Below are positions 1 to 64,000 of a stretch of 64,000 nucleotides of DNA, piece by piece. The stretch is from positions 5,394,001-5,458,000 of the forward strand of contig NZ_JARUBP010000001.1 in assembly GCF_029626225.1 (NCBI RefSeq), given 5' to 3'. This DNA comes from Asanoa sp. WMMD1127 (GTDB lineage Bacteria > Actinomycetota > Actinomycetes > Mycobacteriales > Micromonosporaceae). Under the pieces are notes generated by a model, which saw only the letters and a program-made list of their open reading frames with translations, ran no database searches and was not told the DNA's origin. The stretch's first letter is position 1, and every line of letters starts with the position of its first letter. Position numbers and translations under genes: made by a program.

Positions 1-114
1 GCCCGGCTCACCATCGCGGTCAAGACCGTGGAGAAGCACGTCGGGGCGGTGCTCCGCAAGACCGGTTGCCGGGGCCGCGCCGAGCTGATCGCCCGCGGCC
101 GCCGCGCGGGGTAG
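1..114 (+). CDS. LuxR-type DNA-binding domain, C-terminal end (partial)
   Basis: These are the last 37 codons and TAG stop of a gene that begins before the window. The residues VEKHVGAVLRKTGCRGRAEL match the recognition helix and following helix of the LuxR/FixJ (GerE) fold, which ends most NarL-type response regulators and large LuxR ATPases. No other domain is visible, so the sensing part is unknown. The gene ends 71 bases before the aldolase operon in the same direction. A regulatory link to that operon is possible, but the aldolase appears to have its own promoter. Confidence 0.8.
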   Translation, partial: ARLTIAVKTVEKHVGAVLRKTGCRGRAELIARGRRAG

Positions 115-172
115 GGACGTTCCCCATTCCGTGGGAGTGTTTTCCCTGATGCTGCCGGCCCCGCCGCGCCTC

Positions 173-178
173 TAGCGT
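173..178 (+). promoter_or_regulatory. -10 box of a leaderless-type promoter for the aldolase operon
   Basis: TAGCGT lies seven bases before the ATG at 186, and no purine-rich ribosome binding site lies between. A -10 hexamer six to eight bases before the start codon is the usual actinobacterial arrangement for leaderless mRNA. No convincing -35 element is seen. The assignment is by pattern only. Confidence 0.4.
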
Positions 179-185
179 CGCACTC

Positions 186-1046
186 ATGGGTGTGGTGCCG
201 CTCAAGGAGATCGTCGACCGGGCGATGCGCGACGGGTACGGCGTCCCCGCGATCAACATCGTCAACGACCTGACGCTGGAGAGCGTGCTGGCCGGCGCGG
301 TGGAGCGACGATCGCCCATCATCGTCCAGACGTCGGTCAAGACGGTGAAGTCCATCGGCTCCGACGTGCTGTTCGCGATGTGGAGGGCGATGACCGCCGG
401 CATCGAGGTGCCCGCCTGCCTCCACCTCGACCACTGCCCGGAGCGCGCGGTGATCACAGAGTGTCTGGACAAGGGCTGGAACTCGGTGCTCTTCGACGGC
501 TCGACCCTGCCCGTCGAGGAGAACCTGCGCCAGGTCATCGAGGTGGCCGCGGAGGCCCGCGCGCACGGCGCCCACGTCGAGGGCGAGATCGAGGCCATCA
601 AGGGTGTCGAGGACGACGTCGGCTCCGACGAGGCGTCCAAGCGCGAGTCGCTCGACGTGTCCGTCCACTTCGTCCGGACGTCCGGCGTGGACGTGTTCGC
701 GCCGTCGATCGGCAACGCGCACGGCGTCTACTCGTCGGCCCCCGACCTCGACGGCCAGCGGGTCAGCGACCTGGTCGCCGCGACCGGCGTGCCGATCGCG
801 CTGCACGGCGGCACCGGACTGCGCGACGAGCAGTTCAAGGACCTGATCGCCCGCGGCTGCGCCAAGGTGAACGTGTCGACCGCCCTCAAGGTGACCTACA
901 TGCAGTCGAACCTGGCCTTCCTGCGCGAGGCCGAGGAGCGCGGCAAGTGGGACCCGCCGTCGCTGTTCCGGCACGTGGCCGCCGACGTCACCGCGATGAC
1001 CGCCGGCTACGTCGACCGCTTCGGCAGCGCGGGGCGGGCCTGGTGA
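186..1046 (+). CDS. Class II (zinc) ketose-bisphosphate aldolase family protein
   Basis: A 286-residue class II aldolase of the FbaA/GatY/KbaY family, which cleaves or forms ketose phosphates with dihydroxyacetone phosphate as one partner. Zinc and catalytic motifs are visible: CLHLDHCPE (near 78-86), GEIEAIKG, IGNAHGVY, ALHGGTGL and KVNVSTALK, in the family order. Length is normal. It is the first gene of a four-gene operon with a HAD phosphatase and DhaL and DhaK kinase subunits; the HAD gene starts inside its stop codon (GTGA overlap). The neighbours suggest a substrate other than fructose-1,6-bisphosphate, such as a tetrulose or pentulose phosphate made by the kinase. The exact substrate cannot be read from the sequence. 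Confidence 0.85.
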   Translation: MGVVPLKEIVDRAMRDGYGVPAINIVNDLTLESVLAGAVERRSPIIVQTSVKTVKSIGSDVLFAMWRAMTAGIEVPACLHLDHCPERAVITECLDKGWNSVLFDGSTLPVEENLRQVIEVAAEARAHGAHVEGEIEAIKGVEDDVGSDEASKRESLDVSVHFVRTSGVDVFAPSIGNAHGVYSSAPDLDGQRVSDLVAATGVPIALHGGTGLRDEQFKDLIARGCAKVNVSTALKVTYMQSNLAFLREAEERGKWDPPSLFRHVAADVTAMTAGYVDRFGSAGRAW

Positions 1047-1822
1047 CCGCGCTCATCTTCGACTGCGACGGCGTCCTGGCCGACACCGAGCGCTACGGCC
1101 ACCTGCCGGCGTTCAACCAGACGTTCGAGGAGTTCGGCCTGCCGGTGCGCTGGAGCGAGGAGGAGTACGGCCGCAAGCTCGCCATCGGCGGCGGCAAGGA
1201 GCGCATGCGCAGCCTGCTGACGCCCGAGTTCGTCGCGGAGGCCGGCCTGCCCACCGATCCGGAGGGCCAGGCCGAGGCGGTCGCCGCGTGGCACCGCCGC
1301 AAGACCGAGATCTACACGGCCATGGTGGCGGCCGGGAAGCTGCCGGCCCGGCCCGGCGTCGCGCGGGTCGTCGAGGAGGCCCACGAGGCGGGCTGGCCGC
1401 TGGTGGTCGCGTCCACCTCGGCCGAGAAGTCGGTGCGGGCCGTGGTGGAGCACGACGTCGGCGCGGAGCGGGCCAGGGACTTCACGGTACTCGCCGGCGA
1501 CGTCGTGCCGCACAAGAAGCCGGCGCCCGACATCTACCTCCTCGCGCTCGACCGGCTCGGCATCCCGCCGGAGGAGGCGGTCGTCGTCGAGGACTCGCAC
1601 AACGGGCTCGTGGCCGCGCACACGGCCGGGATCCCGTGCGTGGTCACGGTCAACGGCTACACGGCCGACGAGGACTTCACCGGCGCCGCGTTCGTGGTCG
1701 ACTCGCTCGGCGACCCCGGCGCCGCGCCGATCACCGTGCTCGCCAACGACAGTCCGGCGCGGCCCGGTCCGTACGTGACGCTGGCCGACCTCGCGGCCGT
1801 CTTCGAAGGGGACAGGCGATGA
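1043..1822 (+). CDS. HAD-superfamily hydrolase, beta-phosphoglucomutase/CbbY-like
   Basis: A 259-residue HAD phosphatase or phosphomutase. The N-terminal motif FDCDGVLADTE contains the nucleophile and acid/base aspartates. Further on come the Ser/Thr motif (VVASTSAEKS), the lysine region (GDVVPHKKPAPDIY) and the acidic motif VVVEDSHNG, with a helical cap between the first two, as in CbbY and PGMB proteins. The GTG at 1043 is chosen because it overlaps the aldolase stop as GTGA and places the catalytic strand at residue 2. A longer reading of this frame runs back to 380 but only shadows the aldolase. It probably dephosphorylates a sugar phosphate made by its operon partners. Confidence 0.8.
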   Translation: MTALIFDCDGVLADTERYGHLPAFNQTFEEFGLPVRWSEEEYGRKLAIGGGKERMRSLLTPEFVAEAGLPTDPEGQAEAVAAWHRRKTEIYTAMVAAGKLPARPGVARVVEEAHEAGWPLVVASTSAEKSVRAVVEHDVGAERARDFTVLAGDVVPHKKPAPDIYLLALDRLGIPPEEAVVVEDSHNGLVAAHTAGIPCVVTVNGYTADEDFTGAAFVVDSLGDPGAAPITVLANDSPARPGPYVTLADLAAVFEGDRR

Positions 1823-2457
1823 CCGAACTGCTGCTGCCGGTCGAGTTCGTCACGCGGACGATCGCGCAGACCGCCGTGGCCAACGAGAAGTACTTCGGCG
1901 ACCTGGACGCGGTCGTCGGCGACGGCGACTTCGGCTACTCGCTCGCCCGCGGCTTCGAGCTCGTCGTCCGCGACTGGGACGGGTTCGACCGCGCCGACGC
2001 GGCCACCTTCCTGCGCAAGGTCGCGGTGGTCGTCACCGGCCGGATCGGCGGCACCTCCGGCCCGCTGTGGGGCACCGCCTTCCTGCGCGCGGCGACCGTC
2101 GCGAGTGGAAAGTCCGAAGCGGACGGTGCGACCGCCGTCGCCATGCTGCGCGCGGCGATCGAGGGCATCCAGGCCCGCGGCAACGCCAGCCTCGGCGACA
2201 AGACGTTGCTCGACGCGCTCGTCCCGGCCACCGACGAGATCGAGCGGCAGGTCGAGGCCGGCAGCGACGGGCCGACGACGGTCCGGGCGGCCGCGGCCGT
2301 GGCGCGGGCGAGCGCCGACGAGACCGCCAAGCTGCAGGCCCGGCGCGGGCGGGCCGCGTACACCGGCGAGCGCAGCATCGGCAGCGTCGACCCGGGCGCC
2401 ACCGCCGTCGCCGTGATCCTCGAAGCCCTGGCCGAGACCTGGCCCGCCGGACTCTGA
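1819..2457 (+). CDS. dhaL: Dihydroxyacetone kinase subunit DhaL-like (nucleotide-binding)
   Basis: A 212-residue DhaL-type protein, which carries the nucleotide while DhaK carries the ketose. The motif VVGDGDFGYSLARG contains the aspartates that hold the magnesium ions in DhaL, with Phe where many DhaL proteins have His. Other family motifs are GGTSGPLWGTAF, GDKTLLDALVPA and a C-terminal SIGSVDPGATA. The start ATG overlaps the HAD stop as ATGA, and DhaK follows 11 bases later. No DhaM phosphocarrier gene is seen in the window, so the pair may use ATP directly or take phosphate from elsewhere. The real substrate may be a ketose such as erythrulose rather than dihydroxyacetone. Confidence 0.85.
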   Translation: MTELLLPVEFVTRTIAQTAVANEKYFGDLDAVVGDGDFGYSLARGFELVVRDWDGFDRADAATFLRKVAVVVTGRIGGTSGPLWGTAFLRAATVASGKSEADGATAVAMLRAAIEGIQARGNASLGDKTLLDALVPATDEIERQVEAGSDGPTTVRAAAAVARASADETAKLQARRGRAAYTGERSIGSVDPGATAVAVILEALAETWPAGL

Positions 2458-2468
2458 AGGGAACCACT

Positions 2469-3464
2469 ATGAAGAAGTTCGTCAACGACCCGAACCAGTA
2501 CGTGCCCGAGATGCTCACCGGCATCGCCCTGGCCAACCCGGACACGCTGCGCTACGTCCCCGATTACAACCTGATCATGCGGGTCGACGCGCCGAACGAC
2601 AACAAGGTCTCGATCATCCAGGGCTCCGGCTCCGGGCACGAGCCCGCCCACGTGATGAGCGTCGGCAAGGGCATGCTCGACGCCGCCTGTCCCGGTGACG
2701 TGTTCTCCGCGCCGCCGATGGACTACGTGCTGGAGACGAGCAAGATGCTCGCGTCGCCCAAGGGCGTGCTGCACCTCATCAACAACTACACGGGCGACCG
2801 GATGGCCTTCGACATGGGCAAGGAGATGGCCGAGGCGGAGGGCGTACGGATCGAGACGGTGCTGGTCGACGACGACGTCGCGGTGTCGGACTCCACGTAC
2901 ACCGTGGGTCGGCGGGGTGTCGCCGGGAACTTCTTCGTCATGAAGGTCGTCGGCGCGGCCGCCGAGCAGGGCGCCGACATCGACGAGCTGGTGCGGCTCG
3001 GCGACAAGGTCAACTCGGTCACCCGGACCATGGGGATGGCGCTGACGTCGTGCACCCCGCCGGCCAAGGGCTCGCCGCTGTTCGACCTCGGCGAGGACGA
3101 GATGGAGATGGGCGTCGGCATCCACGGCGAGCCGGGCCGCCGCCGCGAGAAGCTGCACAACGCCAACGAGATCGTCGACGAGCTGCTCGACGCGGTCGTG
3201 CCCGACCTGCCCTACGAGAAGGGCGACGACGTCGCGCTGATGATCAACGGCCTGGGCGGCACGCCGATCAGCGAGCTCTACCTGCTCTACGGCCACGCCC
3301 ACGAGCAGCTCGAGGCCCGCGGCATGCACGTGCGCCGCAACTACGTCGGCGAGTACTGCACCTCGCTCGACATGGCCGGCGCGTCGCTGACCCTCGTCAA
3401 GCTCGACGACGAGATCGTCAACGGCCTGGCCGCCCCGGCGGAGACCGCGATCCGCACCTTCTGA
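2469..3464 (+). CDS. dhaK: Dihydroxyacetone kinase subunit DhaK-like (ketose-binding)
   Basis: A 331-residue DhaK protein, which binds its ketose as a covalent hemiaminal on a histidine. His219 in GVGIHGEPG is at the position of the substrate-binding His218 of E. coli DhaK, and GSGHEPAHVM holds the second conserved histidine (His57). It is translated 11 bases after dhaL with AAGGGAACC upstream, and it ends the aldolase operon. Its separation from DhaL is the arrangement of PTS-dependent enzymes. Related split or fused kinases in mycobacteria phosphorylate erythrulose, so the name states the family and not a proven substrate. Confidence 0.88.
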   Translation: MKKFVNDPNQYVPEMLTGIALANPDTLRYVPDYNLIMRVDAPNDNKVSIIQGSGSGHEPAHVMSVGKGMLDAACPGDVFSAPPMDYVLETSKMLASPKGVLHLINNYTGDRMAFDMGKEMAEAEGVRIETVLVDDDVAVSDSTYTVGRRGVAGNFFVMKVVGAAAEQGADIDELVRLGDKVNSVTRTMGMALTSCTPPAKGSPLFDLGEDEMEMGVGIHGEPGRRREKLHNANEIVDELLDAVVPDLPYEKGDDVALMINGLGGTPISELYLLYGHAHEQLEARGMHVRRNYVGEYCTSLDMAGASLTLVKLDDEIVNGLAAPAETAIRTF

Positions 3465-3481
3465 GCCGCCGCGCCGGCCAG

Positions 3482-5030
3482 ATGGCTGCCATCCGGACGC
3501 CGGACCACCGGCTGCGGGTGTTCGTGTCGTCGACGCTGGTGGAGCTGGCCGCGGAGCGCGGCGCGGCCCGGTCCGCCATCGAGCGGTTGCGGCTGGCCCC
3601 GGTGATGTTCGAGTCCGGGGCCCGGCCGCACCCCGCCCAGGCCGTCTACCGCTCCTACCTGGCGCAGTCGGACATCTTCGTCGGCATCTACGGGGAGAGC
3701 TACGGCTGGGTCGGGCCGGGGATGGCGATCTCCGGGCTGGAGGACGAGTACGAGCGGGCGGCGAGCCTGCCGCGCCTGCTCTACGTCAAGGCCCCGGCGC
3801 CCGGCCGCGACCCGGCGCTGACCCGGATGCTCGACCGGATCCGGGCGGGTGGCCAGCCGGCCTACAAGCGCTTCGGCGACGCCGACGAGCTCCGCGAACT
3901 GCTGCTCGACGACCTCGCGACGCTGCTCGCGGAACGGTTCGAGGAGCCCCGGCCCGAGCGGCCCACGCCGCACGGCATGGCCGTCCCGGCGCCGGCCACC
4001 CCGCTGCTCGGACGCGACGAGGAGGTCGACCGGATCGCCGCCACGCTGGCCGGCGACCAGCGGCTCGTGGTGCTGACCGGCGCCGGCGGGATCGGGAAGA
4101 CGAGTCTCGCGCTGGCCGTCCTGCGGCGCGACGCGGCCGCCTGGCGCGACGGCGCGGCCTTCGTCGACCTGTCGGCGCTCACCGACGGCGAGGTCGTGCC
4201 GGACGCGATCGCGTCGGCGCTCGGGGTGGTCGGGCAGGGCCGGGAGCGGCCCGTCGACGCGCTGCGCCGGGCCCTGGCCGGCCGGCACACGCTGCTGGTG
4301 CTCGACAACTTCGAACGCGTACGGGAAGCGGCGCCGATGGTGGCCGACCTGCTCCGCCGCGCGCCGGGTCGAACCGCCGGCGCGCGTCGCGCTGGTGGTG
4401 TCGGCCCGCGCGATCGTCCGGCCGCCCGACGACGCCGACCGGGCCCGGGCGAACTTCGACGAGGCGCTGGCGGTCGCCCGCGCGGCCGACGACCCGCTGG
4501 TCTCCGGCTACGTCCTGTCGCACTACGGCCTGCTGCTCGCCGCGCGGGGCCAGGTGGCCGCTGCCCAGAGCCGCCACCAGGACACGCTGGCGATCGCCCG
4601 GGCGGTCGACGACGAGAACCTGCGGGCGGAGGCGCACTACGACCTTGCCGTCGACGCCACCGCCCTCGGCCATCGCGGGTCGGCGCGCCACCACCTGGCG
4701 GCGGCGCTGGAGGGCTACCGCGGGATCGACCACCTCGACGGCCTGACGCGGTGCCTGGGCGCGCTGGCCGCGATCGCCGTCCACACCGGAGACCCACGGC
4801 TCGCGTCGCGTCTGGTCGGCGCGGCCGCGGCGGCCCGGGACCGCATCGGCCTGCGGCCGTGGCCGTCGGTCGCGGTGGTGGAGGGCCGCACTTCGGACGG
4901 CATCGCGGAGCTGTTGCCCCCGGCCGAGGTCGCGGCGCTCGCCGGCGCCGGGCGCGAGCTGACCATCGAGCAGGCGTTGCGCGCCGGGGGACACCTGCTG
5001 CCCCAGGTCGCCGTCGCGCGCCCCCGATGA
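3482..5030 (+). pseudogene. Broken DUF4062 / NB-ARC ATPase / TPR regulator (frameshift and internal deletion)
   Basis: The reading frame from ATG 3482 encodes a DUF4062 domain (VFVSSTLVELAAERGA, DIFVGIYGESYGWVGPG), then an NB-ARC-type ATPase start with Walker A (LTGAGGIGKTSLAL) and Walker B (TLLVLDNFERV). Near 4366-4368 the coding frame shifts by one base: sensible protein continues in another frame as VEPPARVALVVSARAIVR. Immediately afterwards, near 4419-4430, sequence typical of the C-terminal TPR region begins (RARANFDEALAVARAADDP). The rest of the NB-ARC domain, the winged helix and the first TPRs, several hundred residues in relatives, are missing. The end (ELTIEQALRAGGH, stop 5030) is family-typical. 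I read it as a decayed gene with two lesions. One base could be an assembly error; the deletion could not easily be. Confidence 0.75.
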
Positions 5031-5093
5031 CACGTCGGGCACCGGGGCGCCCGGGTGTGGCTGCGCCGGGGTCCTGGGGGTCATGCTGTCAGG

Positions 5094-5498
5094 GTGAGCG
5101 GCGATCGTGACGAGTCGAAGGCGCAGCGGCTGAGCCGGGCCGCCGAGGCGCGCGAACGGGCCGAGGTGGCCAGGCAGCGGGCCGAGGAGGCGCAGGCCCG
5201 GCTGGCCGAGCTCCGGGCCGCCGAGCGGGAGCCGGCCGAGGGGTCGGCCCCGTCGCCGTCCCGGCGGGCCGCCGAGCTCGCCGAGGAGGCCATCCGCCGG
5301 GCCGCACGGGCCTACGCGACCGCCGCCGAGGCGCACGAGCGCGCGGCCCAGATGCACCTCGGCGCCGCACAGATGCACGACCAGATCGCCGACCGGGGCG
5401 GCCCCGAGGCGGCCGAGCACCGCGAACGCGCGCAGGACCATCGGGACGCGGCGGAGGTCGACGAGGCGGAAGCGCGGCACGACAAGGACGAGGCCTAG
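5094..5498 (+). CDS. Hypothetical Ala/Glu/Arg-rich coiled-coil protein
   Basis: About 134 residues from GTG 5094 and not recognised as a named family. The composition is almost entirely Ala, Glu, Arg, Asp, Gln and His, with heptad-like stretches such as RAAEARERAEVARQRAEEAQ and a second block ERAAQMHLGAAQMHDQ, so a long charged coiled coil or helical hairpin is likely. There is no signal peptide or membrane segment. It follows the broken DUF4062 gene and converges on the SDR gene, whose stop is four bases away. An earlier GTG start at 5055 is possible but adds sequence unlike the rest. Coding is supported by composition and GC bias, not by homology. Confidence 0.6.
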   Translation: MSGDRDESKAQRLSRAAEARERAEVARQRAEEAQARLAELRAAEREPAEGSAPSPSRRAAELAEEAIRRAARAYATAAEAHERAAQMHLGAAQMHDQIADRGGPEAAEHRERAQDHRDAAEVDEAEARHDKDEA

Positions 5499-5502
5499 CC
5501 GG

Positions 5503-6306
5503 TCAGACCGTCGGCACCGGGGCGTTCAGCGGCGGGCCGTAGAACTGGCGGCCCAGCGACTGTCCACCGTCGGCGGTCAGCACCTCGCCCGTGACGTAGC
5601 CGGCGCGGTCGCTGAGCAGCAGGCCGCACAGGTCGGCGATCTCGGCCGGCTCGGCGAAGCGGGCCGCCGGGACCGAGGAGAGCACCCGCGCGTGGTCCTC
5701 CGGAGTCGCCCACAGCGCGGCGCCGGCGCCGTCGGTGGTCGTCGGGCCGGGCGCGATGCAGTTGAGCCGGATGCCGTAGCGGGCCCACTCGGCCGCCAGC
5801 GTCCGGGTCATCGTCACCACACCCGCCTTCGCGGCCGCGCTGTGCACGGTGCCCGGGTGACCGATCCAGGCGTACGTGGCGACCACGCTCAGGATCGCGC
5901 CCGGGCGGCCCGACTCGATCAGGGCGCGGCCGACGGCCGACGTGCAGTACCACGTGCCGTTGAGCACGATGTCGACCACCGCGCGCCAGCCGTTGGCCGA
6001 CAGCTTCTCGGCCGGCACCACGAAGTTGCCCGCCGCGTTGTTGACCAGGCCGTCGACCTGGCCGAAGCGGTCGAGGGCGCGGCCCACCAGCGCGTCGACC
6101 TGGTCCGGCTGCCGGACGTCCGTCGGCACCGCCAGGGCCTGACCCCCGTGGGCGGCCACCTCGGCGGCGACCGCGTCGAGCTTCTCGGCGCGCCGGCCGG
6201 CGATCGCGACCGCCGCGCCCAGCTCGGCCAGGCGCAGCGCGACGCAGCGGCCGATGCCGCTGCCGCCACCGGTCACCACGAACACGCGGCCTTCGAGCGA
6301 CTCCAT
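5503..6306 (-). CDS. SDR-family oxidoreductase resembling 2,4-dienoyl-CoA reductase
   Basis: A 267-residue NADP-type short-chain dehydrogenase: TGGGSGIGR (13-20) binds the cofactor and NNAAGNFVVPAEKLS is a signature of dienoyl-CoA reductases. The classical YxxxK is replaced by SxxxK (HSAAAK). A tyrosine at 145 lies exactly 15 residues before Lys160, the spacing of Tyr199 and Lys214 in human DECR1. It probably reduces an unsaturated acyl-CoA. ATG 6306 is chosen because GAGGAG lies eight bases upstream; a GTG one codon earlier is possible. It is the last gene of the long minus-strand operon, 12 bases after the MFS gene. Confidence 0.8.
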   Translation of the reverse strand: MESLEGRVFVVTGGGSGIGRCVALRLAELGAAVAIAGRRAEKLDAVAAEVAAHGGQALAVPTDVRQPDQVDALVGRALDRFGQVDGLVNNAAGNFVVPAEKLSANGWRAVVDIVLNGTWYCTSAVGRALIESGRPGAILSVVATYAWIGHPGTVHSAAAKAGVVTMTRTLAAEWARYGIRLNCIAPGPTTTDGAGAALWATPEDHARVLSSVPAARFAEPAEIADLCGLLLSDRAGYVTGEVLTADGGQSLGRQFYGPPLNAPVPTV

Positions 6307-6318
6307 CACAGGTACTCC

Positions 6319-7506
6319 TCACATTGTGCAGTCGGGCCCGGCGTACGCGGGGCGGCGCAGCCAGTAGCGTCCGACCAGCGCGGCGGCGCCCAGGACGCCG
6401 GCGAGCGCCCCGGCCAGGAATGCCGAGCGGTAGGAGCCGGTGGCCGAGACGACCATGCCGAGCGCCACGGCGCCGAGACCGGCGCCGACGTCATAGGAGA
6501 TGCTGTACGCGGCGACGACGGAGCCTTCCCGGGCGCGCGGCACCCCGGTCAGCGACATCTTCATCAGCAGCACGTACTGCAGGGCGATCGCGACCGCCAT
6601 CAGCGCGGCGGCGACGTAGAGGGCGGCCGGCGCGGCCCACAGCCCGGCCACCAGGAGGCCGAGCACGTTGGCGACGCAGCCGGCGAACACCACGGTCACG
6701 ATCGGCAGGCGGTCGAACAGCCCCGCGCCGGCGATCCGGATCGTCAGCGTCAGGAACGAGTAGACGAAGAACACGGTGCCGGTGGCCGGCAGCCCGATCT
6801 CGGGTCCGTAGAGCGGCACCAGCGCCTGGAAGCCCGCGTAGCCGACGATCGACAGGGCGAGCACGAGGGCCGGCCACACCGCGGTCGGCTGCACGAGCGT
6901 GGCGAAGAACGGCTCGGGCGGCGGCGGGGGACCGGCCGGGACGGTCCGGGCGCGGGTCACCGTCACCGGCAGCGCGAGCAGCAGCACCACGGCCGACACC
7001 AGCCAGGTCGGGTCGAGGCCCTGCCAGCCGATGATGGCGTCGCCGAGGACCGGGCCCATGGCGGTGCCGAGGAACAACGGCACGGAGAAGTACGCGAGCA
7101 CCCGGCCGCGCCGCCCGTGCGGTGTCTCCTGGACCACGCTGGTCGCCGCGGCGGTGTAGAAGATGCCCACGGCGGCGCCGTCGATCACCCGCAGCACGAG
7201 CATGACGGGCAGGTTCGGGGCCAGCGGGGTGAGCGCCAGCGCGGCCGCGCCCACCACGACCGACAGCGTCATCAGCCGCCACGGGTCGCCGGTGCGCAGG
7301 TAGCGGCCGGCGAGCGGGCGCCCAGCCACGCTCGCCACGCCGTAGAGCAGGACGGTCACGCCGACCGCGGTGGGCCCGGCGCCGTAGCGGTCGTGGATGT
7401 AGCGGGGGAGCAGCGGGGTCAGCATGCCGACCGACGCGTACACCCACCACATGCCGACGATCGCCCGCGCCACCAGGCGCCAGGGCACCACCACGACGTC
7501 GGTCAC
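6319..7506 (-). CDS. MFS transporter
   Basis: A 395-residue integral membrane protein with about twelve hydrophobic segments and a central hydrophilic loop (near RARTVPAGPPPPPE), the usual 6+6 arrangement of the major facilitator superfamily. Loop 2-3 has the family motif in the form GRPLAGRYLRTGDPWR. GTG 7506 overlaps the stop of the DUF35 gene (GTGA), so the two are translationally coupled. Its place among CoA-thioester genes suggests uptake or efflux of a carboxylic acid related to the pathway, but no substrate can be read from the sequence. Confidence 0.85.
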   Translation of the reverse strand: MTDVVVVPWRLVARAIVGMWWVYASVGMLTPLLPRYIHDRYGAGPTAVGVTVLLYGVASVAGRPLAGRYLRTGDPWRLMTLSVVVGAAALALTPLAPNLPVMLVLRVIDGAAVGIFYTAAATSVVQETPHGRRGRVLAYFSVPLFLGTAMGPVLGDAIIGWQGLDPTWLVSAVVLLLALPVTVTRARTVPAGPPPPPEPFFATLVQPTAVWPALVLALSIVGYAGFQALVPLYGPEIGLPATGTVFFVYSFLTLTIRIAGAGLFDRLPIVTVVFAGCVANVLGLLVAGLWAAPAALYVAAALMAVAIALQYVLLMKMSLTGVPRAREGSVVAAYSISYDVGAGLGAVALGMVVSATGSYRSAFLAGALAGVLGAAALVGRYWLRRPAYAGPDCTM

Positions 7507-7913
7507 GGGCCGGCCGGACGGAACGCGGGCAGGTGGTAGCCGTCGGCGACCGGCGTCCAGGTCAAGGCGACCCGGTCACCGACGGCGAACGACTCCGGCG
7601 CCGCGCCGACCAGGTTGGCCAGGACGCGCACACCCTCGTCGAGGTCGACGAACGCGACCACGTAGAGACAGTCCTCCGGTCCCATGGCCTCGAACGGTCG
7701 ATGATGGATGGACAGGGCGTGCACGGCCCCGTCGCCCGGGCTCTCCCGCCACGACAGATCGGTGCCCAGGCAGCCCGGGCACGCCTCCCGCGGGTGGTGC
7801 ACGAAGCGGGCACATGCGGCGCACCACTGCAGCAGCAGCCGCCGCTCCCTCGTGGCGGCCCAGTAGGGACCGGTGGCGTCGCTGGGCTTCGGGCGGAAAT
7901 CGGCCTGGCTCAC
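7503..7913 (-). CDS. DUF35 zinc-ribbon/OB-fold acyl-CoA-associated protein
   Basis: A 136-residue protein with a rubredoxin-like zinc ribbon (Cys31, Cys34, Cys45 and Cys48, in LQWCAACARF and EACPGCLGTDL) followed by a DUF35 OB-fold (HALSIHHRPFEAMGPED, VRVLANLVG). Such proteins form obligate complexes with thiolase-superfamily partners, for example HMG-CoA synthase complexes in archaea and the steroid aldolase Ltp2. GTG 7913 overlaps the stop of the thiolase-like gene by four bases, strong evidence that the two work together. It probably positions or shields the acyl-CoA rather than carrying out catalysis. Confidence 0.85.
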   Translation of the reverse strand: MSQADFRPKPSDATGPYWAATRERRLLLQWCAACARFVHHPREACPGCLGTDLSWRESPGDGAVHALSIHHRPFEAMGPEDCLYVVAFVDLDEGVRVLANLVGAAPESFAVGDRVALTWTPVADGYHLPAFRPAGP

Positions 7914-9049
7914 AGCGTCTCCTCCGTGCCGAGCACCACGGTCGACATCGCCGACAGGTACTGCCCAGAACCGTGCGCGACGGCCACCGAGGCGCCCGGC
8001 ACCTGGCGCGGCCCGGCCTCGCCGCGCAGCTGCCGGGTCGCCTCGGTGAGCAGGAAGATGCCGTACATGCCCGGATGGGTGTACGACAACCCGCCGCCGT
8101 TGGTGTTCATCGGCAGCGACCCGCCGGGCCCGGTGCGCCCGCCGGCCACGAACGCCCCACCCTCGCCCTTGGCGCAGAACCCGAGATCCTCCAGGTGCAG
8201 CAGCGCGGTGATGGTGAACGAGTCGTAACCCATCAACAGGTCCACATCGGACGGCGTGATGCCGGCCGCCTTGAACGCCCGGGCGCCGGAGACCGCGCCG
8301 GGCGTCACGGTCAGGTCGGGCATGGCGTGGATCATGTTGTGGGTGTGGCAGGACGCGGCGCCGAGCACATACACGGGCGGCCGGCGCAGCGACCGGGCGC
8401 GCTCGGCCGACGTCACCACGACCGCGCCGGCGCCGTCGGTGACGAGGCAGCAGTCGAGCTGGTGCAGCGGCGAGCAGTAAACGGGGGAGGCCAGCACGTC
8501 GTCGACGGTCAGCGGGTCGCGGAACCGGGCGTCCGGGTTGTACGCGGCCCAGGCCCGGGTGCTCACCGCGATCTCGGCGAGCTGCTCGGGCGTGGTGCCG
8601 TAGACCGCCATGTGCCGGCTCGCGGCCAGCGCGTAGGAGCCCATGAGGCCCAGCCCGTAGGGCACCTCGAACTCGTCGCGGGGGCCGGGCGGCTCGTACC
8701 AGCCGCCCGTGCCGCGCCTGCGGTCGCCGCGCGGGGTCGCGGCGTAGACGATCACCACGACCTCGCACTGCCCGGCGGCGATCGCGGCCGCCGCCTTCTC
8801 CAGGTAGAGCTCGAACCCGGAGCCGCCCGTGTAGGTGGACTCCGTGAACACCGGCGCGATGCCGAGGAACTCACCGAGGTCGAGGGACGAGCCGGCGTGG
8901 CACAGCCCGTCGACGTCGGCCAGCGTCAGGCCGGCGTCGGCGAGCGCCTCGCGGATCATCCGGGCCTCGAGCGCCCGTCCCCAGTCGGGCAGCTCGCCGG
9001 TCGGCGCGGCCGCCTCGGCCACGCCGACGATCGCGGCAGCGCCTCTCAC
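7910..9049 (-). CDS. Thiolase-fold protein lacking the catalytic cysteine, Ltp2-like candidate acyl-CoA aldolase
   Basis: A 379-residue member of the thiolase/SCP-x branch. Where thiolases carry the nucleophilic cysteine, this protein reads STYTGGSG (71-78). Tyr275 in GYDSF and Tyr323 in LSYTHPG occupy regions that are catalytic tyrosines in Ltp2, the steroid side-chain retro-aldolase that works with a DUF35 partner. Such a partner is encoded immediately downstream with a 4-base overlap. I infer retro-aldol cleavage of a 3-hydroxyacyl-CoA rather than thiolysis. The position match to Ltp2 is from memory of the family, not an alignment. The GTG start overlaps the solute-binding protein stop. 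An alternative is a non-catalytic or lipid-transfer role. Confidence 0.75.
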   Translation of the reverse strand: MRGAAAIVGVAEAAAPTGELPDWGRALEARMIREALADAGLTLADVDGLCHAGSSLDLGEFLGIAPVFTESTYTGGSGFELYLEKAAAAIAAGQCEVVVIVYAATPRGDRRRGTGGWYEPPGPRDEFEVPYGLGLMGSYALAASRHMAVYGTTPEQLAEIAVSTRAWAAYNPDARFRDPLTVDDVLASPVYCSPLHQLDCCLVTDGAGAVVVTSAERARSLRRPPVYVLGAASCHTHNMIHAMPDLTVTPGAVSGARAFKAAGITPSDVDLLMGYDSFTITALLHLEDLGFCAKGEGGAFVAGGRTGPGGSLPMNTNGGGLSYTHPGMYGIFLLTEATRQLRGEAGPRQVPGASVAVAHGSGQYLSAMSTVVLGTEETL

Positions 9050-10164
9050 AGAACGAACTCCTGGAACCGCTTGAGGACGGCGTCGGTGTGCTCGCCCCAC
9101 CACTTGTCGTCGCGGACGAACTGCAGCTTGGCGTTGTCGGGGTGGGTCGGCAGGCCCTTGGCCCACTTCTCGTCCATGAACTCGACGGCCTTGCTGTTGG
9201 TCGGACCCTCCAGATAGGAGCCCCAGAGCTTGCCCTGCACCTCCGGCTGCACCGAGTACTCGATGAGCTGGAACGCGGCGTCCTTGTTCCGGGCGCCCTT
9301 CGGCACGATCCACGAGGCCGGCATCAGCATGCCCTGGTTGTAGGTGTAGCCGATCGGCGCGCCCTCGTCCTGCAGCGTGCGGATCCGGCCGATCCAGATG
9401 CTGGCCGCCGACACCTGCCCGCTGACCAGCATCTGCCCCGGCTGCGAGCCGGAGCTCCACCACTGGCTGACCCGATCCTTGATCTTCGCGTACGAGGCGA
9501 ACGCGCGGTCGACGTCGAGCGGGTAGAGCTGGTCCACCGGCACGCCGTCGGCCATCAGCGCGAACTCGAGCTCCGGCACGCTGCCGCCCTCGATGCCGGC
9601 CAGCGTGCGCTTGCCCGGGATCGATCCGCTCCAGAAGTCGGCCCAGCTGCCCACCTGCTGGCCGCCGAGCGTCTTGGTGTTCCAGCCGATGTTGCTGGAG
9701 AAGACGTAGTAGGCCAGGGCGTGGGTGTCGACGTACTCCTTGGCGATGCCGTCGATGGACATGAGCTTGTCGGGCAGCGGCTCGAAGTAGTCGCGGCCGA
9801 GTGAGAGCACATTGGACAGACCGCCGGCCACCACGTCCCACTCGACGTTGCCGGAGTCGACCATCGCCTTGATCTTCGCGTTGCTGGGCGGACCCGAGAT
9901 GACGACCTCGATCCCGGTCTCCTTGGTGAACGGCTCGTAGAGGTTCTTCTTCTCGGCGTCCTGGATGGCGCCGCCCCAGTCGGCGACGACGACCCGCTTG
10001 CTGCCGCCCGACCCGGAACCCGAGCCGGAGCCGGCGCCGGCGTTGCTGGGCGTGCTGTTGCCGCAGGCGGCGAGGATGGGCGCGGCGGCCAGGCCGCCAC
10101 CGAGTAGGGCCGCGTGCCGGAGCATGTCGCGGCGGGTGTAGCGGAAGCGCGGATCGGGAGTCAT
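9046..10164 (-). CDS. ABC transporter substrate-binding lipoprotein, PotD-like
   Basis: A 372-residue extracellular solute-binding protein of the spermidine/putrescine (PotD) type. The N-terminus has a twin-arginine motif (TRRDMLRHA), a hydrophobic stretch and a lipobox (LAAC), followed by a flexible Ser-Gly linker, so it should be a Tat-exported lipoprotein. The mature part starts with RVVVADWGGAIQD. ATG 10164 is preferred to an upstream TTG (10176) because GGAG lies six bases before it. It sits in the same operon as its presumed ATPase and permeases (14341-17224) but is separated from them by three acyl-CoA genes. The ligand may therefore be a carboxylate rather than a polyamine. Confidence 0.85.
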   Translation of the reverse strand: MTPDPRFRYTRRDMLRHAALLGGGLAAAPILAACGNSTPSNAGAGSGSGSGSGGSKRVVVADWGGAIQDAEKKNLYEPFTKETGIEVVISGPPSNAKIKAMVDSGNVEWDVVAGGLSNVLSLGRDYFEPLPDKLMSIDGIAKEYVDTHALAYYVFSSNIGWNTKTLGGQQVGSWADFWSGSIPGKRTLAGIEGGSVPELEFALMADGVPVDQLYPLDVDRAFASYAKIKDRVSQWWSSGSQPGQMLVSGQVSAASIWIGRIRTLQDEGAPIGYTYNQGMLMPASWIVPKGARNKDAAFQLIEYSVQPEVQGKLWGSYLEGPTNSKAVEFMDEKWAKGLPTHPDNAKLQFVRDDKWWGEHTDAVLKRFQEFVL

Positions 10165-10183
10165 CGTTGTCTCCAAGCGTGGG

Positions 10184-11347
10184 TTACGCGAACATGCCGC
10201 GTTTGAGGAGGTTGCGGGCGAGGACGCCGCGCTGGATCTCGGAGGTGCCCTCCCAGATGCGCTCGACGCGCGCGTTGCGGTAGGCCCGCTCGACGTACAT
10301 CTCGTTCATGTAGCCGGTGCCGCCGAAGATCTGCAGCACCCGGTCCGCGACGCGGCCGTAGGCCTCGCTCGCGAACACCTTCACCGCCGACGCCTTGGCG
10401 CTGACCACCTTCGGGTCCACGCCCTGGTCGTCGTCCCACGCCGCGTTGTAGGTCATCATCCGCGACGCGTACAGGTCGATCGCCGAGTCGGCGAGCATGA
10501 ACTGGACCGCCTGGAAGTCGGCGATCGGCCGGCCGAACTGGACCCGCTGCTTGGCCCACTCGGTGCCCTCGTCGATCAGCCGGGCCATCGGGCCGAGGCA
10601 GCGGGCGGCGGTCATGATGCGGCCGTTGCGCAACCAGTCCCGGCCGAGCTCGAAGCCCTTGCCGGGCTCGCCGAGGATCTGCTCCGGGCCGACCACGCAG
10701 TCGTCGAAGACCAGCTCGGCCTGGCGGTAGCCGCGCTGGCCCATCGTGCGGTGCACCTGGCCGACGGTGAACCCGGGCGTGCCCTTGTCGACGAGGAACG
10801 CGGTGATCCGGTCGCGCTCGCGGTCAGGATGGGTCACCGCGAACACGATCGCGAAGTCGGCCGTGTCGCCGTGGCTGATGAACCGCTTCTGCCCGTTGAT
10901 CACCCACTGGCCGTCGCGCGGCTCGGCCCGGGTCCGGATGCTCTGCGCGTCGGAGCCGGCGCCCGGCTCGGTCAGCGCGAAGCAGTCCTGCTTCTCCCCG
11001 CGGATGCAGGGGATCAGGTACTTCTCCTTCTGCTCCGGCGTGCCCTCCAGCAGGATGTTGGACGCGCCCGGGATGGTGCCGCTGGAGACGCCCGGGGCCG
11101 CGCGGGAGATCTCCTCGGTGAGCAGGACGTGGGCGAGGGTCCCGTGCCCGCCGCCGCCGTACTCCTCGGGCATCTCCAGGGCGTTGAGGCCCATCGCGAT
11201 CGACTTCTTCTTCAGGTCGCGGACGATCTCGTCGGGCAGGCCGTCGTTCTCCTCGGCCAGGTCCTCCAGCGGGATCAGCTCGGTGTCGACGAAGCGGCGC
11301 ACGGCCGCGCGGAACTCCTGCAGCTCCGGTGGGATCGAGAAATCCAT
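10184..11347 (-). CDS. Acyl-CoA dehydrogenase
   Basis: A 387-residue FAD-dependent acyl-CoA dehydrogenase that introduces a 2,3 double bond into a CoA thioester. Visible motifs are ALTEPGAGSD (FAD and substrate contact), QRFGRPIADFQAVQ-like sequence in the C-terminal helical domain, FGGTGYMNEMYVERAYRNAR and the C-terminal RIWEGTSEIQ, in which Glu366 is the likely catalytic base. It follows the acyl-CoA synthetase gene by 17 bases. Its substrate range cannot be predicted. The surrounding genes imply that it acts after CoA activation by the upstream ligase. Confidence 0.9.
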   Translation of the reverse strand: MDFSIPPELQEFRAAVRRFVDTELIPLEDLAEENDGLPDEIVRDLKKKSIAMGLNALEMPEEYGGGGHGTLAHVLLTEEISRAAPGVSSGTIPGASNILLEGTPEQKEKYLIPCIRGEKQDCFALTEPGAGSDAQSIRTRAEPRDGQWVINGQKRFISHGDTADFAIVFAVTHPDRERDRITAFLVDKGTPGFTVGQVHRTMGQRGYRQAELVFDDCVVGPEQILGEPGKGFELGRDWLRNGRIMTAARCLGPMARLIDEGTEWAKQRVQFGRPIADFQAVQFMLADSAIDLYASRMMTYNAAWDDDQGVDPKVVSAKASAVKVFASEAYGRVADRVLQIFGGTGYMNEMYVERAYRNARVERIWEGTSEIQRGVLARNLLKRGMFA

Positions 11348-11364
11348 GTGTCCTTCCTCCTGTC

Positions 11365-13464
11365 TCAGGCCGCGTGCCGGACGACCAGCGCGTCCAGGGC
11401 GACCGCGCCGGCGGGGCCGACCCGCACCGGGTTGACGTCGATCTCGGCGACCTCGGGCAGGTCGGCGAGCAGCCGGCCGACCGCGACGGCGACGGCGGCC
11501 AGCGCGGCCACGTCGGCCGGTGGCGCGCCGCGGTAGCCGGCCAGCAGCCGGCCGATCCGCAGGGCGCGGACGGCCGCGACCACCTGGTCGGCGGTGAACG
11601 GCCAGAGCAGCTGGGCCGCGTCGGCGAGCAGCTCGGTCAGCACGCCGCCGGCGCCGATGACGACCAGCGGGCCGGCCACCGGGTCGGTGCGGCCGCCGAC
11701 GATCAGCTCGACGCCGGGTCCCTCGGCCATCCGCTCGATCCGGACGCCGCGCACGGGTCCCGTGGCCGCCGCCCGCCCCGCGGCGAGGACCCGGTCGACC
11801 GCGGCCCGGACGGCGTCCTCGTCGGCCAGGCCGACCTCGACGCCGCCGATGTCGGACTTGTGCGCCAGCCCGTCGGCGTCGATCTTGCAGACCACCGGGA
11901 AGCCGACCTTGCGGGCCAGCAGCACGGCGCTCTCCGGGTCGGCCGCGTCGCCGCCGTCGGGCACGGGCACGCCGTAGTGGGTGAGCAGGCGCTTGGCCGC
12001 GCTCTCGGGTAGCACCCGGCCGTCCGCGGCGGCGAGCACCTCCCGGGCCGCCGCGACCGGTCCCGCCGCGGTCGCCGCCGCCCCGGCCAGCGACCGGTGC
12101 GCCCACGTGCCGGCCAGGGCCAGCGCCCGCAGCGCCGTCCGCAACCCCGGGAGCAGCAGCACGCCGTGCGCCTGGGCCAGCGTCGCCAGCTCCGGCACCG
12201 TGTCGGTCGTGGTGGTCACCAGCGCCACCGGCACGTCGAGGCCGGCCGCGCCCTCCGCCGCCCCGCCGAGCATCTCGGGCCAGCCGGACTCGGCCAGGTC
12301 GCCGGAGTTGGCGGGGGCGTCGCCGACGAACGCCACGAGGTCGACGCCCGGCACGCGGCCGAGCCCCGCGGTCGCGGTCGCGTAGACGGAGTGCTGCCCC
12401 CACCCACCGGCGGTCAGGTCAAGCGGGTTGCCCAGCTGCCCGTACGCCGGGAGGATCGGCGCCAGCGTGGCCCGCGCCGGCTCGTCCAGCGCCGCGAGCT
12501 CCACGCCGGTGTCCTCGGCCAGGTCGGCGATCAGCCCGCACTCGCCGCCGGAGCTGGCGAAGATGCCGAGCCCGGTGCCGCGCGGGCGGCGCGGGCCGGC
12601 CAGCATCGCGCAGACGGCGACCAGCTCCTCCAGGTCGTCGACCCGGATCGCACCGGACTGCCGGAAGGCGGCCGCGTACGCGGCGTCGACACCGGCGAGC
12701 GTGCCGGTGTGCGCGATCGTCGCCGCCTCGCCCTTGGCCGACCGGCCGACCTTGAGCACCACCACCGCGACGTCGCGCTCGGCGGCCGCCGTGGCCAGGG
12801 CACGGAACCGGGTCAGGTCGCGCAGTCCTTCGACGATCACGCCGATGACCCGGACGGCCGGGTCGGTCAGGAAGTACTCGACGCAGTCGGTCACGTCGAG
12901 GACGGCCTGGTTGCCGGCGGACACGGCGTACGCGAGCCCGGGCAGCCGGCCCGAGCCCATCGTGGTCAGCGCCATGTTTCCGCTCTGGGCCGCGAGGGCG
13001 ATCGTCCCGTCGGGCCCCGGGCCGCCGGGCATCCCGATGCCCCAGAGCGCGGCCCGGTGCCGGTAGGAGACGACGCCGAGGCAGTTCGGGCCGACCACGC
13101 GTACGCCGGCATCCCGGACCTCCGCCTGCAACGCCTTGCCGGCCTCGTCGAGCTCGGCGAAGCCACTGCCGTAGACGACACCGGTCGGCACGCCGGCCGC
13201 CGCCGCGTCGCGCAGCACCCCGGGCACGCCGGCCGCCGGCACCGCCACGGCCACCGCGTCGACGGGCTCGGGCAGCGCGCCGACACTCGGGTACGCCGGC
13301 ACGCCGTCGACCTCGTCGCGGGTCGGGTGCACCACGTACAGCCGGCCCGGGTAGCCGAGGTCCCGCAGGTTCCGCAGCGTCGTCAGGCCGTAGCCGCCCT
13401 TGGGCGAGGCGCCGACGACCGCGATGCCGCGGGGCGCGAACAGGCGATGCAGCGGGTGTGCCAT
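11365..13464 (-). CDS. Acyl-CoA synthetase (ADP-forming) family protein
   Basis: A 699-residue single-chain NDP-forming acyl-CoA synthetase. It begins with a CoA-binding Rossmann domain (FAPRGIAVVGASPKGG; GPNCLGVVSY at 125-134), continues with a succinyl-CoA-ligase-like domain containing AAQSGNMA and the phospho-histidine loop AHTGTLAG (His252), and ends with an ATP-grasp domain (GFPVVCKIDADGLAHKSD). It makes an acyl-CoA from a free acid, ATP and CoA with ADP and phosphate as products. Its ATG directly follows the TAG of the crotonase gene, so the genes are cotranscribed. It is the only acid-activating enzyme in the operon, so the pathway should begin with, or pass through, a free carboxylic acid. 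Confidence 0.88.
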   Translation of the reverse strand: MAHPLHRLFAPRGIAVVGASPKGGYGLTTLRNLRDLGYPGRLYVVHPTRDEVDGVPAYPSVGALPEPVDAVAVAVPAAGVPGVLRDAAAAGVPTGVVYGSGFAELDEAGKALQAEVRDAGVRVVGPNCLGVVSYRHRAALWGIGMPGGPGPDGTIALAAQSGNMALTTMGSGRLPGLAYAVSAGNQAVLDVTDCVEYFLTDPAVRVIGVIVEGLRDLTRFRALATAAAERDVAVVVLKVGRSAKGEAATIAHTGTLAGVDAAYAAAFRQSGAIRVDDLEELVAVCAMLAGPRRPRGTGLGIFASSGGECGLIADLAEDTGVELAALDEPARATLAPILPAYGQLGNPLDLTAGGWGQHSVYATATAGLGRVPGVDLVAFVGDAPANSGDLAESGWPEMLGGAAEGAAGLDVPVALVTTTTDTVPELATLAQAHGVLLLPGLRTALRALALAGTWAHRSLAGAAATAAGPVAAAREVLAAADGRVLPESAAKRLLTHYGVPVPDGGDAADPESAVLLARKVGFPVVCKIDADGLAHKSDIGGVEVGLADEDAVRAAVDRVLAAGRAAATGPVRGVRIERMAEGPGVELIVGGRTDPVAGPLVVIGAGGVLTELLADAAQLLWPFTADQVVAAVRALRIGRLLAGYRGAPPADVAALAAVAVAVGRLLADLPEVAEIDVNPVRVGPAGAVALDALVVRHAA

Positions 13465-14259
13465 CTAGCGCCCCACGTAGTGCGCCGGGCGCTTCTCGAT
13501 GGTGGCCCGCAGGCCTTCGACGTGGTCCTCGGTGCGGCCGCAGATGTCGCCGGCCCGCAGCTCGTTGCGCAGCGCCTGCTCGAATCCCACCAGCGCGTTG
13601 GCCCGGATGTTCTGCTTGGCCAGCCCGATCGCCACGGTCGGGCCGGCGGCCAGGGCGCCGGCCAGCTCCATCGCCGCGCCGAGCAGCTCGTCGGGCTCGA
13701 CGACCCGGCTGACCAGCCCGATCCGGTCGGCCTCGGCGGCGTCGATGATCCGACCTGTGTAGATCATCTCGGCGGCCCGGGTCTCGCCGATGATCCGGGG
13801 CAGCAGGAACGAGCCGCCGGCGTCCGGCGCGAAGCCGAGCTTGATGTAGACCTCGCCGAACCGGGCCTTGGTCGAGGCGACGCGGAAGTCGCAGACCAGC
13901 GTCAGGTCGCAGCCGGCGCCGACGGCGACGCCGTTGACGGCGGCCACGACCGGCTTGGGCAGCCAGTAGAGGCGGGCCATCAGCTTGTGCATGAGCGCCG
14001 GCCAGCTCTCCTCGTCGGGCTTGCTGCTGGTGCCCTCGTCCCAGTCCTTGACGTCGGCGCCCGCGCAGAAGCCGCGGCCCTCGCCGGTGATGACCAGCGC
14101 CCGGATCTCCGGGTCGCCGGCCACCGCGGCCACCACGCGGTCGAGCTCCGCGATGGTGGCGGTGTCGATCGCGTTGAGCCGGTCCGGCCGGTTGAGGGTG
14201 GCGACGCCCACCGCTCCGTCGAGGCGCCACGTGACGTGCTTGAGGTTGGCCAGGTCCAT
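13465..14259 (-). CDS. Enoyl-CoA hydratase/isomerase family protein, PaaG-like
   Basis: A 264-residue crotonase-fold enzyme with oxyanion-hole sequences RLNAIDTATI and CAGADVKDW and the helix region KLGFAPDAGGSFLLPR. Of the two hydratase glutamates known from rat liver enoyl-CoA hydratase, the second is kept (Glu164 here) but the first is replaced by Tyr138. PDAGGSF resembles PaaG-type isomerases. It may therefore hydrate, isomerise or rearrange an unsaturated acyl-CoA. It lies between the ABC ATPase gene (81 bases upstream) and the acyl-CoA synthetase, on the same strand as both. Confidence 0.85.
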   Translation of the reverse strand: MDLANLKHVTWRLDGAVGVATLNRPDRLNAIDTATIAELDRVVAAVAGDPEIRALVITGEGRGFCAGADVKDWDEGTSSKPDEESWPALMHKLMARLYWLPKPVVAAVNGVAVGAGCDLTLVCDFRVASTKARFGEVYIKLGFAPDAGGSFLLPRIIGETRAAEMIYTGRIIDAAEADRIGLVSRVVEPDELLGAAMELAGALAAGPTVAIGLAKQNIRANALVGFEQALRNELRAGDICGRTEDHVEGLRATIEKRPAHYVGR

Positions 14260-14340
14260 CGTCTTCGCCTTTCGAGGGCAGGGTCGGGCCGCACGACGGG
14301 TCCACGCCGTCGCGCGCTGTCGGGCCGGTCGGATCTCGGG

Positions 14341-15432
14341 TCAGGTCACTACGGGCAAGAACAGGGAGTCGGTCGGGGACCAGGTCAGCCACCGGCGGGC
14401 GCCGGCCTCGACGCGGGCGTCACCGGCCGGGGCGTGCACCTGGACGCGGGCGCCGGAGTCGGCCCGGATGTAGAGGTGCACCACGGATCCGAGGTAGACA
14501 CTGGCCTCGACGACGCCCGGGATCCGGTTGAGGTCGGTCGCGTCCGGCTCGGCGGCCGCGACCCGGAACTTCTCCGGGCGCACGACCAGCACCCCCTGAT
14601 CCGTGTCGGCCATGTCGTTGGCCTTGTCGACGACCACCTTGCCGAGGCCCTCGACGTCGAGCACGCTGTGCGCGCCGCGCTCGACCCGGGCGGCCGGCAG
14701 GCACACGGAGTCGCCGAGGAACTGGGCGACGAAGGAGTTGACCGGCCGCTCGTACATTTCGACGGGTGAGGCCACCTGCTGCAGGCGACCCTTGTGCATC
14801 ACGCCGACCCGGTCGGAGAGCGCGAGCGCCTCGTCCTGGTCGTGGGTGACATAGAGGACGGTCGCGCCGATCCGCTGCTGGAGGGACTTGAGCTCCAGCC
14901 GCAGCCGGTCGCGCAGGTTGCGGTCGAGCGCACCGAGCGGCTCGTCCATCAGCAGGATGCTCGGGTCGTAGACGAACGCCCGGGCCAGCGCGACCCGCTG
15001 CTGCTGGCCGCCGGACAGCTCCCGCGGGTAACGGCCGCGGAAGTCCTCGAGCTGCGTCATCTCCAGCACGCGCTGCACCTTGCCGGGCATCTCGGCCTTG
15101 GGCGTGCGGCGCATCGACAGCGGGAAGCGGATGTTGTCGGTGACGGTCATGTGCGGGAACAGCGCGTAGTTCTGGAAGACCAGGCCCACGTTGCGCTTCT
15201 CGGGCACGACGTTGGTGACCGACCGGCCGTCGATGGTGATCTCGCCGGCGCTGGCCGCCTCCAGGCCGGCCAGCATCCGCAGCGTGGTCGTCTTGCCCGA
15301 GCCACTCGGCCCGAGCAGGGTGAAAAACTCTCCACTCTGGATGGTGAGGTTGAGGTCGACCACCGCCGGGAAGTCCCCGAAGTACTTGTCGATGCCGGTG
15401 AAGACGACCTGGCCGCCGATGCTGCCGCTCAC
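14341..15432 (-). CDS. ABC transporter ATP-binding protein, PotA-like
   Basis: A 363-residue ATPase with Walker A (GPSGSGKTTTLRML), Q-loop region (LVFQNYALFPHMTV), signature (LSGGQQQRVALARAF), Walker B (ILLMDEPLGALD) and H-loop (VLYVTHDQDEALAL). The C-terminal TOBE domain is typical of the PotA/CysA/MalK group. It energises the two permeases encoded just upstream; its GTG start overlaps the PotC-like stop. Together with the lipoprotein at 9046 it completes a type I importer of the spermidine/putrescine class. Confidence 0.92.
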   Translation of the reverse strand: MSGSIGGQVVFTGIDKYFGDFPAVVDLNLTIQSGEFFTLLGPSGSGKTTTLRMLAGLEAASAGEITIDGRSVTNVVPEKRNVGLVFQNYALFPHMTVTDNIRFPLSMRRTPKAEMPGKVQRVLEMTQLEDFRGRYPRELSGGQQQRVALARAFVYDPSILLMDEPLGALDRNLRDRLRLELKSLQQRIGATVLYVTHDQDEALALSDRVGVMHKGRLQQVASPVEMYERPVNSFVAQFLGDSVCLPAARVERGAHSVLDVEGLGKVVVDKANDMADTDQGVLVVRPEKFRVAAAEPDATDLNRIPGVVEASVYLGSVVHLYIRADSGARVQVHAPAGDARVEAGARRWLTWSPTDSLFLPVVT

Positions 15433-16328
15433 GAGAGGTCCTTTCCGCTTCTGCCGAGGGCCGGTTCGCCGTCGGCGGCCAACGCGCGCCGGCGGCGCCG
15501 GGCCCGCACGGACCCGGCCACCTCGACGAGCAGGAAGAGCCCGACGGACACCACGATCAGCACGGTGCCGGCGACGGCCAGGGTCGGGTCGAGGTCGTAG
15601 CGCACGCTGTCCCAGAGCTTGCGGGGCAACGTGATCGCGTCACTGCCGGCGACGAAGAGGATGACCACCGCCTCGTCGAACGCGGCCACGAAGGCGAAGA
15701 TGGCGCCCGCCCCGATCGCGCTGGCCAGCCGGGGCAGGGTGATCTTCCACAGGGTCCGCACCGGGCCGGCGCCGAGGGTCCGGGCCGCGTTCTCCAGCTC
15801 CGGATCGAAGTGCTGCAGCGCGCCGGAGACCGCGACGAGCACCATGGGGATGCCCATCACGGCGTACGCGGCCGCGATGGCGAACTCGTTGCCGATCAAC
15901 TGGAGCTTGGCGAAGAAGAAGTAGTAGCTCATCGCCAGCACGATCAGCGGCACGATCATCGGCGACAGCATGAGCGCGAAGATCAGGCCGCGGCCGCGCA
16001 TCTTCGAGCGGGCCAGCGCCCAGGCCGCCATCGAGCCGATCAGCGTGGCCAGGATGGCCGCCATCAGCGCGATCCGGGCACTGGTGACCGTCGCGTGCAC
16101 CCAACTGCTGTCGCTGAAGAACGCGCGGTAGAACTTCAGCGAGACGCCCTCGAGCGGGAAGCTCAGGTAGGCGACGCCGTTGAAGGACTCCGCGACCACG
16201 ATCGCGATCGGCACGACGAGGAAGGCGAACACCGCCCAGACCAGGATCCGGAAGGCCCAGCCGAGCGTGCGCTCCAGCGGAGTGCGCGGCAGCTTCGCCC
16301 GCCGGCGTCTGATCGTCATGTCGGTCAT
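15429..16328 (-). CDS. ABC transporter permease, PotC-like
   Basis: A 299-residue permease with six predicted membrane helices and the ATPase-coupling loop ENAARTLGAGPVRTLWKI near the C-terminal third, a variant of the EAA motif. The basic N-terminus (RRRRAKLPR) should be cytoplasmic. ATG 16328 overlaps the stop of the other permease gene by four bases, and the ATPase gene starts inside its own stop, so the three transporter genes are coupled. The pairing of two different permeases fits the PotB/PotC subfamily. Confidence 0.9.
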   Translation of the reverse strand: MTDMTIRRRRAKLPRTPLERTLGWAFRILVWAVFAFLVVPIAIVVAESFNGVAYLSFPLEGVSLKFYRAFFSDSSWVHATVTSARIALMAAILATLIGSMAAWALARSKMRGRGLIFALMLSPMIVPLIVLAMSYYFFFAKLQLIGNEFAIAAAYAVMGIPMVLVAVSGALQHFDPELENAARTLGAGPVRTLWKITLPRLASAIGAGAIFAFVAAFDEAVVILFVAGSDAITLPRKLWDSVRYDLDPTLAVAGTVLIVVSVGLFLLVEVAGSVRARRRRRALAADGEPALGRSGKDLS

Positions 16329-17224
16329 ACCCGTCCCACCAGCCCTTCGACGCGGGTGAAGCGGCGCACCAGCAGGTAGAGGCCGACCGAGAGGACCAGC
16401 AGGATCGTCGCCATCGACGCCGCCATGCCCCACTCGAACGTCGTGTTGACCTTCTGCTCGATGAGCATCGCGAACGTCGTCTCGCCGGGCCCGCCGACCA
16501 GCGCCGGCGTGATGTAGTAGCCGAGCGCCATGATGAACACCAGCAGCGTTCCGCTGGCCATGCCGGGCAGCGCGAGCGGCAGGTAGACCCGCACGAACGC
16601 GCGCACCGGCCCGGCGCCGAGCGTGCGGGCGGCCCGCAGCAGGGTCGGGTCGATCTGGTCGAGCGTGCCCTTGACGGTCAGCACGAGGAACGGCAGCAGC
16701 ACGTGCACCATCGCCACGACCACCGCGCCCTCGCTGTAGAGCAGGCCGGTCGTGTTGCCCGTGAACGGCGAGAGCAGCTTGGCCACCAGGCCGTTGTCGC
16801 CCAGCAGGACGATCCAGGCGAACGACCGGACCAGCACGCTGGTCCAGAACGGGATGATCACGAACAACGCGACGATCCGGGCCTTCCGCGGTGGCAGGCC
16901 GCTCATGTAGACCGCCACCGGGAAGCCGAGGAGCAGCGTGACCACGGCGACCTCGATGGAGATCCGCGTCGTGATCCACAGGACCTTGAGCATCACCGGG
17001 TCCTGGAAGGCGGCGGTGAAGTTGCCGATGCCCGGCACCGGGTCGGTGAACGACTGCACGAGGACCCGGCCCAGCGGCACCGCGTACAGGAATGTCATGA
17101 AAACGACCGGGATGGCCAGCACCACGGTCGTGAAGCTCGGCCGGTACGCCCTGCGGCGTCGGGGCGGCGCCGGCGGCGGGGCCGGCTGCCCGGTTCGGAC
17201 CGGTGTCGAGACCGACGAGACCAC
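16325..17224 (-). CDS. ABC transporter permease, PotB-like
   Basis: A 299-residue inner-membrane permease with six hydrophobic segments and coupling motif LRAARTLGAGPVRAFVRV. The GTG at 17224 is preferred to an upstream ATG at 17416 because GGAGG lies about ten bases before it and the extra 64 codons look non-coding. The N-terminal proline-rich stretch (PAPPPAPPRRRR) precedes helix 1. It is the first gene of the long minus-strand operon and diverges from the PucR-type regulator gene, which probably controls it. Confidence 0.88.
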   Translation of the reverse strand: MVSSVSTPVRTGQPAPPPAPPRRRRAYRPSFTTVVLAIPVVFMTFLYAVPLGRVLVQSFTDPVPGIGNFTAAFQDPVMLKVLWITTRISIEVAVVTLLLGFPVAVYMSGLPPRKARIVALFVIIPFWTSVLVRSFAWIVLLGDNGLVAKLLSPFTGNTTGLLYSEGAVVVAMVHVLLPFLVLTVKGTLDQIDPTLLRAARTLGAGPVRAFVRVYLPLALPGMASGTLLVFIMALGYYITPALVGGPGETTFAMLIEQKVNTTFEWGMAASMATILLVLSVGLYLLVRRFTRVEGLVGRV

Positions 17225-17453
17225 GCCTGGTCCACCTCCAGTCGCTGACTCGGGTGGCCGCCGCGGTGACGGAGGCCACTTATGAACGGGAAGTAAAAGC
17301 TGACCTTGGGTCGATGTCATCGGGACCGCAGGGCAAAAGTCGGTCAGGTGCGCTGTGGTCGGGGCACAAACCTGCACGTCGAGTGGGTGACAGCGCTGTG
17401 AAAGGGGTGTAAACACAGGTCACGGGATCGCACAAACCCCCGGGAGCGCAGGT
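17225..17453 (+). promoter_or_regulatory. Divergent control region between the importer/acyl-CoA operon and the PucR-type regulator
   Basis: This 229-base region is less GC-rich than its surroundings and should hold both promoters. The 9-base word GCACAAACC occurs twice in direct orientation (17364-17372 and 17430-17438), a possible activator site. GGAGGTGG precedes the minus-strand permease start, and GGGAGC precedes the regulator start at 17454. I cannot define -10 and -35 elements with confidence. Confidence 0.4.
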
Positions 17454-18716
17454 ATGCCGACCACCGCGACCACGTCCGCCCTCGCCGACCAGCTCCGTGC
17501 CGCCGCCCCGCAGATAGCCAACGAGCTGGGCCATCGGGCCTCCCGGGCGGCCGCGCTCGACCCCGGGGGAGTGGCCCGTCCGCGGGAGCCGTTCGACCTG
17601 GCGATGCTGGTCGTCGAGCTGTGCAGCGCCGCGCTGGAGGACGACGCCGACGTGCGGGACTACGTCAGGTCACGGGTCGACTCCTGGGAGTCGAGCGGCG
17701 CACGGCTGGCGCTGCAGGGCGTGCCGGTCACCGAGACGATCGAGTGGCTGCGCTGCCTCGAGCACGTGATCAGCGACCGGGTGCTGTCCTGCGACGGCCT
17801 CGACATGGTGCGGGCCCGCACGGCGCTCGGCCGGATCACCGCGCTCTTCGACGCGCTCTGCGACCGGGAGCTGCGCTCCTACACGTCGACCTACGACGAC
17901 CTGTCCAACTGGTACTCGCGGGTCGGCACCGACCTGGTCACCTGCCTGGCCTCGGGCGGTCCCGTGGAGCCGCACACCGTCAACGGCCAGGCGCGGGTGC
18001 TCGGCATCGACCCGCACCAGCCGTTCCGCGCGGTCACGGTCTACCACGACGGCGACCCGTCCCCGGCCCACTGGGCCCGCGTCCGGCAGCGGGTGCTCGA
18101 CCTGCTGTCCCGCTACGACCCCAAGCGCGAGTCGGTGCTCCGCGACCGGCCCGGCATGCTGCTGGCCATCGTGCCCGTCGACCGGCCCGGGCCCGCGCTG
18201 CCCGAGGTGCTCAACCGGCTGCTGGCCGACGAGGAGCTGGCCGCGACGCTGTTCGTCTCGATCGGCGAGCAGGTCGACTCGCTCCCGCTGGCCGGGCGCA
18301 GCTGCCGGCAGTCACTGTCCGCATTGGAGATCGGCATCTACCGCGCCCAGCGCGGCAAGGTGGTGCAGTGCACCGAGGTGATCCTCGAGGTGTTGCTGGC
18401 CCACAACGCCTGGGTCTCCAACCGGATCGTCACCACCCGGCTGTCGCCGCTGCTGGAGAAGCCGCACCTGGTCGACACGCTGCGGGCCTACATCAGTGCC
18501 GAGATGTCGTTGCAGCGCACCGCCGAGCTGCTCGTCGTGCACCCCAACACGGTCGCCTACCGGCTGCGCCAGATCGCCACCCTGACCGGGCGCGACATGC
18601 GCAAGCTGACCGACATGGCCGACCTGGTCGTGGGCCTGACCGCGCTCGACGTCATCGAGATGCGCCAGGACTCCGGCCCGGACCGGGTCGACCTGCGCGC
18701 CAAGCTGCTCGGCTGA
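17454..18716 (+). CDS. PucR/CdaR-family transcriptional regulator
   Basis: A 420-residue regulator. The C-terminal HTH (about 339-378: LVDTLRAYISAEMSLQRTAE, then HPNTVAYRLRQI) is the PucR C-terminal helix-turn-helix found in CdaR, PucR and many actinobacterial catabolic activators. The middle part resembles the GGDEF-like CdaR domain and the N-terminal 150 residues are helical. Such proteins usually activate an adjacent pathway in response to a small molecule. Here it lies between the divergent importer/acyl-CoA operon and the aldehyde dehydrogenase/ThDP enzyme operon, so it is likely to control both. Confidence 0.88.
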   Translation: MPTTATTSALADQLRAAAPQIANELGHRASRAAALDPGGVARPREPFDLAMLVVELCSAALEDDADVRDYVRSRVDSWESSGARLALQGVPVTETIEWLRCLEHVISDRVLSCDGLDMVRARTALGRITALFDALCDRELRSYTSTYDDLSNWYSRVGTDLVTCLASGGPVEPHTVNGQARVLGIDPHQPFRAVTVYHDGDPSPAHWARVRQRVLDLLSRYDPKRESVLRDRPGMLLAIVPVDRPGPALPEVLNRLLADEELAATLFVSIGEQVDSLPLAGRSCRQSLSALEIGIYRAQRGKVVQCTEVILEVLLAHNAWVSNRIVTTRLSPLLEKPHLVDTLRAYISAEMSLQRTAELLVVHPNTVAYRLRQIATLTGRDMRKLTDMADLVVGLTALDVIEMRQDSGPDRVDLRAKLLG

Positions 18717-18830
18717 CCCCGACTCTGTGCCGGCGCCATCAGCGGCCGGTCGCAAGTTTGGGTGACGCAACCGAAGACGTGATCGTTCCCGCTCCCTATC
18801 GTCGATGCGTCGAGACGTGCGGGAGCCGCC

Positions 18831-20255
18831 ATGAACGATCGAAGCATCTTCGTCAACGGTGAGTGGGTCGCGGCACACGGCCGCGAGCTGATCCCGGTGA
18901 TCGATCCGAGCACCGAGCAGTGCGTGGCCACCGTGCCGGAGTGCAGCACCGAGGACGTCGACGACGCGGTGCGGGCCGCCTGGCTGGCCCGGCCGGCGTT
19001 GCGGGCGCTCACAGTGGACGATCGGGTCGCGTCGCTGCGCCGCCTCGCCGACGAGCTGGAGCGCCGGGCCGGCGACCTGGCCGACCGGATCTCGCTGGAG
19101 ATGGGGATGCCGCGGCACCTGTGCGGGCCCTACCAGGTGGCCTCGGCCATCGGGGTGCTCCGCACGACGGCCGACGAGCTGCCCACCGTGGCCTTCCGGG
19201 AACGGATCGGGCACTCGTGGGTCGTGCGCGAGCCGGTCGGGGTGGTCGTGGCGATCACGCCGTGGAACTACCCGCTGCTGCAGACGACCTCGAAGATCGG
19301 GCCCGCGCTGGCCGCCGGCTGCCCGGTCGTGCTCAAGCCCAGCGAGCTCGCGCCGCTGGACGCCTACCTGCTCGCCGAGGCGGTCGCGGCGGCCGGCCTG
19401 CCGCCCGGCGCGGTCAACGTGGTGATGGGCACCGGGCCGCACGTGGGCGAGAGCCTGGCGCGGCACCCGCAGGTGGCCATGGTGTCGTTGACCGGGTCGA
19501 CCCGGGCCGGGCGGCGCGTGGCCCAGGTCGCCGCCGCGTCGGTCAAGCGGGTCGCGCTGGAGCTGGGCGGCAAGAGCCCGTCGGTCGTGCTCGCCGACGC
19601 CGACCTGGCCGCCGCGGTGCGGCACACCGTCGACTCGGTGCTGGTCAACAGTGGACAGACGTGCACGGCGCTGACCCGGCTCGTGGTGCCCTATCAGCGG
19701 TTGGGCGAGGTGGAGGAGCTGGTGTCGGCGGCGATGGCCGGCTACCGGGTCGGTCCCGCGGCCGAGCCGACGTCCGACCTCGGGCCGGTGGCCAACGCCG
19801 CGCAGCTGCAGCGGGTGCGGGAGCACGTCGAGCGGGCCGAGGTCGACGGGGCGCGGCCGCTCTGGGCGTACCCGGGGGATCGCCTGCCGGAAAAGGGTTT
19901 CTTCGCCGCGCCCGCCGCGTTCGTCATCCCCGACCCGACCATCGACCTGGCCCGCTCCGAGGTCTTCGGGCCCGTGCTCAGCGTGATCCCCTATGTCGAC
20001 GAGGACGACGCGGTCGCGATCGCCAACGCCACCGACTACGGGCTGGCCGCGACGGTGTGGTCCGCCGACGAGGAGCACGCCCTGCGGGTGGCGGAGCGGA
20101 TCGAGAGCGGGACGGTCGACCTCAACGGCGCGCCGTTCAACGGCCGGGCGCCGTTCGGCGGTTACAAGCAGTCGGGCCGCGGGCGGGAGCTCGGCCGGTT
20201 CGGCATCGAGGAGTTCACCGAGCTCAAGTCCATCCAGACGGGGGTAGGCGGATGA
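18831..20255 (+). CDS. NAD(P)-dependent aldehyde dehydrogenase
   Basis: A 474-residue aldehyde dehydrogenase with the substrate/cofactor motif ITPWNYPLLQTT, general base Glu244 in ALELGGKSPS and nucleophile Cys278 in NSGQTCTAL. The C-terminal signature FGGYKQSGRGRELG is also present. It oxidises an aldehyde to an acid. A GGGAG ribosome binding site precedes the ATG. The ThDP-dependent enzyme gene overlaps its end as ATGA. A decarboxylase that makes an aldehyde from a 2-oxoacid, paired with this enzyme, would yield an acid for the ligase at 11365; alternatively it oxidises the aldehyde released by the putative aldolase. Confidence 0.92.
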   Translation: MNDRSIFVNGEWVAAHGRELIPVIDPSTEQCVATVPECSTEDVDDAVRAAWLARPALRALTVDDRVASLRRLADELERRAGDLADRISLEMGMPRHLCGPYQVASAIGVLRTTADELPTVAFRERIGHSWVVREPVGVVVAITPWNYPLLQTTSKIGPALAAGCPVVLKPSELAPLDAYLLAEAVAAAGLPPGAVNVVMGTGPHVGESLARHPQVAMVSLTGSTRAGRRVAQVAAASVKRVALELGGKSPSVVLADADLAAAVRHTVDSVLVNSGQTCTALTRLVVPYQRLGEVEELVSAAMAGYRVGPAAEPTSDLGPVANAAQLQRVREHVERAEVDGARPLWAYPGDRLPEKGFFAAPAAFVIPDPTIDLARSEVFGPVLSVIPYVDEDDAVAIANATDYGLAATVWSADEEHALRVAERIESGTVDLNGAPFNGRAPFGGYKQSGRGRELGRFGIEEFTELKSIQTGVGG

Positions 20256-21892
20256 CCGGCTTCACCGGTGGCGACGCGGTCGTCGAGGCGCTGCGGGCGC
20301 TGGGCGTCGACCGGGTGTTCGTCGTGGCCAGCGTGCACAACCTGCCGATCCTCAACGCGCTGCACCGCGACGGCGGCATCGCCGTGGTCAACGTGCGGCA
20401 CGAGCAGGCGGCGGTGCACGGCGCCGACGGGTACGCCCGGGTCACCGGCCGACTCGGCGTCGCGATCACCTCGACCGGGCCGGGCGCGGCCAACGCGATG
20501 GGCGGGCTGTTCGAGGCCGGCTTCGCGTCGTCGCCGGTGCTGATGCTGACCGGCCAGGTGGAGACCGGGTTCTACGGCAAGGGGCGCGGCTATCTGCACG
20601 AGGCCGAGCGGCAGCTGGAGATGCTGCGCTCGGTGACCCGCCAGGCCTGGTCGGTGCGGCGGGCGGCCGACATCGCCGAGGTCGTGGTGGCGGCGGGGCG
20701 GGAGGCGTTGACCGGGCGGCCGCAGCCGACCGCGGTGGAGATCCCGGTCGACCTGCAGTACGCCGAGACGCCGCGGACCGGTGTCGTCGCGGCGCCCGTG
20801 CCGCGGGCCGCGCCCGATCCCGCGCGGGTGGCGGCCGCGGCCGCCCTGCTGGCCGGGGCGCGGCGGCCGTTGGTCTGGGCCGGCGGCGGGGTCAACCACG
20901 CCGGCGCGGCGGACGCGTTGCGGGCGTTCGTCGAGCGGCTCGGCATCCCGGTGGTCACCTCGACCGAGGGACGCGGCGCGCTGCCCGAGGACCATCCACT
21001 GTGCCTGGGCTCCCTGGCCACCTACAAGCCCCTGCGGGCCCATGTCGAGCGGGCCGACGCCGTGCTCGTCGTGGGCAGCCGGTTCCAGATGTATCCCACC
21101 GGCTTCTGGCGCCTGCGCCTGCCGCCCGCGCTGGTGCACCTCGACGCCGACCCGACCGTGATCGGCCGGAGCTACCCGGCGCGGGTGGCGCTGGTCGCCG
21201 ACGCCCGCGACGGCCTCGCCGCCCTCGACGCGGCCCTGCCCACCGGCGCGGTCGAGCCGGGCTGGGCCGACGAGGGTCGCGCGGCGGCCGACGCCACCGT
21301 CGCCCGCGCCCGCGAGCGGCTCGGCCCGGACCACCGCGGCATCATGGACGCGATCCGCCGCCACCTGCCCCGCGACGGCGTGGTGGTGCGGGACTCGACC
21401 GTTCCCGCGTACGTCTGGGGCGACAGTCTCCTCCCCATCCTCTCCTCGCGGACCTCGCTGCGCCCGGTGTCGTCGGCGATCGGCCCCGGCCTGCCGCTGG
21501 CCATCGGCGCCGCCGCGGGCGCCGGAGAGCGGACGGTGGTCATCCACGGCGACGGCGGGATCATGCTCACGATCGGTGAGCTGTCGACGCTCGCCCAGAC
21601 CGGCCTGCCGGTGACGGTGTGCGTGTTCAACGACCGCGGCTACGGCATCCTGCGTGGCATCGAGGCGGCCACGTTCGCCGGGGCCCAGCACGACGTCGAC
21701 CTGGCGACGCCGGACTTCGCCGCACTCGCGGAGGCGATGGGCGTGCCGGCCGAGAAGGTGTCGGACGCGGCGGGCTTCGAGAAGGCGTTCGCGGCGTCGG
21801 TGGCGCGGCCCGGGCCGGCGCTGATCGAGGTCGACCTGCTCGCCCTCGCGCCGATGGATTATCCGATCGGCGGGCACGAGAACGTCGCCTGA
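20252..21892 (+). CDS. Thiamine-diphosphate-dependent enzyme, acetolactate synthase/2-oxoacid decarboxylase family
   Basis: A 546-residue three-domain ThDP enzyme. Glu51 in VRHEQAAVHGADGYAR is the cofactor-activating glutamate, TSTGPGAANAMGG follows, and the ThDP/Mg motif begins at GDGG (433-436) and runs to VCVFND. The central domain (GARRPLVWAGGGVNHAG) is of the FAD- or structural-type found in acetolactate synthase and benzoylformate decarboxylase. No regulatory small subunit gene is nearby, so it is unlikely to be the biosynthetic acetolactate synthase. Coupling to an aldehyde dehydrogenase suggests decarboxylation of a 2-oxoacid. It ends 17 bases before the nitroreductase gene. Confidence 0.85.
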   Translation: MTGFTGGDAVVEALRALGVDRVFVVASVHNLPILNALHRDGGIAVVNVRHEQAAVHGADGYARVTGRLGVAITSTGPGAANAMGGLFEAGFASSPVLMLTGQVETGFYGKGRGYLHEAERQLEMLRSVTRQAWSVRRAADIAEVVVAAGREALTGRPQPTAVEIPVDLQYAETPRTGVVAAPVPRAAPDPARVAAAAALLAGARRPLVWAGGGVNHAGAADALRAFVERLGIPVVTSTEGRGALPEDHPLCLGSLATYKPLRAHVERADAVLVVGSRFQMYPTGFWRLRLPPALVHLDADPTVIGRSYPARVALVADARDGLAALDAALPTGAVEPGWADEGRAAADATVARARERLGPDHRGIMDAIRRHLPRDGVVVRDSTVPAYVWGDSLLPILSSRTSLRPVSSAIGPGLPLAIGAAAGAGERTVVIHGDGGIMLTIGELSTLAQTGLPVTVCVFNDRGYGILRGIEAATFAGAQHDVDLATPDFAALAEAMGVPAEKVSDAAGFEKAFAASVARPGPALIEVDLLALAPMDYPIGGHENVA

Positions 21893-21895
21893 ACC

Positions 21896-21901
21896 TAGAC
21901 T
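21896..21901 (+). promoter_or_regulatory. -10 box of a leaderless-type promoter for the nitroreductase
   Basis: TAGACT lies eight bases before ATG 21910 and no ribosome binding site is visible between them. This suggests that the nitroreductase can be transcribed separately from the upstream ThDP gene, whose stop is at 21890-21892. Confidence 0.35.
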
Positions 21902-21909
21902 CGGGCCTG

Positions 21910-22425
21910 ATGGAAACGTTGGACGCGATCCGGGCCAGGCGCAACGTCCGCGACTACACGGCCGACCCGGTGTCCGATGAGGATCTGAGTCGCATCGCGG
22001 AGGCCGGATGGCGGGCGCCGTCGGCGTCCAACCGCCAACATTGGGACTTCGTCGTCGTCACCGACCGGGGGCAGCTGGCCGAGCTGGCCACCGTGTGGCA
22101 GTCGGCCAGTCACATCGCCCGGGCGGCGGCCGCCATCGCGCTGGTCGTGCCCCGGCCGGCCGACGACCGGCAGGCGGCGCTCGACCAGTACGACCTGGGC
22201 CAGGCCACCTACGCCATGATGCTCGCCGCGACCGACCTCGGCATCGGCACCGGCCACTCGTCGGTCGGCGACCATGACAAGGCCCGCGCTCTGCTCGGCG
22301 TGCCGGCGACCCACGACGTGGCCTACCTGCTCGGCGTCGGCTATCCGGCCGACCGGCCGCTGCGGCCCGTCGCCCGCCCCAACCGCCGCCCGTTCGACGA
22401 GGTCGTCCACCGCGGCCGCTGGTGA
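21910..22425 (+). CDS. Nitroreductase family protein
   Basis: A 171-residue FMN-dependent nitroreductase-fold protein. The start IRARRNVRDYTADPVSDEDL is the classical R-x-R/S-x-R FMN-phosphate motif, WRAPSASNRQHWDFVVV contacts the flavin and the C-terminal GVGYPADRP is family-typical. Physiological substrates in this family are varied: quinones, nitroaromatics, flavins and dehalogenation. The ATG at 21910 aligns with the family N-terminus. It converges on the VOC gene, with four bases between the stops. Confidence 0.88.
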   Translation: METLDAIRARRNVRDYTADPVSDEDLSRIAEAGWRAPSASNRQHWDFVVVTDRGQLAELATVWQSASHIARAAAAIALVVPRPADDRQAALDQYDLGQATYAMMLAATDLGIGTGHSSVGDHDKARALLGVPATHDVAYLLGVGYPADRPLRPVARPNRRPFDEVVHRGRW

Positions 22426-22429
22426 CCGT

Positions 22430-23167
22430 TCACGTCAGCACGATGTCGACGCCGAGGTACGGGTCCCGGAACGGGATCCCGGCCCCGCCGGCGTAGGCCA
22501 CCCGGGTGACCGGGTCCGCGCCGGTGAACTCCAGCCGCGCGGGGCTCGGCTCGGCGCCGGGCGGGCAGACCCGGATCCGCACGCCGGGGCCGCGGAACGC
22601 GACGTCGGTCGGTGCTCCGCCGGTGATGCCGGTGACCTGGCCGCCGAGCAGCCGGAGCAGCCCCACGGCCCGGGCGGGGTCGGTGGCCTGCCAGGCGACG
22701 GCCCGCAGCGCCGCCGTCGTCGCGCCGGCGGGCGGCAGGTCGTCCGGTGGCGGTGGCAGCGGGGCGGGGCCGGCCTGGGCGAGCTGCACGAGGGTGCCGC
22801 CGGCCACCTTGGGATGGATGAACGCCTCCTGCCACGACGGGTCGACGGTCCGCACGCCGAAGCAGGGGTAGCCCGCCCTGGTCGCCGCCTCGACCGCGGC
22901 CAGCAGGTCGGGCACCTTGAACGTCAGGTGGTGCAGGCCCGGCCCGGTATCGAGAAAGCGCGCCACGAACGGGTTCTCGTCCGTCCGATGTGGTTCGAGC
23001 AGCTCCAGGCACATGCCGTTGGCGTAGCGCAGGGTGCTGAACCGGAAGCCCGGTGCGTCGCCGCTGATCGCCCACTCGCCGCCGAGCTGCGCCCGCAACA
23101 GCGGCCAGGCGGGCCGCGCCCGGGAAACCGCGATCGAAACATGATCGAGTACGGCGGGAGGCATCAT
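22430..23167 (-). CDS. VOC (glyoxalase-fold) family protein
   Basis: A 245-residue protein with vicinal-oxygen-chelate features: an N-terminal module starting LDHVSIAVSRARPAWP and containing CLELLEPHRTDEN and LHHLTFKVPDLLAAVEAA, a proline-rich linker (PLPPPPDDLPP), and a second module with VGLLRLLGGQV. The first module keeps candidate metal ligands (His in LDHVS and LHHLT, Glu in CLELLEP). Likely roles are isomerase, dioxygenase or resistance-type binding; none is shown. The first of two adjacent ATG codons (23167) is used; an upstream reading to 23218 lacks family sequence. Confidence 0.7.
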   Translation of the reverse strand: MMPPAVLDHVSIAVSRARPAWPLLRAQLGGEWAISGDAPGFRFSTLRYANGMCLELLEPHRTDENPFVARFLDTGPGLHHLTFKVPDLLAAVEAATRAGYPCFGVRTVDPSWQEAFIHPKVAGGTLVQLAQAGPAPLPPPPDDLPPAGATTAALRAVAWQATDPARAVGLLRLLGGQVTGITGGAPTDVAFRGPGVRIRVCPPGAEPSPARLEFTGADPVTRVAYAGGAGIPFRDPYLGVDIVLT

Positions 23168-23247
23168 TCCGACAGCCTGCCGGACGTGGCGCCCCCGCGC
23201 ATCAGGCGGCGTCGACACATCGGCCCGCGAGGGGTTGTGCGTGGACG

Positions 23248-24267
23248 CTAGCGGCGGCGCGCGGCCGGCTGCAGGGACGGGCTGACCCAGCCGTTGTCGG
23301 CGGGGTTGAGGGTGACGCCGGGCGGCACGATCTCGTCGATGCGGTCCAGCACGTCGGTGGTGAGCGCGACGTCGGCCGCGGCGAGCTGTGACTCCAGGTG
23401 CGCCATCGTGCGCGGGCCGATGATCGTGCTGGTGATCGCCGGGTGGCGCAGGACGAACGCGATGGCCATCTCGATCAGGCTGATGCCGGTCTCGTCGGCG
23501 AGCCGGCCGAGCCGGTCGGCGGCGTCGAGCTTGCGCTGGTTGCCCGGGGTGTCCATGTCGAAGCGGACCTGGGGTCGGGCGGCCGAGGTCGGGCCGGCGC
23601 TGTCGCCGTCCTTGCGGTAGCGGCCGGACAGCCAGCCACCCGACAGCGGGCTGTAGGAGAGCACGCCCATGCCGTACCGCTGGGTCAGGGGCAGGATCTC
23701 GTTCTCGATGTTGCGGGTGAGCATGGAGTAGGTGGGCTGCTCGGTGACGAACCGCTCCCGGCCGCGGTCGCGGGCGACGTATTGCGCGTCGACGAGCGCG
23801 GAGGCGGGGAAGGTCGAGTGCCCGAGGTAGCGGACCTTGCCGGCGCGGACGAGGTCGGTCAGCGCGCCGAGGGTCTCGTCGAGGTCGACGTCCGGGTCGT
23901 ACCGGTGCATCTGGTAGAGGTCGATATGGTCCGTGCCGAGCCGGCGCAGCGAGTTCTCGACGGCTTGCATGATCCAGCGGCGGGAGCCACCGCGGTGGTT
24001 CGGGTCGTCGTCGAACGGCATGAAGAACTTCGTGGCGAGCACGACGTCGTCACGGCGGCCCTTGAGCGCCTTGCCGACGATGACCTCGGACTCGCCCTGC
24101 GAGTAGACGTCGGCGGTGTCGACGAAGGTGACGCCCGCGTCGAGCGCCCGGTGGATGATCCGGACACTCTCGTCGTGGTCCTTGGTGCCCCACTGCCCGA
24201 ACATCATGGTGCCGAGGCAGAGCTTGCTGACCGAGACGCCGGTGCGGCCGAGCGGACGGTGTTCCAC
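23248..24267 (-). CDS. Aldo/keto reductase
   Basis: A 339-residue (alpha/beta)8 aldo/keto reductase. The tetrad is visible as Asp and Tyr in VDTADVYSQGE, Lys in VLATKFFMP and His in YQMHRYDPD. VLSYSPLSGGWLSG and TSTIIGPRTMAHLE complete the NADP(H)-binding end. GTG 24267 is chosen because AGGAGG lies about seven bases upstream. It is 14 bases downstream of the MmyB-type regulator gene on the same strand, so the two form an operon and the regulator probably controls it. Confidence 0.9.
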   Translation of the reverse strand: MEHRPLGRTGVSVSKLCLGTMMFGQWGTKDHDESVRIIHRALDAGVTFVDTADVYSQGESEVIVGKALKGRRDDVVLATKFFMPFDDDPNHRGGSRRWIMQAVENSLRRLGTDHIDLYQMHRYDPDVDLDETLGALTDLVRAGKVRYLGHSTFPASALVDAQYVARDRGRERFVTEQPTYSMLTRNIENEILPLTQRYGMGVLSYSPLSGGWLSGRYRKDGDSAGPTSAARPQVRFDMDTPGNQRKLDAADRLGRLADETGISLIEMAIAFVLRHPAITSTIIGPRTMAHLESQLAAADVALTTDVLDRIDEIVPPGVTLNPADNGWVSPSLQPAARRR

Positions 24268-24281
24268 GGTTTGCCCTCCTG

Positions 24282-25136
24282 TCAGGCCGGCGCGGTGGTG
24301 GCCGCCCACGTGGCGAGCAGCCGCAAGGCGTCGCCGGCCGGGGTGTCGGCCGCGGCGCTGTAGGCCGTCAGCGTGAGCCCGGGATCGGCGGGCAGCGGCA
24401 TGGCCTCGAAGGCCACGTCGAGCCGGCCGACGACCGGGTGGTGGAAGTGCTTCGTGCCGGTGTGGTGCAGGCGCACGTTGTGCGCGGCCCAGCGCGTGCG
24501 GAAGGCGTCACTGCGCGTGGCGAGTTCCCCGACCAGGTCGGTGAGGGCCTTGTCGTACGGGTCGCGGCCGGCTTCGGTGCGCAGCAGCGCGACGGTGATG
24601 TCGGCGGCCTCGTCCCAGCTCGGGTAGAGGTCGGCGGACCGGGCGTCGAGGAAGCAGAACCGGGCGAGGTTGACCGGCCGGTCGGCGGTGTCGAACGCGG
24701 GGGCGTAAAGGGCCCGCCCGAGGCGGTTGATCGCCAGGACGTCGAGCCGCCCGTTGCGGACGAACGCCGCCGCGTCGGTCATCGCGTCGAGCAGGGTCCG
24801 CACGCCGGGCCGGATCTGCTGCCGCTGGGGCCGCCGCCGCACCTGGGCGCCGCTGTTGGCGGCCCGGGCCAGGTCGAACAGGTGGGAGCGCTCCGCCTCG
24901 TCGAGCCGCAACGCCCGCGCGACGGCGTTGAGCACGCTGTCGGAGACGCCGGCCAGGTTGCCGCGCTCGAGCCGCGTGTAGTAGTCGGGGCTCATGCCGG
25001 CGAGCAGCGCCACCTCGGCGCGCCGCAGCCCGGCCACCCGGCGGGTGCCACCGAAGTCGGGCAGCCCGGCCTGCTCCGGCGTGATCCGGGCCCGTCGCGT
25101 GGCCAGGAACTCGCGTACCTCGTCCCGGGTGTCCAT
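24282..25136 (-). CDS. Helix-turn-helix (XRE) regulator with MmyB-like ligand domain
   Basis: A 284-residue regulator with an N-terminal Cro/C1-type HTH (GLRRAEVALLAGMSPDYYTR, then LERGNLAGVSDSVL) and a C-terminal MmyB-like domain (RFCFLDARSADLYPSWDEAA, VVGRLDVAFEAMPLP), which binds a small, often fatty-acid-like ligand in known structures. These regulators usually repress the adjacent dehydrogenase or reductase genes. It is cotranscribed with the aldo/keto reductase and diverges from the alcohol dehydrogenase/cupin operon across 127 bases, in which no clear operator is seen. Confidence 0.9.
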   Translation of the reverse strand: MDTRDEVREFLATRRARITPEQAGLPDFGGTRRVAGLRRAEVALLAGMSPDYYTRLERGNLAGVSDSVLNAVARALRLDEAERSHLFDLARAANSGAQVRRRPQRQQIRPGVRTLLDAMTDAAAFVRNGRLDVLAINRLGRALYAPAFDTADRPVNLARFCFLDARSADLYPSWDEAADITVALLRTEAGRDPYDKALTDLVGELATRSDAFRTRWAAHNVRLHHTGTKHFHHPVVGRLDVAFEAMPLPADPGLTLTAYSAAADTPAGDALRLLATWAATTAPA

Positions 25137-25263
25137 GACAGCCACGTTACGACCCTCGCCACGGGGTAGAGGGGTTCTGCCATTACCTGCTTCGACAGCC
25201 ACTCCCATCGGCGCCGTCGCCCGGGTTCCATGGACACCGTCACCCCCTGTGAAAGGACCTTCC

Positions 25264-26292
25264 GTGCTAGGAGCGATGTTGTACGCGCCCGGCGACGTTC
25301 GCGTCGAGGAGCGGGCCGCACCCCGGATCGAGCGTCCGACCGACGCCGTCATCCGGTTGGCCGCCACCTGCGTCTGCGGCTCTGACCTGTGGCCGTACCG
25401 CGGCATCGAGGACGTCGACGGGCCGAGCCCGATGGGTCACGAGTACGCCGGCGTCGTGGAGGAGGTCGGCGGCGAGGTCCGCGATGTCCGGCCCGGCCAG
25501 TTCGTCGTCGGGTCGTTCTTCGCGTCCGACAACACCTGTGAGATCTGCCGCGCCGGCTACCAGTCGTCGTGCGTGCACCGGGAGCCGGTCGGGGCGCTCG
25601 GCGCGCAGGCCGAGCGGCTGCGTGTGCCGCTGGCCGACGGGACGCTGGTCGCGACGCCCGAGATGCCGTCGGACGACCTGGTGCCCAGCCTGCTGGCGGC
25701 CTCGGACGTGCTCGGCACCGGCTGGTTCGGCGCGGTCGCGGCCCAGGTCGGCCCCGGCAAGACGGTCGCGGTCGTCGGCGACGGAGCGGTCGGGCTGCTC
25801 GGCGTGCTGGCCGCGAAGCACCTCGGCGCCGAGCGGATCATCGCGATGAGCCGCCACGCGCCGCGGCAGAAGCTGGCGCTCGACTACGGCGCCACGGACA
25901 TCGTGACCTCGCGTGGCGATGACGGGGTCGCGGAGATCAAGGAGCTGACCGGCGGGCTCGGCGCGCACTCGGTGATCGAGGCGGTCGGCACCCACGAGTC
26001 GATGATGCAGGCGATCCGGGCCACCCGACCCGGCGGGCACGTGGGCTACGTCGGTGTCGCGCACGGCGTCGAGCTGCCCGGCACCGAACTGTTCTTCTCG
26101 CACGTGCACCTGCACGGTGGCCCGGCGCCGGTCCGCCGCTTCCTGCCCGAGCTGATCGACCTGATCGTCCGCCGCGAGATCGACCCGGGCCGCGTCTTCG
26201 ACCTGACCCTGCCGTTGTCCCAGGCGGCGGAGGCGTACCGGGCGATGGACGAGCGCCGCGCGATCAAGGCCCTGCTGCGAGTGGAGAGCTGA
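25264..26292 (+). CDS. Zinc-dependent alcohol dehydrogenase family protein
   Basis: A 342-residue medium-chain dehydrogenase. Catalytic zinc ligands are Cys38 (CVCGSDLW) and His59 with Glu60 (GHEYAG). The structural-zinc loop reads SDNTCEICRAGYQSSC, so the first of the four usual cysteines is replaced by Asp89, with Cys92, Cys95 and Cys103 kept. The cofactor motif is VAVVGDGAVGLLGVL. GTG 25264 has AAAGGA about seven bases upstream; ATG 25276 is the alternative. The cupin gene begins in its stop codon. The neighbouring regulator suggests induction by a small hydrophobic compound. Confidence 0.88.
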   Translation: MLGAMLYAPGDVRVEERAAPRIERPTDAVIRLAATCVCGSDLWPYRGIEDVDGPSPMGHEYAGVVEEVGGEVRDVRPGQFVVGSFFASDNTCEICRAGYQSSCVHREPVGALGAQAERLRVPLADGTLVATPEMPSDDLVPSLLAASDVLGTGWFGAVAAQVGPGKTVAVVGDGAVGLLGVLAAKHLGAERIIAMSRHAPRQKLALDYGATDIVTSRGDDGVAEIKELTGGLGAHSVIEAVGTHESMMQAIRATRPGGHVGYVGVAHGVELPGTELFFSHVHLHGGPAPVRRFLPELIDLIVRREIDPGRVFDLTLPLSQAAEAYRAMDERRAIKALLRVES

Positions 26293-26696
26293 TGGAACTG
26301 CGACCCGTGAGCCCGACCGTGAAGACACCCGCGCAGAACTTCACCGGCGACGTCTACCTGACCCCCGTATACACCGGGTCGGGGCCGTCGCGGATGACGG
26401 TCGCGCTGGTGCGCTTCACCCCGGGCGCCCGCACGAACTGGCACAGCCACGCCGTCGGCCAGACCCTGCACGTGACGGAGGGCGTCGGCCTGGTCGGCAC
26501 CCGCGACGGCACGGTCCTGCGTATCCGCGCGGGCGACACGGTCGTCTGCCCACCGGGCGAGGAACACTGGCACGGCGCGACCGCCGAGACGTTCATGGCC
26601 CACCTGGCGATGCTGGAGGCCAAGCCGGACGGCGGCGACCCGACGACGTGGCTGGAGCCGGTCCCCGACGACCATTACCGGTCGACGACCACGTAG
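26292..26696 (+). CDS. Cupin-domain protein
   Basis: A 134-residue single cupin. Motif 1 appears as GARTNWHSHAVGQTLHVTEG, with two His and a downstream Glu position, and motif 2 as PPGEEHWHGATAE, so a metal site is likely. Its ATG overlaps the TGA of the alcohol dehydrogenase by one base, indicating translational coupling. Homologues next to dehydrogenases are often annotated as (R)-mandelonitrile lyase-like or quercetinase-like cupins. A specific function is not supported here. Confidence 0.85.
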   Translation: MELRPVSPTVKTPAQNFTGDVYLTPVYTGSGPSRMTVALVRFTPGARTNWHSHAVGQTLHVTEGVGLVGTRDGTVLRIRAGDTVVCPPGEEHWHGATAETFMAHLAMLEAKPDGGDPTTWLEPVPDDHYRSTTT

Positions 26697-26732
26697 CGCG
26701 CCGGCCGACTCCCCGCGACAGAATGGTGGCGC

Positions 26733-27767
26733 TCAGCGCGGCGGCGCGGTCGTGGTGCGGACGACGAGCGTGGGGGAGAGGGTGACCTGGGCCGACCGGC
26801 GGCCGCGGTCGCCGATCCGCGCCAGCAGCAGCCGGGCCGCGTCCACGCCGATCTGGCGGCCGGCCTGGTCGACGCTGGTCAGCGACACCTGGCTGAAGGC
26901 GGCGAAAGGCGTGTTGTCGTAGCCGGCCACGGAGATGTCGCCCGGCACCGACAGCCCCGCCTCGGCCACCGCGTCCAGCGCGCCCATCGCAGCGATGTCG
27001 GCGCCGGCGAAGATGGCGGTCGGTCGGACGGGCCGGGTGAGCAGTTCGCGGGCACCGGTGTAGCCGCCCTCCCGGGTGTACGTCGTCGAGACCACGTCGA
27101 TCTCGTCGCCGAGCCCGTGCCGGCGCATCGCGAGCCGGTATCCCTCGGCGCGGATCATGTTGGGCATCTCCTCGACGCACGACGGCTCGGTCTCCGGATG
27201 GGCGATGTGCGCGATGCGCCGGTGCCCCAGGCCCACCAGGTGGTCGACCACCAGCGCCGCGCCGACGGTGTCGTCGTCGGCGACCATGTCGAAGGTGGCG
27301 CTGCGGGCGTGCCGGCCGACGATCACCGTGGGGACGATGCCGGCGACGTGTTCGAGGTGCGCGCGCGGTGAGATCGGCGCGATCAGGATGATCCCGTCCA
27401 TGCTGCGGTCGATCATCGACTCGATGGTCCGGGCCTCCGCCTTCTCGCCGGCGCAGCCTGGGGCCAGCAGCACCTGGTAGTCCGTGTCGCGCAGCTGGTC
27501 GGTCACACCGGCCAGCACCTCGGGGAAGAACGGGTTGGCGATGTCGGGCACCATCACGCCCACGGTGTACGTCTGGCCGCGCAGGCCACGGGCCGCGGCG
27601 GACGGGCGATAGCCGAGGTCGGCGATCGCCCGGTGCACGCGGTCGCGCATCGCCGGGCTGGTGCCGTACGCGTTGCGCAGCACCTTGGACACGGCCGTGG
27701 TCGACACCTGCGCGTGCCGCGCGACGTCGACGATCGTGACCCGTCGTCGCTGCGCCGGGCGCGTCAT
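26733..27767 (-). CDS. LacI-family transcriptional regulator of the rhamnoside locus
   Basis: A 344-residue LacI/GalR regulator. The HTH (TIVDVARHAQVSTTAVSKVL, 11-30) is followed by the hinge region (SAAARGLRGQ) and a periplasmic-binding-protein-like domain (VGVMVPDIANPFFPEVLAG, FAGADIAAMGAL, SVAGYDNTPFA). ATG 27767 has GGGAGG ahead of it. It diverges from the sugar permease operon, and CG-centred palindromes lie between them, so it likely represses that operon until a rhamnoside or rhamnose-derived ligand binds. Confidence 0.92.
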   Translation of the reverse strand: MTRPAQRRRVTIVDVARHAQVSTTAVSKVLRNAYGTSPAMRDRVHRAIADLGYRPSAAARGLRGQTYTVGVMVPDIANPFFPEVLAGVTDQLRDTDYQVLLAPGCAGEKAEARTIESMIDRSMDGIILIAPISPRAHLEHVAGIVPTVIVGRHARSATFDMVADDDTVGAALVVDHLVGLGHRRIAHIAHPETEPSCVEEMPNMIRAEGYRLAMRRHGLGDEIDVVSTTYTREGGYTGARELLTRPVRPTAIFAGADIAAMGALDAVAEAGLSVPGDISVAGYDNTPFAAFSQVSLTSVDQAGRQIGVDAARLLLARIGDRGRRSAQVTLSPTLVVRTTTAPPR

Positions 27768-27787
27768 GTCCACCTCCCCGCCGCTGT

Positions 27788-27801
27788 GGAAAACGTTGCC
27801 G
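27788..27801 (-). promoter_or_regulatory. Candidate LacI-family operator close to the regulator start (weak)
   Basis: On the minus strand the sequence reads CGGCAACGTTTTCC. It shares the half-site GGCAACGTT and CG centre with the site at 27888-27901, but its second half is degenerate. Its position just upstream of the regulator start would suit autoregulation. Confidence 0.3.
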
Positions 27802-27887
27802 ACCGGCGTGAGGCTACGGACGGGCGGCGGCAACGGCAAGACCCTTGACGTCGTACAGGTGAACTCCTATGGTCGGGCGAAACATTT

Positions 27888-27901
27888 GGGCAACGTTACC
27901 C
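27888..27901 (+). promoter_or_regulatory. Candidate LacI-family operator (near-perfect CG-centred palindrome)
   Basis: GGGCAACGTTACCC is a 14-bp palindrome with a single mismatched pair, centred on CG as LacI-family operators usually are. It lies 41 bases before the permease start, where promoter overlap is expected. Confidence 0.5.
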
Positions 27902-27941
27902 ACGACATCCTCATCGGCCGAGGGATTGGCTGGCACGTTCG

Positions 27942-28841
27942 ATGAAACGTTTCAAAAGACCGGCGTCATCGTCCCGCCCGGGCCCGCCATGGTGGTTCGC
28001 CGCCCCGGCCATGGCGCTGTTCGCGTTCGTGGTCCTGGTCCCCAGCGTCCGCGGCGTCTACTACGCCTTCACCGACTGGGACGGGCTCGACCCGAGCTTC
28101 TCCTTCGTCGGCCTGGACAACTTCGTGGAGATGTTCCGTGATCCGGACGCGAAGGCGGCGATCTGGCACACGCTGCTGATCGCGTTTTCGATCACCCTCA
28201 TCCAGAACGGGTTCGGCCTGGCGCTCGCCCTCGGCGTCAACACGATGATCAAATCGCGCCACCTGCTCCGTGTCTTCCTGTTCGCTCCCGCCGTGATCAC
28301 GCCGATCGTCACCGCGTACCTCTGGCGCAACCTGCTCGCCCCCGACGGCGCCGTCAACAGCTTGCTGGGCGCCGTCGGCCTGCAGTCCTGGCAGCAGAAC
28401 TGGCTCGGCGACCCGGAGCTGGCCCTCTGGTCGATCGTCGGCGTGATCGTCTGGCAGTTCGGCGGCTACTCGATGGTCATCTTCCTGGCCGGCATGCAGT
28501 CGATCCCGCGTGACATCTACGACGCGGCCGCGATCGACGGCACCGGCCCGGTCAGACGGTTCTGGTCGGTGACCCGCCCGCTGCTCGCGCCCGCGTTCAC
28601 CATCAACCTGATGCTCTCGATCATCGGCGGCATCAAGCTCTTCGACCAGGTGTACGCGCTGACCGGCGGTGGGCCCGGCCACGCCACCGACACGCTGTCC
28701 ACCCTCATCTACAAGGACGCGTTCACGCTCGGCGAGTTCGGCTACAGCATCGCCCTCGCCGTCGTCCTCACCGCGATCGTCGCGGTCGTCTCCACCGGCC
28801 AGTACCTCTTCCTGGCTCGCAACGAGAGGGCGGCGTCGTGA
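27942..28841 (+). CDS. Sugar ABC transporter permease, MalF/LacF-like
   Basis: A 299-residue CUT1-type permease with six membrane helices and the coupling loop YDAAAIDGTGPVRRFW. It starts with a basic segment (MKRFKRP). The upstream region lacks a good ribosome binding site and a palindromic operator overlaps the start, so the start is somewhat uncertain. It overlaps the second permease by four bases. No ATPase gene is in the locus; as in other actinobacterial CUT1 systems, a shared MsiK-type ATPase elsewhere is presumed. Confidence 0.9.
   Translation: MKRFKRPASSSRPGPPWWFAAPAMALFAFVVLVPSVRGVYYAFTDWDGLDPSFSFVGLDNFVEMFRDPDAKAAIWHTLLIAFSITLIQNGFGLALALGVNTMIKSRHLLRVFLFAPAVITPIVTAYLWRNLLAPDGAVNSLLGAVGLQSWQQNWLGDPELALWSIVGVIVWQFGGYSMVIFLAGMQSIPRDIYDAAAIDGTGPVRRFWSVTRPLLAPAFTINLMLSIIGGIKLFDQVYALTGGGPGHATDTLSTLIYKDAFTLGEFGYSIALAVVLTAIVAVVSTGQYLFLARNERAAS
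27943..27954 (+). promoter_or_regulatory. Candidate LacI-family operator overlapping the permease start codon
   Basis: TGAAACGTTTCA is a perfect 12-bp palindrome with a central CG. It begins at the second base of the ATG (27942) of the first permease gene. GAAACGTTTC is a common LacI-family core. Repression would be by roadblock, unless the true start codon lies elsewhere. Confidence 0.5.
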
Positions 28842-29659
28842 ACCGCTACACCCGGCGTACGTTCGGCCTCGAGCTCGTCATGGTCGCGATCGCGCTCGTC
28901 GTCGCCTTCCCCGTCTACGTCCTGGTCAACCTCGCGGTCCGCCCACCGTCGGACACCTCGTCGCCGCTGCGGCCGACCCTGAGCCCGACGTTCGGCAACT
29001 TCGCGCAGGCGTGGCAGCAGGGCGCGCTGGGCGGCGCGTTGGCCAACAGCGCGCTGGTGACGGTGGCCAGCGTCATCATCGTCATCGCCATCTCGGCCCT
29101 GGCCGCGTATCCCTTGGCCCGGGTCACCGCCCGTTGGTCGCGCGGGGTGTTCCTGCTCATCATGTTGGGGCTGATGCTGCCGTTCCAGCTGGCCGCCCTC
29201 CCGCTCTACCAGACGATGCGCGACCTGGGCCTGCTCGGCAGCGCCTGGGCTCTCGTGCTGTTCTACTCCGGCCTGCAGGTGCCGCTCACCACGTTCCTCT
29301 ACATCGGATTCCTGCGCGCGCTGCCGCACGACTTCGAGGACGCCGCGTCGATCGACGGCGCCACGGCCTGGGAGTGCTTCCGGCACGTCGTGTTCCCGAT
29401 GCTCAAGCCCATCACCGTCACCGCGGTCGTGCTCAACGCGGTCAGCATCTGGAACGACTTCTTCACCCCGCTGCTCTATCTCTCCGGCAGCACGCAGCAG
29501 ACCGTGCCGGTGGCCATCTCCGGCTTCGTCGGGCAGTACGTCTCCGACTGGAACCTCATTTTCGCCGCCCTGCTGATCAGCATGATCCCGATCCTGGTCG
29601 TCTACTTCGCGCTGCAACGCAGCATCATCAACGGCTTCGCCGGAGGGCTGAAGGGATGA
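28838..29659 (+). CDS. Sugar ABC transporter permease, MalG-like
   Basis: A 273-residue permease with six membrane helices and the EAA-type loop EDAASIDGATAWECFRH. The GTG start overlaps the previous stop (GTGA), and its own stop overlaps the start of the intracellular rhamnosidase gene (ATGA), so import and hydrolysis are directly coupled. Length and motifs match the MalG group of the CUT1 family. Confidence 0.92.
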   Translation: MNRYTRRTFGLELVMVAIALVVAFPVYVLVNLAVRPPSDTSSPLRPTLSPTFGNFAQAWQQGALGGALANSALVTVASVIIVIAISALAAYPLARVTARWSRGVFLLIMLGLMLPFQLAALPLYQTMRDLGLLGSAWALVLFYSGLQVPLTTFLYIGFLRALPHDFEDAASIDGATAWECFRHVVFPMLKPITVTAVVLNAVSIWNDFFTPLLYLSGSTQQTVPVAISGFVGQYVSDWNLIFAALLISMIPILVVYFALQRSIINGFAGGLKG

Positions 29660-32328
29660 CGCATCCGTACGGCCTGCGAGCCGAACACCTCGTCGAACCG
29701 CTCGGGCTCGACGCCCGCCGGCCGAGGCTGTCCTGGCGCCTGCGCTCCGACCGGCGCGGCGCCGCGCAGAGCGCCTACCGCCTCACCGTCGCCGCTCGCC
29801 CGGCCGACCTCGACGACCCTCGTCGCCTGCTCTGGGACACCGGCCGCCGAGCGGGGGAGGAGGGCGAGGTAACCTGGGCCGGCCCGCCGCTGCAGTCGGC
29901 GCACCGCTACCACTGGCGGGTCGAGGTCTGGGACGAGCGGGGCGAAGGCCCCCGGGCGGCGCGGAGCTGGTTCGAGACGGGCCTGCTGCACCCGGACGAC
30001 TGGACCGCGGTGTGGATCGCACGCGATCCCGGCAGCCTGCCGCTCGTCGACCCGCCGACGGACGAGGACGAGCCGACCCGGCCGGCCCTCCAGCTGCGGC
30101 GGGCTTTCCAGCTCGGACAGGCGCCGGTGCGCGGCCGCCTCTACGCCACCGCCCGCGGTGTCTACGAGCCCCGACTCAACGGCCGGCGCGTGGGCGACGT
30201 CGAGCTCGCGCCCGGCTGGACCGAGTACCACCACCGCATCCAGTACCAGACCTACGACGTCACCGACCTGCTCCGCCCAGGCGCCAACGTGCTCGGCGCG
30301 CTCGTCGGCGACGGCTGGTGGTCGGGATACGTCGGCTTCGACCCGCGCCGCGCCGCCGGGCACTACGGCGACCACCCCAGCTTCCTGGCGCAGCTGGTCG
30401 TCGACTTCGCCGACGGCTCGCGACAGGTCGTCGCCACCGACGCCGACTGGGTCGAACGACCCGGCCCGATCCGCTTCGCCGACCTGCTGATGGGGGAGCA
30501 CGTCGACGCCCGTTTCGCGGCGCCGGGCTGGGACGCGCCGGACGGCGCCGACGCCGGCTTTACCGCGGTGCGGGTCGACGCCACCGCGCCCGGACCGCTC
30601 GTGGCCGAGCCGGACCAGCCGATGCGCGTGACGCGCGAGCTGCGGCCGGTGGCCGTGGACCGCCGGTCACCGGGCCGGAGCATCGTCGACTTCGGACAGA
30701 ACCTGGTCGGCCGGGTGCGGCTGACCGTGCGTGGCGCCACCGCCGGTCAACGGATCACCCTGCGACATGCAGAGGTTCTCGACGACGGCGAGCTCTACCT
30801 CGCCAACCTGCGCCGCGCCCTGGCCACCGACAGCTATGTCGCCGCCGGCGCCGGCGAGGAGGTTTTCGAGCCACGGTTCACCATCCACGGCTTCCGTTAC
30901 GTGGAGGTGGCCAACCACCCGGACGGGATCGAGGTCGTCGCCCGGGTGCTGCACAACGACATCCCGTTCGACGGCTCGTTCGAGTGCTCGGACCCGCTGG
31001 TGAACCGGCTGCAGTCCAACATCGTCTGGGGCCAGCGCGGCAACTTCGTCGCGGTGCCCACCGACTGCCCGCAGCGGGACGAGCGGCTCGGCTGGCTGGC
31101 CGACGCGCAGATCTTCGCGCCCACCGCCAGTCGCAACGCCGACGTCTCGGCCTTCCTCGCGCGCTGGCTGCGCGACGTCGTCGACGGTCAGGACGCCGAC
31201 GGGGCCTTCCGGGACGTCGCGCCGGCGGTGGGCCTGGACCGGGAGGCCGCCCCGGCCTGGGGTGACGCCGGTGTGCTCGTCCCGTGGCACCTCTGGCGCG
31301 CCTACGGCGACCGGGCGGCGCTCGAGCGCTCGTTCCCGTCGATGGTGGCCTGGGTCGACCACGTCCGCCGGCACAACCCGGACCTGCGCTGGCGGCGACA
31401 CACCGGCAACTCCTACGGCGACTGGCTGCAGGTCGACGCGTTGACGCCGCGCGACGTGCTGTCCACGGCGTACTTCGCGCGCAGCACCGAGATCGTCGCG
31501 GACGCGGCCGAGGTGCTCGGCCAGCACGACGTCGCGGCGGCGCACCGCGGGTTGCACGGCGCGATCCGCGCCGCGTTCGTCGACTCGTACGTGGGCGACG
31601 ACGGCACGGTGGAAGGCGGCACGCAGACCGCGTACCTGCTGGCGCTCGCGTTCGGCTTGGTGCCGGCGCCGCTCGTGCCCACCGCCGTCGGGCACCTCGC
31701 GGCCGACATCGAGAAGCGCGACGTCCGGCTCACCACGGGCTTCCTCGGCGTGGCCCTGCTCTGCCCGGTGCTGGCCGACCACGGGCGGGCCGACCTGGCG
31801 TACGCGCTGCTGCACCAGGAGGAGTTCCCGAGCTGGGGTTACACGATCCGGCACGGGGCCACGACGATCTGGGAGCGGTGGGACGGCTGGACCGAGCACG
31901 GTGGCTTCCAGTCGGCCGCGATGAACTCGTTCAACCACTACAGCCTCGGCAGCGTCGGCGACTGGCTCTTCGGCCGCGTCGCCGGCATCGACCAGACGCC
32001 CGGCTCCGTCGGCTACCGCGAGCTGTGGTTGCGCCCGACGCCGGGTGGCCGCCTCCACTGGGCCCGTGCCCAGCAGGAGACCGTGCGCGGCACGGTCGCG
32101 TGTGGATGGTCTGTGAAGGACGGTCGGATCACCGTGACCGTCGCCGTGCCGCCGGGGAGCAGCGCGCTCCTCGAGATCCCCACGTCGGATGCCGCCGGCG
32201 TCAAGGAAGGCGGCCGACCCGCCGCCGCACAGCCGGGCGTGGACACGGTCCAGCCGTCAGCCACCGGAGTCACGGTCCGGCTGGCGTCGGGGCGCTACAC
32301 CTTCAGCGCCGCACGCCAGGGCGCCTAA
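29656..32328 (+). CDS. Alpha-L-rhamnosidase, GH78, cytoplasmic
   Basis: An 890-residue GH78 enzyme without a signal peptide, so it should act on imported rhamnosides. Domain order: an N-terminal beta domain (YGLRAEHLVEPLGLDARRPR), a second beta domain with the PGWTEYHHRIQYQTYDVTDLL stretch near 190-210, a concanavalin-like part (IVDFGQNLVGRVRL), the (alpha/alpha)6 barrel and a C-terminal beta sandwich. The catalytic region contains TDCPQRDERLGW with Asp470. A later TTIWERWDGW holds another conserved acidic residue. It is fused by overlap to the permease genes and precedes the binding-protein gene by 26 bases. Confidence 0.92.
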   Translation: MTHPYGLRAEHLVEPLGLDARRPRLSWRLRSDRRGAAQSAYRLTVAARPADLDDPRRLLWDTGRRAGEEGEVTWAGPPLQSAHRYHWRVEVWDERGEGPRAARSWFETGLLHPDDWTAVWIARDPGSLPLVDPPTDEDEPTRPALQLRRAFQLGQAPVRGRLYATARGVYEPRLNGRRVGDVELAPGWTEYHHRIQYQTYDVTDLLRPGANVLGALVGDGWWSGYVGFDPRRAAGHYGDHPSFLAQLVVDFADGSRQVVATDADWVERPGPIRFADLLMGEHVDARFAAPGWDAPDGADAGFTAVRVDATAPGPLVAEPDQPMRVTRELRPVAVDRRSPGRSIVDFGQNLVGRVRLTVRGATAGQRITLRHAEVLDDGELYLANLRRALATDSYVAAGAGEEVFEPRFTIHGFRYVEVANHPDGIEVVARVLHNDIPFDGSFECSDPLVNRLQSNIVWGQRGNFVAVPTDCPQRDERLGWLADAQIFAPTASRNADVSAFLARWLRDVVDGQDADGAFRDVAPAVGLDREAAPAWGDAGVLVPWHLWRAYGDRAALERSFPSMVAWVDHVRRHNPDLRWRRHTGNSYGDWLQVDALTPRDVLSTAYFARSTEIVADAAEVLGQHDVAAAHRGLHGAIRAAFVDSYVGDDGTVEGGTQTAYLLALAFGLVPAPLVPTAVGHLAADIEKRDVRLTTGFLGVALLCPVLADHGRADLAYALLHQEEFPSWGYTIRHGATTIWERWDGWTEHGGFQSAAMNSFNHYSLGSVGDWLFGRVAGIDQTPGSVGYRELWLRPTPGGRLHWARAQQETVRGTVACGWSVKDGRITVTVAVPPGSSALLEIPTSDAAGVKEGGRPAAAQPGVDTVQPSATGVTVRLASGRYTFSAARQGA

Positions 32329-32354
32329 CTCAGAACGCACCAACAGGAGTGCAG

Positions 32355-33623
32355 ATGAAGACAGTGAAACTGACGGCTCTGGTCGCGGCGACGGTCGCCG
32401 TCACCCTGGCGGCCGCGTGCAGCGGCGGCACGAACGCCGCGTCCGGCGACAAGGCCGAGGACAACACCCTCACCCTGGCGTCCGTCGACCAGGGCTCCGT
32501 CGAGGAGGTCGTCAAGGCCTTCGAGGCCCAGAACCCCGGCGTGAAGGTCAACTTCACGACCAGCGGCGCCGACCAGTACCAGCAGCAGATCCGCACCCAG
32601 CTCGCCTCGGGCACCGCGCCGGACGTGATGTCGGTGTGGCCGGGCAACGGCAACCCGGGCGCCACCTACGTGCTGGCCAAGCCGGGCTACCTGCTCGACC
32701 TGTCGGACCAGGCGTGGGCCGCGAAGTATCCGGACGCGGTGAAGAGCGTCGCGCAGTACGACGGCAAGACGTACAACGCGATCTTCGGTCTCAACGGGAT
32801 CGGCGCGGTCTACAACGAGGACGCCATGCGCAAGGCGGGACTCACGGCGCCGCAGACCTGGACCCAGCTGATCGAGTTCTGCCAGGCCGCCAAGGGAAAG
32901 GGCACGCCGGCGTTCGCCCTCGGCATCCAGGACAACTGGGTGACTCAGCTCGTCCTTTACGCCCTGGTGGCCACCACCGTCTACGCCGGTGACCGCGAGT
33001 TCGACGCGAAGATGCAGGCCGGGCAGGCGACCTTCGCCAACTCGCCGTGGACGACCGCGATGGCCAGGTACCAGGACATGGACAAGGCGGGCTGCTTCCA
33101 GAAGAACCCACTGGGCACCAGCTACGAGGCCAGCCAGGAGCTCGCCGCCACCGGAAAGACGCTGGGCCTCGTGCAGGGCAACTGGGTGATCGCGCTGCTC
33201 AAGAAGAAGAACCCGAGTGGCACGTTCACCATCAAGGCGCTGCCCGCCAGCGACGACCCGGCCGGCTTCATCATGCCCGCGGCCGCCGGCGCCGGCTACG
33301 GCGTCAACGCCAAGGCGAAGAACAAGGACCTGGCGCTGAAATTCGTCAACTTCGTCATGTCGCCGGAGGGCATGAACCTCTACGTCAAGCAGCAGGGCGG
33401 CGTGCCGGCCCTCGCCGACACCGGTTATGACCTCGACCCGTCGCTGGCCGAGCTGGCGACCTTCATCAATGGCAACCGCACGGTGCCGTTCATGGACCAG
33501 CTCTGGCCCAACGCCAAGGTGCAGCAAACCATGCTCAGCGGTCTGCAGGAGATCTTCAGCGGACAGTCCACACCGGACAAGGTGCTGGCCGCGATGGACG
33601 CCGACTACAAAGCCGGCGCGTGA
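32355..33623 (+). CDS. Sugar ABC transporter substrate-binding lipoprotein
   Basis: A 422-residue CUT1-type extracellular binding protein. The N-terminus MKTVKLTALVAATVAVTLAA leads to the lipobox AAAC, so it is a Sec-exported lipoprotein. The mature protein contains VVKAFEAQNPGVKVNF and ASGTAPDVMSVWPGNG, characteristic of family 1 binding proteins. GGAG precedes the ATG. It should deliver a rhamnose-containing oligosaccharide or glycoside to the two permeases. Unusually, it lies after the hydrolase gene rather than before the permeases. GH1 overlaps its stop by four bases. Confidence 0.92.
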   Translation: MKTVKLTALVAATVAVTLAAACSGGTNAASGDKAEDNTLTLASVDQGSVEEVVKAFEAQNPGVKVNFTTSGADQYQQQIRTQLASGTAPDVMSVWPGNGNPGATYVLAKPGYLLDLSDQAWAAKYPDAVKSVAQYDGKTYNAIFGLNGIGAVYNEDAMRKAGLTAPQTWTQLIEFCQAAKGKGTPAFALGIQDNWVTQLVLYALVATTVYAGDREFDAKMQAGQATFANSPWTTAMARYQDMDKAGCFQKNPLGTSYEASQELAATGKTLGLVQGNWVIALLKKKNPSGTFTIKALPASDDPAGFIMPAAAGAGYGVNAKAKNKDLALKFVNFVMSPEGMNLYVKQQGGVPALADTGYDLDPSLAELATFINGNRTVPFMDQLWPNAKVQQTMLSGLQEIFSGQSTPDKVLAAMDADYKAGA

Positions 33624-34828
33624 CCGACTTTCCCACCGACTTCATCTGGGGCGCCGCGACCGCGGCGCACCAGGTGGAAGGCGGCAACGTCAACAGCGAC
33701 TGGTGGGACTTCGAGCACGCGCCGGGCACGGCGGCGGTCGAACCCTCGGGTGACGCGATCGACCACTACCACCGCTACGCCGACGACTTCGCGCTGCTCC
33801 GCTCGCTCGGCCACAACGCACACCGCCTGTCGGTGGAGTGGGCGCGCATCGAGCCGGCGCCGGGTGAGTTCAGCCCGGCCGCGCTGGGCCACTACCGGCG
33901 GGTGCTCACCGCCCTCGTCGACGCGCGTCTCACGCCGTTCGTCACCCTGCACCACTTCACGCTGCCGCGGTGGTTCGCCGCCCGGGGCGGGTGGCTGGCG
34001 CCGGACGCCGTCGAGCTGTTCGGCCGCTACTGCCGCACGGTCGGCGCGGCGCTGGGCGACCTCATGCCCTTCGTCGGCACCGTCAACGAACCCCAGATGA
34101 TCGCCTTGCACGGCTACCTCGAGGGCTACCACCCGCCAGGGCTGACGAACCCGGTGCTGTGGAGGCGCGTCGGCGGCGTCCTGCGCGCGGCCCACCACGA
34201 GGCGGTACGCGCGATCCGGGCGACCGCCCCCACCGCCAAGGCCGGCCTGTGCGTGCAATTGCCGCTGCTGGCGCCGGCCCGCGACGATCCCGCCTGCCAC
34301 GCGCTCCTCGCGCTCATGCGACACGAGATCGCCGAGCGCTACCTCGACGACGTGTCCGGCGACTGGCTCGGAGTGCAGTACTACCGGAAGCAATGGGTCG
34401 ATCCGGCCTCACCGACCTGGTTCGCGCCTCCGCCGGCGGATGTGCCCACGACCCAGATGGGTTGGGCCGTCCACCCCGACGGGCTGCGCCAGGTGCTCCA
34501 CCATGCCGGCGAGCGGACCGGGCTCCCGCTGTTCGTCACGGAGAACGGCATCGCGACCGCCGACGACGTCGAACGCGTCGACTACCTCGACGGCCACCTC
34601 GCCGCCGTGGCCCGGGCCCGCGCCGAAGGTGTCGACGTGCGCGGCTACCTGCACTGGTCCGCGTTCGACAACTTCGAGTGGAGCGAGGGGTACCGGCCGA
34701 CCTTCGGCCTCGTGGCCGTCGACCGCGTCCGCGACTTCGCGCGCGTACCCAAGCCGAGCGCGTACGCGTTCGGCCGGGTCGCCGCCACCGGCCGGCTCGC
34801 CGCACTGCGCGAGCCCAGCACCACCTGA
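33620..34828 (+). CDS. Family 1 glycosyl hydrolase (beta-glucosidase-like)
   Basis: A 402-residue GH1 enzyme without a signal peptide. The acid/base is Glu157 in TVNEPQ and the nucleophile Glu308 in FVTENGI; the N-terminal FIWGAATAAHQVEGG is the family signature. It is shorter than many GH1 enzymes (440-470 residues) but keeps both catalytic strands and the C-terminal WSAFDNFEWSEGY aglycone region. GTG 33620 overlaps the binding-protein stop. Acting after the GH78 it could remove the beta-linked glucose of a rhamnosyl-glucoside such as a rutinoside. Confidence 0.9.
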   Translation: MTDFPTDFIWGAATAAHQVEGGNVNSDWWDFEHAPGTAAVEPSGDAIDHYHRYADDFALLRSLGHNAHRLSVEWARIEPAPGEFSPAALGHYRRVLTALVDARLTPFVTLHHFTLPRWFAARGGWLAPDAVELFGRYCRTVGAALGDLMPFVGTVNEPQMIALHGYLEGYHPPGLTNPVLWRRVGGVLRAAHHEAVRAIRATAPTAKAGLCVQLPLLAPARDDPACHALLALMRHEIAERYLDDVSGDWLGVQYYRKQWVDPASPTWFAPPPADVPTTQMGWAVHPDGLRQVLHHAGERTGLPLFVTENGIATADDVERVDYLDGHLAAVARARAEGVDVRGYLHWSAFDNFEWSEGYRPTFGLVAVDRVRDFARVPKPSAYAFGRVAATGRLAALREPSTT

Positions 34829-34855
34829 AACCGACCGGCAAGGAAGGGAGAACAG

Positions 34856-37800
34856 GTGCCAACCAACAGACGCACGGTGACCGCGGTGATGGGTGCGGTT
34901 CTGGCCTTGACCCTGGTGGCGCCCCCGTTCACCACGGGGGCGGCCGCCCACGCGAGTGCCGGGAACGTCGAGGCCGTCAATCTCGCGGTCGACGGCCGTT
35001 ACGACTCGCCGCTGGGGCTGGACAATCCCCGGCCGACACTGAGCTGGCAGATCGCGGAGACCAGGCGCGCCGGCGCGCACCCGTGCCATCGCCCGAACGC
35101 GCGGGTCGCCTGCCCGGGCGACCGGCAGACGGCCTACGAGGTGCAGGCCGCCGAGAACACCGAGAAGCTGAGCGCCGGGCGGCTCACCTGGTCCTCCGGC
35201 AAGGTCGCCGGCGCCGAACAGCGGACGGTCCTCGGCCGGGCCCTGCCCTCACGCGGCACCGTCGCGTGGCGGGTGCGGGTCTGGGACGCCGACCGGCAGC
35301 CGTCGGCCTGGTCCCAGCCGGCGACCTGGACGGCCGGGTTGCTCGCCCGAGGCGACTGGGGGAGCGCCCGCTGGATCGACTATCCGGACCGGGCCGAGAA
35401 CCAGCCGCTGCCGATCTTCGCCCGCCAGTTCGCCGTGCCGCGGGGCAGAAAGGTCGCCGACGCCCGCCTCTATCTCTCGGGCGTCGGTCTGCACCACGCC
35501 ACCGTCAACGGGCGGGAGATCACCGACGAGGTGCTCGCGCCCGGCAACTCCAACTACCAGCTGTCCAGCGAGTACCGGACCTATGACGTCACCCGTGCGC
35601 TGCGCAGCGGGGCCAACACCATCGGCGTCGAGCTCGGCAACGGCACCGCGTACGTCCGGCGCAGTGTCACCAACCCGGCGGTCGGCCGGACCTCGCCGTA
35701 CTCGTGGTGGCAGAGTCAGCTCAAGGGCAACGGCGTGCTCGCCGCCGACGCGACCGCCGGGGCCACCACGATCAGGCTCGACAGCGTCACCGGTTACCAC
35801 GTGGGCGGCACGGTCAACGTCGACACCGGCGGCGGGGGCGACCGGCTCGAGTCGCGCACGATCACCGCGATCGGCACGCCCGGGGCGGACGGCACCGGCA
35901 TCACCTTCACCCCGGCGCTCGCCGCCGCGCACGAAACGGGCGCCAAGGTGACCGGCTCGGGCAACAACATCGCCGCGAGCGACCCGTCGGCGGGCGCGGC
36001 CGTGACACCGCGCTTCATCGGCCGGCTGGAGATCGCCTACACCGACGGCAGCCGCGCGGAGATCGTCACCGACCGGACCTGGCGCGCCGCGTTGGGACCG
36101 CTGGTCACGGACGCGTGGTACTCGGGCGCCGACTACGACGCCCGCCGCGAGCAGCCCGGTTGGAACGCCGCCGGCGCCAACCTCGGCCCCACGGCGACCC
36201 GTCGGGACGGCACGCCCACCGGCTGGGTCGTGGCCGGCATCGCCCCGCCGCCGAACCTGGCGACGCGGCTGGTGGCCCGGGCCGCCGAACCGATCGTCGA
36301 GCAGGAGCGGTTCAGGCCGGTCTCGGTGACCAACCCGGTGCCGGGCACGTGGGTGTTCGACTTCGGCCAGAACATCGTGGGCTGGCCCGAACTCAACCTG
36401 CGCGGCGTGCCGGCAGGCACCACCGTCAAGGTGGCGCCGGCGGAGTCGCTGAACCCCGACGGCACGGTCAACCAGGCGTCGCTCGGCCCGGGCGGCCGCG
36501 GCAACGACCTGTTCAACACCTACACGACCCACGGCGCCCGCCACGGCGAGCGGTGGCACCCGCTGTTCAACTACTTCGGCATGCAATGGGTCCAGATCAC
36601 GGGCCTGCCCGCCGGCTTCGTGCCGACCCGCGACATCGTCACCGGCGTACGCCTGCAGGCCGACACCCCGGTCGCGAGCGAGTTCACCACCTCGAACGCG
36701 CGGATAAACCGGATCCACACGATGGCCCGCTACTCGTTCGCCGGCAACATGATGTCGGTCTTCACCGACTGCCCCGGCCGGGAGAAGCTGTCCTACCCGG
36801 CCGACTACACGATGCCGATGGGGTCCATCCACCGGAACTACGAGCTCGGCGCCTTCATGCGCACGTCGATGCACCACCTGGTCGAGGGTCAGTCGGTCGC
36901 CGACACCCCGATGGCCGGCAACGTGGCGTTGAAGACCCCCGTGTACGACTGGGGCTACACCGGCCGCTTCGGCGACGAGATCAACTGGGGTAACGCGATC
37001 GTTCTCGTGCCGGCATTCCTCTACGAGCTCTACGGCGACACGCAGACGATGGCCGCCCACTACGACCGGATGGTGGCGTTCGTCGACTACATAAGACGGG
37101 AGAAGGCCGTCGGGCACATCGTGGACGCGGCCCTGGCGGACTGGGTCTCGGCGGAGGACACCTCGGGCCGGATCACCGGCACCTGGGGCTACTACGTCAT
37201 GATCACTAAGATGGCGATGATGGCCGGCCTGACCGGGCACGCGGCCGACGCGGCCTCCTACACGGCGCTGGCGGCGGAGATAAGGTCAGCGTTCCACGCC
37301 GCGTTCTTCAACGACGCGCTCGGCGCCTACACCGCCACCGGCAACGCCGGCACGGCCGGCGCGACCCAGGCGGCGCAGGCGCTCGCGCTCGACGCGGACC
37401 TGGTGCCCGCCGACAAGCGCCAGGGTGTGCTCGACCACCTGGTCGCGAACGTCTACGCCTTCCACCCCGAGGGCGACGGCCCGCACTTCAGCGGCGGCAC
37501 GATCGGCATGGCGCCGACCGTGCGGAGTCTGGCCGCCGCGGGCCGCGACGACGTCCTGTGGGACCTGCTGCAGGAGGACGACTACCCGAGCTACGGCTAC
37601 TTCATGGCTTCCACGCCCGAGAACCCCGGCGGCTTCACCACCATCGGTGAGCGCTGGACCCGGGGCAGTTCGAAGAACCACATGATCCTGGCCCAGATCG
37701 AGGAGTGGTTCCAGTCGGGCGTCGTCGGCATCCGGTCCGCACCGGACGCGGTCGCCTACGACCGGCTGGTGTTCCAACCCAAGACGATAGGTGACCTGAC

Positions 37801-38038
37801 GTACGCGAAGGGCAGCTATCGCACGCCGAAGGGAGTGGCCCGCAGCGCCTGGACGAAGTCGGACCGGAGTCTGCGCCTGACCGTCACGGTTCCGACCAAC
37901 ACGACGGCGGAGGTTTGGGTGCCGACCGCTGCCGGCCAGTCGGTCGCCACGCCACCACGCGCCCGCCTCGACCGGATCGACGGGGGCTATACGGTCGTCA
38001 CGGTCCCCTCCGGAGAGTTCACCTTCACCGCGCGGTAG
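34856..38038 (+). CDS. Secreted alpha-L-rhamnosidase, GH78, with an inserted domain
   Basis: A 1060-residue GH78 enzyme with a signal peptide (RRTVTAVMGAVLALTLVAPP, cleavage likely near AAAHA). The architecture matches the cytoplasmic paralogue at 29656, including VFDFGQNIVGWPEL and the catalytic TDCPGREKLSYPAD (Asp638). Residues about 291-384 (nucleotides 35726-36007) form an extra block, GNGVLAADATAGATTIRLDS and onward to PSAGAAVTPR, inserted into an N-terminal beta domain and absent from the paralogue. It probably releases rhamnose outside the cell. GTG start with GGGAG upstream. A strong hairpin follows the stop. Confidence 0.9.
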   Translation: MPTNRRTVTAVMGAVLALTLVAPPFTTGAAAHASAGNVEAVNLAVDGRYDSPLGLDNPRPTLSWQIAETRRAGAHPCHRPNARVACPGDRQTAYEVQAAENTEKLSAGRLTWSSGKVAGAEQRTVLGRALPSRGTVAWRVRVWDADRQPSAWSQPATWTAGLLARGDWGSARWIDYPDRAENQPLPIFARQFAVPRGRKVADARLYLSGVGLHHATVNGREITDEVLAPGNSNYQLSSEYRTYDVTRALRSGANTIGVELGNGTAYVRRSVTNPAVGRTSPYSWWQSQLKGNGVLAADATAGATTIRLDSVTGYHVGGTVNVDTGGGGDRLESRTITAIGTPGADGTGITFTPALAAAHETGAKVTGSGNNIAASDPSAGAAVTPRFIGRLEIAYTDGSRAEIVTDRTWRAALGPLVTDAWYSGADYDARREQPGWNAAGANLGPTATRRDGTPTGWVVAGIAPPPNLATRLVARAAEPIVEQERFRPVSVTNPVPGTWVFDFGQNIVGWPELNLRGVPAGTTVKVAPAESLNPDGTVNQASLGPGGRGNDLFNTYTTHGARHGERWHPLFNYFGMQWVQITGLPAGFVPTRDIVTGVRLQADTPVASEFTTSNARINRIHTMARYSFAGNMMSVFTDCPGREKLSYPADYTMPMGSIHRNYELGAFMRTSMHHLVEGQSVADTPMAGNVALKTPVYDWGYTGRFGDEINWGNAIVLVPAFLYELYGDTQTMAAHYDRMVAFVDYIRREKAVGHIVDAALADWVSAEDTSGRITGTWGYYVMITKMAMMAGLTGHAADAASYTALAAEIRSAFHAAFFNDALGAYTATGNAGTAGATQAAQALALDADLVPADKRQGVLDHLVANVYAFHPEGDGPHFSGGTIGMAPTVRSLAAAGRDDVLWDLLQEDDYPSYGYFMASTPENPGGFTTIGERWTRGSSKNHMILAQIEEWFQSGVVGIRSAPDAVAYDRLVFQPKTIGDLTYAKGSYRTPKGVARSAWTKSDRSLRLTVTVPTNTTAEVWVPTAAGQSVATPPRARLDRIDGGYTVVTVPSGEFTFTAR

Positions 38039-38047
38039 CCCACGGTC

Positions 38048-38078
38048 GCCGGTGAGGTCGCCCCGCGGCCTCACCGGC
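38048..38078 (+). terminator. Terminator hairpin after the rhamnoside operon
   Basis: GCCGGTGAGG (38048-38057) pairs perfectly with CCTCACCGGC (38069-38078), and four further pairs (one G-T wobble) continue inside, leaving a three-base loop. It starts ten bases after the GH78 stop. There is no T-run, as is common in actinobacteria. Confidence 0.7.
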
Positions 38079-38173
38079 ACGACCATTGCGGGACAACCCC
38101 GACGGGCGGGTGGGGGAATGGGGCGGGACTCTCCCGGTGCCGGCGCCGCCGCGGAGTGTCGAGGCTGGACGGC

Positions 38174-38812
38174 ATGGATGGCATCCTCGACGTGTTGCAC
38201 GACGTCATGTCCTCGCCCTGGCTCTATGCGCTGGTTTTCGCGCTCGCGATGCTCGACGGGTTCTTCCCGATCGTTCCTGCCGAGACCGCCGTCATCACCG
38301 CCGGTGTGTTCGCGGCGAGTGGGCAGCCCGACCTGGTGCCGCTGGTCGCCGTCGCGGCCGCCGGCGCGTTCGCGGGTGACCACGTCTCCTATGCGCTCGG
38401 GCGGGCCGCCGGCGGCCGGAAACCCACGCGGAACCGGGCCGTGGCCTGGGCCCGGTCGGCCGTCGCGGAACGGGGCGGGCTCATGCTGGTCGTCGCCCGC
38501 TACATCCCGGGCGGGCGGACCGCGGTGACGCTGTCCATGGGCGCCCTCGGTTATCCGCGCGCCCGGTTCACCGCTTTCGACGCCCTGGCCGCCGTCAGTT
38601 GGGCGCTCTACTCGGCGCTGATCGGCTATTTCGGCGGGGCCGCCTTCGAGGGCGACCCGGTCCGGGGCCTGCTGCTCGGCCTCGGTGTGGCGATGTCGGT
38701 GACGCTCGTCGTCGAGGTCGTGCGACACGTGCGCCGCCGGGGCCGGGCCACGCAGGGCCCGACCCCGACGAAGGAGAGCGTCAGCCCAGGTATTTCTCCC
38801 ACGGGCCGGTGA
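38174..38812 (+). CDS. DedA-family membrane protein
   Basis: A 212-residue DedA/SNARE-associated membrane protein. Hallmarks are GFFPIVPAETAVI, GDHVSYALGRAAG and the arginine-containing RYIPGGRTAVTLSMGALGYP, which lies near the membrane in DedA proteins. Several hydrophobic segments are evident. DedA proteins are linked to lipid flipping and membrane homeostasis. ATG 38174 is preferred because GAGG lies nine bases upstream; a GTG at 38156 gives six more residues. Its last 32 bases overlap the end of the PhoX-like gene on the other strand. Confidence 0.85.
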   Translation: MDGILDVLHDVMSSPWLYALVFALAMLDGFFPIVPAETAVITAGVFAASGQPDLVPLVAVAAAGAFAGDHVSYALGRAAGGRKPTRNRAVAWARSAVAERGGLMLVVARYIPGGRTAVTLSMGALGYPRARFTAFDALAAVSWALYSALIGYFGGAAFEGDPVRGLLLGLGVAMSVTLVVEVVRHVRRRGRATQGPTPTKESVSPGISPTGR

Positions 38813-40232
38813 TGGCCAGCGTGAGACCCGGGTCCTGCATGTTGACGAACAGCACCTTGCCGTCTTCCGTGAAGGTGGGGCCGCAGAACTCGCTGTCGTT
38901 GAGCTGGTTGCGGGCGATGGCGTAGGTCGGGCCGCCCGGGATGGAGCTGAGCACGTGCGACGCGCCGGCGCCGTCCTCGGCCAGCACCAGGCTGCCCCAC
39001 GGCGTCACGGTGACGTTGTCGGGGCCGTCGAAGGTGAGGTCGGTGTACTTGGCCTCCGCACCGTCCTCGGCCGTCGCCTGGTGCGGGAAGTAGGTGACCA
39101 GCTGGATGGTCTGCTCGCGGTAGTGGTAGAACCAGACCATGCCGTCGTGCGGCGCCGCGTCGGCCGGCAGGTCGCCCTCTTCCCAGGCGTACGAGTTGAC
39201 GACGTAGACGCCCTCGTCGGTGCCCCAGACGCCCTCGAACTTCTTGCCCCGGGTGACCTCGCCGTCCTTGAACTGCTCGCGCACCGGCTTGGTCTGCGCG
39301 TCACGCTCGGGCACCTCGATCCAGCGCACGGGGAACGGCCGGCCGAGCTGGGCGGAGGTCAGGTAGGCGACGTCCGGCAGCACCGAGCCGTCGGCCATGA
39401 TGATCTGCATCGCGGCCAGGGTGCCCGCGTCGGGCGCGAGCCGGGTGAGCACGCCGGGGCCGAGCTTGACGCCGCGCGGCGCGGTCCAGCGGTAGAACAG
39501 GCCGTTGGGCTCGCTGTCGTCCTCGGACAGGAAGACCTGCGTGCGGTCCTTGCTGATCGCCAGCGCCTCGTGGGCGTAGCGGCCGAGGCACTTGATCGGG
39601 CGCGGGTCGGCCTTCCCGTCGGAGGTGACCTCGAAGACGTAGCCGTGGTCCTTCTGGAAGACGCCCTTGCGGTCGCCCTCTTCCCACTCGTCGCCTGCCT
39701 TGTCGTCGGTCTCCTCGCAGGTCAGCCACGACTCCCACGGCGTCGGGCCCCCGGCGCAGTTGGAGACGGTGCCGGAGATGCCGACGAACTCGCCGAGGTT
39801 GCGGCCCGCGCGGTCGGTGGTGATGACGGTGCAGCCGCCGGCGTCGATCGCGCCCGGGTCGTAGACGGTGCCCTTGACGTGCGGCACGCCGTGCTCGGCG
39901 CCCGGGTCGATCTCGTGGTTCTGGATGATCGTGTAGCGGCCGCGGCCGGCGTCGAAGACGGCCATGCCGTCGTGGTCGGCCGGGGTCAGGCCCTGGCCGC
40001 GGTCGAGCCGCGTGGTGCCGGTGCGGGTGACGATCGCATAGCTGAAGCCCGCGGGCAGCGCGAGGATGCCGCGGGGGTCGTCGACCAGCGGCGGGAACGG
40101 CTGGTGACCACCGCCGGACGGGCGGGGCTTGCCGGGGTCGGCCTGGGCCAGCGACGGGACGGCGCCCGCCACGGCGAGGCCGACGCCGGCCGCGGCACCC
40201 CCGGTGAGCAGGGCGCGACGAGAAGTAGGCAC
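38781..40232 (-). CDS. PhoX-like (DUF839) Tat-secreted phosphatase family protein
   Basis: A 483-residue DUF839/PhoX-family protein. The N-terminus SRRALLTGGAAAGVGLAVAG is a Tat signal with cleavage likely after LAQA. Family sequences include NHEIDPGAEHGV, CEETDDKAGDEWEE (acidic, likely metal contact) and FDGPDNVTVTPWGSLVLAED. PhoX enzymes are calcium/iron alkaline phosphatases with a beta propeller; this smaller form may be a phosphatase or a related propeller of unknown activity. GTG 40232 has GAGGAG upstream. It converges with the DedA gene, overlapping by 32 bases. Confidence 0.82.
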   Translation of the reverse strand: MPTSRRALLTGGAAAGVGLAVAGAVPSLAQADPGKPRPSGGGHQPFPPLVDDPRGILALPAGFSYAIVTRTGTTRLDRGQGLTPADHDGMAVFDAGRGRYTIIQNHEIDPGAEHGVPHVKGTVYDPGAIDAGGCTVITTDRAGRNLGEFVGISGTVSNCAGGPTPWESWLTCEETDDKAGDEWEEGDRKGVFQKDHGYVFEVTSDGKADPRPIKCLGRYAHEALAISKDRTQVFLSEDDSEPNGLFYRWTAPRGVKLGPGVLTRLAPDAGTLAAMQIIMADGSVLPDVAYLTSAQLGRPFPVRWIEVPERDAQTKPVREQFKDGEVTRGKKFEGVWGTDEGVYVVNSYAWEEGDLPADAAPHDGMVWFYHYREQTIQLVTYFPHQATAEDGAEAKYTDLTFDGPDNVTVTPWGSLVLAEDGAGASHVLSSIPGGPTYAIARNQLNDSEFCGPTFTEDGKVLFVNMQDPGLTLAITGPWEKYLG

Positions 40233-40338
40233 GTGGTTAGCTCCTCAACCGAATAAGAACGAACCACCTGAGCCAACTCCCGCGGGCAAACACCGCCGCG
40301 CCATCCACGTGATGGCTCGGCGACGTCGAGGTGAAGAG

Positions 40339-41583
40339 TCAGCGCCGCCGGCGGGCCATCCACTGCCAGATGTGCGTGCCGTGGATCGACGGGTCGTTGC
40401 GGGCGACGTAGATCCACGACCAGTGGCCGGGGAACTGGTGGCCGTTCCAGACGACGTTGTCGTAGAGGGTCAGGAGCGAACCGGGGATCAGCTCGTGCGC
40501 GTGGACGGTGTTGGGCTCGGGCGGGACCGTGTCGTCGTCACGCGAGGTGACGAGCCAGGTCGGCGTGCGGATGGCGGTGAGCTCGGCGTCGGTGATCATC
40601 CGAGGGCCGCCCGGGTCGAGCGACTCGACGACGCCGCAGATCGGCACGGACGAGGCGAACAACCGCGGGTAGACGGTCGTCATCTTCAGGCTCATGTAGC
40701 CGCCGTTGCTGGCGCCGACGACGTGGATCCGGTCGCGGTCGACCGGGTGGCGGCGCGCGACCTCGTCGACGATCTCCCGGATCAGCGGCGCGAACCGGTC
40801 ACCATCCTCGAGCCAGAACGAGGTGCTCTGCGGCGCCACCACGTAGGCGCCGTCGAAGATCCGTTGCGCCTCCGGGGTGGCGAACCCGAGCGCGCCCCGG
40901 TTGGCCCGCAGCGTGGTCTCGTTGTCGTAGTAGCCGTCGGGCAGCGAGGCGCCTTCGCCGCCGCCGTGCAGCCAGACGACCAGCGGGCGCCGGCCGCGCT
41001 CCCGCCGGGGCGAGAACAGCCGGTATTTCATGCCCGACCCGGACACGTGGTGGCTGAACGCGTCGACCTCGGGGTTGACGAGCCGCCCCTGCCGGAAACC
41101 GGCGAAGGTGACCGGACGGCCGCGTACGACGATCGGGGCGTGCTGGGTGATGGTGTAGACGAGGTCGAGGCGGACGTTGCGGCCGCGGCTGAGGATGTAG
41201 CCGAGGGTGCCGCCGCCGGTCTGGCCCTCGGCGTGGCTGAGCTCGAGCACGATGTCGCCCCGCCGGTCGAGCCGGGCGGCCGTCACCGGACGGTCCAGGT
41301 CGTATTCGCTGAAGATCTGGTCGCCGGGCGCGATCGGGATGGGGCTCGTGGCCTTGGCGTGCACGGTGAACGTGCCGGTGGTCAGGCTGGCCGGGTCGAC
41401 GCGGCCGAGCCGCGAGGTGTCGAGCGTGACCGAGGTGACCTGCTCGCCACCGTCGAGCGTCCGCGCGTCGAGCGTGAAGCGCACGGCGGTGCGGCCACCG
41501 GCCTGGGCGGCGGCGGCCGGCAGGGACAGCCCGGCGACGGCGCCCGCGCCGGCGGTCAGGACGGAGCGGCGGGAGATGGCCAT
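40339..41583 (-). CDS. Secreted alpha/beta-hydrolase (esterase/prolyl oligopeptidase-like)
   Basis: A 414-residue exported hydrolase. The start AISRRSVLTAGAGAVAGLSL is a Tat signal. An N-terminal beta-rich domain (about 30-190) precedes an alpha/beta-hydrolase domain: LVVWLHGGGEG is the oxyanion-hole strand, Ser292 in VGASNGGYMS is the nucleophile, DDDTVPPE holds the likely acid, and NGHQFPGHWSW the likely His. Similar two-domain proteins are annotated as PHB-depolymerase-like or prolyl-oligopeptidase-like esterases. GGAGG precedes the ATG. The substrate is unknown, but export suggests a polymer or peptide ester. Confidence 0.8.
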   Translation of the reverse strand: MAISRRSVLTAGAGAVAGLSLPAAAAQAGGRTAVRFTLDARTLDGGEQVTSVTLDTSRLGRVDPASLTTGTFTVHAKATSPIPIAPGDQIFSEYDLDRPVTAARLDRRGDIVLELSHAEGQTGGGTLGYILSRGRNVRLDLVYTITQHAPIVVRGRPVTFAGFRQGRLVNPEVDAFSHHVSGSGMKYRLFSPRRERGRRPLVVWLHGGGEGASLPDGYYDNETTLRANRGALGFATPEAQRIFDGAYVVAPQSTSFWLEDGDRFAPLIREIVDEVARRHPVDRDRIHVVGASNGGYMSLKMTTVYPRLFASSVPICGVVESLDPGGPRMITDAELTAIRTPTWLVTSRDDDTVPPEPNTVHAHELIPGSLLTLYDNVVWNGHQFPGHWSWIYVARNDPSIHGTHIWQWMARRRR

Positions 41584-41707
41584 GCGAAAACCTCCGGTCG
41601 ATCATGTTTCGACGTTCATCGCAGTGAGATCGGTCTATCACACCGGGCGCCGGGTCGCCCACCGGAGGACGGCGTTTGCGCGGCGACTCGCCGGGTACGG
41701 GGCCGAC

Positions 41708-42757
41708 ATGCCGAAACCGGTATCCGAGCAGGTCGTGGTGATCGCCGGCGCGTCCACGGGCATCGGCCGGGCGAGCGCCCTGGCGTTCGCGGAAGCCGGC
41801 GCCCGCGTGGTGTGCGCGGCCCGTGGCCGGCGGGCCCTCGACACCCTGGTGAGCGAGATCGAGGCCGGCGGTGGGCGGGCCGTGGCGGTGCCGACCGACG
41901 TCACCGATCCCGCGGCCGTCAAGGCGTTGGCAGCCGCCGCCGAGGAGCACTTCGGGCGCGTCGACACCTGGGTCAACATGGCCGCGGTCGGCGTCTGGGG
42001 GCGAATCGAGGAGATCACCGCGGCCGAGTTCGACCGGGTGCTGCGGGTAAACGTGCTCGGCCACGTCCACGGTGTCCACGCCGCGCTGCCCGCGCTGCGC
42101 CGGGCCGGCGGGGGAGTCCTCATCGGCGTCGCGTCGCTGGAGGGGGTGCGGGCGGTGCCGCTGCACGCGCCCTACACGACGAGCAAGTTCGCGGTGCGCG
42201 CCCTCTACGACTGCCTGCGGATGGAGCTCGCCCAGGAGGGCGCGCCGATCGCCGTGACCACCGTGCTGCCCGCGTCGACCGACACACCGTTCTTCGAGCA
42301 CGCCCGCAGCAAGCTCGGCGCGATGCCGAAACCGCCACCACCGGTGTACGCCCCGGAGGTGGTCGCGGCGGCGATCGTCCGCGCGGCGGCCCGCCCCCGG
42401 CGGGAGGTCCCGATCGGCGGCGCGGCGGTGGGCCTCTACCTCGGCCAACGGCTGTCACCGGCCCTGCTCGACGCGCTGCTCTCGATCAGAGGACTCGGCG
42501 CCGCCACGATGGCCGCCGACCGACCGGACAACGGCGTCGACAACCTCCTGGCGCCGATCGACGAGCCGGGACAGGTGCACGGCAGCTTCCCCGGCCCGGT
42601 GCTGCGCCGCAGCGTCCTCACCCGGCTGCTGGGCGCGGCGCCACGGCCCGGCGAGCTGGTCACCAGCGCCGTCGCCGCGCTGCACCGGCTGCGCGGCGGC
42701 GGAATCGTGACGCGGGCTACAGCCGATTCCGCCCCCGGCCGGCCCGACAGCGGCTAG
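41708..42757 (+). CDS. SDR-family oxidoreductase with C-terminal extension
   Basis: A 349-residue classical short-chain dehydrogenase. The cofactor loop is IAGASTGIGRASA, the serine lies in GVASLEGVRAV and YTTSKFAV contains the YxxxK pair. NMAAVG replaces the usual NNAG. Beyond about residue 250 a C-terminal extension (PPPVYAPEVVAAAI and on) is typical of an actinobacterial SDR subgroup of unknown substrate. ATG 41708 fits the family start; the open frame extends far upstream only as a shadow of the esterase gene. UvrA follows ten bases after the stop. Confidence 0.82.
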   Translation: MPKPVSEQVVVIAGASTGIGRASALAFAEAGARVVCAARGRRALDTLVSEIEAGGGRAVAVPTDVTDPAAVKALAAAAEEHFGRVDTWVNMAAVGVWGRIEEITAAEFDRVLRVNVLGHVHGVHAALPALRRAGGGVLIGVASLEGVRAVPLHAPYTTSKFAVRALYDCLRMELAQEGAPIAVTTVLPASTDTPFFEHARSKLGAMPKPPPPVYAPEVVAAAIVRAAARPRREVPIGGAAVGLYLGQRLSPALLDALLSIRGLGAATMAADRPDNGVDNLLAPIDEPGQVHGSFPGPVLRRSVLTRLLGAAPRPGELVTSAVAALHRLRGGGIVTRATADSAPGRPDSG

Positions 42758-42760
42758 ACC
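42755..42760 (+). promoter_or_regulatory. -10-like box seven bases before the UvrA-family gene
   Basis: TAGACC overlaps the SDR stop codon and lies seven bases before ATG 42768. GGTAGGT between them could instead be a weak ribosome binding site, so leaderless and SD-led translation are both possible. Confidence 0.25.
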
Positions 42761-42767
42761 GGTAGGT

Positions 42768-45215
<2,448 letters not shown>

Positions 45216-45230
<15 letters not shown>

Positions 45231-45263
45231 CGCCTTCCGCTGCGCAGGGTCCCTTGTTAACGC
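45216..45263 (+). repeat. Degenerate direct repeat pair, AGGG..CTT.TTAACGC type
   Basis: AGGGCCACTTCTTAACGC (45216-45233) and AGGGTCCCTTGTTAACGC (45246-45263) match at 15 of 18 positions with a 30-base period. The first copy supplies the last codons and TAA stop of the UvrA gene. The words resemble the AAGGGCCCCTT/TTAAC intergenic repeats I remember from Micromonosporaceae genomes; this taxonomic link is from memory. Confidence 0.55.
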
Positions 45264-45320
45264 ACAGGCGGGACACCCACGTCACGTGGAGTGAGATCGG
45301 TGCACGACACCCCGACTTAA

Positions 45321-48065
<2,745 letters not shown>

Positions 48066-48076
48066 GTTTCGCTCAT

Positions 48077-48110
48077 CCGACGAGCCCGGCCGCTTGGCCG
48101 GGCTCGTCGG
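48077..48110 (+). terminator. Strong bidirectional terminator after katG
   Basis: CCGACGAGCCCGGCC (48077-48091) and GGCCGGGCTCGTCGG (48096-48110) form a perfect 15-bp stem with the loop GCTT. It lies 12 bases after the katG stop and before the stop of the convergent acetyltransferase gene, so it can serve both. Confidence 0.8.
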
Positions 48111-48134
48111 CGTCCAGGCCGGGTCGGGCCTGCC

Positions 48135-48842
48135 CTACCCGGGACGGACCGCGGGCCGGCTGTGCCAGGTGGCGGTCACGACGGCGTGGAAGTCGAGCGA
48201 CTCATAGAGCGGACGGCCGACGTCCGTCGCCATGAGAGTGAAGTCCCGGCCCGCGTGCGCGCCGATGGCCGCGGCCATGATCGCTCGGGCCATACCGCGG
48301 TGGCGATGCTCGGGCGAGGTCACCAGCCAGTAGAGACCGACCGCGGCGCCATCGTCGAACGTGTAGCCCGCCGCCGCGGGCCGGCCCTCGTGGTCGGCGA
48401 GCCAGACGCGCCAGCCGGGCACGGTCAGCACGCGGGGCGGCAGCGCGTGCGTGCGGACCAGCGGACGGTACAGCGACAGCGGAAACCCCTCGACGATGAG
48501 CCGCTCCGCCACGGCGAGTTCATCCTCGTCGGTGACCTGCCGCACGCGTACGCCGGTCGTGGGCGGGGTCGGCGCGGTCGCGGGCCGGACCATCACCGGC
48601 ATCCGCAGCATCCGGGCGCCGACGTCGGACGCGGCGCCGAACACGTCCTCCACCACGACGCCCTTGTCGGCGGGCGCACCGTCCAGCAGCGTGGTCAGCA
48701 CGTGGGTGGGGGCTGGCCGCTTCAGGAGGATCCTGGTGACCGTGGGCAGCTCGGCCCGCACGTGGTCGGCGCCGTTCGTTGCCTCGGGTTGGAGCGCGCA
48801 CCACATCGCCGAGGCGTTCCTGAGGTAGACGACGACCGACAC
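48135..48842 (-). CDS. GNAT-family N-acetyltransferase
   Basis: A 235-residue acetyltransferase. The GNAT core is in the C-terminal half: VTDEDELAVAERLIVEG, then the acetyl-CoA loop SPEHRHRGMARAIMAAA and ATDVGRPLYESLDFHAV with the family tyrosine. The N-terminal 100 residues form a divergent half. GTG 48842 is chosen because TAAGAT lies seven bases upstream, a leaderless-type promoter. The longer frame to 48902 is less likely. The substrate is unknown. It converges on katG and shares the terminator. Confidence 0.82.
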   Translation of the reverse strand: MSVVVYLRNASAMWCALQPEATNGADHVRAELPTVTRILLKRPAPTHVLTTLLDGAPADKGVVVEDVFGAASDVGARMLRMPVMVRPATAPTPPTTGVRVRQVTDEDELAVAERLIVEGFPLSLYRPLVRTHALPPRVLTVPGWRVWLADHEGRPAAAGYTFDDGAAVGLYWLVTSPEHRHRGMARAIMAAAIGAHAGRDFTLMATDVGRPLYESLDFHAVVTATWHSRPAVRPG

Positions 48843-48849
48843 CCCGGCG

Positions 48850-48855
48850 ATCTTA
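48850..48855 (-). promoter_or_regulatory. -10 box of a leaderless-type promoter for the acetyltransferase
   Basis: Minus-strand TAAGAT lies seven bases before GTG 48842 without a ribosome binding site between. It is the closest match to the TANNNT consensus among the leaderless-type starts in this window. Confidence 0.45.
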
Positions 48856-48929
48856 GCGCTGTTACACGCGACTTCAGGCGCCGGTCGAACCGGTGGGCCC
48901 ACCGCGCGGCGCGGTGGGCCCGTCGTCCG

Positions 48930-49463
48930 TCAGACGAGCGCGTCCTGGCGGCGTTGCTCGGCCACCTGGGCGGCGAACCGGTCCAGGTCGGCCTGGCTGA
49001 CGGCGACCTTGCCGAAGGTCCGCACGGCCTGGTAATAGGTCCAGGCGAGGCCGTCACAGATCGGCTTCCAGCCGGAGCTGTAGGTGGCGCACACCCGCTT
49101 GAGGTCCTCGTAGAACGCACTGTCCAAACGCGACTTGTTGGCGCTGAACCGGCCCATCGCCTTGTAGTTGCGGTAGCCGAAGTCGTGCCGGTAGCAGGAG
49201 AGCTCGAACGTGAACCCGAACGGGTTGTCGGGGCTCGTCGAGCAGTAGTCGGTGGACCAGTCGAAGTTGTAGGCCTGCCAGGGGCCACGGTTGACCCGGG
49301 CCGCGTTCCACGAGTTGTAGCTGGCGGCGCTGGTCTGGGTGAAGCTCGACAGCACGGCGAGCTTCTCGGTGGTGGTGACGGCGGCGGCGGGCGAGGCGAG
49401 GCCGAGCGTGATGAGCAGGGCCAGGCCGGTGGCGGAGAGCAGGGACAGCAACCTACGAGGCAT
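48930..49463 (-). CDS. Secreted prokaryotic phospholipase A2
   Basis: A 177-residue exported protein. A Sec signal (RRLLSLLSATGLALLITLGL, cleavage near PAAA at 28) precedes a compact domain with the phospholipase A2 catalytic pair His93-Asp94 in SCYRHDFGYRN and four cysteines (74, 90, 125, 136) that can form two disulphides. Streptomyces secreted PLA2 has the same size and motif. ATG 49463 has GGAGGT upstream. It would hydrolyse the sn-2 ester of extracellular phospholipids. The AT-rich region at 49555-49578 is the probable promoter. Confidence 0.88.
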   Translation of the reverse strand: MPRRLLSLLSATGLALLITLGLASPAAAVTTTEKLAVLSSFTQTSAASYNSWNAARVNRGPWQAYNFDWSTDYCSTSPDNPFGFTFELSCYRHDFGYRNYKAMGRFSANKSRLDSAFYEDLKRVCATYSSGWKPICDGLAWTYYQAVRTFGKVAVSQADLDRFAAQVAEQRRQDALV

Positions 49464-49554
49464 GGGGTGGTTACCTCCGGGCAAGGCGCGGCGGGCCGCG
49501 GGGCGACACCTCGGCGGTGACCGAGGTGATCCACCCATGGTGGAACGCCACCGT

Positions 49555-49578
49555 GAGAAATGTAAATACATGAATGTA
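49555..49578 (-). promoter_or_regulatory. AT-rich promoter region with a small palindrome upstream of the phospholipase gene
   Basis: A short AT-rich island stands out in GC-rich DNA. It contains TACATGAATGTA (49567-49578), an inverted repeat of TACAT with a two-base centre, and minus-strand TATTTA that could be a -10. It lies about 100 bases upstream of the phospholipase start, which leaves a fairly long leader. Confidence 0.35.
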
Positions 49579-49655
49579 AGCCGCGAGGACTCGTATGCGG
49601 CCGAGCACGCCCTCGGCGCGGGTTGGGCGGTGCGGGAGGCGCTCGGCGGCTGACG

Positions 49656-50375
49656 TCAGTGGCGGATGGCGCCCCGGGCGATCAGCTCGACGGTCAGCAC
49701 CGCGGCGATCGTTTCCACGGCCAGCAGGCCGACGAGGACCAGCAGTTGTGCGGCGCCGGCCTCGACGGGGCTCGCGCCGCCGAGAAGCACGCCGACGAAC
49801 GCGCCAGGGAGAGTGACCAGGCCGACCGTGCGGGTCTGGTCCAGGGCGGGCACCAAGGCTTCGGCCGCGCTCGGGCGGCACAGCTCCAGCGCCGCGTCGC
49901 GGTCGGTGAAGCCGAGCGCGAGGGCGGCTTCGAGCTCACCGCGGCGCGTACGCAATGTCTCCAGGGCCCGCCGACCCGCCAGCGACGTCGCGGTCATCGC
50001 GCCGCCGATCAGGATGCCGGCGATGGGTACCACGGCGATCGGCGTGCGCGGGACCGTGCCGGTGACCAGGATCAGGGCCAGGACGGGTGCCGTGCCGGCG
50101 AGGATCGGCACGGCGACGGTGGGGGAGCGGCGGCCCAGCCGGCCGCCGGAGGTGAACGCCGCGATGGTCAGCATCGAGGCCACGAACACGGCAGTCAGGC
50201 CCCACGACCGCAGCACGGCAACGATCAGCAGGGAGATCGCCGCGAGCTGGACGACCGCGCGGAGGCTCGCCACGACCACGGACCGTGACACGTGCAGGCG
50301 GGCGAGCGCCGCGACGAGGGCGGCCACGCCGATCAGGGTGGCCAGCACGAACGCGTACGCGACCGAGGGTGTCAC
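49656..50375 (-). CDS. fetB: FetB-like ABC transporter permease (UPF0014)
   Basis: A 239-residue integral membrane protein of the FetB/YbbM family with about six hydrophobic segments. Family sequences are SLRAVVQLAAISLLI, TATSLAGRRALETLRTRRGE and ALVPALDQTRTVGLVTLPGA. E. coli FetB acts with the ATPase FetA in iron homeostasis; no FetA gene is next to this one. GTG 50375 is used because minus-strand TATTCC lies six bases upstream, though GTG 50378 and TTG 50408 are possible. It diverges from the DUF4395 gene across about 60 bases. Confidence 0.85.
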   Translation of the reverse strand: MTPSVAYAFVLATLIGVAALVAALARLHVSRSVVVASLRAVVQLAAISLLIVAVLRSWGLTAVFVASMLTIAAFTSGGRLGRRSPTVAVPILAGTAPVLALILVTGTVPRTPIAVVPIAGILIGGAMTATSLAGRRALETLRTRRGELEAALALGFTDRDAALELCRPSAAEALVPALDQTRTVGLVTLPGAFVGVLLGGASPVEAGAAQLLVLVGLLAVETIAAVLTVELIARGAIRH

Positions 50376-50381
50376 CACCCG

Positions 50382-50429
50382 GGAATACAACCACGGTCTT
50401 GTCGACAATCCCTATCGGGCGAGTAGGCT
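50382..50429 (+). promoter_or_regulatory. Compact divergent promoters for fetB-like and DUF4395 genes
   Basis: Minus-strand TATTCC (50382-50387) lies six bases before GTG 50375, and plus-strand TAGGCT (50424-50429) lies six bases before GTG 50436. The perfect palindrome TTGTCGACAA (50399-50408) lies between, offering a TTGTCG -35-like element in both directions (spacers about 15 and 19). It could also be an operator. Confidence 0.4.
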
Positions 50430-50435
50430 GGCGGC

Positions 50436-50936
50436 GTGTGGCGCGACCTGTTCAGTTTTCCCAACCCGGTCAACGAGGTCTCCGCGCGGCTCGTCGCCGG
50501 CGGGGTCGTCCTCATGGCCGTCGCGACGCTCGTCTTCGACCTGCGCTGGCTGACGGTCGTCATCGCCTACGGCTTCCTCGCCCGCGTCGCTACCGGACCG
50601 ACCCTCTCGCCGCTCGGCCAGCTGGTCACCCGGGTCGTCACGCCCCGGCTGCCGGTCGCGGCCAAGCCGGTGCCGGGCCCGCCCAAGCGGTTCGCCCAGG
50701 GCATCGGCGCGGTCCTCACCACCACGGCCGCGGTGCTGTGGGTCGGGTTCGGCCTGGCCACCGCGGGCAAGATCCTGATCGGCCTGGTCGTCGTGGCGGC
50801 GACGCTCGAGTCCGTGTTCGCGTTCTGCGTCGGCTGCGCCATCTTCGCCGCGCTGATGCGCGCCAACCTGGTGCCCGACTCGGTCTGCACGGAGTGCGCC
50901 GACATCACACTGCGCCAACGCGCCGCCGTGCCCTGA
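50436..50936 (+). CDS. DUF4395 membrane protein with two CxxC motifs
   Basis: A 166-residue membrane protein of the DUF4395 family. It starts with FSFPNPVNEVSARLVAG, contains four hydrophobic segments, and has RFAQGIG in the middle. Two CxxC pairs are visible: Cys131/Cys134 in FAFCVGCAIF and Cys151/Cys154 in VCTECADI. DUF4395 genes often lie near thioredoxin- or rhodanese-type genes, which suggests redox or sulphur chemistry at the membrane, but its function is not established. The GTG start has a leaderless-type -10. A 21-base tandem duplication starts at its stop codon. Confidence 0.82.
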   Translation: MWRDLFSFPNPVNEVSARLVAGGVVLMAVATLVFDLRWLTVVIAYGFLARVATGPTLSPLGQLVTRVVTPRLPVAAKPVPGPPKRFAQGIGAVLTTTAAVLWVGFGLATAGKILIGLVVVAATLESVFAFCVGCAIFAALMRANLVPDSVCTECADITLRQRAAVP

Positions 50937-50975
50937 GCGCCGCGCCGCGGGCCTTGAGCGCCGCGCCGCGGGCCT
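50934..50975 (+). repeat. Two tandem copies of a 21-base unit after the DUF4395 gene
   Basis: The unit TGAGCGCCGCGCCGCGGGCC plus T occurs twice without change (50934-50954 and 50955-50975), followed by a partial third copy TGAACGCCG. The first copy begins with the TGA stop of the DUF4395 gene. The unit is GC-rich and partly self-complementary. It may be a simple slippage duplication. Confidence 0.75.
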
Positions 50976-51004
50976 TGAACGCCGAGATGCGTCGAGCGCC
51001 GCCG

Positions 51005-52117
51005 TCAAGTCGACGACCGGCGGCGGCCCAGGTGACCGTGTTCCACGAGAGTGGCGAGGGTGTCCATGATGACGCGGGCGCCTAGCTGGGACGTGCCGTC
51101 GGCCACGTCGTACGGCGGCGCGATCTCGACGACGTCCATGCCGATCAGGCCCTCCCGGGCGACGGTGCGCACGGCCCGCAGCGCCTCCCGTGGCGTCATG
51201 CCGCCGGGCTCGGGTGTGCCGGTGCCGGGCGCGTACCCGGGGTCGATGACGTCGATGTCGAACGACAGGTAGACGGCGTCGGCGTCCTGCCACGCGATCT
51301 CCAGCGCGATCTCCATCGCGCGGTCGATGCCGAGCTCGTCGACGTCGAACATGCTGATGACCGTCGTGTCGATGTCGTCGGCGACGTGTACGCCCGAGTG
51401 GTTGCCGATCCAGCCGCCGATGCCGATCTGCACCAGGTTGGCCGGTGGGACGTTCGGCAGCCGCGTCGCGTGGGACCAGTGCGTGGTGTGCATCCGCTCG
51501 TCCATTGTGGTCACCGCCGTGTCGATGTGACGGTCGAAGTGGATGATGCCGAGGCGACCGTCGACGTGGGCGGCCAGCGCCGTGGCGTCCGGGAGGCCGA
51601 TGCTGTGGTCGCCGCCGACGATGACCGGGAACGCGCCGGCGTCGAGGATGTGTCGCACGCCGAGCTCGACCTGGTTGAAGGTCTTCTCGATGTTCGACGG
51701 GATGACGAAGATGTCACCGGCGTCGCCGATGCTGATCTCCTCGAGCAGATCCATGCCCAGATCGGGGCTGTAGGAGTCGTAGAGCGCCGAGATGCGCCGC
51801 ACCGCCTGCGGACCGAACCGGGCGCCGCTGCGATAGGTGGTGCCCATGTCGAACGGCGCGCCCACAAACGCCACGTCGTAGCCCCCGATGTCACGCACGT
51901 TCTCTACGTACGGCGATTTCAGGAAGGTGTTGATGCCGGCGAACATCGGATCCAGCGAGCGGGAGAACAGCGAGATGTCGCGGTCGTTGATCGACGGGGC
52001 GGCCGGCAGGCCCAGGTCGAGGCTGCGGTCGATGAGCTCGCGCCGCTTGGTCTCCGGCACGTCACGCAACCGGCGGCGGGCCCGCATTCCGGACAGGTTC
52101 TCGCGGTCGGCGGTCAT
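51005..52117 (-). CDS. Ureohydrolase (agmatinase/arginase family), candidate guanidine hydrolase
   Basis: A 370-residue metal-dependent ureohydrolase. Metal ligands are His171 (GGDHS), Asp195, His197 and Asp199 (HFDRHIDT), and Asp287 and Asp289 (SFDIDVIDPGYAP). In arginases and agmatinases the second motif is DAHxD; here Ala is replaced by Arg196. DRHxDT followed by DERMHTT and an N-terminal extension of about 80 residues resembles, from memory, the nickel-dependent guanidine hydrolase GdmH. I therefore rate guanidine or a small guanidino acid above agmatine as substrate. No hypAB-type chaperone gene is nearby. GGAGGT precedes ATG 52117. Confidence 0.85.
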   Translation of the reverse strand: MTADRENLSGMRARRRLRDVPETKRRELIDRSLDLGLPAAPSINDRDISLFSRSLDPMFAGINTFLKSPYVENVRDIGGYDVAFVGAPFDMGTTYRSGARFGPQAVRRISALYDSYSPDLGMDLLEEISIGDAGDIFVIPSNIEKTFNQVELGVRHILDAGAFPVIVGGDHSIGLPDATALAAHVDGRLGIIHFDRHIDTAVTTMDERMHTTHWSHATRLPNVPPANLVQIGIGGWIGNHSGVHVADDIDTTVISMFDVDELGIDRAMEIALEIAWQDADAVYLSFDIDVIDPGYAPGTGTPEPGGMTPREALRAVRTVAREGLIGMDVVEIAPPYDVADGTSQLGARVIMDTLATLVEHGHLGRRRSST

Positions 52118-52229
52118 CGGGACACCTCCATGGCTCGTCGCCCCGGCAGTGTCGTCCGCGCTCCAGCCTAGCGACCGGCCGGCGGGCACACGGCGGAATC
52201 GGCGATTGCGGCGGCGCCCCTCGGCGGCC

Positions 52230-52235
52230 TAGGTT
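52230..52235 (+). promoter_or_regulatory. -10 box of a leaderless-type promoter for the pentapeptide-like gene
   Basis: TAGGTT lies seven bases before GTG 52243, with no ribosome binding site between. This supports GTG 52243 as the start. Confidence 0.4.
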
Positions 52236-52242
52236 CATCGAC

Positions 52243-53118
52243 GTGCCTCGCCGGGATGTGGTCGACCGCTGGTGCACCAACGACGGCTCGGCGCTGGCCC
52301 GCGAGATCCTGCGGCGGCTGGCCGGCGGCGGCCCACTGCACGACCTCGGACTGCCCGTCGTCGACGGCCTGCTCGACCTTCGCGGCCTGCCGGCCGGCGG
52401 CCTCGACGCGACCGGCGGCGAGGTCGTCGACGCTGACCTGCGCCACTGCTCGCTGTCCCACGCGCACGTGGCGGGCGTCAGCTGGCGGGGGTGCCGCTTC
52501 GACGGCGCCGACCTGTCCCGGGCCGTCCTCACCGGCGGCGGCCTGACGAACTCCAGCCTGCGGCGCGCCGACCTGCGCGAGGCCCTGGTCGTCGACTCGG
52601 TGTGGAACGCGGTCGAACTGACCGGCGCGAGAACCCGTTATCTGCACGCCGAACGGACCACGTTCACCGGCACCGCGTTCCCGGGGCTGGCCAAGGTCGA
52701 GTTCACCGGCTGCGCCTTCGACGCGTGCCGGTTCACGGGTCCGCTGCACGACGTGCGGTTCCTCGGCCGGGTCGACCCCGGCCTGCTGCGCGACGTCACG
52801 TTCGAGTCGAGCGACGTGCGGTGGGCCGAGTTCGACGGCGTCGAGTTCGACCGCGTGACGTTTCCGGACGACGGCGCGCTGATCGTCGTACCCGCCGGGT
52901 TCCGGGCCGTCGCCGAACGCGCCGGCATGCTGTCGCTGGAGCGCCGCGACGAGGTCGGGAAGGCCTTCCGCAGCCTGCTTTCCCGAGAGTCGCTGCGCCC
53001 CGGCCTGTCCGCGACCGCCGGTTGGGCCATCGCCCGCCACGACCTGGTCGACGGCGACCCGCACGGCGAGGAGCTGGCCGACTTCGCCGCGCGGATGCTC
53101 GCCCAGGCGCAACGCTGA
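52243..53118 (+). CDS. Pentapeptide-repeat-like protein
   Basis: A 291-residue soluble protein. The central part contains degenerate pentapeptide-type repeats with A-D/N-L/F spacing: GCRFDGADLSRAVLTGG, NSSLRRADLREALV and, more loosely, CAFDACRFTG and DVRWAEFDGVEFDRV. These should form a right-handed beta helix. The N-terminal 40 residues and the C-terminal 80 (AERAGMLSLERRDEVGKAFR and after) are non-repetitive and probably helical. Some such proteins mimic DNA and protect gyrase, but most have unknown roles and nothing here points to a specific one. Confidence 0.7.
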   Translation: MPRRDVVDRWCTNDGSALAREILRRLAGGGPLHDLGLPVVDGLLDLRGLPAGGLDATGGEVVDADLRHCSLSHAHVAGVSWRGCRFDGADLSRAVLTGGGLTNSSLRRADLREALVVDSVWNAVELTGARTRYLHAERTTFTGTAFPGLAKVEFTGCAFDACRFTGPLHDVRFLGRVDPGLLRDVTFESSDVRWAEFDGVEFDRVTFPDDGALIVVPAGFRAVAERAGMLSLERRDEVGKAFRSLLSRESLRPGLSATAGWAIARHDLVDGDPHGEELADFAARMLAQAQR

Positions 53119-53175
53119 CGCGTCAGGAGACCGCGAGCTCGCCGAGCAACGACGGGAACTTGGCGGTAATGAAGA

Positions 53176-53751
53176 TCATCCGACTGCTTCTCTGGCGGCT
53201 GCCTCGATCCTCGCACAGTGCGCTTCGCGGGCCGCGGCGTCGACCACGTGCGCGTACGCGGGCGTCACCCCCGTCCGCCCGTCGAGCTGCTCGCGCAGGA
53301 TGTCGGCGTGCCCGGCGTGCCGGCTGGTCTCGTTGAGCACGTGCACCATGACGTTGAACAGCTTGACGTCGGGCCGCGGCCACCAGGGCACGTGTCCGGG
53401 CGCGTCGACGGGCAGGGCGTCGATGGTCGCGTCGGTGTGCGCGCCCACGGCCGCGTAGAGCGCCAGGATCCCGGCCCGCGTCTCGTGCGCGGCGACCCAG
53501 TGCTCGTCCTGCCACGCGCCCGGGTCGTTCCACAGCGGCACCGGTCCGGGGAACGGCCGACCGAAGACCTCGCCGAGATAGCGGGCGTCCGCGTACGCCT
53601 TGTGCTTGACCAGACCCAGCAGGTTGGTGCCGGTCACCGTCAACGGGCGGCGGACGTCGTAGTCGGACAGGCCGTCGAGCTTCCAGACCAGCGCCTCGCG
53701 CAGGGTACGCAGCTCGTGGTGCAGATAGTCTTTCGCGAACTCGTCGAACAT
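53176..53751 (-). CDS. DinB-family protein
   Basis: A 191-residue DinB/YfiT-like four-helix bundle protein. Candidate metal-binding histidines lie in the typical places: LGLVKHKAYADARYLGE in helix 2 and VMVHVLNETSRHAGHADILR in helix 4, the latter with the HxxxH-like pattern of this fold. The tail (AAAREAHCARIEAAAREA) is charged and helical. Members include mycothiol-dependent enzymes in actinobacteria, so thiol-transfer or detoxification is plausible. ATG 53751 is chosen over TTG 53778. Confidence 0.85.
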   Translation of the reverse strand: MFDEFAKDYLHHELRTLREALVWKLDGLSDYDVRRPLTVTGTNLLGLVKHKAYADARYLGEVFGRPFPGPVPLWNDPGAWQDEHWVAAHETRAGILALYAAVGAHTDATIDALPVDAPGHVPWWPRPDVKLFNVMVHVLNETSRHAGHADILREQLDGRTGVTPAYAHVVDAAAREAHCARIEAAAREAVG

Positions 53752-53879
53752 GGCTGGCAGCTTTCCAGACCGGGTCAACCCGTCGCTTGACAGTCGCCCC
53801 CGAGTAGTTCAGATTCGTCCAGTGCGGGAAGGGTAACGAGCTGGCGTGGGTCCAGGCTCAGCTCGGTGACATTCGGGCC

Positions 53880-54650
53880 GTGCGGTCGCTGCACGGCGGC
53901 GAGAGTCCATGGTGGATCGTCGGGCCCCGCTTCGCCGTCGTCCTCCGGTCGCCGAGCAGCCGGATCACGCCGGAGCAGGTCGCGACGAACGCGGCGGCGC
54001 TCACCGTCGCCGAGGCGCACGGGCTGCCGGCCCCCCGCCTGCTCGCGGCCGAGCTCGACGACGGCGCACCGCGTACGCTCGAAACGGTGCTGCCCGGCAC
54101 CAGCACCTGGCCCACCGCGCCCTCCACCGCGCTGTTCCTGGCCGCCGGCGCCGCGATCGCCCAGGTGCACGCCGTCGCGCTCGACCCGCGGCCGCACCTC
54201 CCGATGCGGCCACGCCCGATCGCGGTCGACGACTTCGCCCGCGACCGCCGCCTCGGACTGATGCCCACCACCCCGCTGCTGGAGCGCGCTGACGAGGTGG
54301 TCCAGCGGATGGCGGCCCCGGCGGCGCCGAAAGGCTTCGTGCACGGCGATGTGTGGCCCGGCAACACGTTGCGCATGGGCATCCGCGTGCGCGCCCTCAT
54401 CGACTGGAAGACCGCCGGCGTCGGCAACGCGGGCGTGGACCTGGGCGAGCTGCGGAAGCAGGTCGCCATCCTGTACGACGACGACGCGCCCCGACACGTC
54501 CTCGCCGGCTGGGAACGGGCGAGCGGCCGGCGGGCCGACGACCTCGCCTACTGGGACGCGGTGGCCGCCCTCAACACCCCCGACTCCTGGAGCCCGCACG
54601 TCACCCGCCGCCGCGACGACTTCCTCCGCGCCGCGTTGGCCGACCTCTAA
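53880..54650 (+). CDS. Aminoglycoside phosphotransferase (APH)-family kinase-like protein
   Basis: A 256-residue APH/choline-kinase-fold protein. The catalytic loop is FVHGDVWPGNTL and the metal-binding segment LIDWKTAGVGNAGVDLGEL. The N-terminal lobe is short. GTG 53880 is the first usual start codon, but in-frame sequence upstream (ELAWVQAQLGDIRAVRSLHG) looks like a genuine APH N-terminus. CTG 53841 has GAAGGG seven bases before it and may be the true start. Substrates in this family range from antibiotics to cellular metabolites; resistance is not implied. Confidence 0.78.
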   Translation: MRSLHGGESPWWIVGPRFAVVLRSPSSRITPEQVATNAAALTVAEAHGLPAPRLLAAELDDGAPRTLETVLPGTSTWPTAPSTALFLAAGAAIAQVHAVALDPRPHLPMRPRPIAVDDFARDRRLGLMPTTPLLERADEVVQRMAAPAAPKGFVHGDVWPGNTLRMGIRVRALIDWKTAGVGNAGVDLGELRKQVAILYDDDAPRHVLAGWERASGRRADDLAYWDAVAALNTPDSWSPHVTRRRDDFLRAALADL

Positions 54651-55300
54651 CTCTCGCCGGGCCGCACCACGCCGTGCTCGTAGCACCAGATGATGACCTG
54701 CGCCCGGTCCCGCAGGTCGAGCTTCATCAGGATGCGCGCCACATGCGTCTTCACCGTGGCGTCACCGAGCTCCAGTCGCCGTCCGATCTCGACATTGGAC
54801 AGTCCGCGGGCCAGCAGCGGGAGCACCTCGCGCTCGCGCGGCGTCAGCCGGTCGAGCGCCGCCGGTGCGGCCGGCGCCGGCTGGCGGGTGAAGGCGGCGA
54901 TCACCCGGGTCGTCACCGCCGGGTCGAGCAGCGACGCGCCCCCCGCCACGACCCGGATCGCGTTGACCAGCTGCTCGGGCGGGGAGACCTTGAGGAGAAA
55001 GCCGCTCGCGCCGGCCCGCAGCGCGGCATACAGGTTCTCGTCGCTGTCGAAGGTGGTGAGCACGATGACCCGCGGCGGGTCCGGGATCGAGGCGAGCTTT
55101 GCCGCGGCCGTCACGCCGTCCATGCGCGGCATCGCGAGGTCCAGCAGCACCACGTCGGGAGCGGTGCGCCGGGCGACGGCCAGCGCGTCGACGCCGTCGC
55201 CCGCCTCGCCGACGACCACGATGTCGGGCTCGGTCTCCAGCACCATCCGCAGCCCGGCCCGGATCATCGCCTGGTCGTCGGCGATCGCCACGCGGATCAC
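54647..55300 (-). CDS. NarL/LuxR-type response regulator
   Basis: A 217-residue two-domain response regulator. The receiver starts RVAIADDQAMIRAGLRM and is phosphorylated at Asp54 (VVLLDLAMPRMDG); FLLKVSPPEQL holds the conserved lysine. The C-terminal LuxR domain is LTPREREVLPLLARGLSNVE followed by VKTHVARILMKL. GTG 55300 overlaps the stop of the histidine kinase gene (GTGA), so the pair is coupled. Its targets may include the divergent membrane protein gene at 56631, but this is inferred from position only. Confidence 0.93.
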   Translation of the reverse strand: MIRVAIADDQAMIRAGLRMVLETEPDIVVVGEAGDGVDALAVARRTAPDVVLLDLAMPRMDGVTAAAKLASIPDPPRVIVLTTFDSDENLYAALRAGASGFLLKVSPPEQLVNAIRVVAGGASLLDPAVTTRVIAAFTRQPAPAAPAALDRLTPREREVLPLLARGLSNVEIGRRLELGDATVKTHVARILMKLDLRDRAQVIIWCYEHGVVRPGES

Positions 55301-56466
55301 GCGGTGACCGCCGCGGCCCGCGCGACGGCGGTGCGGGCCGGCACGGGCAGGACAGCGGTGACGCGGAACCCGCCGCCGGGCAGCGGTTCGGCCGCCAGGG
55401 TGCCACCGAACATCGCGGCGCGTTCGCGCATCCCGACGATGCCGTGCCCCGCGCCGGCCGGTCCTGCCGCCGCCTGGCCGTCGCCCGCGTCCGTCACCGT
55501 CACGGACAGCACGTCGGGCCCGTGCGCGATCGCCACCTCGGCCCGGTCGGCGCCCGAATGCTTGAGCACGTTGGTCAACGCCTCCTGGACGATCCGGTAC
55601 GCGGACAGGTCCAGGCTCGGCGGCAGCGCCGGGATGGGCCCTCCGTCGACCGTCACCCGCACCGCGACGCCGGCCTCCGCGAGCTGGGCGACCAGGTCGT
55701 CGAGCCGGCCCAGCCCCGGTTGCGCGTCCAGGCCGGGCCCGGCGCCGCCGCGCAGCAGCCCCAGCGTCCGGCGCAGCTCGGCCACGGCGTCGCGGCCCGC
55801 GTCCTCGACGCCCGCGAGCAGATCGCGTTCGGCCTGCTGCGCGGGGTCCAGCCGCCGGCGGACGACGCCGGCCTGCAGCACCATCACCGTCACGCTGTGG
55901 GCCACGATGTCGTGCAGCTCCCGCGCGATCCGGGCCCGTTCGTCGGCCAGCGTCTCGCGGAACCGCAGCGCCGCCGCGGTGGCCACGGCCGCGTTGCGCT
56001 CGGCGATGCGGCGGGCCTGGATCTGCAGCAGCAGCCCGGACACCCACGCCGCAAGCAGATAGCCGACCGTCGCGACGTAGTCGGAGCGCATCGCCATGTC
56101 CTGGAAGACCAGGAAGACGACCGAGCCGGCGACGACGGCCACCGCGCCGAGCCGGCGCCACAGCGGGTCGCGGTCGGGGCCGCTCAGGATGATCTCGCGG
56201 CCGATCGTGTGCATGCCGACGAGTATGCAGAACGCCTGCCAGACCCGGTAGTTGTCGATCGACACCGGCATCAGCAGCGTCTGCAGCACGACGACGTCGA
56301 CCACCAACGTGCCCAGCGGCGCCGCCCGCCGCAGCAGCACGAGCGCCGCCGCGAACCCGAGCCGGGCCCACCACCACGAGAGCCGCTCGGGCGCGGAGAG
56401 CTCCTCGGCGAGGCCGATCGTCACGAACACGACAGCGACCACCACGTCGACCCGCCGGACCACCAT
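55297..56466 (-). CDS. Sensor histidine kinase (HisKA_3, NarX-like)
   Basis: A 389-residue membrane histidine kinase. About five N-terminal hydrophobic segments (DVVVAVVFVTIGLAEE onward) form a compact sensor with no large extracytoplasmic domain, as in many actinobacterial DesK-like kinases. His185 in RIARELHDIVAHS is the phosphoacceptor of the HisKA_3 type. The N-box is QEALTNVLKHSGA and the G-box GHGIVGMRERAAMFGG. The start is uncertain: ATG 56466 fits the first membrane segment, GTG 56472 is next to it, and the frame is open to 56688. Confidence 0.9.
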   Translation of the reverse strand: MVVRRVDVVVAVVFVTIGLAEELSAPERLSWWWARLGFAAALVLLRRAAPLGTLVVDVVVLQTLLMPVSIDNYRVWQAFCILVGMHTIGREIILSGPDRDPLWRRLGAVAVVAGSVVFLVFQDMAMRSDYVATVGYLLAAWVSGLLLQIQARRIAERNAAVATAAALRFRETLADERARIARELHDIVAHSVTVMVLQAGVVRRRLDPAQQAERDLLAGVEDAGRDAVAELRRTLGLLRGGAGPGLDAQPGLGRLDDLVAQLAEAGVAVRVTVDGGPIPALPPSLDLSAYRIVQEALTNVLKHSGADRAEVAIAHGPDVLSVTVTDAGDGQAAAGPAGAGHGIVGMRERAAMFGGTLAAEPLPGGGFRVTAVLPVPARTAVARAAAVTA

Positions 56467-56630
56467 TTTCACGAGGGTACGGACGGTCCTCCGGCCCAGC
56501 GCCCCTCCCGCGGCGGACCACCCGTCCCCCGTGCGGCGGACGGCGCCCGACGGCGATGAGGACGACCGGTGGCCGGCGGTGCGCATACGGTCCCGTCGCT
56601 CCGGCAGGTCGCCGGAGGAGGGGGAGAACC

Positions 56631-57902
56631 ATGAACGCACCGACACTCCTGCGCCGCCGGGCCGGCCTCGTCTGCCTGGCCGTCGCACCCATGCTGCTGC
56701 TGCTCGCGACCGCCGCCGACCCAGGCCTCGGGGAGGGGGCCTGGGACCGGATGGTCGCCGCCGACCCGGACGGCGCCGTGCTGCACACCGTCCTGCTCCA
56801 CTGGGCGTACGTCCTGTTCGTGCCCGGCTTCCTCGCGGTGCTCGGCCCGATCCGCGCTCGGGGACGCGTGCCGGCCACGATCGCCTGGGCGGCGACGCTG
56901 TGCGGGCTGGCGACGTTCGCCGGCCTGGTGCTCACCGACGTCACCGCGATCGCGGTCGCCGCCACCGTCGCGCCGGAGACGTTCGCGTCGTTCGAGGCGC
57001 GCGTCGACACGTACACCTGGATGTCGGTGGGTTGGCAGCTGCCCGGCCTGGTCGGTTGGGTGCTGGCCTTCGTGCTCACGCCGATCGCCGCGGTGCGCGC
57101 GCGCCTGACCGGATGGTGGTACGCGGTCGCGGCGCTCGCCGGCTTCGGGCTCTACTTCCTGTTCGCGATCTCGCCGGTGCCGCTGTCACTGACCGGCCCG
57201 GCGCTGCTGAGCGTGGCCAACGTCGTCCTGGCGATCCGGCTCTGGCGCGACCCGGCGCTGGCCGGCGAGGCCCCGGCCTGGCGGGCGACCGCGGGCGCGG
57301 TGTGCCTGGTCGCGGCGCCCGTCGCACTGGCCGTCGGCGTGCTGACGATGCCGGGCACGGCGACCCGGATCGACCCGTTCCACACGGCGCCGGACGTGGC
57401 CCAGGCGAGCGCCTTCTTCCTGCACCTGGGCTGGCTGCTGTTCGTGCCGGGCGTCCTGGCGGTGACGCGGCGGATCGCGGGCCGTTTCGGTCTGGTGGCC
57501 GGCGGGGTCGCGGTGCTGGGCCTGCTCCACTGGAACGGGCTGATGATCGGCGACTATCTGGGTTTGGCCGTGGAACAGACACTCGATCCCGCGACCCAGG
57601 ACCAGGTGACGGCGGCGGCGGACGGCTACGCGCTGTTCGCGCTGGCGGTTGCGCTGCCGGCGATGATCGGCGCCCTGCTGGGGCTGATCCTGGTCCCGCT
57701 GGCCGCGGCCCGCGCGGGCCTGACCCGCTGGTGGGCCCCGGCCCTGGCGGCGCTCGGCGTGGCCGCCTTCCTGATGCTCACCACCGGCCGCCTGACCGGC
57801 CTGCTCGCGCCGGCCCTGCTCCTGGCCGCTTACGGCCCGCTGGCCTGGAGTTTGCGTGCGTCACGCACCGCGCCGCCGGCCGTGGTGCCCGCGGCGGCGT
57901 GA
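56631..57902 (+). CDS. Multi-pass membrane protein with internal duplication, unknown function
   Basis: A 423-residue membrane protein with roughly twelve hydrophobic segments; not assigned to a named family. It consists of two similar halves: the first contains LLHWAYVLFVPGFLAVLGPI and the second FLHLGWLLFVPGVLAVTRRI, each preceded by an aspartate-rich segment (AADPDGAVLHT and RIDPFHTAPDV) and followed by a TGWWY or TRWWAP motif. GGGGAG precedes the ATG. It diverges from the two-component system across about 165 bases, so it is a candidate target of that system. A hairpin follows its stop. Confidence 0.8.
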   Translation: MNAPTLLRRRAGLVCLAVAPMLLLLATAADPGLGEGAWDRMVAADPDGAVLHTVLLHWAYVLFVPGFLAVLGPIRARGRVPATIAWAATLCGLATFAGLVLTDVTAIAVAATVAPETFASFEARVDTYTWMSVGWQLPGLVGWVLAFVLTPIAAVRARLTGWWYAVAALAGFGLYFLFAISPVPLSLTGPALLSVANVVLAIRLWRDPALAGEAPAWRATAGAVCLVAAPVALAVGVLTMPGTATRIDPFHTAPDVAQASAFFLHLGWLLFVPGVLAVTRRIAGRFGLVAGGVAVLGLLHWNGLMIGDYLGLAVEQTLDPATQDQVTAAADGYALFALAVALPAMIGALLGLILVPLAAARAGLTRWWAPALAALGVAAFLMLTTGRLTGLLAPALLLAAYGPLAWSLRASRTAPPAVVPAAA

Positions 57903-57908
57903 CCCTCC

Positions 57909-57935
57909 GGGGGCGGGGATCGAGATCCCGCCCCC
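57909..57935 (+). terminator. GC-rich hairpin after the duplicated membrane protein gene
   Basis: GGGGGCGGGGATC (57909-57921) pairs with GATCCCGCCCCC (57924-57935), with one bulged G and a small loop. It lies seven bases after the stop and before the GGDEF gene, so it probably ends transcription of the upstream gene. There is no T-run. Confidence 0.6.
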
Positions 57936-58002
57936 GCCAACCTCGCTGGCCTCGTTCGTCCCAGCGGACTCGGGCCTATACGACCTTTCGGTCTTAACCG
58001 TT

Positions 58003-60198
58003 ATGGTGGGCGTCTGGTCTTCCGAAGCATCGAAGCGGAGACAGGTGGTGGGGTCGGGCAGGGCAGTCGGCTGGTACACCGGGTGGATCGGGCTCCTGAC
58101 TGCCGTCTACCTCGTGGTCCGGGTGCCGATCGCGGACGCGGCGCTGTGGGGAGTGATCGCCCTCAGCGGCGTCGTCGCCATGGCGCTCGGCATCGTCCGC
58201 AACCGCCCCGCCCGGCGCAGACCGTGGTTGGTGCTGACCGCCGGCACGCTGCTGCTCGGCGTGGGCGACACGACCTCGCTCGTCCTGCGGGCCGTGGGCG
58301 CGCCGCGGGACATACAGCCGCTCGCTCTCGACGCCGTTTACTTCGTCATGTTCTGCGCCTATGTGGTCGGGCTGTTGGCCCTGTCGCGGTCCGGCGTACG
58401 CGAGCGCGACCGGGCCGGGCTGCTCGACGCCGTGACGTTGACGATCGGCGTGGGGCTGTTCGTGTGGCTCTTCCTCGCCGCGCCGCGGCTCGACGCGGCC
58501 AACGATTCCGCCGTGGACATCGTGGGCGCCGGCGCTTACCCGATCGGGATCCTGCTGCTCGTCGCCTTCACCGTGCGGCTGGGGTGGCGGCGGCCGTCGG
58601 CGGCGCTGCTCAGCGCGGGCATCTACGCGCTGGCCATCGGCGAGTTCATCTACCTGACCAAGCTCCTCGACGGCCGGTCGAGCACCGCATCCGGGGTCGA
58701 CGTGTTCTGGAGCCTGTTCTACGTCGCGTGGGGCGCGGCGGCGCTGCATCCGTCGATGGCCAGGCTCGGCCTGCGGCGGGAGGGGAGCGAGGCCAGCAAC
58801 GGCCCGCAGCGGCTGGCCCTGCTGTCGTCGTGCGCCCTGGTGCCGAGCGGCCTGCTCATCGGCATGGCCGTCAGCCACCACGTGCGTGACCTGATCGTCG
58901 TCGGCGTCGGTGGCGCGTTGATGGGCGCCATGGTGCTGGTCCGCCTGTTCCTGGTGCTCCGACAGCAGCGCCAGGCGCTGGCCCGTGAGCGGCAGGTGCG
59001 CCGGGCGGGCGCCCGCATGCTGGCCGCGACGACGACCGGTGAGCTCGAAGCCGTCGTACGCGACACCGTCGCGCACCTGATGCCGTCGGTGCCGCACCGG
59101 GCGGTGCTCTCGGTGGACGACCCGCCGGCCCCGGCCGCGTACCCCGCGGTGCGGCGTTTTCCGCTCGTGGCCAACGAGTCCGATCGGCAGGCGCTCGGCA
59201 CGCTGCTCGTCGCCGGGCCCCGGCAGGCGCTCCAGCGGGTCGAGGGCGCGCTCGAGATCCTCGCCGTGCAGACGGCGCTCGCGCTCACCCGGGCCCGCCT
59301 CACGGAGCAGATCGCCCAGCGCGACGCCGAGGTCTATTTCCGGACCCTGGTGCAGCACTCCTCCGACCTCATCGTGATCATCGACGAGCGCGGGACCATC
59401 CGGTACAGCAGCCCGTCGGCCGGCCAGGCGCTCGGACCGCGTGCCGCCGAGGGCCGCCAGCTCATCGACGTGGTGTGCGCCGACGAGCGCGCCACAGCCG
59501 GCCAGGTGCTCGCCCGGCTGACCGGCGGCGAGGCGGTGCCCGACCACTTCGAGTGGACGGTGCGGGGTGCGGCCGGCGCGCCGGTCCGCGTGTCGGCGTC
59601 CTGGCAGGACCTCCGCGACGACCCGACCGTCGGCGGGTTCGTGCTCACGCTCCGCGACGTCACCGAGCAGCGGCGGCTGGAGGCGGAGCTGCGCTACCGG
59701 GCCGACCACGACCCGCTGACCGGCCTGGCCAACCGCGCGACGTTCAACGAGGAGGCCGACCGCGCCCAGCTGGGCGACGCGCTCGCCGCCGTGCTCTTCG
59801 TCGACCTCGACGACTTCAAGGAGATCAACGACACCCGCGGCCACCTGGCCGGTGACCAGGTGCTGCAGGAGCTCGCCGCCCGCCTCGCCGCCGCCGTGGG
59901 CGAGGGCGACCTGCCGGCCCGCCTGGGCGGCGACGAGTTCGCGGTGCTGATGCGCGACGCCGGCGACGTGAGCCGGGTCGACGACCTGGCCCGCACGGTG
60001 GTACGCGAGCTAAGCCGGCCGATGGCCCTCGGCCGCGACCGGGTCGACGTGTCGTGCAGCGTGGGCGCCGCGACCACGCTCGACAGCGCCCCGGGCTGCC
60101 TGATGCGGGACGCGGACCGCGCCCTCTACCTGGCCAAGCAGGACGGCAAGCGCCAGTGGCGGCGGCACCGGCGAGCGCGGACCGGCGTTCGCGGGTGA
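58003..60198 (+). CDS. Membrane PAS-GGDEF protein, putative diguanylate cyclase
   Basis: A 731-residue signalling protein. About eight to nine N-terminal hydrophobic segments (GWYTGWIGLLTAVYLVV to LMGAMVLVRLFLVL) lead into a helical linker and a GAF-like region. A PAS domain (about 443-560; FRTLVQHSSDLIVIIDERG) precedes a GGDEF domain (DHDPLTGLANRATF, FVDLDDFKEINDTRGH, then the intact RLGGDEFAVLM at 640-650). It should make cyclic-di-GMP. No EAL domain is present. The start is uncertain: ATG 58003, or GTG 58045/58048, which has GGAG upstream; the frame is open to 57856. Confidence 0.88.
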   Translation: MVGVWSSEASKRRQVVGSGRAVGWYTGWIGLLTAVYLVVRVPIADAALWGVIALSGVVAMALGIVRNRPARRRPWLVLTAGTLLLGVGDTTSLVLRAVGAPRDIQPLALDAVYFVMFCAYVVGLLALSRSGVRERDRAGLLDAVTLTIGVGLFVWLFLAAPRLDAANDSAVDIVGAGAYPIGILLLVAFTVRLGWRRPSAALLSAGIYALAIGEFIYLTKLLDGRSSTASGVDVFWSLFYVAWGAAALHPSMARLGLRREGSEASNGPQRLALLSSCALVPSGLLIGMAVSHHVRDLIVVGVGGALMGAMVLVRLFLVLRQQRQALARERQVRRAGARMLAATTTGELEAVVRDTVAHLMPSVPHRAVLSVDDPPAPAAYPAVRRFPLVANESDRQALGTLLVAGPRQALQRVEGALEILAVQTALALTRARLTEQIAQRDAEVYFRTLVQHSSDLIVIIDERGTIRYSSPSAGQALGPRAAEGRQLIDVVCADERATAGQVLARLTGGEAVPDHFEWTVRGAAGAPVRVSASWQDLRDDPTVGGFVLTLRDVTEQRRLEAELRYRADHDPLTGLANRATFNEEADRAQLGDALAAVLFVDLDDFKEINDTRGHLAGDQVLQELAARLAAAVGEGDLPARLGGDEFAVLMRDAGDVSRVDDLARTVVRELSRPMALGRDRVDVSCSVGAATTLDSAPGCLMRDADRALYLAKQDGKRQWRRHRRARTGVRG

Positions 60199-60222
60199 CC
60201 GGCTTCTGCCATCCTGTGAGTG

Positions 60223-60576
60223 ATGTTCGTCCTCGTGGTCCTGTGCTCGCTGGCGCTCGCGCTCGCGCTGGCGGCGTCCGCCGTGCGCAAGGCCCGCTCC
60301 GCCCGGACGTCGGTGGCGCTGCGTGACCGGCTCGGCGTACCGCCGGCGGTGTGGTCGGGTGTCGCCGTCCCAGAGGCTGTCGCGGCCGCCGGCCTCGTCG
60401 CCGGGCTGTGCTTCCCGCCGCTGGGCATCGCCGCGGCGGCCGGGGTCGTGCTGCTGATGGCCGCGGCGGTGCTGGTCCACCTCGGCGCCGGCGTGCGGGG
60501 GGTGGCGCTGGCCCCGCCGGTCGGCGTGTCCGCGCTCGCGGTCCTGGTCGTGGTGCTGCACCTGGCCAACACCTGA
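60223..60576 (+). CDS. Small DoxX-like membrane protein
   Basis: A 117-residue protein with four predicted membrane helices. The motif KARSARTSVALRDRLGVPP between helices 1 and 2, followed by a helix starting WSGVAVPEAVAAAGLV, matches DoxX-like/DUF4267-type proteins (second-helix glutamate in PEAVAAAGLVAGL). DoxX-like proteins are linked to membrane redox complexes, but short ones of this type have no defined role. GTG 60220 is an alternative start. It follows the GGDEF gene by 24 bases on the same strand. Confidence 0.75.
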   Translation: MFVLVVLCSLALALALAASAVRKARSARTSVALRDRLGVPPAVWSGVAVPEAVAAAGLVAGLCFPPLGIAAAAGVVLLMAAAVLVHLGAGVRGVALAPPVGVSALAVLVVVLHLANT

Positions 60577-60633
60577 TCTCTTGGCGGCAACCCGGCGGGC
60601 CGGCCCGGCTGCTCGCGGGCGGCCGAAGTCGGG

Positions 60634-61098
60634 TCAACTGGCGCGTCGCCGGCGGCTGGGATCGAGGGCGGCCAGGGCGGCGCTGAACTCGTCCGGCGGC
60701 AGGACGATGTGGTTGCCGCTGCGGGCAGCGGCGCGGGAGCCGCGCCGCCAGACCGGGGTGGGGATGTCGCGGTGCGGCTCGCGGGCGGTGACCCAGATCT
60801 GCCACGCGTCGTAGCCGTCCGCCGGCCCCGCCCACACACGCTCCACCCGCGCCCAGGGCACCACAGAGGTCCGCCAGTGCGACCGGACCTTGATGCCGTC
60901 CTCGCCGACGTAGATGCCGATCAGCATGCTCCGCCAGACCACGACCTGCCACAGCGCCGCGAACGGGACGGCGACAACCGCCCACCCGATGTCGCTGAAC
61001 ACGCCGCAGAGGGGCAGGAGACCCACGACCGACCAGGCCGCGGCCGCCACGAAGCGCGGGTTGTCGGACTCACCGTCGACCCGCTCCCACACCGGCAT
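60634..61098 (-). CDS. Membrane-anchored bacterial PH-domain (bPH_6-like) protein
   Basis: A 154-residue protein with two adjacent membrane helices (FVAAAAWSVVGLLPLCGVFS and the following WAVVAVPFAALWQVVVW) and a C-terminal PH-like domain (GIYVGEDGIKVRSHWRTSVV, PWARVERVW). This architecture is common in actinobacteria and is often annotated as low-molecular-weight antigen-type PH protein. Function is unknown. ATG 61098 has a TACGCT box seven bases upstream, suggesting leaderless expression. It diverges from the gene at 61141. Confidence 0.75.
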   Translation of the reverse strand: MPVWERVDGESDNPRFVAAAAWSVVGLLPLCGVFSDIGWAVVAVPFAALWQVVVWRSMLIGIYVGEDGIKVRSHWRTSVVPWARVERVWAGPADGYDAWQIWVTAREPHRDIPTPVWRRGSRAAARSGNHIVLPPDEFSAALAALDPSRRRRAS

Positions 61099-61105
61099 GG
61101 CCGGG

Positions 61106-61133
61106 AGCGTAGATCGGCCCCGCCACCTACGGT
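61106..61133 (+). promoter_or_regulatory. Divergent leaderless-type -10 boxes for the PH-domain and hypothetical genes
   Basis: Minus-strand TACGCT (61106-61111) lies seven bases before ATG 61098, and plus-strand TACGGT (61128-61133) lies seven bases before GTG 61141. TACGGT is the same hexamer at the same distance as the furA -10. Only 42 bases separate the two genes. Confidence 0.45.
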
Positions 61134-61140
61134 CAGGTGT

Positions 61141-61557
61141 GTGAGCCGGCGGGCGAAGGGCGATACGTTCGAGTCCGAAGTGGAGCGGCAGTTCGGGCCG
61201 GTGGCCGCGCGGTTCGGGCTGACCGGGCCGACGGCCGGTGGGTTCGTGCTGCCCACGGTCGCCTGGGCCGCCGGGACGCTGGCCTACACCTGGATGCTCG
61301 ACGACGAGGACCAGGCTGTCATGGTGAGCGCTGGCCTCGACGTCCCGGAAGGGCGGCTGGCCACCTTCGTGGCCGACCTGGTGCCCGCGCTCGGCCTGGG
61401 CAAGCCGCAGGACGTGCGGACCTCGGCGCGGACCTGGCACAGCCTGCGCCAGGCGGTCGCGTCCCATGTCGAGTGGATCGCGCGGCTGCATCCGGACCTG
61501 TCCGGCGACGACGCGCGCGCCACCCTCGAGCGCGCCGCCGCGCGGCTGCGCCGATAG
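61141..61557 (+). CDS. Hypothetical protein
   Basis: A 138-residue soluble protein that I do not assign to a family. It begins with a basic stretch (SRRAKGDTFESEVERQFG), has a hydrophobic middle (FVLPTVAWAAGTLAYTWM) that may be a buried strand or one membrane segment, and ends with charged helices (DDARATLERAAARLRR). Composition and GC bias support coding, and GTG 61141 is fixed by the leaderless-type promoter. It converges on the GntR gene, with three bases between the two stop codons. Confidence 0.65.
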   Translation: MSRRAKGDTFESEVERQFGPVAARFGLTGPTAGGFVLPTVAWAAGTLAYTWMLDDEDQAVMVSAGLDVPEGRLATFVADLVPALGLGKPQDVRTSARTWHSLRQAVASHVEWIARLHPDLSGDDARATLERAAARLRR

Positions 61558-61560
61558 GCG

Positions 61561-62223
61561 CTACGGGAAGCGGACCGTGCGGGCGGCGCCGTGCATGTCG
61601 TGGGGGAGGTCGGCATAGGCCCACTGGTGGGCGCGGGTGTGCAGGCAGGCCGCCTCCACGTCGCCCGTGGCAAGGATGTCCAACAGCGCGGCGTGCTCGT
61701 CGGCGACGTCCGTCAGTTGCGGCTTCGTGACGACCAGGGCGATCGCCGTGCGGGCCTCGATCTGCAGCGCCTCCCACGCCCGTTCCAGGAGGCGGTTGCT
61801 GCTGGCCACGACCACCCGGCGGTGGAAGCGCGTGCTGGCCAGCCCCATGCCTCGGACGTCGTCGGCTGACGCCGAACGCCGCATGTCCGCCACGTCGCCC
61901 CGCATCGCGTCGAGGGGGAGGCGCTGGTTGAGCATCGCCAGCCGGGTCGCCGCCTCTTCCAGGGCCGCGCGGACCACGTACGCCTCGCGGATCGTCTGTT
62001 CGACGAACGGCACCACGATCCGGCCGCGGCGGGGGCGGCTCTCGACCAGGCCGAGGCCTTCGAGCTCCCGGAGGGCCTCGCGGACGGGGGCCTGGCTCGT
62101 GCCGAAGTCCGCGGCGATCTTCGTCTCGATCAGCCGCTCGCCGGGCGTGAGCCGCCCCGAGACGATCAGCTCGACCAGCCCATCGCGGATGTTCTCGCTG
62201 AGCGTCGGCTTGTTGACCCGCAT
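61561..62223 (-). CDS. GntR-family (FCD) transcriptional regulator
   Basis: A 220-residue GntR regulator of the FadR/VanR type. The winged helix includes GERLIETKIAADFGTSQAPV and REALRELEGLGLVES; the C-terminal FCD domain contains the likely metal-ligand pattern FHRRVVVASSN and HTRAHQWAYA. It diverges from the molybdenum hydroxylase operon, and the 50 bases between hold a GTATAC-centred and a 16-bp palindrome, so it probably regulates itself and that operon. Confidence 0.92.
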   Translation of the reverse strand: MRVNKPTLSENIRDGLVELIVSGRLTPGERLIETKIAADFGTSQAPVREALRELEGLGLVESRPRRGRIVVPFVEQTIREAYVVRAALEEAATRLAMLNQRLPLDAMRGDVADMRRSASADDVRGMGLASTRFHRRVVVASSNRLLERAWEALQIEARTAIALVVTKPQLTDVADEHAALLDILATGDVEAACLHTRAHQWAYADLPHDMHGAARTVRFP

Positions 62224-62225
62224 GT

Positions 62226-62260
62226 GAACGATCGTATACGTTCATTATCGATATCGATAA
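62226..62260 (+). promoter_or_regulatory. Candidate GntR operators between the regulator and the hydroxylase operon
   Basis: Two palindromes lie in the gap. GAACG (62226-62230) and CGTTC (62239-62243) flank a region containing GTATAC (62234-62239), a core typical of FCD-type GntR sites. TTATCGATATCGATAA (62245-62260) is a perfect 16-bp palindrome. The segment is clearly AT-rich against the background and also should contain both promoters. Confidence 0.6.
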
Positions 62261-62273
62261 AAAGGGGCCGCGC

Positions 62274-63065
62274 ATGCTGACCGAGGTTCATGTCCCTGCC
62301 GACGTAACCACCGCGGTGGGCCTCATCGCCGCAGGTGGCAAGGCCCTGGGTGGCGGCACGAGCCTGCTGCCGTGGCTCAACGACTACGCCTCGCCGCCTA
62401 CCGAGCTCGTCAGCCTGCGCCGCGCCGGGCTGGGGGAGATCCACCTCGTCGGCGACACGGTGACGATCGGCGCCGCGGCGACGCTGGCCCAGGTCGAGCA
62501 CGACCCGAGACTCGACTTCCTCAACCCGGTCGTACGCTCGATCGCCTCGGTCCCGGTCCGCAACCTCGCCACGGTCGGCGGCAACCTGTTCGCGCACCAG
62601 CCGCACGGCGACCTCGCCGTCGCCCTGGTCGCCCTCGACGCCCGCGCGACCGTGCGGAGCCGGGACGGCGCCCGTGAGGCGCCGGTCGACGAGCTGACGG
62701 CCGGCCACGGCCTCGTCACCGCGGTCACCTTCGCCAAGCCGGCCCCCGGCACCTTCCGCTACCTGAAGGCGTCCCGCCGCGTCTGGAACTCCGCGTCCAT
62801 CGTCACGGTCGCCGCGACCATCACGGAAACGGCCGGCAGCGTCACGCTCGCCCGCGTCGCCCTCGGCGGCGTCGCCCCGACCGTCGTCCGCGCCCCCGCC
62901 GTCGAGGCCGCGCTCACCGGGCAGCCCCTCACCGCCGAGACCGTCGCCGCGGCCGCCGAGCGAGGGCTCGCCGACATCGCGCCGGCCGACGACGCCTACG
63001 CCTCCGCGTGGTACCGCACGCGCGTCTTCCCCGTCCACCTCCGCCGAGCCCTGCTCGGCCACTGA
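62274..63065 (+). CDS. Molybdenum hydroxylase FAD-binding (medium) subunit, CoxM-like
   Basis: A 263-residue FAD-binding subunit of the xanthine dehydrogenase/CO dehydrogenase family. The FAD motifs are AGGKALGGGTSLLPW (20-34) and ATVGGNLFAHQPHGDLA (around 103-119). A C-terminal CO-dehydrogenase-flavoprotein domain (FRYLKASRRVWNSASIVTVA) follows. AAAGGGG precedes the ATG. It passes electrons from the iron-sulphur subunit encoded next. The operon order M-S-L is the one used by many actinobacterial aldehyde or purine oxidases. Confidence 0.92.
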   Translation: MLTEVHVPADVTTAVGLIAAGGKALGGGTSLLPWLNDYASPPTELVSLRRAGLGEIHLVGDTVTIGAAATLAQVEHDPRLDFLNPVVRSIASVPVRNLATVGGNLFAHQPHGDLAVALVALDARATVRSRDGAREAPVDELTAGHGLVTAVTFAKPAPGTFRYLKASRRVWNSASIVTVAATITETAGSVTLARVALGGVAPTVVRAPAVEAALTGQPLTAETVAAAAERGLADIAPADDAYASAWYRTRVFPVHLRRALLGH

Positions 63066-63081
63066 CCGCGAGCGAGGCGCC

Positions 63082-63578
<497 letters not shown>

Positions 63579-63579
<1 letters not shown>

Positions 63580-64000
63580 TGCCCAAGACGAACCCGATCG
63601 ACCCTGACTACTTCAAGGACGAGCGCGGCACCGCGCCGTTCTCCGTCATCGGCACCACCGTCCCGCGCTCCGACGCGCTCGGCCACGTCACCGGCCGCAC
63701 CGAGTACTTCGAGGACCGGACCTTCCCCAACCTGGCCCACCTCAAGATCCACCGTTCGCCGCACCACCACGCCCGCATCGACAGCGTCGACTGCTCCGAC
63801 GCGCTCCAGGTCCCCGGCGTGCTGCGCGTCATCACCCACCAGGACGTGCCGGCCAACTGGTACACGGTCCTGCGGCTCATCGGCATCGGCCCCGACGACG
63901 AACCGGTCCTGGCCGAGGACCGCGTGCTCTACAAGGGAGAGCCGATCGTCGCCGTGGTCGCCGACTCGGAGGCCGCCGCGCTCGAAGGCGCCAGCCGCGT
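63579..64000 (+). CDS. Molybdenum hydroxylase large subunit, CoxL/XdhA-like (partial at the right edge)
   Basis: The first 140 codons of the molybdopterin-binding subunit. FSVIGTTVPRSDALGHVTGR and TEYFEDRTFPNLAHLKIHRS are the usual start of the family's a/b hammerhead domain, followed by HHHARIDSVDCSDALQVPGV and LYKGEPIVAVVADSEAAALE. The catalytic domain lies beyond the window, so the substrate class (CO, purine, aldehyde or aromatic) cannot be judged. The overlap with the small-subunit stop shows cotranscription. Confidence 0.92.

Follow-up and report, generated by a model that had tools for sequence, protein, structure and literature searches.

A putative acyl-CoA catabolic gene block of Asanoa with a predicted thiolase-fold retro-aldolase and its own importer

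The genome of Asanoa sp. WMMD1127 holds a gene block in which acyl-CoA enzymes, an importer and an unusual thiolase-fold protein stand together. By which reaction would this protein cleave its substrate, and which acid would the block serve? We analysed the block within 64,000 nucleotides of contig NZ_JARUBP010000001.1 (positions 5,394,001 to 5,458,000), hereafter the window.

Gene order and conservation of the block

Gene families of the 14 genes were assigned with Pfam and NCBIfam models (Table 1), and the island proposed by an earlier sequence-only reading proved to be real: eleven closely packed minus-strand genes stand divergent from a plus-strand PucR regulator, aldehyde dehydrogenase and ThDP enzyme, in that order. 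The gene list of that reading does not, however, give the true order. In the direction of transcription the PotB-like permease is followed by the PotC-like permease, PotA-like ATPase, crotonase, fused ADP-forming acyl-CoA synthetase, acyl-CoA dehydrogenase, SBP_bac_8 lipoprotein, thiolase-fold protein, DUF35 protein, MFS permease and SDR. The importer genes are thus interleaved with the CoA genes (permeases and ATPase; crotonase, synthetase and dehydrogenase; binding protein; aldolase, DUF35, MFS and SDR), as had been stated, and the same arrangement is found in the distantly related Nakamurella lactea.

Table 1. Features of the block in window coordinates
Feature	Coordinates	Strand	Model or basis
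SDR, 2,4-dienoyl-CoA-reductase-like	5503..6309	-	PRK07677
MFS permease	6319..7506	-	PF07690 (1.3e-37)
DUF35/ChsH2-type OB-fold protein, predicted aldolase partner	7503..7913	-	PF01796, PF12172
Thiolase-fold protein, predicted acyl-CoA retro-aldolase (G75-G76, Y275-D-S-F, H325-P, H359)	7910..9049	-	PRK06158
Binding lipoprotein SBP_bac_8, GABA/opine-receptor branch	9046..10176	-	PF13416
Acyl-CoA dehydrogenase	10184..11368	-	PF00441/02770/02771
Fused ADP-forming acyl-CoA synthetase (CoA-binding, Succ_CoA_lig, ATP-grasp)	11365..13464	-	PF13380, PF13607, PF13549
Crotonase, PaaG-like	13465..14259	-	PF00378
Importer ATPase, PotA-like with TOBE_2	14341..15432	-	PF00005, PF08402
Importer permease, PotC-like	15429..16328	-	PF00528
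Importer permease, PotB-like	16325..17416	-	PF00528
Divergent intergenic region, presumed promoter/operator region	17126..17453	.	gene calling
PucR/CdaR-type regulator	17454..18716	+	PF13556, PF17853
Aldehyde dehydrogenase	18831..20255	+	PF00171
ThDP enzyme	20252..21892	+	PRK07064

With the longest starts, six of the ten minus-strand junctions are 4-nt overlaps, one pair of genes abuts and the three gaps measure 7, 9 and 81 nt. The gene caller favoured later starts for the acyl-CoA dehydrogenase, the binding protein, the thiolase-fold protein and the first permease; four of the six overlaps are independent of this choice. For the first permease the probable start lies near 17125 and not at 17416; the product then has 266 aa compared to 265 aa in N. 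lactea. Inverted repeats are present in the divergent intergenic region, none of them evidently common to N. lactea. The neighbouring window genes that were scanned show no evident relation to the block.

All 14 genes are found in N. lactea in identical order and orientation with 55-79% identity, hence the block is more than a chance assembly. The shared block stops at the same two end genes, and identities include 76% for the acyl-CoA dehydrogenase, 74% for the SDR, 70% for the ThDP enzyme, 64% for the aldehyde dehydrogenase, 56% for the PucR regulator, 55-56% for the MFS permease and 59% for the DUF35 protein over the 60 aa called there. Some gaps are wider in N. lactea (97 nt between binding protein and aldolase). 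No further full copy was found in the searches made. The sequence-only reading would have given up its catabolic island if the genes did not co-occur in other genomes; they do co-occur as a conserved unit, but the full block does so in one other organism only. Its word 'undescribed' fits the literature searched, but public genomes commonly hold aldolase-DUF35 modules together with acyl-CoA genes, and we found members of the PRK06158 group in Actinomycetota, Bacillota, Chloroflexota and Pseudomonadota. A sister clade of the aldolase lies on two Streptomyces plasmids (SH-aLRT 99), where the same aldolase is paired with an amino-acid-type ABC importer and an Lrp/AsnC regulator. Identity to the counterparts in the window is only 32% for the synthetase and 40% for the SDR, so these clusters may serve another substrate.

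Active site of the thiolase-fold protein

The thiolase-fold protein scores 475 bits against PRK06158 (cut-off 421), a model named acetyl-CoA acetyltransferase in NCBIfam, and the genome has no other match to PF22691. Where thiolases have the nucleophilic Cys it carries Gly-Gly (G75-G76), with no Cys in residues 51-94. The second catalytic Cys is missing as well, the corresponding positions (C-terminal and HDCF) being H359 and Ser277, and only the thiolase His of the GHP motif is retained (H325-P326). The earlier description as Cys-less therefore holds for the catalytic positions, not for the whole protein, which has seven Cys elsewhere and keeps the thiolase His; an alignment search for a restored Cys-His-Cys set found none. 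The HDAF of P. furiosus thiolase 7yvy and BbsB 7pxp is YDSF here (Y275-D276-S277-F278). Together these residues match the Ltp2/Sal signature of steroid aldolases. Among 29 relatives, collected by whole-protein search and thus free of motif bias, Tyr is found at 275 in 28 and His at 325 in 26, and 23 have YDSF or YDAF; 17 of the 82 sequences aligned carry Ala at the position of Ser277. The neighbouring DUF35 protein carries a Cys4 zinc motif (C31-x2-C34-x10-C45-x2-C48). Because of this partner, the Ltp2/Sal signature and the Tyr and His kept in relatives, aldol-type cleavage by the predicted pair is well supported at the level of sequence, in line with the active site that the sequence-only reading had described.

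The best PDB matches by sequence were 4u4e, CtSal 9myr and TcLtp2 6ok1, and Foldseek with the AlphaFold model again placed 4u4e, Sal and Ltp2 at the top by E-value. In the loops of the active site this model is weak, and its TM-scores of 0.82-0.84 to the aldolases differ little from the 0.77-0.83 reached with true thiolases. PhlC and MucABC chains are also among the fold matches, and PhlABC is likewise reported to have a DUF35-type partner. A C-acyltransferase or condensing enzyme of this kind, or a biosynthetic island, nevertheless seems very improbable to us: the fold matches include a C88S variant of a PhlC-type enzyme, which implies a Cys where the window protein has none, and synthetase, dehydrogenase and importer fit catabolism.

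It might also be asked whether the block is an ordinary beta-oxidation island in which the thiolase-fold protein performs thiolysis. As had been noted, the block contains neither a 3-hydroxyacyl-CoA dehydrogenase nor a normal thiolase, but PF02737 and classical thiolase genes are present elsewhere in the genome, so that the dehydrogenase could come from outside. The family name and the retained His325 would agree with thiolysis as well. Against it stand the loss of both catalytic Cys and the Tyr that replaces the His of HDxF in nearly all relatives, and we consider it quite unlikely. The SDR (310.7 bits against PRK07677, just under the cut-off of 318) lacks the Tyr of YxxxK, having SAAAK (S157/K161) and a Y146 in TYAW, and is therefore not a likely candidate for the missing 3-hydroxyacyl-CoA dehydrogenase; we take the absent Tyr to be a mark of SDR-type 2,4-dienoyl-CoA reductases. 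At other aldolase loci YxxxK is kept in 55 of 64 aligned SDRs, which could be 3-hydroxyacyl-CoA dehydrogenases such as a thiolytic route would need.

In the preferred aldol reading, Tyr275 would act as base and His325 probably as acid. In the steroid aldolases Sal and Ltp2 the base is reported to be the Tyr that opens Y302DCY and Y294DHF, respectively. In our alignments Ltp2 Tyr344 and Sal Gln352 fall on H325, and Sal Cys304 on Ser277; the known acids (Tyr344 and Cys304) are therefore absent. As Ser277/His325 match neither pair, the choice of acid is a guess. A bolder reading, which we hold less likely than not, would make the PRK06158 group a third catalytic type among thiolase-fold aldolases, with a Tyr base and the retained thiolase His as acid, acting on many non-steroid acids and in this island on a GABA- or betaine-like zwitterion (e.g. 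gamma-butyrobetaine, giving betaine aldehyde and acetyl-CoA). No activity of any PRK06158-group enzyme was found in the literature searched; the proposed Tyr/His arrangement in a non-steroid setting would be new.

Substrate and proposed pathway

We see about an even chance that the block, probably controlled by PucR, catabolises a small polar carboxylic acid by import, CoA activation, desaturation, retro-aldol cleavage and aldehyde oxidation. The importer matches PotABCD at family level (two permeases, TOBE_2 ATPase and SBP_bac_8), with every Pot model under its cut-off (ATPase 353.5 bits against 355.6 for TIGR01187; PotC-like permease 148.7 against 326). The nearest solved relatives of the binding protein are the Pf622 GABA sensor (9d57/6dgv), the agropine receptor 6hly and Atu4243 (4eq7/4euo), with GABA and opines as ligands, although ligand calls for such proteins from sequence are unreliable. 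When the pocket is mapped onto Pf622 (among W9, W202, R205 and D228), W67, W261 and R264 are kept and D228 becomes A287; the Arg, which presumably holds the ligand carboxylate, is retained and the amine-binding Asp lost in both organisms. The importer would thus take up a carboxylate held by Arg in an aromatic-lined site, likely a GABA- or betaine-like zwitterion or another small carboxylate and not a steroid. The amino-acid-type importer next to the aldolase in the Streptomyces sister clade agrees with such a substrate.

The synthetase, whose one-piece PDB match is DddX 7cm9, would convert the acid to its acyl-CoA, which the acyl-CoA dehydrogenase would desaturate; crotonase and SDR might adjust double bonds. 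Hydration is less clear. Aligned to hydratase 5z7r, the crotonase has D118 and Y138 at the Glu positions that we take to be catalytic, and also D146, so the hydration once ascribed to it is doubtful. A review gives two catalytic Glu as the rule for enoyl-CoA hydratases, and by the same review the residues here are isomerase-like. The 3-hydroxyacyl-CoA might come from this crotonase or from a hydratase elsewhere. The aldolase pair would then release an aldehyde along with a CoA ester, acetyl-CoA or another one, and the aldehyde would be oxidised by the aldehyde dehydrogenase. The best NCBIfam models of this dehydrogenase are both below cut-off: aminobutyraldehyde PRK13473 (408.9 bits against 615) and betaine-aldehyde BADH (369.5 against 668.6). 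The ThDP enzyme (528.4 bits against PRK07064, cut-off 495) may supply the same dehydrogenase from a 2-oxoacid.

The isomerase-like crotonase and the reductase-like SDR would also suit an unsaturated natural substrate, with a double bond near C4 processed by dehydrogenase, crotonase and SDR before cleavage. This is possible but rather doubtful, as it leaves the block without an evident hydratase; N. lactea, unlike the window, has genes for a MaoC protein and an additional SDR next to the block. The tertiary beta-carbon favoured by the sequence-only reading, with a ketone as cleavage product, finds a model in Ltp2, which is reported to cleave a steroid at C17 to a ketone, and a retro-aldol step requires no ketone at C3. 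We consider it unlikely: the conserved aldehyde dehydrogenase suits an aldehyde from a secondary 3-hydroxyl rather than a ketone, Sal, of the same fold, is reported to yield an aldehyde, and the importer branch suggests small polar ligands.

If the aldol proposal is true, many genomes would hold C-C lyases under the label acetyl-CoA acetyltransferase, and pathway predictions would change; aldol chemistry on a thiolase fold would reach beyond the degradation of steroids and ibuprofen, to small polar acids. With an importer of its own, one regulator, one binding protein and one substrate to identify, the conserved 14-gene unit offers a compact test bed.

Comparison with known systems

The cholesterol side-chain aldolase Ltp2-ChsH2(DUF35) (6ok1) shares the thiolase fold, the missing nucleophilic Cys, YDxF and a DUF35 partner with the window protein, which has Ser for the His of YDHF and His325 for Tyr344, is 33% identical in the fold alignment and lacks an adjoining ChsH1-ChsH2 MaoC hydratase. 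Against the lipid-transfer protein model PRK07855 it reaches only 236 bits (cut-off 469), which does not indicate Ltp2 orthology. The bile-acid aldolase Sal-Shy(DUF35) of Comamonas testosteroni (9myr) also has Gly for Cys, the Tyr of YDCY and a DUF35 partner, and its reported aldehyde product is the kind predicted here; it differs in Cys304 and Gln352, where the window has Ser277 and His325, and in the Cys3His1 zinc site of Shy, which is Cys4 in the window. The putative thiolase 4u4e of Sphaerobacter thermophilus, for which no published function was found in the literature searched, shares YDSF and THPGMYG and is 54% identical in the fold alignment. For IpfD-IpfE of ibuprofen degradation a thiolase-type product is reported for a non-steroid retro-aldol step, as proposed here, but this pair acts after a ring dioxygenase. 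The GABA importers (Pf622, Atu4243) and PotABCD resemble the window's importer in SBP_bac_8, two permeases, a TOBE_2 ATPase and the GABA-site residues Trp and Arg; in the window, however, Ala replaces the amine-binding Asp, and acyl-CoA genes part the binding-protein gene from those of permeases and ATPase.

Composition and distribution of the gene block

The gene island claimed in the sequence-only reading is confirmed in the window (72.6% G+C; positions 5,394,001-5,458,000 of contig 1, the genome measuring 8.0 Mb), where Pfam and NCBIfam scans found the genes that it had named. Eleven minus-strand genes face a divergent plus-strand unit, and their close spacing would suit a single transcript; of the inverted repeats between the two units, none was convincing. 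The scanned neighbours are FBP-aldolase, HAD, Dak2, Dak1 and TPR genes on one side, and on the other a nitroreductase-family protein, a glyoxalase-family protein, an aldo/keto reductase, regulators, an alcohol dehydrogenase, a cupin and a rhamnosidase region. The small nitroreductase-family gene begins 17 nt past the ThDP gene and has no counterpart beside the block of Nakamurella lactea. A scan of three flanking proteins against PHROGs was uninformative.

Genes of the block, in order along each unit, and further features in the window and in other loci
Feature	Coordinates	Strand	Details
PotB-like permease		minus	
PotC-like permease		minus	
PotA-like ATPase		minus	
Crotonase	13465..14259	minus	
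Acyl-CoA synthetase	11365..13464	minus	fused, ADP-forming
Acyl-CoA dehydrogenase		minus	
Binding lipoprotein	9046..10176	minus	SBP_bac_8
Thiolase-fold protein	7910..9049	minus	PRK06158 group
DUF35 protein	7503..7913	minus	
MFS permease		minus	
SDR	5503..6309	minus	
PucR regulator		plus	
Aldehyde dehydrogenase		plus	
ThDP enzyme		plus	
Nitroreductase-family protein	21910-22425	plus	
Two large alpha-L-rhamnosidases	28011-38038		ABC permeases and LacI regulator close by
Protein with weak AurF match, below cut-off	L033:8865-9995		MAG loci L033, L036-L040
Aldolase with TRAP-type genes	L053:10001-21161		Bacillaceae loci L053-L057
Importer cluster of N. lactea	L122:3443-9690		near ThDP end
Second ThDP relative of N. 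lactea	L124:4276-11776		

Relatives of the block were sought by scanning genome contigs with the thiolase-fold protein, which gave 80 named loci, the best 80 of at least 553 confirmed matches. One locus among these best 80, that of N. lactea, repeats the block: with neighbouring DNA included, 14 of 14 genes occur in the order and orientation of the window. Thirteen genes are 56-79% identical between the two organisms (MFS 55% in a second comparison), and DUF35 is 59% identical over only 60 aa called. The genes flanking the SDR end and the ThDP end do not correspond, so that 5503 and 21892 look like true boundaries of the block. After its SDR gene N. lactea has another SDR and also a MaoC protein; the best match to this MaoC protein from the window genome shows 34% identity and contains an internal stop.

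The 14-gene unit is rare. Three of its proteins were searched separately, with strict cut-offs, in 394 genomes of the class: the synthetase (1e-110) and the putative aldolase (1e-130) were each found in 1 of 394, their own genome, and the binding lipoprotein (1e-70) in 3 including its own, the other two being 42-43% identical and in different operons. At 1e-60 the putative aldolase is matched in 29 of 101 relatives, own included, and apart from its own none exceeds 59%. Among the five other genomes of the genus its best matches are 48% and 42%, with three lacking any, and the ThDP enzyme (1e-140) is absent from all five. Hence the block probably arrived by horizontal transfer or has been lost from related genomes.

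Family counts were made over 83 stretches of up to 21 kb, irrespective of position within them (the best 80 of at least 553 matches, plus three stretches from N. lactea). DUF35 occurs in 70, SDR in 53 and the fused synthetase in 32, and the activation and transport genes vary among loci (AMP ligases, CoA transferase, TRAP, dipeptide-type ABC, MFS), which suggests a general acyl-CoA cleavage module. Six MAG loci, whose aldolase is 68-76% identical, encode a protein that matches AurF weakly, below cut-off; in five of these loci it lies immediately upstream of the aldolase. Perhaps they represent another use of the same aldolase. The Bacillaceae loci combine the aldolase with TRAP-type transport gene families (NMT1_3 and DctM, scanned in L055).

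Importer, substrate and accompanying enzymes

Two Streptomyces plasmids carry relatives of the putative aldolase (78-79%) and of DUF35 (60-63%). Their clusters also include a synthetase (32%), a MaoC protein, a FabG with 40% identity to the SDR and a small protein to which Pfam assigned no family. An amino-acid ABC importer is present as well, next to an Lrp/AsnC regulator; no acyl-CoA dehydrogenase was found in the clusters. The aldolases of the window, N. lactea and the two plasmids form one clade in a quick tree (SH-aLRT 99), and within it two different amino-acid-type importers lie inside the aldolase cluster. These importers are the best hint, an indirect one, to the substrate class.

Among solved structures, the binding lipoprotein is closest to the GABA sensor Pf622, the agropine receptor, 4i1d and Atu4243. 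According to PMC12999171, the GABA site comprises W9, T13, F100, Y102 (Phe before engineering), W202, R205, D228 and Y264, of which D228 bonds the amino group. The window equivalents are, in order, W67, I71, Y157, F159, W261, R264, A287 and E323, and the N. lactea pocket is the same save Cys for E323. In both proteins the Arg (R205, window R264), which we take to be the carboxylate partner, is retained and the amine-binding Asp is lost, so a carboxylate without free amine, for example a betaine, or a plain acid would fit as ligand. GABA and 5-aminovalerate are ligands of P. aeruginosa proteins from the Pfam family of the binding lipoprotein (PMC11113362); a literature search on gamma-butyrobetaine yielded nothing relevant. 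Other binding proteins of the class (L133, L134) lie with an SSADH-like dehydrogenase, and an FAD amine-oxidase-like protein adjoins the one in L133 and is ~5 kb off in L134. Another cluster of N. lactea encodes an amino-acid-type ABC importer with Amidohydro_3, enolase-superfamily and PIG-L proteins, which, we guess, may serve N-acyl amino acid use.

We regard the pathway outline as a whole, in which an acid would be activated, desaturated, hydrated and cleaved aldolytically, as evenly balanced between right and wrong. Hydration by the block's crotonase is in doubt: Asp118 and Tyr138 stand at the two Glu positions of hydratase 5z7r, and Asp146 lies within a PDAGG motif. The review PMC4498308 describes the hydratase PaaF as having two catalytic Glu and PaaG as having a single one, which matches isomerases. 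Among 37 crotonases from the loci (one N. lactea duplicate excluded), only 3 have the Glu pair, and the Asp/Tyr/Asp set is confined to three rows, one from the window and two from N. lactea. The SDR has SAAAK at the YxxxK place and TYAW upstream, presumably the dienoyl-CoA reductase arrangement. Tyr and Lys of YxxxK are kept in 55 of 64 aligned SDRs, six others being misaligned at the motif, and Ser with Lys occurs only in the window and N. lactea. That the SDR is a hidden 3-hydroxyacyl-CoA dehydrogenase was rejected because this Tyr is missing; 3HCDH and thiolase genes occur elsewhere in the genome.

Three further assignments were set aside: a steroid pathway (PF22691 is matched once in the genome, and the block lacks a ChsH1/ChsH2-type hydratase), the synthetase as DMSP lyase DddX (the one-piece match may reflect just a common domain order), and the ThDP enzyme as 2-hydroxyacyl-CoA lyase (HACL structures at 154 bits, below BbmA at 202 and acetolactate synthases). 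The NCBIfam group of the ThDP enzyme has no function attached. Its relatives in two genomes of the same order (L131, L132) do not adjoin block genes and give no substrate clue; weak relatives of the crotonase (35%), SDR and dehydrogenase (29%) lie at least 5 kb away in L131. The second ThDP relative in N. lactea (53%) accompanies flavin monooxygenase-like, esterase, SDR-like and two dehydrogenase-like proteins.

The thiolase-fold protein as a candidate aldolase

The PDB structures closest to the thiolase-fold protein by sequence are 4u4e, 9myr and 6ok1, which also come top by E-value in the fold search, before thiolases, with similar TM-scores; the predicted fold has a mean pLDDT of 75.6, with values <50 at residues 74-77 and 318-327. 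9myr is Sal and 6ok1 is Ltp2; PMC12329534 gives Tyr294 (YDHF) and Tyr344 in Ltp2, Tyr302 and Cys304 (YDCY) in Sal, Gln352 of Sal at the Tyr344 place, and Gly in Sal for the nucleophilic Cys of SCP-2 thiolases. In our alignment the window protein has G75-G76 and Y275-D-S-F; its H325 aligns with Tyr344/Gln352, and its H359 falls close to the second Cys of thiolases. The aldolase reading is well supported by sequence; retro-aldol chemistry is probable, and we propose Tyr275 and His325 as a putative catalytic pair. Near relatives have Ser or Ala at residue 277, which makes a role as general acid unlikely for it.

G75, G76, Y275, D276, F278, H325 and P326 are invariant in 82 sequences (79 proteins from the 80 loci, L051 having no called gene, plus the window and the two Streptomyces proteins; some rows are identical), a set gathered by motifs overlapping these residues. 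Since the scan looks for short peptides, and 60 of the 79 were found only through HPGMYGIF, 18 only through MGYDSFTI and 1 through both, the invariance of H325-P326 or YDSF is built in for part of the set. Free of this bias are YD[SA]F in the 60, H-P in the 18, and Gly-Gly in all aligned proteins. A fairer set comes from whole-protein search at E 1e-60 (29 loci): Tyr275 is found in 28 (one Asn), H325 in 26 (Tyr in three), Gly-Gly in 23 of 28 with data, and YDSF or YDAF in 23. The other motifs counted, YDCY or YDCF, belong to the five least similar loci, which in this respect resemble Sal. The check for motif bias altered the counts and left our confidence as it was, because this unbiased set agrees.

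No paper on the PRK06158 group was found among the literature matches listed, which cover few subscription papers; those on thiolase-fold aldolases concern steroids and bile acids, plus ibuprofen (PMC9195938), the rest being unrelated. Against the Ltp2 model PRK07855 the window protein scores 236 bits, the cut-off being 469, and is therefore not classed as Ltp2. Its group is separate from Sal and Ltp2 in a quick tree (SH-aLRT only, with partial, long-branched reference rows). The thiolases 7yvy and BbsB (7pxp) carry HDAF and GHP, whereas the window protein has YDSF at the HDAF place.
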